Source of the DNA: Eubacterium sp.
GTDB taxonomy: Bacteria; Bacillota; Clostridia; Lachnospirales; Lachnospiraceae
DNA: 36,512 nt
Assembly: GCA_017420535.1 (NCBI GenBank)
Contig: JAFOIV010000107.1
Span: 1-36,512 of the forward strand
Direction of reading: 5' to 3'
Positions within the stretch are counted from its first letter, which is position 1. The number at the start of each line of letters is the position of its first letter. Shown here piece by piece: positions 1-36,512 of this stretch. Under the pieces are notes generated by a model, which saw nothing but the letters and a program-made list of their open reading frames with translations, did no database searches and was not told the DNA's origin. Made by a program: the position numbers and the translations under genes.

Positions 1-1
1 A

Positions 2-607
2 ACGCATGATGAAGCTTATTTTGATCAGTTTGTTAGCTGGTTTTTAAAGTCAGGACTTATATCAAGTATTCAGCTGGAATGTGCGTACTTTTTATTAAGT
101 ATATTTTGGGTTGCTGAAGCTTGTGATGATGAAAAGGAAGACAATAACGCTGAAGTAGAAGCTGATCCAGAAAACACACCAGAGACAAATCCAGAGACAA
201 CGCCAGAAACAAATTCAGGAACTGGACAGGTTGGGGGAGGAGAAGGAAATGTGGATGAGGGCGATTTTGAGCCTTCTAAAATATTTTATGATGAACAGGG
301 GCATTTAACTAATGGAAGATATACTATAAATGATAGTGGTATGTTACCTCATAAAAATGGAACAATGGGTAAAAGTCAATTCCTATCAGATGTAGACGCA
401 GAAAAAGCTGTTTTAGATGCTGCAGAGTATGCTGATAAATACAATTTATGGGAAACAAACACAGGAAATCCAAATGATTTTGCATGCAAAGCAAAAGTAT
501 ATGTAGAAAATGGACCTGTAGGTATTACAGGTGATGGTAAACTTACGAATTATATCAATGTGTATAGAACAAAAACAGGGCAAGTTCATGGGTGCCCAGG
601 AAATTGA
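2..607 (+). CDS. Partial secreted or polymorphic-toxin-like protein, 3' end
   Basis: The reading frame is open from base 2 to the TGA at 605-607, so this is the 3' end of a gene that begins outside the window. The visible protein has a hydrophobic stretch near its start, then an acidic Pro/Thr/Glu/Asn-rich linker with PET(N/T) repeats, a glycine-rich GQVGGGEGN hinge, and a compact C-terminal module of about 110 residues ending INVYRTKTGQVHGCPGN. A low-complexity linker followed by a small terminal module, with a small gene starting 16 bases after the stop, is the usual layout of a polymorphic toxin and its immunity protein. I cannot name the toxin fold and see no proven catalytic residues. 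A GTG at 251 could start a short ORF, but the frame continues upstream and no good ribosome-binding site supports that start. The toxin role is inference. Confidence 0.6.
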   Translation, partial: THDEAYFDQFVSWFLKSGLISSIQLECAYFLLSIFWVAEACDDEKEDNNAEVEADPENTPETNPETTPETNSGTGQVGGGEGNVDEGDFEPSKIFYDEQGHLTNGRYTINDSGMLPHKNGTMGKSQFLSDVDAEKAVLDAAEYADKYNLWETNTGNPNDFACKAKVYVENGPVGITGDGKLTNYINVYRTKTGQVHGCPGN

Positions 608-623
608 TGTAGGAGACAGGGAT

Positions 624-1031
624 ATGAGAGATTTGATAAAAGAATTAGTTGAGGCAAGAAATAAAAAAATATACAAGGATAATGATTTTAAGACTATATT
701 ATCATTTTTAAAAGGGATAAATACAGGTAATAAAATCAATTGGGATGAGGGGGCAGGAGAAGAGTGGGCATTCATAAATAATCAAAGTATGTCAATTATG
801 CTAAATGCTAAGATAGGAATATATTTTATAAGAGGGAAAATATCAGAGGAGTATTTGAAAGTTTTGAATGAAGGTAATTGTGTTTATGTTAGTAACTTTG
901 ATTTAAAAGAGTGGTATATGGATTTAAAATATCTTCAAAAGAATATTCCGGAGATAATATGGCATACCTCAGGGGATTCAATAGATACAAATGGTTTTTC
1001 TTTGGATGAGCTATACTTTGCAACAGTTTGA
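624..1031 (+). CDS. Small cytosolic protein, probable immunity partner
   Basis: A 135-residue protein starting MRDLIKELVEARNKK. I chose ATG 624 because AGGAG (611-615) lies 8 bases upstream; longer in-frame starts (531, 588) sit inside the preceding gene and have no such site. The protein is acidic, has no signal peptide or membrane segment, and contains WDEGAGEEW and aromatic-rich stretches (FDLKEWYMDLKYL). It follows the toxin-like gene after 16 bases, consistent with co-expression. SUKH and other immunity families have similar size and acidity, but I do not recognise a specific family. The function is inferred from position only. Confidence 0.65.
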   Translation: MRDLIKELVEARNKKIYKDNDFKTILSFLKGINTGNKINWDEGAGEEWAFINNQSMSIMLNAKIGIYFIRGKISEEYLKVLNEGNCVYVSNFDLKEWYMDLKYLQKNIPEIIWHTSGDSIDTNGFSLDELYFATV

Positions 1032-1062
1032 TTATTGTAACTTTTCAATCTGATTGGTATAT

Positions 1063-1091
1063 TTGACAATGATTCATTTTGGGTTTACAAT
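1063..1091 (+). promoter_or_regulatory. Sigma-70-type promoter of the thi operon
   Basis: TTGACA (1063-1068), a 17-base spacer, then TACAAT (1086-1091). It lies 25-30 bases before the TPP riboswitch and is the only strong promoter-like pair upstream of thiE. Confidence 0.75.
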
Positions 1092-1117
1092 CATTAACTG
1101 TTTAAATTAAATAACAA

Positions 1118-1207
1118 TGATATGCGGGAGCTTGTGTGCCAGGCTGAGAGGAAGTTAAGAACTTCGACCGGTAACCTGATTTGGATAATGCCAACGTAGG
1201 GATAATA
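1118..1207 (+). promoter_or_regulatory. TPP riboswitch (THI element)
   Basis: The conserved blocks of the thiamine pyrophosphate aptamer are present in order: CTGAGAG (1144-1150), ACCTGAT followed by TTGGATAATGCC (about 1174-1192), and AACGTAGGGA (1193-1202). It precedes thiazole-synthesis genes, as expected. When TPP binds, the downstream terminator at 1254-1282 should form and shut off the operon. The boundaries are approximate. Confidence 0.93.
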
Positions 1208-1253
1208 AACTGAATTTTAAAGATCAGCTTGTTTTAATAATACGATTTTTATG

Positions 1254-1282
1254 GAGTATCCTTTTTGGGGTACTCTTTTTTT
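1254..1282 (+). terminator. Riboswitch-controlled intrinsic terminator
   Basis: Stem GAGTATCC (1254-1261) pairs with GGGTACTC (1268-1275, one G-U pair) and is followed by seven T residues (1276-1282). Its place 47 bases after the TPP aptamer fits a transcription-attenuation switch. Confidence 0.85.
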
Positions 1283-1296
1283 GCGTAGGCAACGAG

Positions 1297-1340
1297 CCAA
1301 GGTTCCTGCATTGTGCTTGCACAAAATGCAGGAACCTTGG
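1297..1340. repeat. Long perfect hairpin in the thi leader
   Basis: CCAAGGTTCCTGCATT (1297-1312) is exactly complementary to AATGCAGGAACCTTGG (1325-1340), with an inner GTGC-TT-GCAC helix. It has no T tract, so it is not a classic terminator. It lies after the riboswitch terminator and would be present only in full-length transcripts. Confidence 0.8.
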
Positions 1341-1350
1341 CGACTGCCCG

Positions 1351-1432
1351 ACATCGAGCCGCGAGGCGAGAGGGCATTGCGAAGTTGAGCCATAAGGCGA
1401 GATGCACGAAGTTGATCCGCAAGTCGAGATAT
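1351..1432 (+). repeat. Degenerate tandem repeat, three units of 27-31 bp
   Basis: Three imperfect units each contain a GA(G/T)CC core (1356, 1387, 1414) followed by a CGAG or CGAGA tail (GAGGCGAGA, AAGGCGAGA, AAGTCGAGA). They fill the long thi leader between the hairpin at 1297-1340 and the palindrome at 1444. No ORF with a ribosome-binding site is seen. Confidence 0.55.
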
Positions 1433-1443
1433 TGACTAAATAA

Positions 1444-1498
1444 GTTAACATAAAAATGGACCATAGCCTCCGGGACCTAGGTCCACTTTTATGTAAAC
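1444..1498 (-). repeat. 55-bp palindromic repeat, copy 1
   Basis: Left arm GTTAACATAAAAATGGACC, right arm GGTCCACTTTTATGTAAAC, core CCTCCGGGA (minus orientation of the family). The outer arms mismatch (GTTAAC against GTAAAC). It lies in the thi leader 16 bases before the thiE start codon. Confidence 0.9.
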
Positions 1499-1513
1499 TA
1501 TAAAGGAGATAAC

Positions 1514-2137
1514 ATGGCAGATAAAAAATTATATTTTATTACGGACAGTACGCTGTATGAGAGGGATGAATTCCTTCGAAGAGTTGAAGAGGCTTTAAAG
1601 GCTGGGGTATCTTTGATACAGCTTCGTGAGAAGAATAAAACTACAAGAGAATATATAGAAATGGCGACAGCGGTGCATGATATGACAAAAAAATATAATG
1701 TGCCTCTTATAATAGATGACCGTGTGGATGTAATGCTGGCGGTCGATGCAGAAGGTGTCCATCTTGGCGCAGAAGATATGCCCCTTGATATGGCAAGAAA
1801 GCTAATAGGTTCGGATAAAATCCTGGGTGCCACCACAAAAACTGTTGAAGCCGCTCGTGCCGCTTATGAAAATGGAGCTGATTATCTTGGGGTTGGAGCC
1901 ATTTTCCCAACTACTACAAAGGTTAAGACTATCCTTACTTCGACAGATACGCTTTCAAAAATATGCAAAAATGTTCCTATCCCCGTTTTTTCTATAGGTG
2001 GTCTTAATCCTTCTAATTTAGATGTGTTAAATGGAATTGATATTGAAGGAGTCTGCGTGGTATCAGCTATCATGAAGGCTGATTCACCTTATAATGCCAC
2101 ATTAGAGATGCAGAGAGCAATCTCCCAGCTGAATTAA
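1514..2137 (+). CDS. thiE: Thiamine phosphate synthase
   Basis: A 207-residue ThiE/TenI-family TIM barrel that couples the pyrimidine diphosphate to the thiazole phosphate to make thiamine monophosphate in the cytosol. Recognisable blocks are LYFITDSTL at the start, LIQLREK (phosphate and pyrimidine contacts), DRVDVMLAVDAEGVHLG, GATTKT, GADYLGVGAIFPT and the late PVFSIGGL. The length is typical of the family. ATG 1514 has AAAGGAG 6 bases upstream. It is the first gene after the TPP riboswitch and is followed at 55 bases by thiS, so it should be TPP-repressed with the rest of the operon. No thiC or thiD is in the window. Confidence 0.95.
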   Translation: MADKKLYFITDSTLYERDEFLRRVEEALKAGVSLIQLREKNKTTREYIEMATAVHDMTKKYNVPLIIDDRVDVMLAVDAEGVHLGAEDMPLDMARKLIGSDKILGATTKTVEAARAAYENGADYLGVGAIFPTTTKVKTILTSTDTLSKICKNVPIPVFSIGGLNPSNLDVLNGIDIEGVCVVSAIMKADSPYNATLEMQRAISQLN

Positions 2138-2192
2138 TATTAAGCTTAACTAAATAAAAAATAAGATAGATTATTTTTAGAAAGGAGCTCAT

Positions 2193-2387
2193 ATGGTAAA
2201 AGTAAATGGTGAGTCATATGATATGGACGGAAAGTCAGTAGCATTTGCTGTGGAAAGTCTTAAATATGACAGAACAAAAATTGCAGTTGAACTTAACGAG
2301 GACATAGTTCCTAAGCAAACTTATGAAGAGACAATCTTAAAAAATGGCGATGTAGTTGAAGTAGTAAGTTTTGTGGGCGGCGGCTGA
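2193..2387 (+). CDS. thiS: Sulfur carrier protein ThiS
   Basis: A 64-residue ubiquitin-like protein starting MVKVNGESYDMDGKS and ending in Gly-Gly-Gly. The C-terminal glycine is the site that ThiF adenylates and that then carries the thiocarboxylate sulfur for thiazole formation. The strong site AAAGGAG (2180-2186) precedes ATG 2193. Size, the ILKNGDVVEVV block and position between thiE and thiF agree with ThiS. Confidence 0.93.
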   Translation: MVKVNGESYDMDGKSVAFAVESLKYDRTKIAVELNEDIVPKQTYEETILKNGDVVEVVSFVGGG

Positions 2388-2457
2388 TAAAGGAGATTTT
2401 TTTCATTAATCAGCAGCTTTTATATCCATAAATTTAGTATTTAGTGAGGGAATCATC

Positions 2458-3099
2458 ATGAACAACATTCCATCAAAGGAAGAATTTTACGAGGCCCTTA
2501 GCGTAAGGCATGGCAAGGAAAATCAAGAAAAATTCCGGGCGGCGACGGTTGCAGTTTGTGGCCTTGGGGGCCTTGGTTCAAATATTTCCATCTGCCTTGC
2601 AAGAGCGGGTGTAGGAAAACTTATTTTAATTGACTTCGATAAGGTTGATATAACAAACATTCATAGACAGCAGTATAAGCTTGCCCAGATCGGGATGGAT
2701 AAAACAAAGGCGTTAGCAGAAAACCTGAGAGAGATAAATCCATTTATGGAAATAGAAACTCATCAAACAAGGATAAATGAATCTAACATCCAGGATCTTA
2801 TCCAGGAGGCGGACATAGTCTGCGAGGCATTTGATAATGCTGCGAGCAAGGCTATGCTGGTTAATTATGTGCTGGAGAATTACCCTGATAAATATATTGT
2901 TTCCGGATCAGGCATGGCTGGATTTAAAAGCGCCAATATGATAAAGACAAAGAAATTATCAAAAAGGTTTTATCTTTGCGGCGACGGTGTCAGTGATGTA
3001 AACCTGGGAATCGGACTCATTTCCGCAAGAGTTATGGCATGTGCGGCTCACGAAGCCCATATGGTTCTAAGAATTCTCATGGGAGAGACGCAGGCCTAG
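2458..3099 (+). CDS. thiF: ThiS adenylyltransferase, short ThiF family
   Basis: A 213-residue E1-like enzyme that activates the C terminus of ThiS with ATP. The nucleotide-binding loop GLGGLGSNI lies near residues 36-44, followed by the LILIDFDKVDITNIHRQQY block typical of MoeB/ThiF proteins, and the acidic VCEAFDNAASK region. It is shorter than E. coli ThiF, and the paired CxxC zinc motifs of MoeB are not visible. This matches the short anaerobe-type ThiF subfamily found next to thiG and thiH. GTGAGGGAATC upstream of ATG 2458 gives a modest ribosome-binding site. Confidence 0.9.
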   Translation: MNNIPSKEEFYEALSVRHGKENQEKFRAATVAVCGLGGLGSNISICLARAGVGKLILIDFDKVDITNIHRQQYKLAQIGMDKTKALAENLREINPFMEIETHQTRINESNIQDLIQEADIVCEAFDNAASKAMLVNYVLENYPDKYIVSGSGMAGFKSANMIKTKKLSKRFYLCGDGVSDVNLGIGLISARVMACAAHEAHMVLRILMGETQA

Positions 3100-3190
3100 G
3101 CTGGCATGCCGGGTAGAGGGAAAACCAGTGGACCAGCAGGCATGCCAGGTAGCGGGAAAAGTATCGGACCGGCTGGCATGCCGGATAGCG
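3099..3190 (+). repeat. 36-bp tandem repeat between thiF and thiG
   Basis: GGCATGCC recurs at 3103, 3139 and 3175, exactly 36 bases apart, each time followed by GG(G/A)TAG and, in the first two units, a GGGAAAA stretch. About 2.5 units fill the thiF-thiG gap. Each core is itself palindromic. It is noncoding in the operon direction. Confidence 0.85.
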
Positions 3191-3218
3191 ATAAGATTTT
3201 AGAAAGAAGGAAAAGTAT

Positions 3219-4001
3219 ATGTTGGATAATAATGAAAATAATGACAAACTTGTGATAGGTGGCAGGGAGTTTAATTCCCGCTTTATCCTTGGTTCAGGCA
3301 AGTATTCCATGAAACTCATCGAAGCTGCCATAAAGGATGCAGGGGCTGAGATCATCACACTTGCAGTAAGACGTACCAATACTAAGGAAGAGGAAAATAT
3401 CCTTGATTACATTCCTAAAAATGTTACACTCCTTCCAAATACCAGCGGTGCTAGAGACGCAAAGGAAGCCGTAAGGATCGCGCGTCTGGCAAGGGAACTT
3501 GGCTGCGGAGATATGGTAAAGATTGAGATAATGAAAGACACCAAATATCTCCTTCCTGATAACTATGAGACTATCAAAGCCACAGAAATACTTGCAAAAG
3601 AGGGCTTTATTGTAATGCCTTACATGTACCCGGATCTTAATGTGGCAAGAGAACTTGTAAATGTGGGTGCGGCTTCAATCATGCCACTGGCATCACCTAT
3701 CGGTTCTAATAAGGGACTTGCAACAAAAGAATTTATCCAGATTCTGATAGACGAGATTGATCTTCCTATCATTGTTGATGCTGGTATCGGAAAGCCTTCT
3801 CAGGCTTGTGAAGCAATGGAAATGGGTGCTGCTGCCATTATGGCAAATACTGCTCTTGCAACAGCTGGAGACCTTATGCTGATGGCATCTGCATTTAAAG
3901 ATGCAATAAATGCAGGTCGAAAGGCTTATCTTTCAGGACTTGGCCGCGTACTTCAAAGAGGAGCAGCATCGTCAGATCCACTGACAGGATTCCTTAGATA
4001 A
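3219..4001 (+). CDS. thiG: Thiazole synthase
   Basis: A 260-residue ThiG TIM barrel that builds the thiazole phosphate ring from deoxyxylulose phosphate, the ThiS thiocarboxylate and the dehydroglycine supplied by ThiH. Visible family blocks are FILGSGKY (residues 23-30), AVRRTN (49-54), [15 protein letters not shown], and the segment [10 protein letters not shown], whose K101 is the expected Schiff-base lysine. Later come [11 protein letters not shown] and [11 protein letters not shown], ending [29 protein letters not shown] upstream of ATG 3219 serves as ribosome-binding site. It is followed by thiH after a 140-base spacer of tandem repeats. Confidence 0.96.
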
Positions 4002-4009
4002 TTGCAAGA

Positions 4010-4105
4010 AACCTGGCCAGAGAAAAATTGAAAAAATATCCTGCATAACTGCTGGCAAGAGAAAAAGACAGTAAATTCGTATGTAACTGCTGGCCAGATA
4101 GAACG
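4010..4105 (+). repeat. Degenerate 38-39-bp tandem repeat between thiG and thiH
   Basis: TGG(C)CAGA-like cores occur at 4014, 4053 and 4091. The second and third are preceded by AACTGC, and the first two are followed by an A-rich GAGAAAAA tail. Three imperfect units fill most of the gap. The pattern resembles the thiF-thiG spacer in unit size but not closely in sequence. Confidence 0.6.
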
Positions 4106-4141
4106 TGGATTTTTTAATGATTAATTAGAATAGAGGCAAAT

Positions 4142-5398
4142 ATGGAGAATCATTTTTTGGTAGATTCGGATGAATTATCCCCGAAGGCATTGGAAATAAA
4201 ACATAGGATCGAGACTGATCCAAAGGCTAGAATAGATCACATGAAATATCTGCCGGGGATGGATGTGCTTGAGTCGGACATATGCGAAAAAGTCATGAGT
4301 CATATGGAAGCCTACGACTACAGTAAATATACAGCGCAGGATGTTAGAAGAGCGCTGAACCATGAGAGATGCACCATTGAAGATTTTAAAGCACTGCTTT
4401 CACCGGCGGCAGAGCCATTTTTAGAGGAAATGGCTCAAAGAGCAAGCCAGGAGACTAGCAAGCATTTTGGCAATACGGTTTACATTTTCACGCCAATCTA
4501 TATAGCAAATTATTGCGAGAATTACTGCATTTACTGCGGTTTCAACTGCTACAACAAGATAAATCGCCTGAAGCTCAGCCTTGAGGAAATCGAGCATGAG
4601 ATGAAGGTTATCAGTGACAGCGGCATGGAGGAAATCCTTATACTTACTGGGGAAAGCCCTGCCATGTCGGACGTGAAATATATCGGAGAGGCTGTAAAGA
4701 TCGCCCGGAAATATTTCCGCATGGTAGGAATTGAGGTTTATCCGGTAAATGTTTCTGACTATAAATATCTACACGAATGTGGCGCTGATTATGTGACGGT
4801 TTTTCAGGAAACCTATGATACAAATAGATATGAGCAGCTGCATTTGATGGGAAATAAGAGAATCTGGCCATACAGATTTGACGCCCAGGAAAGAGCACTG
4901 ATGGGAGGAATGAGGGGAGTTGCATTTTCGGCGCTGCTGGGACTTTCAGATTTTAGAAAAGACGCGTTGGCAACAGCCCTTCACGTGTACTACCTGCAGC
5001 GAAAGTACCCTCATGCGGAAATGTCACTTTCCTGCCCAAGACTTAGACCGATCATAAATAACGAGACCATAAATCCGCTTGATGTGGGAGAAAAGCAGCT
5101 TTGCCAGATCCTTTGTGCCTACAGGATATTCCTGCCTTTCGCCGGCATCACAGTTTCATCCCGGGAGTCGGCCGAATTTAGAAATGGCATCGTAAAGATC
5201 GCCGCCACTAAAGTATCTGCCGGGGTATCCACAGGAATCGGAGACCATGAAGATAAGTACGAGGAAAGAAAAGATTCCACGGATGTCCATGGAGACGAGC
5301 AGTTTGAGATAGCGGATACAAGAAGCCTTCACAACATGTACAGTGACATTTCTGCGGAAGGACTCCAGCCGGTTTTGAACGATTACTTATTCACCTAG
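4142..5398 (+). CDS. thiH: 2-iminoacetate synthase (tyrosine lyase)
   Basis: A 418-residue radical SAM enzyme that cleaves tyrosine to p-cresol and dehydroglycine, the glycine-derived donor used by ThiG under anaerobic conditions. The iron-sulfur motif CENYCIYC gives C125, C129 and C132 (CxxxCxxC), followed by GFNCYN. Other ThiH blocks are ILTGESP, YVTVFQETYD, RALMGGMRGVAFSALLGL, and SLSCPRLRP. The length fits the thiamine family rather than HydG, which carries an extra C-terminal domain. ATG 4142 follows AGAGG. The final G of its TAG stop is the first base of palindrome copy 2. Confidence 0.95.
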   Translation: MENHFLVDSDELSPKALEIKHRIETDPKARIDHMKYLPGMDVLESDICEKVMSHMEAYDYSKYTAQDVRRALNHERCTIEDFKALLSPAAEPFLEEMAQRASQETSKHFGNTVYIFTPIYIANYCENYCIYCGFNCYNKINRLKLSLEEIEHEMKVISDSGMEEILILTGESPAMSDVKYIGEAVKIARKYFRMVGIEVYPVNVSDYKYLHECGADYVTVFQETYDTNRYEQLHLMGNKRIWPYRFDAQERALMGGMRGVAFSALLGLSDFRKDALATALHVYYLQRKYPHAEMSLSCPRLRPIINNETINPLDVGEKQLCQILCAYRIFLPFAGITVSSRESAEFRNGIVKIAATKVSAGVSTGIGDHEDKYEERKDSTDVHGDEQFEIADTRSLHNMYSDISAEGLQPVLNDYLFT

Positions 5399-5451
5399 TT
5401 AACATAAAATGAGCCATAGCCCCCGGGACTGTGGTCCATTTTTATGTTAAC
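5398..5451 (-). repeat. Palindromic repeat, copy 2
   Basis: Left arm GTTAACATAAAATGAGCC, core CCCCCGGGA, right arm GGTCCATTTTTATGTTAAC. The inner arms are mismatched types (TGAGCC against GGTCCA). It begins in the thiH stop codon and lies between convergent thiH and the ABC-2 permease gene. Confidence 0.9.
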
Positions 5452-5473
5452 TATATTGTGGAGCGAGATTCCC

Positions 5474-6307
5474 TCATGATCCGGTGCCGCTGTAGCGGCT
5501 GGCGCCGTACATCCAGAGTTTATAACTTAGGTAAAAGAAGAATACTCCCGCAAAAGGTGAAAGCCATGAAAGAAGTGGAATCTCATCCGGCCTTAGTATC
5601 ACAAGGCTTGGATAATAAGCAATGAAGGCTATCGGCATAATGAAAGTAAAGATAAACCTAAACACCGGGTTGAAGATGGTAACCGGGTATTTGGCATATT
5701 CTTTAAATCGATATACAAAATCCAGAATGAAAAATGAATTCTGAATCCAAAAACAAGTGGCAGCCGCAGCAGTCTGAAGCGCAATCATTATCAGGGAAGC
5801 GGTAATGAGAAAAATAAGAAGCTTAACAAGAGAAAAAAATGTAAAGCTAATTCCTATTTTGATCCAGGCATAAACAAGGGTGCCAATCCCGAAGGCCAGC
5901 TGCCCCAGGCCCTTAACATCAAAGACTTCCGACTGATAATAAAAGAAAATATTGATCGGCCTGAAGCAATATTTGATAAAATCCCCGGAATAAACATTCA
6001 TGCGAAGACTCCAGTTATTATCAAAGAAACATTGAGCCGGTGTGACGGAAATCAGGGAAAAACCATAAAGAAAAAGCATTTCATGGTAAGTCCAGTTATT
6101 TATTGTGGGAAAATTTCTGAACAGGATCCAAAATCCCATGAACCCGGAAATGTTAGTGCAGATCATTCCTATGGTTGAAATGAAAAAATCCGCGCGATAG
6201 CTCATTTTACTCTTAAGATCCTGCGCCAGAATCTTAAAATAGATCCGAAAATAGAAACTCAAACTGTGCCGTTTCAAGGGATCAGTCTTTACAGAAACAT
6301 TTTTCAT
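5474..6307 (-). CDS. ABC-2 family permease (second subunit)
   Basis: A 277-residue polytopic membrane protein with about six hydrophobic segments, of the ABC-2 membrane family paired with COG4586-type ATPases. I place the start at the ATG at 6307 (MKNVSVKTDPLKR) because GGAGG lies about 8 bases upstream; the longer start at 6322 overlaps the upstream gene. It begins 4 bases after the stop of the other permease, so the two are translationally coupled. The N-terminal FYFRIYFKILAQDLKSKMSYRADF and the inner YSGDFIKYCFRPIN fit homologous permeases in which a cytosolic helix precedes the first membrane segment. The substrate is unknown; export of a drug, lipid or peptide is possible. Confidence 0.82.
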   Translation of the reverse strand: MKNVSVKTDPLKRHSLSFYFRIYFKILAQDLKSKMSYRADFFISTIGMICTNISGFMGFWILFRNFPTINNWTYHEMLFLYGFSLISVTPAQCFFDNNWSLRMNVYSGDFIKYCFRPINIFFYYQSEVFDVKGLGQLAFGIGTLVYAWIKIGISFTFFSLVKLLIFLITASLIMIALQTAAAATCFWIQNSFFILDFVYRFKEYAKYPVTIFNPVFRFIFTFIMPIAFIAYYPSLVILRPDEIPLLSWLSPFAGVFFFYLSYKLWMYGASRYSGTGS

Positions 6308-6311
6308 TAAA

Positions 6312-7115
6312 TCAACCTCCATTCACAGTAATCTGCTTTATTGAAATCTTCCAGAAAATCTTGCTAATGCTAAACATTATGATGCACCAGCCCAGCTGGC
6401 AAATAAGGGTAAATGCCACCGACTGCCATTTTAAATCCTTCCCTAAAAGCAGCGAAAGGGGGGCATTATAAATGGATTGAAACGGAAGATAATAAACGAT
6501 CTTTTTCAATGTTTCAGGGAAAAATGCAATAGGGATAGTAACCCCTGAAAAAAGCATTACCACCACCTGCTTCATGATATTGATTCCCCAGATGGACTCG
6601 GTATAAAGGCAAATGGTCCCTACAAAAAAATCGATGCTGTAATTGATGGACACCGCCATAACCACTGAAATAACAAAGAAAACCAGGTTGACCCCCAGTT
6701 TTATGGTGCCGTGAGTTACAATGGTAACGATGATAAATGTAGGCAGAAATGTAAGAAAAAACTGGCTTATAAATGAACCTGAATAAGACCAGAATAAATA
6801 CTTCCTGTAATCCATGGGTTTAAGCAGGTCCAAAACGATCTTTCCGGACTGGATGTTTCTTCCAATTTCCCAGACAGCATACATTTCCATGAAATTAAAT
6901 AGGGCAGTGGCGAGAACTAGATAAATAAGGGTGTCCGAAAATGTCATTCCCCTCACTGTATCAGTTCCAGCGGATTTATAAATGGCTTGCCACAAAAAAT
7001 ATATGATCGTTAAATATAGGATATTTCCGATTACGATCACTATAAATGACAGGCGAAATTGCAGTGATTCAATAAGGCCGGCTCTTGTTAATGTCAGATA
7101 TTTCCTGAATTTCAT
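6312..7115 (-). CDS. ABC-2 family permease (first subunit)
   Basis: A 267-residue membrane protein with about six hydrophobic segments, similar in layout to the next gene, with which it probably forms a heterodimeric exporter channel. ATG 7115 (MKFRKYLTLTRAGLIES) is preceded by a strong AGGAGG. It contains the typical GRNIQSGKIVLDLLKPMDY stretch, which follows the second membrane segment in this family and matches YSGDFIKYCFRPIN of its partner. It lies 90 bases downstream of the ATPase gene. The substrate cannot be read from sequence. Confidence 0.82.
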   Translation of the reverse strand: MKFRKYLTLTRAGLIESLQFRLSFIVIVIGNILYLTIIYFLWQAIYKSAGTDTVRGMTFSDTLIYLVLATALFNFMEMYAVWEIGRNIQSGKIVLDLLKPMDYRKYLFWSYSGSFISQFFLTFLPTFIIVTIVTHGTIKLGVNLVFFVISVVMAVSINYSIDFFVGTICLYTESIWGINIMKQVVVMLFSGVTIPIAFFPETLKKIVYYLPFQSIYNAPLSLLLGKDLKWQSVAFTLICQLGWCIIMFSISKIFWKISIKQITVNGG

Positions 7116-7205
7116 TTAGCTCCTCCTTCCGGGATTTAAAACAGATTCCTGCTAAAAATAAATCTAATTATTCCCCAAAACATACATTTTTATATTCCAA
7201 CTTAA

Positions 7206-8207
7206 TTAGATGTGGTCTTCATAAATTTTTTTAATAACTTCTTCTGTAGAGATTTCTTCTAGCTGCATATCTGTTATAGAATAGGACTTTTGAAGGTTAT
7301 AAAGAACATCAACCACCTTGATCTTATCTTCATTTACAAGAATTGAGATCCAATCCTCATCCGCTGAAATGGAGCAGTCCGGATGCATTTTCCTGATATT
7401 TTCAGCTTCCCTATCATGGTCTTTATTTATCCTGATCTTTAAGGTGCGGTAGGAACCGAAGAAACCTTTTAAATGCTCGATATCATTGTCGTAGAGCATT
7501 TTTCCTTTATCGATTATCACAATACGTTTGCAGAGGGCATCCACATCCCCCATATCATGAGTCGTAAGGATAACAGTGGTTTTCTTCTCTTTATTCAGCG
7601 CCTGGATCAGAGTCCTGATCTTTGCTTTCATGGAAACATCAAGACCGATGGTAGGTTCATCTAAAAAAACAATTTTTGGATTGTGGAGAAATGCAGCAAG
7701 GATATCGCTTAAAGTCCTCTGACCAAGAGACATTTGCCTTACAGGTTTGTGAAGGATAGGCTCAATATCCACAAGGGACTGATAAAATTCTAAAATGTCT
7801 TTGTAATCCTTATCATTTACCTGATAAATGTCTTTCAGAATTTTAAATGATTCAATCAAAGGAAGTGCCCACCAGAGCTGAGATCTCTGGCCAAACACAA
7901 CGCCGATTTCCTGAGCATTGCGGCTGCGGTTTTCGTAGGGAACATTTCCGCTGACATATAGCTCTCCACGGGTTGGCTGAAGAACGCCGGTCATCATTTT
8001 TATAGTAGTGGATTTTCCGGCACCATTTGGCCCAAGGTAACCCACAATCTCCCCCTGCTTAATGGACATGGTTATATCATCCACGGCATGGACAATCTTA
8101 TAATCTCTTGAGAAAAGATCTTTAAGACTGCCTTTTAAACCTTCGTGCCGATTCAAAACTTTAAAATCTTTGGAAACATTTTTCATAACGATTGCGTTTT
8201 CTGCCAT
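7206..8207 (-). CDS. ABC-2 exporter ATP-binding protein
   Basis: A 333-residue ABC ATPase of the COG4586 type. The start is ATG 8207 (MAENAIVMKN) with AGGAG 8 bases upstream, not the longer start at 8246. Walker A GPNGAGKST is at residues 59-67. The usual LSGGQ signature is MSLGQR, which is normal for this branch. Walker B is KIVFLDEPTIGLD and the H-loop is LTTHD. The N-terminal extension before the nucleotide-binding domain (GLKGSLKDLFSRDYK) is also typical. It heads the operon with the two permeases and is divergent from the AraC regulator at 8374, which may control it. Confidence 0.9.
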   Translation of the reverse strand: MAENAIVMKNVSKDFKVLNRHEGLKGSLKDLFSRDYKIVHAVDDITMSIKQGEIVGYLGPNGAGKSTTIKMMTGVLQPTRGELYVSGNVPYENRSRNAQEIGVVFGQRSQLWWALPLIESFKILKDIYQVNDKDYKDILEFYQSLVDIEPILHKPVRQMSLGQRTLSDILAAFLHNPKIVFLDEPTIGLDVSMKAKIRTLIQALNKEKKTTVILTTHDMGDVDALCKRIVIIDKGKMLYDNDIEHLKGFFGSYRTLKIRINKDHDREAENIRKMHPDCSISADEDWISILVNEDKIKVVDVLYNLQKSYSITDMQLEEISTEEVIKKIYEDHI

Positions 8208-8311
8208 TTTTTCATCTCCTTTTATTTTGTGTCCAGGGGGTTGCATCTTTATATATTTATAAGTATATTATCAATGTAAAGTTATTTATATGGTGTTTCA
8301 TATCCATTTTT

Positions 8312-8345
8312 ATAACTATCTTTCACGACGATAAAAAATAGTTAT
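8312..8345. promoter_or_regulatory. Inverted repeat, possible AraC-regulator operator
   Basis: ATAACTAT (8312-8319), an 18-base spacer, then ATAGTTAT (8338-8345). It lies in the 166-base gap between the divergent ABC-2 operon and the AraC gene, where a shared operator would be expected. No firm promoter pair was identified. Confidence 0.4.
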
Positions 8346-8373
8346 AGATTTTTGAATTTAGGAGAATATTGTT

Positions 8374-9270
8374 ATGAAACGGGAATTAATGGGGCTGATC
8401 GTTAAAAGAGATGACGGTTCAGAAATAATTAATTATGACAATGAGACATTTCCATCTTACATTTATGATGGATGGATCAAACCTCACGTGACCTGGGAGA
8501 GAGTGCCGCATTTTCATGAGGATGTGGAGATTCTTTCTGTAAAATCCGGGCGAATGGCTTATTCTGTAAATGGCAAGCTCATCGAATTAAATGCGGGAGA
8601 TACCATTTTCGTAAATGCAAATCAGATCCACTATAGCCTGGCGGTGGAGGAAGAGGTGGCGAGATATGTGATATTTGTCATCAATCCATCGATTCTAAAA
8701 ACTTCAGTTGCGGTGGAAATGCAGGCGGTTATGCCGATTCTTACAAATCCCAATCTTTCGTATATAAGGTTTCACGGTGAAAATGAAAATACGAAGGCGA
8801 TTTATGACATCATGCAGACCCTGCCGGATGTGAGGCGGGATGCATTTCAGGTGACCAAGCGATTTTTCTCAATCTGGGAGATCATCATGCGACAAGGGCA
8901 GTCTTACGGTTTACTGGAAAATGATATCGAGGTGGATATTCACATGCAGTCATTTAAAAAAATGATGTATTTTATCCAGAAGGAATATAAAAACAAGGTG
9001 ACCCTGGACATGATCGCGGCCTGCGGCGGGGTTAGTAAGTCCCTGTGCAACAAGCTTTTTAAGAAATATGTAGGGGTTTCGCCGATTAATTATCTTCTGG
9101 AGATCAGGATAAAAAAAGTAACGGAATATCTGCGTACCACTTCATATTCACTGTCGGAGATATCTGAACTATGCGGATTTAATGGCGCAAGTTATATGGC
9201 AGAGATGTTTAAAAAATTTATAGGAAAATCCCCACTAAATTACCGGGCAAACCCCGGAGACGAAAAATGA
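8374..9270 (+). CDS. AraC-family transcriptional regulator with cupin sensor domain
   Basis: A 298-residue regulator. The N-terminal half has cupin features: PHFHEDVEILSVKSGR, followed by GDTIFVNANQIHYSL, as in sugar- or metabolite-sensing AraC proteins. The C-terminal 100 residues hold two helix-turn-helix motifs (LDMIAACGGVSKSLCNKLFKK and LSEISELCGFNGASYMAEMFKK), ending in the family block FIGKSPLNYR. AGGAG (8360-8364) precedes ATG 8374 by 9 bases. Divergence from the ABC-2 operon suggests control of it. The last codons and TGA stop come from degraded palindrome copy 3. Confidence 0.9.
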   Translation: MKRELMGLIVKRDDGSEIINYDNETFPSYIYDGWIKPHVTWERVPHFHEDVEILSVKSGRMAYSVNGKLIELNAGDTIFVNANQIHYSLAVEEEVARYVIFVINPSILKTSVAVEMQAVMPILTNPNLSYIRFHGENENTKAIYDIMQTLPDVRRDAFQVTKRFFSIWEIIMRQGQSYGLLENDIEVDIHMQSFKKMMYFIQKEYKNKVTLDMIAACGGVSKSLCNKLFKKYVGVSPINYLLEIRIKKVTEYLRTTSYSLSEISELCGFNGASYMAEMFKKFIGKSPLNYRANPGDEK

Positions 9271-9309
9271 ACCAAGGGGCCCGGCACGATGGCTCACTTT
9301 TATGTCAAC
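9263..9309. repeat. Palindromic repeat, copy 3 (degraded)
   Basis: Left part AAAAATGAACC overlaps the AraC stop codon (TGA at 9268-9270). The core is divergent (GGGGCCCGGCACG). Right arm TGGCTCACTTTTATGTCAAC is recognisable. The outer left arm is missing. Confidence 0.75.
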
Positions 9310-9342
9310 TAGATAGGAATAGAAAATAAAGGAGAAATAAAA

Positions 9343-9708
9343 ATGACTTGTTTAGGAAATATTATTTGGATGGTATTTGGTGGAATATGGAGTGCATTAG
9401 GATGGTGCATAGCAGGGGTGATCTGGTGTATAACTATTTTCGGAATTCCTGTTGGACTCCAATGTTTTAAGCTTGCATCTATTTCCTTTGATCCATTTGG
9501 AAAAGACGTGGAATATGATGGAGGAGCAGGATCATTTATTTTAAATATCATTTGGTTTCTGGTTTCAGGAATGGAATTAGCATTAGGAAATGCCATTATC
9601 GGTGCAGTATTTTGCATTACAATTGTGGGAATTCCATTTGGATTGCAGTTCTTTAAGATTGCAAAACTTGCTCTTTGTCCTTTTGGAGCAAGGGTAGTAA
9701 GAAGATAA
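9343..9708 (+). CDS. YccF-domain inner membrane protein
   Basis: A 121-residue protein made of two similar halves, each with a hydrophobic pair and the YccF signature: GVIWCITIFGIPVGLQCFKLA in the first half and GAVFCITIVGIPFGLQFFKIA in the second, each followed by a PFG turn (FDPFGKDV, LCPFGARV). This duplicated layout and length match the YccF family of small membrane proteins, whose molecular role is not established. AAAGGAG is upstream of ATG 9343. It stands alone, bounded by palindrome copies 3 and 4 and an intrinsic terminator. Confidence 0.9.
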   Translation: MTCLGNIIWMVFGGIWSALGWCIAGVIWCITIFGIPVGLQCFKLASISFDPFGKDVEYDGGAGSFILNIIWFLVSGMELALGNAIIGAVFCITIVGIPFGLQFFKIAKLALCPFGARVVRR

Positions 9709-9712
9709 ATAA

Positions 9713-9766
9713 GTTAACATAAAAGTGGACCTAGGGGCTTGGCCCTAGGTCCACTTTTATGTTAAC
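9713..9766. repeat. Palindromic repeat, copy 4 (perfect 24-bp arms)
   Basis: Left arm GTTAACATAAAAGTGGACC plus TAGGG is exactly complementary to the right arm, with a 6-base loop GCTTGG. The inner stem has changed (CCTAGGG/CCCTAGG) while perfect pairing is kept. It lies 5 bases after the YccF stop codon. Confidence 0.92.
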
Positions 9767-9786
9767 CAGTTGGAAAGTATAAAAAA

Positions 9787-9816
9787 AACCTCGTCCTTAG
9801 GGCGAGGTTTTTTTTT
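9787..9816. terminator. Intrinsic terminator, potentially bidirectional
   Basis: AACCTCG pairs with CGAGGTT, with TCC/GGG inside and a TTA loop. An A tract precedes it (9779-9788) and a T tract follows (9808-9816), so it can act on both strands. It follows palindrome copy 4 downstream of the YccF gene. Confidence 0.9.
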
Positions 9817-10032
9817 ACAATAAACAATAAATAAATGAGAGAGTTACGAAAAAACTTTATGGTCTTAATATATACTACAGTTATGAACAAGATATTAACA
9901 AAAATGAAACGTTTGGTAAATTAATGATGAATTTGTGGAAGAATTATGAATTAAGTCATAGAAAAATGAAACATCTTGAATGAACTCTGGCTCTTTTTTT
10001 GGATTATAAGCAGATTATAAGAGGAAACTATA
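9817..10032. other. Intergenic stretch without a convincing gene
   Basis: An AT-rich sequence. A short frame ends TFGKLMMNLWKNYELSHRK before the TGA at 9978-9980; it may be a remnant of a lost gene, but it has no start, ribosome-binding site or recognisable domain. Nothing else was seen before the promoter at 10033. Confidence 0.4.
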
Positions 10033-10061
10033 TTGACAATAAAAGGAAGTTACACTATGCT
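10033..10061 (+). promoter_or_regulatory. Promoter upstream of the decayed ABC genes
   Basis: TTGACA (10033-10038), 17-base spacer, TATGCT (10056-10061). It is well formed even though the downstream genes are broken. Confidence 0.7.
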
Positions 10062-10069
10062 AATTCAGG

Positions 10070-10083
10070 TTAGTACAAACTAA
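10070..10083. promoter_or_regulatory. Operator-like inverted repeat TTAGT-N4-ACTAA
   Basis: TTAGT-ACAA-ACTAA starts 8 bases after the -10 box, at the expected transcription start, as for a TetR- or MarR-type repressor site. Outer flanks CAGG and CCTG extend the symmetry. The same motif occurs at 11041-11054. Confidence 0.5.
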
Positions 10084-10139
10084 TTACCTGTAGGAAACAT
10101 GAAAAGAAGTGGGTTTAACAAGTGAAGGAGGACTAATAA

Positions 10140-10440
10140 ATGAAGAATTTCAAGCTTCTTTTAAAATGGGCAGGAGACGATAAAAAGTTTATTATATTGT
10201 CTCTTATATTTGCATTTTCAGGCGGATTGCTCTCCATAGGATCATATATTGGAATATACAGGCTTATGGATGCGTTCCTTAAGAGTCAGTTCAGTCGAGA
10301 GGTTGTAATAAACAGCGCCTTACTTATTACTGTCACAGTAGTATTAAGACAGCAAAGTGCCTCTTGGTGAAATAGATGAAAAAAGAACAGGGGATATAAA
10401 AACTGTAATAAATGAGGACATAGAAAAACAGGTGAAATAG
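10140..10440 (+). pseudogene. Remnant of ABC exporter membrane domain (frameshifted, deleted)
   Basis: AGGAGG precedes ATG 10140. The first 70 or so residues (MKNFKLLLKWAGDDKKF, then a hydrophobic helix) look like the N terminus of a fused ABC exporter. The frame then ends at TGA 10368-10370. In the next frame the sequence continues as VPLGEIDEKRTGDIKTVINED, a block found about 20-40 residues further on in such exporters, before a stop at 10438-10440. The rest of the membrane and ATPase domains is absent. This is a gene broken by a frameshift and a large internal deletion, joined directly to the ATPase remnant at 10431. Confidence 0.75.
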
Positions 10441-10982
10441 TTGGGATTACAGGAAGAAACGGTCTTGGGAAGACTACATTTTTAAGAAGTATAACAGGAC
10501 TTCATAAGGAATATACAGGGGAAATATTCTTTAATGGAAAGAAGATGAAGCCGAAAGAACTGCTTAAAAAATCATATCTTGTTATGCAGGATGTTAATTA
10601 TCAGCTCTTTGCCGAGTCGGTAAGAGAAGAATGCAGTCTTGGAATAAAAGGAGTTGATAAAGAAAGGGTAGATCAGGTTTTGGATGAGCTGGGATTACTA
10701 GATTATGCAGATAAGCATCCTAATACTCTTTCGGGAGGGCAAAAACAAAGACTGGCTTTGGCTGTAAGTATCATAAGTAAGAGAAAGATAATTGCTCTGG
10801 ATGAACCTACCAGTGGTCTTGATTATGAAAATATGATAAGGACCAGCAAAATCATTAAAAATCTGGCAAATGATAATAAGATGATCATTATAGTTACTCA
10901 TGATGAGGAATTTATAGCTAATTGCTGCAACAGGGTAGTGAGACTGGATAATACTGTAGAAGAATTATCATGTTTATTTTGA
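10431..10982 (+). pseudogene. Remnant of ECF/cobalt-type ABC ATPase lacking its N terminus
   Basis: The frame runs from GEIVGITGRNGLGKTT (Walker A) at 10431 to a stop at 10980-10982. It retains the Q-loop (YLVMQDVNYQLF), signature LSGGQKQRLALA, Walker B IIALDEPTSGLD and H-loop VTHDEE, in the order and spacing of the EcfA/CbiO family. It has no start codon before Walker A and an in-frame TGA at 10413, so roughly the first 30 residues are missing or replaced by the exporter remnant. The ATG at 10545 would give a protein without Walker A. It probably derives from a deleted operon that combined an ECF-like ATPase and ABC exporters. Confidence 0.75.
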
Positions 10983-11040
10983 AAAAGGGATCAGTGTAAT
11001 GCATTTTTCTCCGTAGCCTGGTAAGGCTAAGATATGATAG

Positions 11041-11054
11041 TTAGTGCGTACTAA
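11041..11054. promoter_or_regulatory. Second TTAGT-N4-ACTAA inverted repeat
   Basis: TTAGT-GCGT-ACTAA with flanking G and C extending the symmetry. It matches the site at 10070-10083 and lies after the ATPase remnant, so it could be the operator of a gene lost by deletion. Confidence 0.45.
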
Positions 11055-11102
11055 CTGATAATAACATTAATAGTTTTTCAAGGTCAAGGTATATATTTAA
11101 AG

Positions 11103-11162
11103 AATCTTGGAAAGTATTAATATAAAGGTTCTTAGAAAGTATTAATATAAAGATTCTTGACA
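11103..11162 (+). repeat. 25-bp tandem repeat leading into the tetR promoter
   Basis: Two full units of TCTT(G/A)GAAAGTATTAATATAAAG type and a partial third ending in TTGACA. The -35 box of the tetR promoter arises in the third unit. Confidence 0.75.
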
Positions 11163-11184
11163 GATAACAGTGTTATGCTATAAT
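11157..11184 (+). promoter_or_regulatory. tetR promoter
   Basis: TTGACA (11157-11162), 16-base spacer, TATAAT (11179-11184). The spacer contains the first ATAACA-N-TGTTAT operator. Confidence 0.85.
11164..11176. promoter_or_regulatory. TetR operator O1 (ATAACAGTGTTAT)
   Basis: A near-perfect 13-bp palindrome in the promoter spacer. It matches O2 and O3, and O1 and O2 also face each other as a larger inverted repeat (14 of 15 bases). Confidence 0.75.
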
Positions 11185-11194
11185 AGGTCTGAGC

Positions 11195-11207
11195 ATAACG
11201 CTGTTAT
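11195..11207. promoter_or_regulatory. TetR operator O2 (ATAACGCTGTTAT)
   Basis: Starts 11 bases after the -10 box of the tetR promoter. It differs from the palindrome by one base. Repressor bound here and at O1 would block the promoter. Confidence 0.72.
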
Positions 11208-11230
11208 TTAATTCGGGAGATGTTTAATTT

Positions 11231-11869
11231 ATGGGAAATGATAAGGAGACAAAAAGTAAACTTATCGAAAGTGCAAAAAAGGAATTTATGGAGAAAGGTT
11301 ATATGAAGGCCTCTCTCAGAGACATATGTAAAAATGCAGGCGTGACAACAGGGGCAATGTATTTTGTCTTTAAAGATAAAGACGACCTTTTTGCAGCAGT
11401 GGTAGGAGAACCCTTGAATAAACTGAAGAATATCATCGAATCACATATGAGTGAGGAACTGGGAATAATAGATAAATATGAACCAGGAGTTAAATATAAT
11501 CTTCAGGATGATAAGGAAGCGGCAATACAGACTGTAAAAATACTCTTTAGATATAAAGATGAGTATGAGTTGCTTATAACAAAGGCTCAGGGATCCAGCT
11601 TTGAAAATGTGATTGATGATATTGCAGATATGCTTAACAACCATTATTGCGAGATGTTTCGTTCTATGAAGGGCTATGGGTCTAAAAGACAAATGACAAA
11701 AGAAGATAAATTCATTGTTCATTGGATGGCGCATGATCAGGTGGATTTATTTGTTCATCTTCTTACCCATTGTAAGGATGAGAAGGAGGCATTAAGGCAG
11801 TTAAGTGGAATGCTTAATTATCTTATTGGAGGATGGTTTGCTGTTATAGGAAATCATTATCTTGTTTAA
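11231..11869 (+). CDS. TetR/AcrR-family transcriptional repressor
   Basis: A 212-residue protein. The N-terminal DNA-binding domain runs from about residue 8 to 55 (KLIESAKKEFMEKGYMKASLR, then DICKNAGVTTGAMYFVFKDKDDLF), a classic TetR helix-turn-helix. The remaining helical part would bind an unknown ligand. GGGAG precedes ATG 11231. Two copies of the ATAACA-N-TGTTAT box lie over its own promoter and a third lies just before the ABC operon at 12019, so it probably represses both itself and the transporter. The inducer may be a substrate of that transporter, for example an antimicrobial, but nothing in the sequence names it. Confidence 0.93.
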   Translation: MGNDKETKSKLIESAKKEFMEKGYMKASLRDICKNAGVTTGAMYFVFKDKDDLFAAVVGEPLNKLKNIIESHMSEELGIIDKYEPGVKYNLQDDKEAAIQTVKILFRYKDEYELLITKAQGSSFENVIDDIADMLNNHYCEMFRSMKGYGSKRQMTKEDKFIVHWMAHDQVDLFVHLLTHCKDEKEALRQLSGMLNYLIGGWFAVIGNHYLV

Positions 11870-11940
11870 ATAAAACATATGGTGATTTTTTCCGTAATAA
11901 TAGGTAATAAGTTTTGTTTAAAATGAAAAGTTTTATTAAG

Positions 11941-11963
11941 ATGAGATTAACAGTCTCATTTTA
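11941..11963 (+). terminator. Weak hairpin after tetR, possible terminator
   Basis: ATGAGA (11941-11946) pairs with TCTCAT (11954-11959) around a 7-base loop, followed by TTTT. The stem is only 6 bp and not GC-rich, so terminator activity is uncertain. Confidence 0.35.
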
Positions 11964-11977
11964 ATAATACTCACGAC

Positions 11978-11990
11978 ATAACACTGTTAT
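11978..11990. promoter_or_regulatory. TetR operator O3 (ATAACACTGTTAT) before the ABC operon
   Basis: A perfect 13-bp palindrome (ATAACA-C-TGTTAT) 28 bases before the ATPase start codon. It shares its sequence with the two sites at the tetR promoter. The promoter of the ABC operon itself is not clear. Confidence 0.75.
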
Positions 11991-12018
11991 GAAAAAGGTT
12001 TTGAAAGGAGCTAATAAA

Positions 12019-12720
12019 ATGAGCTTTGTTGAAATTAAAAATGTTAAGAAACATTATGGTGAAGGGGAAGCTAAACAGACAGTACTTAAAGGTGTTGATC
12101 TTAGCATTGAAAAGGGAGAATTATGTGTTCTTCTTGGACCTTCAGGAAGTGGCAAATCCACACTCCTTAATATAATCGGCGGTATTGATGATGCAGATGA
12201 AGGTTATGTTATGATCGATAATGAAAAGACCAAGGACATGAATGAGAAGCGTCTTACCCAGTATCGTAGAAAACATTTAGGATATGTTTTCCAGTTATAT
12301 AATCTTATTCCAAATCTTACAGTCCGTGAAAATATTGAAGTTGGCGCATATCTTAGCGACAATCCTCTTGATGTGGACGATCTTTTAAAAACTCTTGGTT
12401 TATATGATCATAGGAACAAATTACCAAATCAGCTTTCCGGCGGACAGCAGCAGCGAACAGCCATAGGCCGCGCGGTTATTAAGAATCCTGATATTCTTCT
12501 TTGCGATGAGCCAACCGGAGCCCTTGATTATAACACTTCCAAAGAAATCCTTGCGCTTCTTGAAAAGATCAATCATGAATATAAAAATACCATCATCATG
12601 GTAACTCATAATGATGCCCTGAAAAATATGGCAGATCGAGTGGTTAAGCTTCGTGATGGAAAAGTACATAAGAATTATCTTAATGAGAATCCTATGCCAG
12701 TTTCTGAAATTGAGTGGTAA
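12019..12720 (+). CDS. MacB/LolD-type ABC transporter ATPase
   Basis: A 233-residue ATPase. I start it at ATG 12019 ([14 protein letters not shown]) because AGGAG (12006-12010) lies 8 bases upstream; the longer start at 11989 lies inside operator O3. Walker [10 protein letters not shown] is at residues 40-48, the Q-loop region is [14 protein letters not shown], the signature [15 protein letters not shown], Walker [13 protein letters not shown] and the H-loop VTHND. This is the family that powers FtsX-like permeases, as in bacitracin- and lantibiotic-resistance systems. The permease follows after 11 bases. Probable TetR control is described at the operator. Confidence 0.93.
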
Positions 12721-12731
12721 GGAGGAGAAAA

Positions 12732-15047
12732 ATGAAAAATCCAATGAATAAAAGATTCCTTCGGGAATTCAAATCGGACTTAGGAAAATACCTTGTGATC
12801 TTTTTATTCTTAGTCATGGTAGTCTCTGTAGTTTCAAGCTTCCTGGTGGCAAATGATGCAGTGGCAAGAGCTTATCATGAAAATATGGATAAGAATTTAT
12901 GCGAAAATGGTCATATGTCATTTAATCTACGTCTTGACGACAGTACTATAGAAAATATTGAAAATGTAGCAGATATAAAGATTTATCCTTATGATTATTT
13001 TGAAGAGATAAATGATGGCGTGACTCTCCGTGTTTATAGAATGGGAAGTGAAGTAAATCTTCCTGAAGTTACAGAGGGACGTCTTCCTGAAAGTAAAGGT
13101 GAGATCGCACTTGATAATCTTCATTCAACAAATAAGAAGATCAAGGTAGGAGATAAGATTCCGGTAGATGGACATGAATTAACAGTTACCGGACTGGTTG
13201 CACTTCCTAATTACAGCGCTTTATTTAAAGACAATGCAGATCTTATGTTTGATATTTCCAATTTCGGAGTAGGTGTTATGGCAGAGGAGGGATTTGATGA
13301 TTTTTCTTCTGATCATGTGACAGTAAGCTATGCATGGCGTTATAACAAGGAATATATAAATGATAAGGAAAAAGAAGAAGCTTCAGAAAAAGTTTTAGAA
13401 GCTATTAGAGATGAATTGGTAAAAGTAAATACAGACATTTATCAGCGTACACAGGCAGGGGAAGAGGGACTTAACATTATAGAAATTAAGGATTATCTTC
13501 CGGATTATTCAAATAAAGCAATTACATTTGCAGGAGAAGATACTTCAGGCGATGGAGCTTCAATGGAAATATTCCTTTACATCGTGGTTTGTGTTTTGGC
13601 CTTTATAGTTGCGGTTACAACTATAAATACCATTTCAAAGGAAGCATCAGTAATAGGAACACTTCGTGCTTCAGGATATACAAGGGCTGAGATGGTAAGA
13701 CATTATTTTATCCTGCCATTTGTAACGTTTTTGCTGGGAGTATTTGTGGGAAATCTACTAGGTTACACTTTGATGCGCGATTTTATGCTGGATATTTACC
13801 GCTCTATGTATTCCTTTGGAAAAGCTGTAACAATGTGGAATAAAGACGCATTTATAAGGACTTCGCTTATTCCTACGATAATAATGACTTTGATAAATGT
13901 AACCATCCTGATCCACAAATTAAGGATAAGGCCACTGGCGTTTCTTAGACGTGACATTTCTGGAAAGAAAAAGAAAAAGGCACTGCATCTTTCCAGGAAG
14001 ATTCCTTTTAAATGGCGCTTCAGGATCCGCATTATCCTGCAGAATCTTTCGAATTATATAACGATGATGGTGGGAATAATCCTGGCGGGGGCTATAATCA
14101 TTTTCGGGCTGATGTTCAAGCCACTGCTGGATGACGTGGCAAGACGTATAGATGATACCAGTATTTCAAAGTATCAGTACATTTTAAAGACGCCGGAAGA
14201 CATTTCTGAGGCTGGGGCCGAGCGTTTTGCCATTGAGACTCTTGAAATGAGCAAGGAAGATTATAAGATTGATGAGATTTCAGTTTACGGAATCGAGGAT
14301 AAGAGTAAGTTTATAAAAACAATTATCCCGGATGGACAAGTACTGGTTTCAAATGGATTTATGGACAAGTACAGGGTTAAGGCCGGGGATAAGATCAAGC
14401 TTTATGATAAGTATAAAGACAAATACTTTGAATTTACTGTAGCCGGGGATTATCCTTATGAAGCGGCACTTTCAGTATTTATGAATCTTGATGAATTCAA
14501 TGAAACATTTGAAAAAGAGAAAGATAACTATAATGGTTATTTTTCAGATAGCGAATTAACCGGGTTGACAGAAGCTAATATTTATATGAAGCTGGATACT
14601 AAAGCCTTTAGCGGGGTCGCAGATCAGCTATGGAAGTCATTTGAAGAGATCATGGAGCCGATGAAACTCTTTGGTGTCATAATGTTTGTGCTGATGGTTT
14701 ATCTTCTGGCAAAGCAGATAATTGAGAAAAATCAGAACAGCATTTCCATGACAAAGATCCTGGGATTTACTTCAGGAGAGATTGGAGGACTTTATATTGT
14801 TTCCACATCGATAGTTGTAATTTTAAGCCTTCTCTTGGCGGTGCCATTTGTAGACTGGTTGCTGAGACTTGTATTTACGACATATCTTTATAAGAGAATG
14901 AGCGGCTATCTGCCATACTGCGTAAGCAGCAGCTGTTACATAGAAATGGTCATACTTGGAATAGTAAGCTACGTTATAGTGGTTGTGCTGCAGTTATTTA
15001 AGATTAAAAAGATAAAAAAGAGCGATGCATTGAAAAATGTAGAGTAA
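12732..15047 (+). CDS. FtsX-domain ABC transporter permease
   Basis: A 771-residue permease. ATG 12732 (MKNPMNKRFLREFKSD) follows GGAGG at 12721; the GTG at 12714 overlaps the ATPase and lacks its own site. It has an N-terminal membrane anchor (residues about 15-40), an extracellular domain of roughly 230 residues, a first FtsX block (FIVAVTTINTISKEASVIGTL, then TRAEM), a second extracellular domain, and a final FtsX block with LAKQIIEKNQNSISMTKILG. The duplicated FtsX layout resembles MacB-like single-chain permeases. It probably works with the upstream ATPase, either to export or to remove a membrane-active compound. The substrate is unknown. Confidence 0.9.
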   Translation: MKNPMNKRFLREFKSDLGKYLVIFLFLVMVVSVVSSFLVANDAVARAYHENMDKNLCENGHMSFNLRLDDSTIENIENVADIKIYPYDYFEEINDGVTLRVYRMGSEVNLPEVTEGRLPESKGEIALDNLHSTNKKIKVGDKIPVDGHELTVTGLVALPNYSALFKDNADLMFDISNFGVGVMAEEGFDDFSSDHVTVSYAWRYNKEYINDKEKEEASEKVLEAIRDELVKVNTDIYQRTQAGEEGLNIIEIKDYLPDYSNKAITFAGEDTSGDGASMEIFLYIVVCVLAFIVAVTTINTISKEASVIGTLRASGYTRAEMVRHYFILPFVTFLLGVFVGNLLGYTLMRDFMLDIYRSMYSFGKAVTMWNKDAFIRTSLIPTIIMTLINVTILIHKLRIRPLAFLRRDISGKKKKKALHLSRKIPFKWRFRIRIILQNLSNYITMMVGIILAGAIIIFGLMFKPLLDDVARRIDDTSISKYQYILKTPEDISEAGAERFAIETLEMSKEDYKIDEISVYGIEDKSKFIKTIIPDGQVLVSNGFMDKYRVKAGDKIKLYDKYKDKYFEFTVAGDYPYEAALSVFMNLDEFNETFEKEKDNYNGYFSDSELTGLTEANIYMKLDTKAFSGVADQLWKSFEEIMEPMKLFGVIMFVLMVYLLAKQIIEKNQNSISMTKILGFTSGEIGGLYIVSTSIVVILSLLLAVPFVDWLLRLVFTTYLYKRMSGYLPYCVSSSCYIEMVILGIVSYVIVVVLQLFKIKKIKKSDALKNVE

Positions 15048-15098
15048 AAATGAGCCACGTAATGAGCCGCAGTGCCTGGTGCTGTGGCCCACTCTTAG
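15046..15098. repeat. Palindromic repeat, copy 5a (degraded)
   Basis: AAAAATGAGCC at the left overlaps the permease stop codon. The core is altered (GCAGTGCCTGGTGCTGTGG) and the right arm is degenerate. It abuts copy 5b. Confidence 0.65.
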
Positions 15099-15153
15099 GT
15101 AGACATAAAAATGAGCCATAGTCCCGGAGGCTATGGCTCATTTTTATGTCTAC
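15099..15153 (+). repeat. Palindromic repeat, copy 5b (compensated outer arms)
   Basis: Outer arms read GTAGAC and GTCTAC in place of GTTAAC and GTTAAC, so a change in one arm is matched in the other. Inner arms TGAGCC/GGCTCA, core TCCCGGAGG, 23-bp perfect stem. Confidence 0.93.
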
Positions 15154-15185
15154 CTGTATCAGGGATCAGGGAATAAGATGGATTT

Positions 15186-16892
15186 TTATAGAATTTCCAT
15201 GAGACCATCCCAACCCTTTTCATCATAGATTTTTTTATAATAACTTACTTCATCCCGGATGATCTCATCGATTACCTGCATTCCCAGTAGTTCCACAGGG
15301 GCCTTATCATCGGTCATTATGTGGTTGCCCGGAGAATAAGATTTAAGTTCTGATTCGACTCTATTCATCATTTGAAGTAATTCTGGATCATTTTCTAAAG
15401 CTATGTTCTGCCTAAAATGTTCCAAAAGCCCCGGGGAGCAGGCGGCAAATAATTCGCGGTTTGTTGAATAGTCTACATCAACGATTGCAACCTCAGGAAA
15501 TACATAGGAAATGGTATCTGCCAGATAGTCGGTGATATTAGCATCTTTTTTTAAAGCACCATCCGGTCCACCTTGAGTTGAAATCCCGCGCATATTCATA
15601 TTGACCACCAGGATACCATTTTCACGAAGGTGAGCCTTAACAAGGGTGAAAAATTCAACCGTAGACATTTGAAATGGAATTGTTATATCCTGATATGCGT
15701 CCACCATGATGATGTCATATTTTTTATCAGAAGTTCCGTATGGAGAATCTTTTTTCCAGTGATCGGAAGATAAGGCATTAAGATACGCGCGGCCATCGTA
15801 AGTTGCGACATTTATATCCTGGGGCAGCTGAAAATACTGGTGACTTAGATCAGTTATTTTTTGATCGATCTCAACACCTTCGATATTCATTTTCCCGAAA
15901 TATCTGCGGCACTGTGTGGCGTAAGTTCCCGTGCCCATGCCAAGGATCAGCACATCCAGCGGACGATCATTTTCATAAATCCCTGCCATGTATGGTGCCG
16001 CCATGGCATAGTCGTAATACATGCCTGTGAGTTCCCGGTCCTTAAGATAAACGGATTGGACGCCGAAAAGCACATTGGTTGAAAGAATTACCTGCTTATC
16101 ATTTTCAGAAACCTGAAGATAGTTGTAAATGGATTCATCCTCTGCAGTAAGGTGTTTTTGCCAGAAAGCAAAACTGTTTCCATGCCCGAAAATGCAGCAA
16201 AGTATGAATATGATTAAAGCAATTGGAAGTTTCTTTGGAAAAATGTGGCTGGAAATGAAGTAAATAGCTGCAAGTATAATCAGGATTCCGGCAAAGATCA
16301 GGAAAGTAATGGAAGTTCCAACTGTGGGAATGCTTATAAATGTAGGCACAAATGTCCCTATGATGCTTCCTACAGTGTTGAAAGCATTGAGATTTCCAAC
16401 AATCTTTCCGCTGTCGTCAAGGCTGTCAACAGTATATTTTACAAGGGAAGGGGTTACGGTTCCCAGTAAAAAAAGTGGAAATACAAAGATTATCATGCAC
16501 GCAGCAAACGCAGCAATCACAAGAAAGTTGGTGCTGATGGTAAATACCAGCAGAGCGGAAATGCCAATGATTATGTAGCGGCCTAATGCAGGGATAAGCG
16601 CGATCCAGATGGCAGCAAGAAGTATTCTTCCATAAAGTTTGTCAGGATTCGGATCTTTATCCACCTTACGTCCCCCATAGATGTTTCCAAGAGCCATAGC
16701 GATCATTATGGTTACAATTATTATGGTCCAGACAATCTGGGATGAACTGAAATATGGGGCAAGAAGCCTGCTGGCTCCAAGTTCGACTGCCATAACAGAC
16801 ATGCCGGAAAAAAATTCCGTGAGATAAAGATAAGACTTGTTCTTTAAAATCGGGCGATCCGCCGCAGTGATACCTTCCTTTTTTTCTTTCAT
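15186..16892 (-). CDS. Fused membrane / spermidine-synthase-like protein
   Basis: A 568-residue protein starting at ATG 16892 (MKEKKEGITAADRP), with AGGAG 9 bases upstream; the longer frame to 16982 reads through palindrome copy 6a. Residues about 20-235 hold some eight hydrophobic helices of the MFS-like module. Residues about 310-520 form a Rossmann methyltransferase-fold domain with DVLILGMGTGTY (313-324), GVEIDQ (339-344) and IIMVDAYQD (394-402), as in polyamine aminopropyltransferases. Such fusions are known but their substrates are mostly unproven. I cannot say whether it makes spermidine. It is the only minus-strand gene between the ABC and MATE genes and is flanked by palindromes on both sides. 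Confidence 0.85.
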   Translation of the reverse strand: MKEKKEGITAADRPILKNKSYLYLTEFFSGMSVMAVELGASRLLAPYFSSSQIVWTIIIVTIMIAMALGNIYGGRKVDKDPNPDKLYGRILLAAIWIALIPALGRYIIIGISALLVFTISTNFLVIAAFAACMIIFVFPLFLLGTVTPSLVKYTVDSLDDSGKIVGNLNAFNTVGSIIGTFVPTFISIPTVGTSITFLIFAGILIILAAIYFISSHIFPKKLPIALIIFILCCIFGHGNSFAFWQKHLTAEDESIYNYLQVSENDKQVILSTNVLFGVQSVYLKDRELTGMYYDYAMAAPYMAGIYENDRPLDVLILGMGTGTYATQCRRYFGKMNIEGVEIDQKITDLSHQYFQLPQDINVATYDGRAYLNALSSDHWKKDSPYGTSDKKYDIIMVDAYQDITIPFQMSTVEFFTLVKAHLRENGILVVNMNMRGISTQGGPDGALKKDANITDYLADTISYVFPEVAIVDVDYSTNRELFAACSPGLLEHFRQNIALENDPELLQMMNRVESELKSYSPGNHIMTDDKAPVELLGMQVIDEIIRDEVSYYKKIYDEKGWDGLMEIL

Positions 16893-16947
16893 AAATATAA
16901 CTCCTCTTAAAATATATAAATACATACCTGTTTTATGATTATACCAC

Positions 16948-16993
16948 AAAAGTGGACCATAGTCCCGGAGGCAGTGGCTCATTTTATGTTAAC
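16948..16993 (+). repeat. Palindromic repeat, copy 6a (left end missing)
   Basis: AAAAGTGGACC, core TCCCGGAGG, then mixed inner arm GGCTCATTTTATGTTAAC. The first eight bases of the family are absent. It lies upstream of the minus-strand spermidine-synthase-like gene. Confidence 0.85.
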
Positions 16994-16994
16994 C

Positions 16995-17041
16995 AAAAGT
17001 GGACCATAGTCCCGGAGGCAGTGGTCCATTTTTATGTCGAC
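16995..17041 (+). repeat. Palindromic repeat, copy 6b (left end missing)
   Basis: A direct tandem copy of 6a: AAAAGTGGACC, TCCCGGAGG, GGTCCATTTTTATGTCGAC. The two copies share the same left truncation, which suggests duplication. Confidence 0.85.
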
Positions 17042-17143
17042 CTAAAATTTTGAGACGGATTAAGGATTCAATCAAAAATATTGCCGAAGAAATCTGATAT
17101 AGCTGTTAAAATAATGGGATTTTTATGATGTGTTTTAGGAAGA

Positions 17144-17172
17144 TTGCATTAATTAAATTCGATTATTATACT
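17144..17172 (+). promoter_or_regulatory. Promoter of the MATE gene
   Basis: TTGCAT (17144-17149), 17-base spacer, TATACT (17167-17172). Confidence 0.65.
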
Positions 17173-17244
17173 GTATAAAAGTAATAAGAGAAAATGAAAA
17201 ATATCAGATTTAGTTTATGGTTCGGGATAGAAAAGAGGGAAATT

Positions 17245-18627
17245 ATGGAAAGATTAAGAAAAAAATATATAGGCGATAAAGCTTTTTATAAAAGATATAT
17301 CTTAATAGCCACTCCTATGATAATCCAGAATGCCATAACTAATTTCGTTAGTTTTCTGGATAATATCATGGTTGGTAAGCTGGGGCAGGAAGCCATTTCT
17401 GCTGTGGCAACAGTAAACCAGCTGAATTTTGTTCTTTCCCTTGCTATATTTGGTGCGGTTTCAGCGGGAAGTATCTATGGTGCCCAGTATTATGGAAAAG
17501 GTGATCACAAAGGCCACATGTTTACTTTCAGATTTAAGCTTTATATGGCTTTGATAGTGACAGGACTTGGAATCATTTTATTTAAGTTTTTTGGCAGAGA
17601 CCTGATCTCTTTATTTTTAACGGAGAGTGAAGGCGCGTCTGTAGATCTTGCTCTGGAATATGGACTTTCGTATTTGGGGATCATGATAATCGGACTCATT
17701 CCATTTGCGATAAATCAGGCTTATGTGACAAATATTAAAGAAACGGGACAGACCTTAGTTCCAATGCTTGCGGGAATGGTTGCGGTTGTGACAAATGCAG
17801 TACTGGACTATTGTCTCATTTTCGGAATTGGACCATTTCCGGAACTTAAGGTTGCAGGAGCAGCTATTGCCACGGTCATTGCACGATACATAGAGGCGGC
17901 GATAGTTCTCATCTGGGCGCACTCAAACAAAGAAAAAAACAGATATCTTAAGGAGGCATATAAGGGTTTTGGCCTTCCGGTAGATATATTTAAAAAGATC
18001 GTTATAAAGGGCGCTCCACTTATGTTAAATGAGATCCTTTGGGCAATCGGTATGAGTGCCGTTACCCAGAGTTATTCGGTTCGAGGCATGAATGTGCTTA
18101 CGGCAATGAGTATGACAAATACTGTAGCAAACCTGTTTAATATAGTATTCATCCAGCTGGGGGCCTGCATCAGTATCATTGTGGGACAATACCTTGGCGC
18201 CGGGGAAATGGAGCTTGCCAAGGACTCAGACAATAAAATGATAGTATTTTCAATTTTTTGCTGTACCATAATGGCGGCCATAATGTTTGCCTGCGGACAT
18301 CTCTTCCCTGAGATTTATAATGTAGATCAGCAGATAAAGGATATTGCGGCAAAAATGATAGCTGTTAATGCTTTTTGGATGCCGGTATGTGCTTTCAGTC
18401 ATGCGGCATATTTTACACTTAGATCCGGCGGAAAGACTCTGGTGACATTTTTATTTGACTCAGTATTTACCTGCTTTGTAATGGCACCATTAGCATTTGT
18501 GCTTGCTCATTATACCGGGCTTTCAATCATTTTAGTATATTTCTTTGTAAATGGAACAGAACTGATCAAGAGCATTGTTGGCTACTTCATGGTAAAGAGC
18601 AACATTTGGTTAGTGCAGATGGTATAA
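17245..18627 (+). CDS. MATE-family efflux transporter
   Basis: A 460-residue protein with about twelve hydrophobic segments in two related halves. The opening IATPMIIQNAITNFVSFLDNIMVGKLGQEAISAV is characteristic of MATE exporters, and the second half repeats the plan (IKGAPLMLNEILWAIGMSAV). Such proteins expel cationic drugs or metabolites in exchange for sodium or protons. I prefer ATG 17245 (MERLRKKYIGD), preceded by GAGGG, over ATG 17194, which has only a weak site but would add 17 residues. No dedicated regulator adjoins it. It ends 4 bases before palindrome copy 7. Confidence 0.92.
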   Translation: MERLRKKYIGDKAFYKRYILIATPMIIQNAITNFVSFLDNIMVGKLGQEAISAVATVNQLNFVLSLAIFGAVSAGSIYGAQYYGKGDHKGHMFTFRFKLYMALIVTGLGIILFKFFGRDLISLFLTESEGASVDLALEYGLSYLGIMIIGLIPFAINQAYVTNIKETGQTLVPMLAGMVAVVTNAVLDYCLIFGIGPFPELKVAGAAIATVIARYIEAAIVLIWAHSNKEKNRYLKEAYKGFGLPVDIFKKIVIKGAPLMLNEILWAIGMSAVTQSYSVRGMNVLTAMSMTNTVANLFNIVFIQLGACISIIVGQYLGAGEMELAKDSDNKMIVFSIFCCTIMAAIMFACGHLFPEIYNVDQQIKDIAAKMIAVNAFWMPVCAFSHAAYFTLRSGGKTLVTFLFDSVFTCFVMAPLAFVLAHYTGLSIILVYFFVNGTELIKSIVGYFMVKSNIWLVQMV

Positions 18628-18631
18628 AATA

Positions 18632-18686
18632 GTTAACATAAAAATGGACCATAGTCCCGGAGGCTATGGTCCATTTTTATGTTAAC
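18632..18686 (+). repeat. Palindromic repeat, copy 7 (perfect 23-bp stem)
   Basis: GTTAACATAAAAATGGACC, CATAG, core TCCCGGAGG, then the exact complement of the left arm. It is a good family reference. Confidence 0.95.
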
Positions 18687-18816
18687 CGAGATGGCAGTGT
18701 CACCTCGTCTTTAGGTTTGGGCAGTGAGTCCAATAGCAACGCATTTTTTGGTTTTGGATGGTGTAATATCGCAAAAATCATAAAATGCACGAAAAACATG
18801 TTATATTGCACAAATA

Positions 18817-18846
18817 TTGATTGTTTTTATGTGGAAAAAATATATA
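18817..18846 (+). promoter_or_regulatory. Probable promoter of the flotillin gene
   Basis: TTGATT (18817-18822), 18-base spacer, TATATA (18841-18846); TATAAT at 18843 is an alternative with a 20-base spacer. Confidence 0.5.
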
Positions 18847-18914
18847 ATTATGAATCAGCGGGTGACAGAAGAGCACCCCTGCAACTATTAATTTTATGAA
18901 AGGGGTATGGTAAT

Positions 18915-20447
18915 ATGACCGATAACACAATGTATGCAATTATTGGAGCTGCTGTAGTTTTCCTTATCTTTCTTTTCTTTACATCTTATGTAAAGGCACC
19001 ATCAGATAAGGTATTTATTATAACAGGTGGAGGAAAGAAACCGAAGTATCTTAACGGACAGGCTGGATTTAAAGTACCATTTATCCAGAGAAAAGATGTA
19101 CTTTCATTACAGATGCTTTCAGTTGATGTTAAGACAACACAGACAATCCCAACACTGGACTACATCAATATCAATGTTGATTCAGTTGCAGTGATAAAGA
19201 TAGGAAATGATCCAGCGCATCTTTCAAAGGCCGCTGAAAACTTCCTTAATAAGGACACGGGTTACATTAATGCGATGGTTGGTTCAGTTCTTGAAGGTAA
19301 TCTTCGTGAGATCATCGGATCTATGAAACTTCAGGAGATCATGAATGACAGAAAGACATTTGCTCTTAAGGTTCAGGAAAATGCTGATGCAGATATGAGA
19401 AATATGGGTCTTGAGATTGTAACATTTAACATTCAGAACATCGATGACGGTGCACTTGGTGTTATTGAAAACCTTGGTATTGCTAACACAGTAGCAATCA
19501 GAAAATCAGCTGAGATTTCAAAGGCCAATGCTGAGAAGGAAATCAAAGTTGCACAGGCTGATGCAAATCAGGCTGCAAATGAAGCTGAAGTAAAATCTAA
19601 GACATCTATTGCAGAGCGCGAAACAGCACTTGCTTTAAAGAGAGCAGAACTTAAGGCTCAGGCTGATATTGAAATGGCAAAGGCTGAAGCAGCCGGTAAC
19701 ATTGAGGCTCAGAAGCAGAGAAAGTCAATCAATGCAGAAGAGGTAAACGCAGAGATTGCAAAGGCAGAGCGTGAGACAGAACTTCGTAATAAGCAGGTTG
19801 CTGTAAAGGAACAGGAACTTGCAGCTTCTATTAAGAAACAGGCTGAAGCTGAAAAGTACGCAGCACAGCAGAAAGCTGAAGCTGACAAGATCAGACGCCA
19901 AAATGAAGCAGATGCTAAGAAGTACGAGCAGGAGAAACAGGCTGAAGCTGAAAAGGCTGTGGCTGATGCAGCTCGTTATGTAGCAGAACAGACAGCTGCT
20001 GCTATCAGAGCAAAAGGTGAAGCTGAAGCTGCTGCAATTGAAGCAAAGGGTGTTGCTGAAGCTGAGGCAACAAAGAAAAAGGCTGAAGCTATGAAGCAGT
20101 ATGGTCAGGCTGCTATGGTACAGATGATCATTGAAAAGCTTCCTGAGATGGCTAAAGCAATTGCAGAGCCAATGGCAAATATCAAAAACCTCAATATTTA
20201 CGATGCTTCAAGCGACAAGTCAGGCGAAAATGGAACAATGAAAGTTACAGGAATGGTTCCATCAGTTATGAAGCAGGTATTTGATATCACATCAGATATC
20301 ACAGGCGTAGATATGGGTGAAATTGTAAAAGCTAAGACCTACGATGCAGTTGTTAAGAAAGATATCACTGTTGACGGCAATGTAGACAGCGTTGTTACAG
20401 AAGATGTAGCAACAGATATAAATAAGATTGAGGAAACAGTGGAATAA
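18915..20447 (+). CDS. Flotillin-like SPFH-domain protein
   Basis: A 510-residue protein. Residues about 6-24 are one hydrophobic membrane segment or hairpin. The SPFH/PHB domain covers about 25-200 (VFIITGGG, LSVDVKTTQTIPTLDYININVDSVAVIKI). A long Ala/Glu/Lys-rich coiled coil covers about 200-400, and a hydrophobic C-terminal region follows (MVQMIIEKLPEMAKAIAEPM). This is the bacterial flotillin (FloT/YuaG) plan: membrane-bound oligomers that organise lipid microdomains and affect membrane fluidity and secretion. AAAGGGG precedes ATG 18915. No NfeD-type partner gene is adjacent. The coiled coil is very rich in GCTGAA codons, giving internal near-repeats. Confidence 0.94.
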   Translation: MTDNTMYAIIGAAVVFLIFLFFTSYVKAPSDKVFIITGGGKKPKYLNGQAGFKVPFIQRKDVLSLQMLSVDVKTTQTIPTLDYININVDSVAVIKIGNDPAHLSKAAENFLNKDTGYINAMVGSVLEGNLREIIGSMKLQEIMNDRKTFALKVQENADADMRNMGLEIVTFNIQNIDDGALGVIENLGIANTVAIRKSAEISKANAEKEIKVAQADANQAANEAEVKSKTSIAERETALALKRAELKAQADIEMAKAEAAGNIEAQKQRKSINAEEVNAEIAKAERETELRNKQVAVKEQELAASIKKQAEAEKYAAQQKAEADKIRRQNEADAKKYEQEKQAEAEKAVADAARYVAEQTAAAIRAKGEAEAAAIEAKGVAEAEATKKKAEAMKQYGQAAMVQMIIEKLPEMAKAIAEPMANIKNLNIYDASSDKSGENGTMKVTGMVPSVMKQVFDITSDITGVDMGEIVKAKTYDAVVKKDITVDGNVDSVVTEDVATDINKIEETVE

Positions 20448-20450
20448 TTT

Positions 20451-20505
20451 GTTTACATAAAAATGAGCCATAGTCCCGGGGGCTATGGCTCATTTTTATG
20501 TTAAC
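20451..20505 (+). repeat. Palindromic repeat, copy 8
   Basis: GTTTACATAAAAATGAGCC, core TCCCGGGGG, right arm GGCTCATTTTTATGTTAAC. The outer left arm is GTTTAC while the right is GTTAAC. It starts 3 bases after the flotillin stop. Confidence 0.92.
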
Positions 20506-20531
20506 TTAAAAGTGGGGGCTCATTTTTTATG
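20506..20531. repeat. Collapsed remnant of a palindrome (copy 8b)
   Basis: TTAAAAGTGGG followed directly by GGCTCATTTTTTATG: the two arms are joined with the core deleted. Confidence 0.6.
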
Positions 20532-20605
20532 CTTCACAGTTGTTAGGTTAAAATGTTAAAATGAAGCGTAATAATACTTAAGTTAGAGTGACTAGAGGAA
20601 GATAA

Positions 20606-21475
20606 ATGGATATTAGCTCAATTGAATATGTTGTCTTTCAACATATAATGAAACGAGGCACAGGTAAAATTATTGAAGAAAATGATAATTATCTTTTAAT
20701 ATTTGACTCAGTAAGCGAAGGCTACTATCTTGCATGTGCTGATCATGTGTCTGGAATGAAAATCCTTGAAAAATATATAACTAAAGATTGGAAATTGTTG
20801 ATGGTAACTGAACCAGAGAGGAAGATGCCTGCTGAAAGATTTAGAGTGTATGAAGCGAAAGAGACTCTAGTGAATGAGGCTATGAATGCAGTGAGAGCAT
20901 CTCTTGGAAAGAAAGCTGCTAGAAAATATGATTTTAACGGGCCGATGGAGTGCTATCAGTTTGCGTTTTTAAATGCTGACGGGGAAGAGGTATGTTTTGA
21001 AGAAGTTAATGACCTTGATTCCAAGCGAGTTGATGGATTGAGCAGGAAAATGATAGAACATGAAGCAAGAGGCTTGCATGTTGAGATGACAGAAGAAGCA
21101 AGAGATTTGCTGAGTGTCAGGGTTGCAGATGAAAATGATTTTTTCATGCTTTCTGCAAACTATGATCTTATAAGTAAAGAAGAATTAAAAGATCTGGTGA
21201 TGCAAGGTAACATTTTACTGGGTTATGACGAGGACAGGCTCGTGGGATTTATCGGGCAGCATCATGAAGGCAGTATGGGACTTTTATACATTTTCCCGGA
21301 ATATAGGAAAAAAGGCTATGGTTCAAGGCTGGAACAGGTTATGATAAAAAAGATAAGGAAAACAGGATTTATTCCTTATTGTCATGTTATAACGGATAAT
21401 AAGGCGTCGATCAGGTTGCAGAAGGGGCTGGGGCTGGTGCAGACGAAAAATACGGTTAGTTGGATGTGGAGATAA
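20606..21475 (+). CDS. GNAT-family acetyltransferase with unknown N-terminal domain
   Basis: A 289-residue protein. The last 120 residues form a GNAT acetyltransferase: ILLGYDEDRLVGFIGQH, then LYIFPEYRKKGYGSRLEQVM, the acetyl-CoA-binding loop (RKKGYGS), and a C-terminal HVITDNKASIRLQKGLGL. The first 160 or so residues carry a second region (DNYLLIFDSVSEGYYLACAD) that may be a degenerate, non-catalytic GNAT-like half. The acceptor substrate is unknown. GAGGAAG precedes ATG 20606. It sits alone between palindrome copy 8 and the PP-loop gene. Confidence 0.85.
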   Translation: MDISSIEYVVFQHIMKRGTGKIIEENDNYLLIFDSVSEGYYLACADHVSGMKILEKYITKDWKLLMVTEPERKMPAERFRVYEAKETLVNEAMNAVRASLGKKAARKYDFNGPMECYQFAFLNADGEEVCFEEVNDLDSKRVDGLSRKMIEHEARGLHVEMTEEARDLLSVRVADENDFFMLSANYDLISKEELKDLVMQGNILLGYDEDRLVGFIGQHHEGSMGLLYIFPEYRKKGYGSRLEQVMIKKIRKTGFIPYCHVITDNKASIRLQKGLGLVQTKNTVSWMWR

Positions 21476-21578
21476 AAGCATTTAATTGTATTAGATTAAG
21501 AAAATTAAGAGACATAAAATATATGTAATCAGGCAAAAAATATAGAAGAATACAGTAAGTTCGCAGAGGAGATATTTG

Positions 21579-22736
21579 ATGAAAGAGATAACATATGAGG
21601 AAATGAAAGCTTTGAGGGAAGATTCATTTCAACTGATAGATATAAGGGATGAGGGGACGGTGGCTTATGGCATGATCCCTGGAGCCTTGAATTTTACTAA
21701 AGAGGAATTAGAAGAAAACAGTGATGAAGTTCGCAAAAAGCTGGCGGGAATTCCTAAGGATAAGAAGCTCATTTTTTATTGCGAGATAGGCAGAAGTTCG
21801 CTTGAGATTGATGATACCATGGAATGTTTAAGTGGTTGGGACTGCTACAGCCTGGCTGAGGGATACATCGGTTATGTGCGTGCTGAGATGAGCAATGAAG
21901 CGAATTTAGAGGAGAGGAAAAATAAGGCGGAAAAGAGCATACAGAAAAAATTCCATAAACAGCTTTTTTCTCCATTTGCGAAGGCGTGCAAGACTTATAA
22001 GCTTATCGAGGAAGGGGATCATATTGCGGTATGCATCTCCGGTGGAAAAGATTCGATGCTTATGGCAAAGCTTTTTCAGGAAATACAGCGTCACAGACAA
22101 ATGTCATTTGAACTGACATTTCTTGTGATGGATCCAGGATACAATAAGGAGAACAGGGCCCTGATCGAAAGCAACGCGAAGGCTTTGGGGATTCCGATAA
22201 CAATATTTGAAAGTACCATTTTTGATACGGTGGATACGGTGGTGAAGAGCCCTTGCTACCTTTGTGCGCGAATGAGAAGGGGGTATCTTTACAGCAAGGC
22301 GAAGGAACTGGGCTGCAACAAGATTGCCTTGGGACATCATTATGATGACGTGATCGAGACAATCCTTATGGGCATGCTGCATGGTGCTCAGATCCAGACC
22401 ATGATGCCGAAGCTTCATAGCACAAATTTTGAGGGGATGCAGCTTATCAGACCTCTTTATCTTATAAGGGAAAGTGACATTTGCGCTTGGAGAGATTATA
22501 ACGAACTTAGATTTTTACAGTGCGCGTGTCATTTTACGGAGACTTGTTCTACATGTCATGAGGACGGAACTACTTCGTCGAAGAGGCTGGATACTAAGAA
22601 GCTGATAGCGGAACTTAAGAAAACCAATCCGTTTGTGGAGTCTAACATTTTTAGAAGTGTGGAAAATGTTAATCTTGATACGGTGATAGAATATAAAAAG
22701 GGCGGAGTGCGCCATAATTTCCTGGATGAATACTAA
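21579..22736 (+). CDS. Rhodanese-PP-loop ATPase fusion, TtcA-like
   Basis: A 385-residue protein. Residues 1-105 form a rhodanese domain with the active-site loop FYCEIGRSS (C68 as sulfur carrier). Residues about 130-320 form a PP-loop adenylating domain with SGGKDS (154-159) and the C226-x-x-C229 pair in SPCYLCARMRRGYLY, as in TtcA-type tRNA thiolases that hold an iron-sulfur cluster. A further cysteine group (C315, C317, C323, C326; CAC and CSTC) follows. A likely role is sulfur transfer to tRNA or another acceptor, with the rhodanese domain feeding sulfur in cis. I use ATG 21579, with AGGAG upstream, not the in-frame TTG at 21576. Confidence 0.85.
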   Translation: MKEITYEEMKALREDSFQLIDIRDEGTVAYGMIPGALNFTKEELEENSDEVRKKLAGIPKDKKLIFYCEIGRSSLEIDDTMECLSGWDCYSLAEGYIGYVRAEMSNEANLEERKNKAEKSIQKKFHKQLFSPFAKACKTYKLIEEGDHIAVCISGGKDSMLMAKLFQEIQRHRQMSFELTFLVMDPGYNKENRALIESNAKALGIPITIFESTIFDTVDTVVKSPCYLCARMRRGYLYSKAKELGCNKIALGHHYDDVIETILMGMLHGAQIQTMMPKLHSTNFEGMQLIRPLYLIRESDICAWRDYNELRFLQCACHFTETCSTCHEDGTTSSKRLDTKKLIAELKKTNPFVESNIFRSVENVNLDTVIEYKKGGVRHNFLDEY

Positions 22737-22737
22737 A

Positions 22738-22792
22738 GTTTACATAAAAGTGGACCTAGGTCCCGGGGGCAGTGGTCCATTTTTATGTAAAC
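22738..22792 (+). repeat. Palindromic repeat, copy 9 (compensated outer arms)
   Basis: Outer arms GTTTAC and GTAAAC are a matched pair differing from the family GTTAAC. Core TCCCGGGGG. It starts 1 base after the stop of the PP-loop gene. Confidence 0.93.
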
Positions 22793-22887
22793 TGGAAGCA
22801 GGGCTGAGGCTCGTTTTTGGGGCGTTGTGATAAAGAAATTGATAGAAATTAACTGGTTGGTTGAAGGGCATTAACAAGGAGATAAGT

Positions 22888-23649
22888 ATGACGATATTAT
22901 ATTTTACAGCAACTGGTAATTGTCTTCAGGTGGCAAAGGAATTAGGAGGAACCTTGCTGTCTATTCCTAAACTTGTTAAAGAAGAAAAATATGAGATAAA
23001 CGATGATGCGATAGGTGTTATTTTCCCGACCTATGCAGCTGACGCACCAAAGATGGTACGGAGATTTTTAGAAAAAGCTCGTCTTAAGGCGGATTATGTC
23101 TTTTGCATTGCCACATATGGATACCTGGCGGGAGCGGTGACAAGGCATGCCCAGGAGTATATGCTAAAGGCGGCGGGGCATTTGGAGTATATCGAAAAGA
23201 TCATAATGGTGGACAATGCCTTAACTCTTTTTGAGAGTAAAAAGCAGATTGACACGCTTTATAAAAAGGATGTCTCGGGACAGATAAAGAGAGTCAAAGA
23301 GGAAATTGAAAATAGAACTATTAAAAGGGCGAAGGCCTCTATTTTTGATAAGTCGTTGGATTTCTTTTATCATAAAATGGGGACTTTTCACACGGCGGAT
23401 AAAAGGGACATGGATTTTACGATTGATGAAAACTGCGTAAAATGTGGCATTTGTGCGGGGGTGTGTCCTGCGGCAAATATCATTTTAAAGGATAAGCCTG
23501 AATATCTGCATCATTGTGAGGGGTGTCTTGCCTGCATACATAATTGTCCGAAGAAGGCAATTCATGTAAAGAATGAAAAGAGCTGCAACCGTTTTAGAAA
23601 TGCGGAAATAACTGTAGGGGAAATAGAAGAAGCAAATAATCAGATTTAG
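22888..23649 (+). CDS. EFR1-type flavodoxin-ferredoxin protein
   Basis: A 253-residue protein. The N terminus (MTILYFTATGNCLQVAKEL) is a flavodoxin FMN-binding loop, and GVIFPTYAADAPKMVRRF continues the fold. The C terminus has two 4Fe-4S motifs: C183, C186, C189, C193 (CVKCGICAGVCP) and C210, C213, C216, C220 (CEGCLACIHNCP). The combination is the EFR1 family of clostridial electron carriers. I start at ATG 22888, which has AAGGAG upstream; the TTG at 22861 would only add nine residues. The redox partner is unknown. The last base of its TAG stop is the first base of palindrome copy 10. Confidence 0.93.
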   Translation: MTILYFTATGNCLQVAKELGGTLLSIPKLVKEEKYEINDDAIGVIFPTYAADAPKMVRRFLEKARLKADYVFCIATYGYLAGAVTRHAQEYMLKAAGHLEYIEKIIMVDNALTLFESKKQIDTLYKKDVSGQIKRVKEEIENRTIKRAKASIFDKSLDFFYHKMGTFHTADKRDMDFTIDENCVKCGICAGVCPAANIILKDKPEYLHHCEGCLACIHNCPKKAIHVKNEKSCNRFRNAEITVGEIEEANNQI

Positions 23650-23703
23650 TTAACATAAAAGTGGACCTAGGTCCCGGGGGCAGTGGTCCATTTTTATGTT
23701 AAC
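23649..23703 (+). repeat. Palindromic repeat, copy 10
   Basis: GTTAACATAAAAGTGGACC, core GTCCCGGGGG, GGTCCATTTTTATGTTAAC. Its first G completes the EFR1 stop codon. Nearly identical to copies 9 and 11. Confidence 0.95.
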
Positions 23704-23730
23704 TAACGAGTGAATGAGAACGAGGTAAAT

Positions 23731-24957
23731 ATGACTAACAAGAAGATGACTGACAATACGAAAATTATACTGGCATCAGGATCGCCTAGAAGAAAAGAGC
23801 TTCTTTCACAGGCTGGGCTTGAATTTTCAATCGAGATAAGTGATGTGGATGAAACTGTAGATACACAGGATGCAGAAAAAACTGTGAAAGAGCTGGCTGA
23901 AAGAAAAGCAGATGCTGTAGCAAAGAATCATTTGAGGGGGGGAGCTACAGGGAACTTGCAGAACGAAGTTGAAGAAAATATGCAGAGAAATGCAAATTGT
24001 GAGCAGGGCGAAGCTTCAAATGATTCTCAGGGTAAAGTGAATTCTAAGGAAGAGCTTCTTATCGTTTCAGCGGATACGGTGGTTGCTTTGGATAATCATG
24101 TAATCGGAAAGCCGAAGGATGAAGAGGATGCTTTAAAGATACTTATGAGCCTTTCAGGAAAAACTCATGACGTTTATACAGGGGTTTGCTGCATCAGCAT
24201 GCTGGATGGAAATGTAACCACGAAGGATTGTTTTGTGGTAAGGACTGCAGTTACTATGTATGATTTTGATGAATCAGAGGCTTTGGAGTATATTGCAAGC
24301 GGCGAACCGATGGACAAGGCCGGAGCTTACGGAATTCAAGGAATCGGGGCCAGACTTGTGGAAAAAATCGATGGAGATTATAACAATGTTGTAGGATTCC
24401 CATTGGCTACATTTTTAAGAAGAATGGGAAAAATAGAACTGAATGGAAAGTTATATAAAGTTGAAAAACTTCTGGGAAAAGGAAAAGGCGGATATTCATT
24501 TCTTGTAAGTGAGGATGAAAAGAATTACGTATTAAAGCAGATTCACCATGAACCTTGTTCATATTATCAGTTTGGGGATAAGATACAGTCGGAACTTAAT
24601 GATTATAAGAGACTTAAGGAGATTGGGATAAGGCTTCCACTTATGCTGGATGTGGACGTAGAAAAGGAGAGGATTCTTAAGGAATATATCGAGGGAAGTA
24701 TCATTTACGATCTGGTTTTAAATGATCAGATGAAAGATGAATATGTTCGGCAGATGAAGGACATGTGCCAGTTGCTTTATCCGGCCAAAACGAATATTGA
24801 TTATTTTCCTACGAATTTTGTGGTTAAGGGAAATGAAATCTATTATATTGATTATGAATGTAATAACTATATGGAAGAGTGGAACTTCGAAAACTGGGGG
24901 ATCAAATATTGGTCAAAAACCCCGGAATTTATACAGTACGTAGAGGACCATAAATAA
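23731..24957 (+). CDS. Maf nucleotide pyrophosphatase fused to a kinase-like domain
   Basis: A 408-residue fusion. Residues about 10-235 are a Maf/YhdE domain that hydrolyses noncanonical or UTP-type nucleotides: LASGSPRRKELL (14-25), SADTVV (113-118), IGKPKDEEDA, LSGKTHDVYTG. An insert of about 40 polar residues (66-107) interrupts it. Residues about 236-408 are a protein-kinase-like domain: glycine loop GKGKGGYS (249-256), lysine in VLKQ (K269), possible catalytic loop NIDYFPTN (D357, N362) and metal-binding IDYE (D374). I start at ATG 23731 (MTNKKMTDNT), preceded by GAGG; the GTG at 23710 is an alternative. No stop or frameshift separates the halves. Confidence 0.85.
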   Translation: MTNKKMTDNTKIILASGSPRRKELLSQAGLEFSIEISDVDETVDTQDAEKTVKELAERKADAVAKNHLRGGATGNLQNEVEENMQRNANCEQGEASNDSQGKVNSKEELLIVSADTVVALDNHVIGKPKDEEDALKILMSLSGKTHDVYTGVCCISMLDGNVTTKDCFVVRTAVTMYDFDESEALEYIASGEPMDKAGAYGIQGIGARLVEKIDGDYNNVVGFPLATFLRRMGKIELNGKLYKVEKLLGKGKGGYSFLVSEDEKNYVLKQIHHEPCSYYQFGDKIQSELNDYKRLKEIGIRLPLMLDVDVEKERILKEYIEGSIIYDLVLNDQMKDEYVRQMKDMCQLLYPAKTNIDYFPTNFVVKGNEIYYIDYECNNYMEEWNFENWGIKYWSKTPEFIQYVEDHK

Positions 24958-24960
24958 CAG

Positions 24961-25015
24961 GTTAACATAAAAGTGGACCTAGGTCCCGGGGGCAGTGGTC
25001 CATTTTTATGTTAAC
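24961..25015 (+). repeat. Palindromic repeat, copy 11
   Basis: Essentially identical to copy 10: TGGACCTAGG left, core TCCCGGGGG, CAGTGGTCCA right. Confidence 0.95.
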
Positions 25016-25065
25016 TGAATGTTGAACATAGTTCTTGGGAAAGTAACTCATTTTATGGAGGAAAT

Positions 25066-25992
25066 ATGATATATCAAAATATAGCAGGAAAGATTGATAA
25101 GGCGTCAAGTATTATTTTAGGGTGCATGAGGATGCCGGCTTTAAACAAAAATGAAGCTGCGGACCTTATCAGCCATGCATTTGACGATGGGATTAATTAC
25201 TTCGACCATGCGACGATTTATGGAGATGGCGAGGCGGAGATAAGATTCGGCGAGGCATTTAAGGATACAGATCTTAAGAGAGAAGATGTGATAATCCAAA
25301 GCAAATGTGGCCTTCATATCGACAGGCAGGAATTTGACTGGAGTAAAGAAGACATTATAGAGAGCGTTGAGGGCAGCCTTAAGAGGCTTGATATGGATTA
25401 TCTTGATGTGCTTCTTCTTCACAGGCCGGACCTTTTGTTTGATCCGGTTGAGGTGGCAGAGGCATTTGACAGGCTGGAAAAAGAGGGAAAGGTCAGATGT
25501 TTCGGGGTGAGCAATGTTACTCCGGGGCAGCTCGAACTTCTTAGAAAATATGTTAAACAGCCGCTTGTTATAAATCAGCTTCAGTTTTCTTTGGATCAGA
25601 CCCAGCTTATTGACGGGGGCCTTTATATGAACAATATGACTACCGATAGATCGATAGACAGAGATAACGGGGTTCTTGATTATTGCAGGTTAAATGATAT
25701 TACGATCCAGGCCTGGTCTCCGCTTCAGAAGGGGATGTTTGGCGGTTGTTTTATTGGTGACCCGGAATATAAAGAATTAAATGATGTTTTAAAAAAATTA
25801 GCTGATAAATATAAAGTCAGCTCAGCGGCTGTAGCAATAGCATGGATTTTAAGGCATCCGGCTAAAATTCAGACGATAGCCGGCACTATGAATAAGGGAC
25901 ATTTAAAGGATATCTGCGATGCAGCGAGCTTTAGGCTTACGCATCATGAATGGTACGAGTTGTATCTTGCATCAGGTAAGTTCCTGCCATAG
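25066..25992 (+). CDS. Aldo/keto reductase
   Basis: A 308-residue NADPH-dependent oxidoreductase of the AKR TIM-barrel family (similar in layout to E. coli YdhF). The expected catalytic tetrad is visible: D47 (NYFDHA), Y52 (TIYGDGEAE), K80 (IIQSKCG) and H119 (LLLHRPD). Cofactor-binding blocks GVSNVTPGQ and QAWSPLQKG follow, and the C-terminal AIAWILRHPAKIQTIAGTMN is conserved. ATGGAGGAAAT precedes ATG 25066. Its substrate is unknown. It stands alone between palindromes 11 and 12. Confidence 0.93.
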   Translation: MIYQNIAGKIDKASSIILGCMRMPALNKNEAADLISHAFDDGINYFDHATIYGDGEAEIRFGEAFKDTDLKREDVIIQSKCGLHIDRQEFDWSKEDIIESVEGSLKRLDMDYLDVLLLHRPDLLFDPVEVAEAFDRLEKEGKVRCFGVSNVTPGQLELLRKYVKQPLVINQLQFSLDQTQLIDGGLYMNNMTTDRSIDRDNGVLDYCRLNDITIQAWSPLQKGMFGGCFIGDPEYKELNDVLKKLADKYKVSSAAVAIAWILRHPAKIQTIAGTMNKGHLKDICDAASFRLTHHEWYELYLASGKFLP

Positions 25993-26002
25993 TATTTTGT
26001 TG

Positions 26003-26057
26003 GTTAACATAAAAATGGACCATAGTCCCGGGGGCAGTGGTCCATTTTTATGTTAAC
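26003..26057 (+). repeat. Palindromic repeat, copy 12, next to the RAYT gene
   Basis: GTTAACATAAAAATGGACC, core TCCCGGGGG, CAGTGG right inner arm. It is 50 bases from the 3' end of the transposase gene. Confidence 0.95.
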
Positions 26058-26107
26058 TGAAAAAAACGTAATTTTATAGGATTTTTTTACTGTGGTTTGC
26101 TTTTATA

Positions 26108-26893
26108 TTATGTTTCAGTTGCCGCGGAAGAGCAGATTCGTTTTACGGTTGTTGTTGAAACCGCCATAACTCGAGAAATTTGTTTTATAGTCAGTCCCTT
26201 TTTCTTTAATATGCGAATATAGTTATTTCGCGTAACTCGCGGCAGAGCAGCGGTGGCAGAAACGGATGGAAGTCCGGTTACCTCTTTATAAATTCTAAGA
26301 GCATCTTCATCAGTCATATAATTACTTTTTTTCTCAATAAAAGAAAATGATTTTTCATCAATAAGATTAAAATTATGAGCGAAGAAACGATGCAGAGCTT
26401 CTTTGCTGCCAAATAAGTTGATGGCATAAGTAACATTTACAAGGGGATTATGGGCACCATAATAAGCATTGAAACTGCTCCAGCGGTACTCAGAAGGTAC
26501 AAGGCAGACGCCGGCTTTGACTGGATTGTTATGAATATAGATCAGTGTATATAGAAAATAGTGCTCAGATTCCACAACGAAACTGCTGTATCTTTCCTGA
26601 AAGAGCGAACCGGATCGTTCATATTTTTTGTTGTACCATTGGACAAACTTTGAGCCAAGGCTCTGGAAGAATAAAGATATGTTGTTCAAATCGGAACGCA
26701 GCATAAAATGGACGTGAGTATCCATTACACAATAGGCTAATATATCAATACCATATTTTTCCTTACTAATCGATAAGGTTGAAAGAAATTTGAGATAGTC
26801 GGAGTTCTCTTCAAAAATGATACGATGATTAATAGAACGAAGTATGATATGATATATGCCAGTAGAACTAGTACGTCTATGTTTTCTTGGCAT
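26108..26893 (-). CDS. RAYT-type Y1 HUH transposase
   Basis: A 261-residue single-strand-DNA endonuclease of the REP-associated tyrosine transposase group (Y1_Tnp). The HUH motif is H60-V61-H62 in VMDTHVHFML, and the candidate catalytic tyrosine is Y119 in the family block YIHNNPVKAG. GSLFQERYSS and EYRWSSFNAYYG are also typical. The C-terminal 45 residues form an added helix-turn-helix (TIKQISRVMAVSTTTVKRI) seen in several Firmicute members. AAAGGAG precedes ATG 26893. Gene and domain length look intact. It is not flanked by a close inverted pair of ends, so it is a domesticated-looking single-copy gene, and the palindromes nearby are its likely substrate. Confidence 0.93.
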   Translation of the reverse strand: MPRKHRRTSSTGIYHIILRSINHRIIFEENSDYLKFLSTLSISKEKYGIDILAYCVMDTHVHFMLRSDLNNISLFFQSLGSKFVQWYNKKYERSGSLFQERYSSFVVESEHYFLYTLIYIHNNPVKAGVCLVPSEYRWSSFNAYYGAHNPLVNVTYAINLFGSKEALHRFFAHNFNLIDEKSFSFIEKKSNYMTDEDALRIYKEVTGLPSVSATAALPRVTRNNYIRILKKKGLTIKQISRVMAVSTTTVKRICSSAATET

Positions 26894-27040
26894 AAGTACT
26901 CCTTTAAAAGAATTTTATAGAATTGTTAATAGTAAGTTGATTATATTATCAATTTTGGAAACTTACAATAGAGGAAATGAGTTCCGTGGATATAATAAAT
27001 GGGTAAATGTCTCTCGCGGATATATATTAGGAGGAATTAA

Positions 27041-27481
27041 ATGAAATTTGGATGGATAAATTTTGTTGGGGCGGCAATCGTTTTTCTGATGATGGTGCCG
27101 AATATTATTTACGCAAAAAAAAATAAAGATGAGAAGAATCACTGCATAAATCATTTTATGAATATAATAGAGCAGATTGGAAGATACGGCTGTATAGTGC
27201 TGATGTGGATGCCGCTTCTTATCTGGAAGTTTGGATTTAAAAGCGTATTTGAAATGGTCCTTTACGTGATAGGTAATTTGCTTCTTCTTTTTGCATATTA
27301 TATTGTATTTGCGATTTATATGAGAAAGAAGCGCGCGGGGCTTGCAATGGCACTGGCTATAATTCCAAGTTTCATTTTTATATTTAGTGGTGTTTTACTA
27401 AGACACTGGCTGCTAGTGGTGTTTGCGGTGTTATTTTTCATAGGACATATATATGTAACCTGGCAAAATGCCAAATACTAG
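27041..27481 (+). CDS. Small polytopic membrane protein of unknown function
   Basis: A 146-residue protein with four to five hydrophobic segments (for example WINFVGAAIVFLMMVPNIIYA, VLMWMPLLIWKFGF, LLLLFAYYIVFAIYM), with basic loops such as AKKNKDEKNH and MRKKRAG. AGGAGG precedes ATG 27041. I do not recognise the family. It lies after the RAYT gene, divergent from it, and converges with bioB. The G of its TAG stop is the first base of palindrome copy 13. Confidence 0.75.
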   Translation: MKFGWINFVGAAIVFLMMVPNIIYAKKNKDEKNHCINHFMNIIEQIGRYGCIVLMWMPLLIWKFGFKSVFEMVLYVIGNLLLLFAYYIVFAIYMRKKRAGLAMALAIIPSFIFIFSGVLLRHWLLVVFAVLFFIGHIYVTWQNAKY

Positions 27482-27535
27482 TTAACATAAAAATGAGCCA
27501 TAGCCTCCGGGACTATGGCTCATTTTTATGTTAAC
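27481..27535 (-). repeat. Palindromic repeat, copy 13, supplying two stop codons
   Basis: GTTAACATAAAAATGAGCC, core CCTCCGGGA, GGCTCATTTTTATGTTAAC. Its first base completes the TAG of the membrane protein, and its right arm contains the TAA stop of bioB (27531-27533 on the minus strand). It exactly fills the gap between the two convergent genes. Confidence 0.95.
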
Positions 27536-28493
27536 TAACGATGCGGCCGAGTTCTTTAAGCATGGCCATGTCTTCTTTTATTGTGGCGCCGGATGTGGTG
27601 AGCATATTGCCTGTGATTGAAGCTGAGGCACCACATGAAAATGCCTTCTTTCCATTATCTTTCATAAGTATTCTTCCGCCTGCGAGACGAATGTCCGCAT
27701 CAGGATTAATGAAACGGTAAATCGCAATGCAGCGAAGAATATCATTTTCACTGATCCTCTTAATATTTTCAAACGGAGTTCCAGGGATTGGAACAAGGGT
27801 ATTAACGGGAATTGACTTGATATCCAGGGCTCTTAATTCAAAAGCCATGTCAATTCGGTCAATCCAGCCCTCCCCCATGCCAATGATACCGCCGGAGCAG
27901 ACATTCAGTCCCGCGGCTTTTGCACGCCTGATATTTTCAATTTTTTCATCGTAGCTGTGGGTGCTGCAGACCTTTTCAAAATAATTTCTTGATGATTCAA
28001 GGTTGCAATGAACGTATTTAACGCCTGCATTTTTAAGGCGGATAAATTGCTCATCGGTTAAGAAACCAAGAGAGCAGCAAAGATTTATGTCAGCTTCGCG
28101 ACTCATTTTCTCATAGATGGAAATGATCCTTTCAAAGTCAGCAGCTGATGGGCAGCGGCCAGAATTTACCATGGCAAAGCGCTTAACACCGGCGTCAGCG
28201 TTCGCTTTGGCAGTGGCGATCACGGTCTCGTCGGGAAGAAGAGAATGAACGTCACAGTTACATTTGTTATGGCCTGACTGGGCGCAGAATTTACAATCTT
28301 CACTGCAGCGGCCCTCAATGCCACTGATAATGGAGCAAAGGTTTACCTTATTTGCCATAAATGCGGCGCGGATCTTGTCCGCTTCCTGACAAAGAGTATC
28401 TAAATCGGCGTCGAGAAGAAGGAGAGCAGTTTCTTTATCTATCTTCTTACCGTTTATAATTTCCTGGCTAAGTTTTTTTAAATCTATCTTCAT
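27531..28493 (-). CDS. bioB: Biotin synthase
   Basis: A 320-residue radical SAM enzyme that inserts sulfur into dethiobiotin. The SAM-cluster motif is C63-x3-C67-x2-C70 (CSEDCKFCAQ), followed by MVNSGRCPS, LCCSLGFL, CNLESSRNYF, CSGGIIGMGE, and the late IRLAGGR with the arginine that ligates the auxiliary cluster. The length is standard. A clear ribosome-binding site is not obvious before ATG 28493. Upstream lies a promoter overlapped by a BirA-type operator. No other biotin genes are in the window, so the cell may finish imported or elsewhere-made dethiobiotin. Confidence 0.95.
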   Translation of the reverse strand: MKIDLKKLSQEIINGKKIDKETALLLLDADLDTLCQEADKIRAAFMANKVNLCSIISGIEGRCSEDCKFCAQSGHNKCNCDVHSLLPDETVIATAKANADAGVKRFAMVNSGRCPSAADFERIISIYEKMSREADINLCCSLGFLTDEQFIRLKNAGVKYVHCNLESSRNYFEKVCSTHSYDEKIENIRRAKAAGLNVCSGGIIGMGEGWIDRIDMAFELRALDIKSIPVNTLVPIPGTPFENIKRISENDILRCIAIYRFINPDADIRLAGGRILMKDNGKKAFSCGASASITGNMLTTSGATIKEDMAMLKELGRIVS

Positions 28494-28528
28494 ATTTTTA
28501 ATCCTCGTTTCGTTTCTTACGACATATT

Positions 28529-28556
28529 ATTTTAATAAAAAAAATCAATTTGTCAA
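28529..28556 (-). promoter_or_regulatory. bioB promoter (minus strand)
   Basis: On the minus strand: TTGACA (28556-28551), 16-base spacer, TAAAAT (28534-28529). The -35 box lies within the left half of the BirA box. Confidence 0.7.
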
Positions 28557-28581
28557 CCGGAAACTAAGTAATGGTTGACAA
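28550..28581. promoter_or_regulatory. BirA-type biotin operator
   Basis: TTGTCAACC (28550-28558), 14-base spacer, GGTTGACAA (28573-28581). The arms are exact reverse complements and the form matches the known BirA consensus TTGTAAACC-N14/15-GGTTTACAA. It would repress bioB when biotin is plentiful. Confidence 0.85.
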
Positions 28582-28603
28582 AAAAGGTGGAGCCGCTGCC
28601 AAG

Positions 28604-28658
28604 GTTAACATAAAAGTGGACCACTGCCCCCGGGACCTTGGTCCACTTTTATGTTAAC
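28604..28658 (-). repeat. Palindromic repeat, copy 14, between divergent promoters
   Basis: GTTAACATAAAAGTGGACC, core CCCCCGGGA, GGTCCACTTTTATGTTAAC. It lies upstream of both bioB and the transglutaminase-like gene, so it cannot be a terminator for either. Confidence 0.93.
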
Positions 28659-28698
28659 TATGGCAGATTATTTCTGTTGTAAAAAGAGATAGAAAATA

Positions 28699-28707
28699 TG
28701 TTATAAT
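28699..28707 (+). promoter_or_regulatory. Extended -10 promoter of the transglutaminase-like gene
   Basis: TG-T-TATAAT (28699-28707), about 30 bases before the start codon. A TTGTAA 19 bases upstream is a weak -35 candidate. Confidence 0.55.
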
Positions 28708-28737
28708 TCTAATGAATTAATGAAAGGCGGGGTTTTT

Positions 28738-29640
28738 ATGAAGGGGAAAATCAAGATTAAATATATCATTATAATCTGTTTGATGATTCTTTTAGCGGTA
28801 GCTGTGGGATATATAATTTATATCAAGCTTACACCTAATAAACTGATGGTATCTTATGTTCAAACCAAAGAAGAAGTCTACAACATGGAGTGCGGTATCA
28901 TTTATAATTCCAAGACATTCAGAAGTGCTGAAAAAACTACTATCAAATATGATATGGATAACCCAGTGTATCAGGAGTTGAGGGAAAAATACAATCTGAT
29001 AGATCTTGCTGGAAATGGTTCTGAGTTCGACAAAGCAGTTAATCTTATGGATTATTTTTCAAATAAAATGGAACATGATGGAAATTTTTCTGGATATACG
29101 AAGGATATGAATGCGCTGTATCTCCTTGATTTTGCGCTGGGTGAAACAAAGCATGGTATTCACTGCAGGGCCAAGGCTCAGATCATGAATGAAGAATATC
29201 TGGCGCTGGGAATATATTCGCGTAAACTTTGGATAAACCCATTTTCAATTTATGATGGCGAATGCCATGTTGTAAATGAAATCTGGGACAGTAATTATAA
29301 GAAATGGATTATGTTGGACACGACTAACGATATTTATTGGATCGGTGAGGAAAATGTTCCTTTGTCCGCGCTTGAAGTAAGGCAGAAGTTTGCAGATCAG
29401 GAATTGGTTACTCCTGTTGTTCCGGGAGAAAGCACCGATGATCTTAATGAATTAAGGGAAAAGCATATGGATCTTATCCTTTATACGGCAAAGAACATGT
29501 CATATATGCAATACTTTTTAAATTATGGAATAGGAGAAGACGATATCATTTATTCGCTTTTGCCTGAAACTATGGAACCAGTGGATAGCTGTCTTATTTC
29601 TGAAGATACAGTTAAGGCACCACCAACACTTGAAGAATAA
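28738..29640 (+). CDS. Membrane-anchored transglutaminase-like protein
   Basis: A 300-residue protein. Residues 8-30 form one N-terminal membrane anchor, with the rest predicted outside. The core shows a transglutaminase-like catalytic triad: C143 (GIHCRAKAQIM), H177 (GECHVVNEIW) and D194 (WIMLDTTND), in the right order and spacing. In bacteria such proteins are mostly cysteine proteases or cell-envelope enzymes. The actual reaction is unknown. I start at ATG 28738 (MKGKIKIKYI), which has AAAGGCGG upstream. The downstream J-domain gene is separated by degraded palindrome copy 15. Confidence 0.85.
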   Translation: MKGKIKIKYIIIICLMILLAVAVGYIIYIKLTPNKLMVSYVQTKEEVYNMECGIIYNSKTFRSAEKTTIKYDMDNPVYQELREKYNLIDLAGNGSEFDKAVNLMDYFSNKMEHDGNFSGYTKDMNALYLLDFALGETKHGIHCRAKAQIMNEEYLALGIYSRKLWINPFSIYDGECHVVNEIWDSNYKKWIMLDTTNDIYWIGEENVPLSALEVRQKFADQELVTPVVPGESTDDLNELREKHMDLILYTAKNMSYMQYFLNYGIGEDDIIYSLLPETMEPVDSCLISEDTVKAPPTLEE

Positions 29641-29644
29641 TCCA

Positions 29645-29709
29645 GTTAACATAAAAATGAACCAAGGTAAATGGACCAAGGTGCCAGGCTACATGGCTCA
29701 TTTTTGTAT
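29645..29709. repeat. Palindromic repeat, copy 15 (degraded)
   Basis: A good left arm GTTAACATAAAAATGAACC, then an internal duplication (ACCAAGGTAAATGGACCAAGG) and a right arm reduced to TGGCTCATTTTTGTATA. Confidence 0.7.
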
Positions 29710-29733
29710 ATAATTTTTTATGGGAGAAACAAA

Positions 29734-32700
29734 ATGACTAAAGATATGTGGGAAACATTGGGTATTGAGGAAACAAAAGACCGAGAAACAATTCTCAATG
29801 CCTATAGAAACAAGGTTGTTACAGTAAATCCTGAGGATGATCAGGAAGGGTTCATGAAGCTTAGAGAGGCATATGAAGCTGCAATCAGGTTTGCAGAAAA
29901 TGACTCTGAGAAAACTAAGAATCCAAACAATGAAATAAGATACTCTGATAATGATGAAGTAGATGCGGCAGTTAAGACTCATATTAAGAAACTAGAAGTA
30001 ATCTATAATGATATTGATAAGAGAAGAAATCCAGAACTTTGGAGAGAATGGCTGGATGATGAGGTCTGCAAGAATCTTGACAGCGTAGATCCTATGTGTG
30101 AAGCACTTCTCGTTTTTTTGATGAAGAATCACTGTATTCCATTTAAAATGTGGAAAATGATGGATGAAAGATTTGGTTTTGTTGGTAACAAGGAGAATCT
30201 TTCAGAAAAATTCGCTGGGGAATATCTGGAATTCATCGAGATCCAGTGTAAAAACGATGATTATGGGGATTATGATGATTACTCAAAAAGAGACATTTAC
30301 TATGAGTTTTTTTCTGATCTGATTCCTGAAATCTCGGTTTATGCAGATGAAAAAATTTATGAGGCAAGGGAATTCCCATATGCTGATGATGAATACATCA
30401 GTAATATGCTGAGGATTAGTGCTTATTTTAATGATTATTTTGACAACTACCTTTACTTTAAGAAGACGGGAGAGAAGGAGCATAAGGAGGAAATGGATAA
30501 GAGCATTACCTTTATCTCCAATATCCTTGAAAGATGTGACAGAGCTAAGATTTTCACTCCGGTTGAGCTTGGAGCAAGGATTCTTCTTCTTGAAATTGAG
30601 GGAAAATGTGACATGGCATTTAAGCTTTCAAAGGCAGTATTTGAGCGCTGGGAAAAGCTGCATTATTACGCCACAAATAATGCCATGAAGATTCTTATTA
30701 AGAACATTGATCGATTTGAAAATAAAACTGAGATACTTAATAAAATCTATGAAAAGGTTGAGAAACTTGAGGAGCTTCATCCTGAGTATAATTCAACAAA
30801 GAAAGTAAGATTCGCCCTTTTCATGCTGGATAACCAGTTTAAGGAAGCAGATGAAAAGATCAGAGAGGTCCTGAATGAAAATAGTAGTGACCTGGAGGCC
30901 GTAATCTTCTTTAAGATCGTTACGGATAAAGAAACAGAAATCTATAATGAGAATATGAAAAATGGCTCTGTGTCCGAACAGGAAAAGATGGATGCGGCTT
31001 TAAGATATTATCAGAATACGGATATTGATCACGCACTGTTAACCTTAAATAAGATTGAAGGAGATCAGGTGGATCAGTATGAATACCATAAGCTGTACAG
31101 CATTTGTTATTCTGAAAAGAAAAAATATGACTTGGCAGAGGAACATTTTAAAATATGGAAAGAATTGCTTGAGCAGATTGTAAACAGCAACGAACCCTTC
31201 AGTGAAAAAGATGAGGAAAAAGCTAAGAACGTCGCACAATGCTATATGAAATATGCTTTTTGCCTTGAAAAGTTAGGCAAAATAAAAGAAGCTGAGGAAC
31301 TTTATAAAAAAGATATAGAATTTAGTAATTCACAAGCTGAGATAAGATTCAAGGAAGCTTACGGTAAATTCCTTCAGAATTGTAAAAGATATGATGAAGC
31401 TATGAGGATATGGGAGGAGTTTATTAAAAAACCTGATTTTGCCCTTCTTGGCTATATACATAGGCAGGAAACGGCATATAAAATGCAGCGCGGCCAGATG
31501 GTAGTTGATGATTACTATGAGATCATTAACAGATATAGATTATATCCTAAGGCATATTACTATGCGGCAGATGTATTTTATATTTATGATCAGATCGAAG
31601 AGGCTAAAAAGGTATTAGAAAATGCAAAAAAAGAAGGACTTTCAAGTGATCTGCTTAGAATGTTAAATGCCAGAATCCTTCGTACAAGGGGCTTTAATAC
31701 ATATGAGGAATATGCAAGGGGCCAGTCAGAGGTAACCCAGATCTACGATAAGGTCCTTAGAAATATCGAAGCTTCAAAGTATAAATATAGTAACGATAAT
31801 GATGTGTCAGACGTAATGGATGAACTTGAGATGGTTTATGGCGAAGTGGCATCATTTTACTTAAGATTAGTTGATAGAAATAATAATAATATAGAATTAA
31901 ATAAAGCTGAAGAGTATGTAAATAAAGGACTTTCAGTAAATCCTAAAGGATGGCGTCTGCTTTTAATTCTGGCGGATATAAAAGAAAAAAAGGGCTATAA
32001 GGCTGATGACATTTATAGAAAGCTTATGGATTATTATCCTAAAAGTGGTAATGCTTATTTTGAATATGCTAATTACCTTGAGCGTAAGAATCCTAGGGGA
32101 GTTCAGGAAGACAAATGCTTCTACTATGAAAAAACTATAGAATATGATTCAGAAAATATCGAAGCTTTAAAGAAACTGAAGGATATTTACATTTCAAAAT
32201 ATAGGAATAATAGAAATGATACCTCCCTCTATCGAAAAGCTGTTGATTATGCTAACAGAATGCTGAAATTAAATCCTGATGCACATTATTATGTGGAAAG
32301 AGGATTTGTATATTTAGACGGCGGTGACTTTGATTATGCTATTGCTGATGGGCTTTCAGCTATTGAAGCAGATCAGGATTATGGATATGCCTACAACATG
32401 CTGTGCAAGGTATATTACAGAAAAAATGATTTAGAAAAAGCCATTGAAAATGGAGAGAAAGCAATTAAACTGCTGAACAATGATGAGAATAGATTTTCTG
32501 CAGTATTCTATAACCTTATCAAGGCTTATGAAAAAGCAATGAGATACGATGAGGCCTTAGCAACACTTGATGAGGCTTTAAAGTATTATGATGAAGAGGA
32601 AAGTGATAGAGACATTTATGAAAGAATTTATCGAAAAAAGAAAGATAAAACAAATGCTCAAAAGTTAGGTACCAGAAGATTAAATATGGATCTTGTAGAC

Positions 32701-33426
32701 TATAAAAAGACGAAGAACGGTTATTATGTAATTGCAGCATACTTAGAGCTTATTAAAACGAATATTATATTTAATGAGATAGAAGTCGCAAAGAGATTTG
32801 AAAAGGAGATGGAAAAGAAACTAAAGGAAATGGGTGTTTCCCCTGACGGAAAGAAAAAAAACTCAGATCTTAATGACAAAATGGTTTTTGACATTTTAAA
32901 ATCTCTTGGATATTTTTATATGGATGTAAAAAGAGATTATAAGAAGGCATTAAAGTGTTATATGTCTTTGGAAAAAATGGATAAGCAAAGCAATGGAAAA
33001 ATATATGATTATATGGAAAACATATATGATGAATATGCAATGTGTCTTTTATTCCTTAAAAAGAAGTCTCTTGCTAAAAAATATGCAGACAAGACTCTTG
33101 ATATAATAAAACAAAAAGCAGGGTCTATTGAAAACTACACTAATGACTTTAATTATGGACCTCTTTATACATTCAAAGCTGGATGGATGCTTTATATCTC
33201 AGGAGATAAAGAAAGAGCAATGAAGTTACTTAGTAAAGGGGAAAATTGTACTCACTGTTGTCATTGTAATAAGTGTCGTTGTTATGACATAATCCTTGCC
33301 TATGCCCTTATAGCAGAAATAGAAAATAGAATAGATGATGCCATAAGACTCTACCAGGAAGCATATAAGATAGCACCGGATGATGTGGCTTTAACAGTGG
33401 CATTAAGATCTCTAGGCGCAATGTAA
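29734..33426 (+). CDS. J-domain/TPR-repeat protein with a C-terminal cysteine cluster
   Basis: A 1230-residue protein, predicted cytosolic, with no signal or membrane segment. I start at ATG 29734 (MTKDMWETLG), preceded by GGGAGA; the longer frame reads through palindrome copy 15. Residues 1-52 look like a J domain (DRETILNAYRNKV, DQEGFMKLREAYEAA), but the HPD tripeptide is replaced by NPE at 32-34. Helical TPR-like repeats fill most of the rest (for example AEEHFKIWKELL, AEELYKKDIEFS, AIENGEKAIKLLNN, AIRLYQEAYKIAPDDVALTVAL). Residues 1172-1183 read CTHCCHCNKCRC, six cysteines with two histidines, a likely metal site. No Hsp70 gene adjoins. Role unknown, probably a scaffold or co-chaperone. 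Confidence 0.8.
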   Translation: MTKDMWETLGIEETKDRETILNAYRNKVVTVNPEDDQEGFMKLREAYEAAIRFAENDSEKTKNPNNEIRYSDNDEVDAAVKTHIKKLEVIYNDIDKRRNPELWREWLDDEVCKNLDSVDPMCEALLVFLMKNHCIPFKMWKMMDERFGFVGNKENLSEKFAGEYLEFIEIQCKNDDYGDYDDYSKRDIYYEFFSDLIPEISVYADEKIYEAREFPYADDEYISNMLRISAYFNDYFDNYLYFKKTGEKEHKEEMDKSITFISNILERCDRAKIFTPVELGARILLLEIEGKCDMAFKLSKAVFERWEKLHYYATNNAMKILIKNIDRFENKTEILNKIYEKVEKLEELHPEYNSTKKVRFALFMLDNQFKEADEKIREVLNENSSDLEAVIFFKIVTDKETEIYNENMKNGSVSEQEKMDAALRYYQNTDIDHALLTLNKIEGDQVDQYEYHKLYSICYSEKKKYDLAEEHFKIWKELLEQIVNSNEPFSEKDEEKAKNVAQCYMKYAFCLEKLGKIKEAEELYKKDIEFSNSQAEIRFKEAYGKFLQNCKRYDEAMRIWEEFIKKPDFALLGYIHRQETAYKMQRGQMVVDDYYEIINRYRLYPKAYYYAADVFYIYDQIEEAKKVLENAKKEGLSSDLLRMLNARILRTRGFNTYEEYARGQSEVTQIYDKVLRNIEASKYKYSNDNDVSDVMDELEMVYGEVASFYLRLVDRNNNNIELNKAEEYVNKGLSVNPKGWRLLLILADIKEKKGYKADDIYRKLMDYYPKSGNAYFEYANYLERKNPRGVQEDKCFYYEKTIEYDSENIEALKKLKDIYISKYRNNRNDTSLYRKAVDYANRMLKLNPDAHYYVERGFVYLDGGDFDYAIADGLSAIEADQDYGYAYNMLCKVYYRKNDLEKAIENGEKAIKLLNNDENRFSAVFYNLIKAYEKAMRYDEALATLDEALKYYDEEESDRDIYERIYRKKKDKTNAQKLGTRRLNMDLVDYKKTKNGYYVIAAYLELIKTNIIFNEIEVAKRFEKEMEKKLKEMGVSPDGKKKNSDLNDKMVFDILKSLGYFYMDVKRDYKKALKCYMSLEKMDKQSNGKIYDYMENIYDEYAMCLLFLKKKSLAKKYADKTLDIIKQKAGSIENYTNDFNYGPLYTFKAGWMLYISGDKERAMKLLSKGENCTHCCHCNKCRCYDIILAYALIAEIENRIDDAIRLYQEAYKIAPDDVALTVALRSLGAM

Positions 33427-33484
33427 GTGGACCAAGGCAAAGTGAACCACTGCCCCCGGGACTATGGCTCATTTTTATGTTAAC
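33427..33484 (-). repeat. Palindromic repeat, copy 16 (left arm altered)
   Basis: Starts directly after the TAA stop of the TPR gene: GTGGACCAAGGCAAAGTGAACC, core CCCCCGGGA, then GGCTCATTTTTATGTTAAC. The outer left arm is lost and the left inner part is duplicated as in copy 15. Confidence 0.8.
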
Positions 33485-33498
33485 TATGTGGAGAATAT

Positions 33499-33900
33499 AT
33501 GGAAATAATTACATGTTTAAATGATAAAAATTCAAATGACATTCTTCGAACCATGCTGCAGGGCATGGATTATACAGTCCTTTCCGCTGAGGATGCGGGA
33601 ATCAGGGCAAGTATCGGCGCGGCGGTTTCATTTTCACAAAAGGGATCTGTGGATCTTACTTTAATGCTGCCGGATGGGGCAAAGATCCATTTTAAAGCAA
33701 CTGGAAATGAATTGTCCCAAGTTAACAACGTTCAAACCGAAAATCCTGGCATGGTAGGCAACTCTTCCGTAGAAAATGCCATGGCGCAGATAAAGCAATT
33801 CCTTGCAGAAAATCCAGAGATAGGACAATTGTCTGCAAAAAAGCAAAAAAATATTTATGATAGAGAGAAAAAAAGAAAAAAACTGAAAGAGTCAAAATAG
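33499..33900 (+). CDS. Small unknown protein
   Basis: A 133-residue soluble protein starting MEIITCLNDKNSNDILRT, with a central beta-rich region (GSVDLTLMLPDGAKIHFKATG), a Gln/Asn-rich linker, and a highly basic tail (KKQKNIYDREKKRKKLKESK). GGAGA precedes ATG 33499. I do not recognise the family. It is followed after 6 bases by the dehydratase-like gene, so the two are very likely co-translated and may act together. The basic tail suggests contact with nucleic acid or an acidic partner, but that is a guess. Confidence 0.7.
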   Translation: MEIITCLNDKNSNDILRTMLQGMDYTVLSAEDAGIRASIGAAVSFSQKGSVDLTLMLPDGAKIHFKATGNELSQVNNVQTENPGMVGNSSVENAMAQIKQFLAENPEIGQLSAKKQKNIYDREKKRKKLKESK

Positions 33901-33906
33901 GTTAAT

Positions 33907-34872
33907 ATGTGGGTTCCAAAGATTAATATAAAAGACGATAAAAAAAGAAGCATACTTTTTGTTCCGGCCATGCTGGACATGCATTTTCCGCTAATAAAGT
34001 ATGCCTTCTATTCAAAAAATTATATCCCTGTGATAATGACAGAAGAAGATGGAATTACAGATCTTGGTATCAGATATGTCAATAATGATATGTGTTATCC
34101 CATTATCCAGATCGTTGGACAGATGATAAAGACCTTACAAAGTGGAAAATATAACGTAAACCGCGTGAAACTTCTTATGCCAACAGCAGGCGACGCCTGT
34201 CGTGGAGCAAATTATATAGGAGCTTTAAGGAGAGCTGTGAAACTTGCTGGATATTGCAATGTGCCTGTGCTTACTCTTAATGTAAGAGACTGCGAAAAAG
34301 ATAGCATGATGAAATTTGATCTTCCTATGGTTTGGCGCGCGCTTTTTGGCCTTTTCTATGGAGATATCCTTATGATGCTTCTTTATCAAACAAGACCTTA
34401 TGAAAAGACAAAGGGCGAAGCTGACTCTTGTTGGGAAAAATGGATCAAGCGGCTTTCATATGACATGATAAGGGGCAGAAATCTATCACTAGGAGCGATG
34501 CGTAAGAATTTCAGACTCATTTCAAAGGATTTTGCCGCTATCAGGGAAAATGACACATGGCACAAAATAAAAAGAAAACCCGTTGTAGGAATAATAGGGG
34601 AACTTTATGTTAAATATTGCCACTTGGGAAACTGGGATCTGGTAGATTTTATTGAAAAAAATGGAGCCGAGGCCGTTGGATATATGAAACATGGCGTAAA
34701 TAAAGTATTTGCGGCTCAGCCATTTGGCTGCATGGTAAATCATTGCGCCGGAAGAGGGCTTTATCCTTCTTTAGCAAGAAAATATAAGTGTGCAAATATT
34801 GTCAGCGCTGACGTAGATTCCAGCGCATCAAAATTAAACTATTACAATCGACTTTTAATGTTGCTTAACTAG
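33907..34872 (+). CDS. 2-hydroxyacyl-CoA dehydratase/activase-related protein (COG3581-like)
   Basis: A 321-residue protein resembling the C-terminal part of large CoA-enzyme-activase proteins (DUF2229/COG3581). Visible blocks are NNDMCYP (C63), PTAGDACRGANYIGALRRA (C98), and QPFGCMVNHCAGRGLYPSLA (C275, C280), ending in NIVSADVDSSAS. The cysteines at 63, 98 and 275 match positions conserved in this group and may hold an iron-sulfur cluster. The ASKHA ATPase module that usually accompanies it is absent from this protein and from its neighbours, so its partner must be elsewhere or it acts alone. The start at ATG 33907 follows the preceding stop by 6 bases with no clear ribosome-binding site, implying coupling. 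Confidence 0.75.
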   Translation: MWVPKINIKDDKKRSILFVPAMLDMHFPLIKYAFYSKNYIPVIMTEEDGITDLGIRYVNNDMCYPIIQIVGQMIKTLQSGKYNVNRVKLLMPTAGDACRGANYIGALRRAVKLAGYCNVPVLTLNVRDCEKDSMMKFDLPMVWRALFGLFYGDILMMLLYQTRPYEKTKGEADSCWEKWIKRLSYDMIRGRNLSLGAMRKNFRLISKDFAAIRENDTWHKIKRKPVVGIIGELYVKYCHLGNWDLVDFIEKNGAEAVGYMKHGVNKVFAAQPFGCMVNHCAGRGLYPSLARKYKCANIVSADVDSSASKLNYYNRLLMLLN

Positions 34873-34877
34873 TATAG

Positions 34878-34947
34878 GTTAACATAAGAATGGACCTAGG
34901 GGGACTGTCCCCTAGCTCCATTCCCCCTAGGTCCATTCTTATGTTAA
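34878..34947. repeat. Palindromic repeat, copy 17 (compensated arms, expanded loop)
   Basis: The outer arms read GTTAACATAAGAATGGACC and GGTCCATTCTTATGTTAA; the A-to-G change in one arm is matched by T-to-C in the other. The inner stem is CTAGGGGG/CCCCCTAG and the loop is expanded to about 19 bases. It lies between the convergent dehydratase-like and GPH genes. Confidence 0.9.
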
Positions 34948-34952
34948 TCATT

Positions 34953-36335
34953 TTATTTCGATTGGTTTTCGTACTGAGCTTCTTTTTCTTTATGTTTTCT
35001 TATTATCTCTTTCTTTTTCTCATCCCATTCTTTTCCGTCTAAAGGATAAAATAAAATTGAAATGCCACTGATGATAAGAGAGATGGCAGGAACTATCATC
35101 CAGGCGATAAGAAGTCCTTTTTTTGCTCTTTCTGACTGAAGGCCGGCGCCAAGGCTCTGATCATAGCCGTAGGCTTTCCATATAGTAAGGAAAAGAGCCT
35201 GAGCGATACTAAGAGCAGGCTTTGTGATAAAACTGTTTATTCCGGCGTACATTCCCTCTCTTCTAAGCCCAGTTCTTGTTTCATCATAATCAATTACGTC
35301 GCCATTCATAAGTGGAACGCTGAACATGCATCCGGTGTAGCCAATACCAGCGCAGAAGAAACCAATAACTGCAACAAATGTAACATTTCCGAAAAATGCC
35401 ATCATGAGGCAGGCAAGCCCAAATTCAAAGCAAAGGAAGAGCAGCGATTTTTTAACTCCCAGCTTATTTGTCATGATCTTAAAAATAAACATTCCAGCCA
35501 CAGCCCCGATAACCATTGGGATGTAGCAAAATTCCATTTTAATATTAGTCTCTGCAAAATAATATAAAACTCCCTGCATAAGCGCAGTGTTTATCAGCTG
35601 TGTGGTAAAGGACAAAACCTCAAATATAAGAAATGGCTTATTCTTAAAGCATTCTGCCAGAGCCTTGAAAAATCCAGGTTGTTCCTCGTCTTTTACATAA
35701 TCAAGTTCTTTATAAAAATAAGTTGAAACGAAAATGATCACTGCAGCGACAACGCCAATCCCCAGCAATACAAGCCTAAACACCGTTGGGTCCGCTTTTG
35801 GATCCGGCTCGATAAGCGGAAGCAGCACCATAGGGCCTCCCAGGGAAATGACTCCGAATATTATCTTAAAGATAAAAATGGAAGCGCGAGTCTTATTGTC
35901 CACTGTCATTTCATAGGGCATAACGTAAAGAGCAGTTGCGATTGCGGTATATAAGGTGTCGAATAAGAAAAGCATCGCCAGCATCTGGATCGACATGGCA
36001 ATCTGGCTCTTTCCGAAGAGATAAGGAACCCACATCAGGATAAATATCAGTCCGTAAAATGGCGCTCCGTATCGAATATAAGGCACTCGGCGGCCGATTT
36101 TTGATTTGGTATGATCGGAAATGAACCCGAACAAAGGGTCATTTATGGCATTCCAGATGGCGAAGAGCAGCCATACTATTGAGGCATATTCAGTGCTTAG
36201 CCCCATCCATTTGGTGTAAAAATATGTCATCCCACCGCCAGTAACAATGCCGCACAACACACCGCACATGCTATCTGCCGCGGATAACCATAACTTTGAA
36301 GAAAGCTTTACTTCACTTTCCTTGATATCCTTCAT
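34953..36335 (-). CDS. GPH-family sugar:cation symporter
   Basis: A 460-residue MFS protein with about twelve hydrophobic segments. The GPH (MelB-like) signature is clear: YASIVWLLFAIWNAINDPLFG followed by FISDHTKSKIGRRVPYIRYG. The mid-loop and LRREGMYAGINSFI near residue 365 also match. It should import a glycoside, pentoside or hexuronide with sodium or protons. I start at ATG 36335 (MKDIKESEVKLSS), where GGAGG lies 8 bases upstream. No glycosidase follows within the window, so the sugar cannot be named. A promoter and inverted repeat lie upstream. Confidence 0.92.
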   Translation of the reverse strand: MKDIKESEVKLSSKLWLSAADSMCGVLCGIVTGGGMTYFYTKWMGLSTEYASIVWLLFAIWNAINDPLFGFISDHTKSKIGRRVPYIRYGAPFYGLIFILMWVPYLFGKSQIAMSIQMLAMLFLFDTLYTAIATALYVMPYEMTVDNKTRASIFIFKIIFGVISLGGPMVLLPLIEPDPKADPTVFRLVLLGIGVVAAVIIFVSTYFYKELDYVKDEEQPGFFKALAECFKNKPFLIFEVLSFTTQLINTALMQGVLYYFAETNIKMEFCYIPMVIGAVAGMFIFKIMTNKLGVKKSLLFLCFEFGLACLMMAFFGNVTFVAVIGFFCAGIGYTGCMFSVPLMNGDVIDYDETRTGLRREGMYAGINSFITKPALSIAQALFLTIWKAYGYDQSLGAGLQSERAKKGLLIAWMIVPAISLIISGISILFYPLDGKEWDEKKKEIIRKHKEKEAQYENQSK

Positions 36336-36378
36336 ACTTCTTCCCTCCATTTAAGCATCATAATACTTGCCTCGTTAT

Positions 36379-36421
36379 ATTAAACAATGAAAATTGAATT
36401 TTAAATTATAAATTGTTTAAT
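36379..36421. promoter_or_regulatory. Inverted repeat upstream of the GPH symporter
   Basis: ATTAAACAAT (36379-36388) and ATTGTTTAAT (36412-36421) are exact reverse complements, 23 bases apart, downstream of the promoter at 36439-36466. This is a plausible sugar-repressor operator. Confidence 0.5.
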
Positions 36422-36438
36422 ATGTACAATTTAATGAT

Positions 36439-36466
36439 ACTATATTGTAGGAAATCAGTTTTTCAA
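36439..36466 (-). promoter_or_regulatory. Promoter of the GPH symporter (minus strand)
   Basis: On the minus strand: TTGAAA (36466-36461), 16-base spacer, TATAGT (36444-36439). Confidence 0.6.
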
Positions 36467-36494
36467 ATTTCACCATAAAAAATGCAAATTAATT

Positions 36495-36512
36495 CATAAA
36501 AATGAGCCATGG
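36495..36512. repeat. Palindromic repeat, copy 18 (cut by window end)
   Basis: CATAAAAATGAGCCATGG is the left half of another family member. The window ends before its core. Confidence 0.8.

Follow-up and report, generated by a model that had tools for sequence, protein, structure and literature searches.

The closest described systems are bacterial repeat families that go with a Y1 transposase gene. In TIRtrons or TIRYTs, as described in the sections of Di Nocera et al. (2013; PMC3733652) that treat these elements, a RAYT-like Y1 gene lies between long inverted repeats, some of which are self-complementary and some of which belong to moderately abundant families. The words Firmicutes, Clostridi- and Lachnospir- are absent from the main text of that article. 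According to the parts of PMC6006769 (Quentin et al. 2018) dealing with subclass 2.1 of TnpA-REP, 20 of the 26 TIRYTs of Di Nocera et al. fall in this subclass, which has a C-terminal helix-turn-helix (HTH), and REP-like sequences near subclass 2.1 genes are not reported there from either the automatic or the manual search. For the REPs of E. coli, Pseudomonas and Stenotrophomonas, the relevant passages of PMC8266576 and PMC8049555 attribute strand choice to a GTAG foot together with bulge or loop features.

The stretch of DNA analyzed here, referred to as the window, comprises positions 1-36,512 of the forward strand of contig JAFOIV010000107.1 (assembly GCA_017420535.1) of Eubacterium sp., a gut bacterium of the Lachnospiraceae. 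A sequence-only reading of the window had listed about twenty copies of a palindrome, thirteen of them full, and these inverted repeats are indeed present, far above the level of shuffled sequences. The half-site GTTAACATAAAA is found 44 times in the window with up to two mismatches, compared to 8.3 times (sd 2.9) in 100 shuffles, none of which reaches 44, and a reversed-pattern control yielded 0 matches versus 107 half-sites. Plain chance as the origin of the palindromes is ruled out by the shuffles and this control. With copies defined by nhmmer and a covariance model, a 55-bp palindrome is present in the window in 13 full copies, alongside about six that are degraded (Table 1).

Table 1. 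Palindrome copies and transposase gene in the window
Feature	Position	Strand	Remarks
Full palindrome, riboswitch-thiE gap	1444-1498		Between TPP riboswitch and thiE start codon (1514)
Full palindrome	5398-5451		First G completes TAG stop of thiH (4142-5398)
Degraded palindrome	9256-9309		
Full palindrome, variant core CCTAGGG/CCCTAGG	9713-9766		
Weak remnant, overlaps next copy in part	15061-15101		nhmmer 19.8 bits
Full palindrome, paired arm change GTAGAC/GTCTAC	15099-15153		
Two adjoining degraded palindromes (16938, 16995)	16938-17041		At start of ORF 15186-16982 (-)
Full palindrome	18632-18686		4 bp past MatE gene stop; folding energies -35.9 / -36.8 kcal/mol for the two strands
Full palindrome, outer arms unmatched (GTTTAC / GTTAAC)	20451-20505		Form expected of a recombinant
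Full palindrome	22738-22792		Left border of segment absent from G243
Full palindrome	23649-23703		Right border of 22738 segment absent from G243; completes TAG stop of Fer4 gene 22861-23649
Full palindrome	24961-25015		3 bp past Maf gene stop; identical to copy 23649
Full palindrome	26003-26057		50 bp downstream of transposase; G243 and G209 have two copies there with DNA between
RAYT/TnpA-REP-like Y1 (HUH) transposase, 261 aa, C-terminal helix-turn-helix	26108-26893	-	PF01797, E 2.6e-11
Full palindrome	27481-27535		587 bp upstream of transposase; supplies TAA stop of bioB-like gene 27531-28493
Full palindrome	28604-28658		Inverted repeat reaches 35-nt arms
Degraded copy	29645-29714		Left border of DNA absent from G209 (to 33439) and G243 (to 34930)
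Degraded half-copy	33439-33484		
Full copy, enlarged core, changed arms ATAAGAAT/ATTCTTAT	34878-34948		

The same reading had proposed that both arms change together. This was tested with 37 of the 42 full copies in the stretches of the own genome, leaving out 5398, 9713, 34878 and L198:9808 for their length or ends and 24961 for its identity to 23649. The outer six bases are matched across the arms in 28/37 copies (17.5 expected, p 5e-5) and bases 13-19 in 27/37 (13.9 expected, p 1e-4), whereas the inner four bases agree in only 13/37 (10.6 expected, p 0.15). The proposal therefore stands for the outer and middle stem and not for the inner core. Over the whole stem, 31 cells are changed on both sides versus 16.9 in shuffles (5/500 as high); neither the number of pairs with a two-sided change (7 versus 6.1) nor that of further pair types (15 versus 15.7) is raised over the shuffles.

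The genome (2.67 Mb) holds not merely a few copies: among 150 scored candidates, at least 70 copy places lie in 16 of the 134 contigs, a lower bound because copy 34878 is absent from this list. The window's contig alone carries 16 of these places, where about one is expected, and the density of one copy per 2 kb noted earlier thus holds within this contig and not genome-wide. Seven REP-side genes served as markers for checking regional clustering in closed genomes of the genus. Six of these genes could be located in the closed genome G203 (1.08, 1.09, 1.25, 2.07, 2.10, and 3.13 Mb); since these loci are scattered, gene order is not conserved.

Inside the palindrome cluster lies a transposase gene that the sequence-only reading had missed. 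Its product gives the only PF01797 match over the cut-off in the genome, and the palindromes at 26003 and 27481 flank it as repeats that recur elsewhere in the genome. H60, H62, and Y119, which we take from the family to be the catalytic residues, are invariant across 28 aligned sequences. The AlphaFold model has as its top PDB match 4er8 (E 4e-8, TM 0.72 normalized by target), a REP-associated transposase in complex with a REP hairpin. A PDB sequence search with the transposase found nothing, and the NCBIfam equivalog REP_Tyr_transpos scores 63.5 bits, under its cut-off of 80. A C-terminal HTH tail is indicated by helices 219-260 in the model, a conserved LTxRQIAR stretch, and a sub-threshold HTH profile match. 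By its predicted tail and fold, the protein is best read as an HTH-tailed RAYT of the TIRYT or TnpA-REP subclass 2.1 kind.

The palindrome family is not general for the group: among 61 genomes of the genus, it occurs in bulk in only four. Exactly these four encode the transposase at 88% identity or more, and the palindrome model has at least 86 to 94 matches in them versus 0 to 6 in the other 57. The pairing of enzyme and family (4/4 versus 0/57, p 1.9e-6) is not phylogenetically independent, because the four positive genomes form one close clade. Among the 57 others, 13 have 1 to 6 weak matches (best E 2e-10); G219, G227, and G248 have 4 to 6 weak matches and no detected enzyme. A partly parallel case involves another palindrome, the core of which reaches at least 10 hits in only 3 of 200 genomes at family level (G004, G049, and G128), all with an enzyme 52-56% identical. 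There, few core hits accompany the enzyme in G189 (54% identical, 2 hits) and G080 (50%, 4 hits), G058 (46%) has no core hits, and 1 to 6 hits occur in seven genomes in which no enzyme was detected. In G049, 8 of the 11 palindromes measured have a stop codon no more than 10 bp away; this placement is weak in G128 (3/7) and thin in G004 (1/2).

These results bear on the earlier description of the family as REP/MITE-like. Its REP-like half is borne out by a RAYT-type Y1 gene inside the cluster with which the family goes; the MITE-like half found no support. A family of MITEs or solo ends of another insertion sequence, for example a DDE element, would account for fully symmetric inverted repeats in near-identical copies. 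It is nevertheless very improbable, given that the cluster's own transposase is of the Y1 type and that the family goes with it across the 61 genomes. No partner element besides the Y1 transposase was found in a search whose scope lay outside DDE elements with matching ends.

A stop codon is no more than 10 bp away from 31 of the 42 copies measured in the own genome (null 10.4%, p 4e-22; gene ends from a simple ORF finder). A bidirectional intrinsic terminator consists of a GC hairpin preceded by an A-tract and followed by a T-tract. A T-rich tail is present on both strands in 37/37 copies, and three copies folded on both strands gave z values of -5 to -12. The palindromes thus have the form of such terminators and would presumably end transcription in both directions. 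Across 18000-36512, a consensus terminator scan did not call any of the palindromes and returned 8 sites versus 11.8 in shuffles. Rfam at the gathering threshold reported the TPP riboswitch only. One copy is situated in the thi leader, past the riboswitch and ahead of thiE; complete termination there would shut down the operon. The GTAG foot occurs in 1/37 full copies, the CGTC tag in 0/37, and the GGGGWSAS motif, which many TIRs have but some lack, in 0/37.

Terminator form on both strands, placement at stop codons, and conserved orthologous positions would also be expected if the palindromes were ordinary host terminators, made alike by gene conversion or selection, with the transposase as a bystander. 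This explanation is unlikely. The family is missing in bulk from 57 of the 61 genomes of the same genus, and in family-free relatives the orthologous proteins in the cases seen (thiH and PP-loop) have the same last residue without such a hairpin. Furthermore, G049 shows a similar pattern with a different palindrome and a 52%-identical enzyme, and near-identity over 55 bp appears to exceed what termination would need.

The sequence-only reading had regarded the family as mobile, for which presence/absence at orthologous sites would speak; the strain comparison does not bear this out. Of 69 sites, 45 could be resolved against G243 and 33 against G209, with the copy kept in 43 and 32, respectively, and the three remaining sites carry weak remnants. 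From G209 to G243, 1/39 resolved sites lacks the copy, with its surroundings replaced (652 bp) rather than leaving a clean empty site. The nearest insertion candidate, L216:4190 versus L199:5831, has degraded copies in both strains. Recent insertion was looked for as a source of strain differences and none was found. Since the resolved orthologous places include no clean empty site, transposition itself is something we infer, and the spread of the family is best read as slow or stopped by now.

What varies between the strains is the DNA between the copies. Indels of at least 150 bp have both edges at copies in 8/31, 7/20, and 7/16 cases, compared to 2.1, 1.4, and 1.0 expected. Loss of a segment leaves one copy, which is demonstrably a hybrid in two cases (E1 and E4), with the crossover inside the palindrome and not at its edge. 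Three genomes polarize the events E1, E2, and probably E4 as losses. In addition, a copy has been inverted in place (9/9 differences symmetric). The copies thus act as recombination seams along which related strains lose genes.

Segments that are present or absent with one palindrome remaining, together with palindromes directly past a stop codon, resemble integron-like cassettes, in which site-specific recombination at the palindrome would add or remove a gene together with its stop-codon palindrome. Folded single strands are moreover a substrate of both REP enzymes and IntI, as stated in the relevant part of PMC8266576. Such cassettes are very improbable here, since none of the 10 matches of the IntI profile TIGR02249 in the genome is over the cut-off. 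The segments include multi-gene blocks and genes in both directions. The integron foot consensus GTTRRRY occurs in 0/37 copies; the crossover positions of E1 and E4 and the direction of the polarized events also speak against cassettes. In a more far-reaching variant, stop-codon hairpins would divide the chromosome into modules of one or a few genes, and a RAYT cutting at two hairpins would excise, flip, or exchange the module between them. This gene-end shuffling is a distinctly doubtful conjecture; if true, a domesticated REP transposase in Firmicutes would be the counterpart of the integrases in integrons.

The palindromes are therefore probably a slow or dormant repeat family of an HTH-tailed RAYT, now serving as terminators and recombination seams. 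The ancestor of a small clade would have acquired the transposase together with its palindrome and, as its class suggests, the enzyme would have acted on these hairpins, presumably cutting and pasting the palindrome as single-stranded hairpin DNA. Surviving insertions would be those at gene 3' ends; there, the palindrome supplies or adjoins the stop codon and takes the form of a bidirectional intrinsic terminator. Today, recombination between neighbouring copies drops the DNA between them and leaves one copy. The case touches two open issues, the choice of sites by REP transposases and what a host gains from keeping one. It adds a placement rule at stop codons, a second and partly parallel case (G049), and natural strain pairs in which copies appear as deletion seams and flipped in place.

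Compared with the known systems, the transposase resembles TnpA-REP subclass 2.1 as characterized in the parts of Quentin et al. (2018; PMC6006769) on this group, being a class 2 Y1 protein whose C-terminal HTH/DnaA_C-like tail is longer. In contrast to that subclass as reported there, the gene is accompanied by a large palindrome family, and an HTH-tailed RAYT class reported without REPs hereby gains a large and clean one. The locus shares with TIRtrons or TIRYTs a Y1 gene with a C-terminal HTH, flanked by inverted repeats that recur elsewhere; it differs in having at least 70 near-perfect 55-bp palindromes that lack GGGGWSAS, lie at stop codons, are clustered, and act as deletion seams. As in the REP-RAYT systems (groups 2 and 3) of E. 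coli, Pseudomonas, and Stenotrophomonas described in the corresponding parts of PMC8266576 and PMC8049555, a single-copy HUH transposase is accompanied by palindromes dispersed between genes. Unlike those REPs, the palindromes are without GTAG, longer, nearly symmetric, and mostly single (few adjoin, e.g. 16938-17041). Because the REP enzymes known so far rely on a foot, bulge, or loop that is asymmetric, such near symmetry raises the question of strand choice. Finally, the palindromes resemble bidirectional intrinsic terminators in their GC hairpin between an A-tract and a T-tract, and differ from them in that these tracts belong to one long palindrome that is repeated almost unchanged throughout the genome.

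The palindromes of the window are most economically accounted for as the repeat family of a RAYT transposase with an HTH tail. The repeated palindrome claimed by the sequence-only reading is real; inverted repeats were found where it had placed them, with 13 full and about six degraded copies in the window. The half-site GTTAACATAAAA, allowing up to two mismatches, occurs 44 times in the window compared to a mean of 8.3 in shuffled sequence. With 150 candidates scored, a model made from 12 window copies (A2/R1) gave at least 136 strand matches in the genome containing the window, corresponding to at least 70 distinct places on 16 of 134 contigs. The window contig holds 16 of these places, where one would be expected from its length. 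A pattern search detected 107 half-sites, and none with a reversed control pattern.

Coordinates of features in the window and in stretches fetched from the same or related genomes (L handles)
Feature	Position	Remarks
TPP riboswitch (RF00059)	1114-1219	upstream of thiE
Palindrome of the thi leader	1444-1498	between riboswitch and thiE start codon at 1514
Indel E1	22738-23703	Fer4 segment
Indel E2	26003	
Transposase gene	26108-26893 (-)	261 aa; matches Y1_Tnp
Variable block	29645-34948	encodes a 1251-aa protein, with TPR matches below threshold, plus two ORFs lacking family matches; degraded copies at borders
Indel E4	L201:10050-12485 vs L221:3733	
Core inverted in place	L205:8009-8063 vs L216:1438-1492 and L234:13048-13102 (G243, G209)	9 of 9 differences symmetric
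Symmetric-pair-only difference	L203:9361	positions 5/51
Symmetric-pair-only difference	L229/L236	positions 4/52
Second palindrome family	G049:C7:92021-110926 (L243, L244)	78-bp palindrome

The transposase is the sole Y1_Tnp match in its genome, and its gene has one palindrome 50 bp beyond its 3' end and another 587 bp upstream. An alignment of 28 sequences, picked for open frames, shows no variation at the two HUH histidines or at the tyrosine of YIHNNP. The AlphaFold model (mean pLDDT 88) has a C-terminal helical HTH after the catalytic domain, and its best PDB match is 4er8, the structure of a REP-associated transposase in complex with its REP hairpin. A search of the PDB with the enzyme sequence gave no match, and the match to NCBIfam REP_Tyr_transpos is below cut-off (63.5 vs 80).

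The enzyme is encoded with 88-100% identity in four of 61 same-genus genomes, namely the window's own genome and its close relatives G243, G209, and G252, in the last as a fragment at a contig end. Each of these four has at least 86-94 matches to the palindrome model; of the remaining 57, 44 lack matches and the other 13 show 1-6, all weak. A distant Y1 relative is present in 17 other genomes of the genus. The hypergeometric p for this co-occurrence is 2e-6 (61 genomes), which overstates independence because the four positive genomes are close relatives. Three same-genus genomes (G219, G227, G248) have 4-6 weaker matches and no detected enzyme, and these matches are possible relics. The 13 nearest records found with the enzyme bear the titles Lachnospiraceae, Butyrivibrio, or [Clostridium] aminophilum, so the genome probably belongs to the Lachnospiraceae. 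Among 200 genomes of this bacterial family, the palindrome family is found in the own genome only, with one or two weak matches in five others.

Co-occurrence is supported in part by a second case, in which enzymes with 52-56% identity in relatives are flanked by different long palindromes. At least ten matches to the core GGGACGGGGTTAG are found in three of 200 genomes (G004, 26; G049, 40; G128, 14), all encoding such an enzyme. Few or no core matches accompany the enzyme in G189 (2), G080 (4), and G058 (none), and seven genomes in which no enzyme was detected have 1-6. Of the 20 G049 half-sites among the matches listed (40 in all), 18 lie at 92-111 kb of contig C7, and the enzyme gene lies amid this cluster at 101.8-102.5 kb. 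The palindrome clustering around this 52%-identical transposase is found mostly at stop codons; 8 of 11 palindromes in G049, 3 of 7 in G128, and 1 of 2 in G004 have a stop no more than 10 bp away.

Paired changes in both arms, also claimed from the sequence alone, were borne out for parts of the palindrome only. Across 37 of 42 full copies (alignment A5), the outer hexamers agree between arms in 28 copies compared to 17.5 expected (p 5e-5) and bases 13-19 in 27 compared to 13.9 (p 1e-4), but the inner four bases do so in 13 compared to 10.6, which is not significant. Stem cells changed on both sides number 31 compared to 16.9 in shuffles (5 of 500 shuffles as high), but neither the pairs with a both-sides change (7 vs 6.1) nor the further pair types (15 vs 15.7) are raised. 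Between strains, 25 of 67 pairs of orthologous full copies are identical, with one copy possibly entering several genome pairs. Some orthologous copies differ at symmetric pairs only, one core is inverted in place, and in many copies change is confined to one arm. Symmetry is therefore maintained partly through exchange or inversion and not by strict compensation.

Placement was analyzed for 47 copies of at least 50 bits in own-genome stretches, 42 of them intergenic with an adjoining gene end. A stop codon lies within 10 bp of 31 of the 42 (10.4% of random intergenic positions) and within 4 bp of 27 (4.9%), and placement is alike in G243 and G209. The palindrome often contributes the last base of TAG, or TAA within GTTAAC. 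Six gene ends were compared with relatives free of the family: thiH and a PP-loop protein share their terminal residue with the relatives, the ends of BioB differ by no more than about one residue, and a cation transporter ends alike in two relatives. RtcB extends some seven residues further in the own genome, and the end of SfsA, at a distance from its palindrome, differs. The palindromes thus mostly occupy native gene ends. A T-rich tail is present on both strands in each of the 37 full copies tested, and the folding energies of three copies are far below those of shuffles, making bidirectional termination likely on sequence grounds. A consensus terminator scan of half the window called no palindromes. 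G243 and G209 retain the thi leader palindrome, so a regulated leader contains a terminator-like element.

Positions are conserved between strains. Among the sites of 69 copies of at least 35 bits in fetched own-genome stretches, G243 has 45 with both flanks resolved and G209 has 33; 43 and 32 of these sites are occupied, and the others (two and one) hold weak remnants. Reverse comparisons gave 45/46 (G243 to own) and 32/33 (G209 to own), and those between the relatives 36/36 (G243 to G209) and 38/39 (G209 to G243), the one absent copy being surrounded by replaced DNA. No clean empty sites were seen among resolved orthologous places of the three genomes. The other sites (24/69 in G243, 36/69 in G209), some of which simply lie outside the fetched DNA, often have one homologous flank up to the palindrome, with the other side missing or elsewhere. 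For 14 of the 24 in G243, homology extends up to the palindrome on one side or more.

Of the indels of at least 150 bp, 8/31, 7/20, and 7/16 in three genome pairs with overlapping counts (events common to pairs) have a copy no more than 80 bp from each edge, compared to 2.1, 1.4, and 1.0 expected with edges random in intergenic gaps. The E1 segment is present in the own genome and G209 and missing from G243, whose single copy consists of the left copy's left arm and the right copy's right arm. E4 also left a hybrid, with the crossover within the left half. With G209 as the outgroup, a position suggested by the enzyme identities, E1 and E2 would be losses. E4 is probably a loss, and E5, found in the own genome only, may reflect either a gain or two losses. 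The variable block is partly missing from G209 and completely from G243.

The analysis directly shows the family, the enzyme, their co-occurrence, the placement, the conserved positions, the hybrids, and the inversion. The palindrome family of this RAYT would have spread in the clade ancestor, presumably by transposition of hairpins, and settled at gene ends, where copies now serve as homology seams and probably as terminators; the enzyme might have a part in the deletions. No account of such a case was found in the open-access papers searched on REP, RAYT, and TIRYT elements, including Lachnospiraceae and Firmicutes. Strand choice in known REPs depends on GTAG and single-stranded features (PMC8266576). 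REP-like sequences are reported absent near subclass 2.1 genes, to which TIRYTs are considered probably to correspond (Quentin 2018, PMC6006769). Di Nocera 2013 (PMC3733652) coined the name TIRYT for RAYT-like genes that carry long inverted repeats, of which some are self-complementary and moderately abundant.
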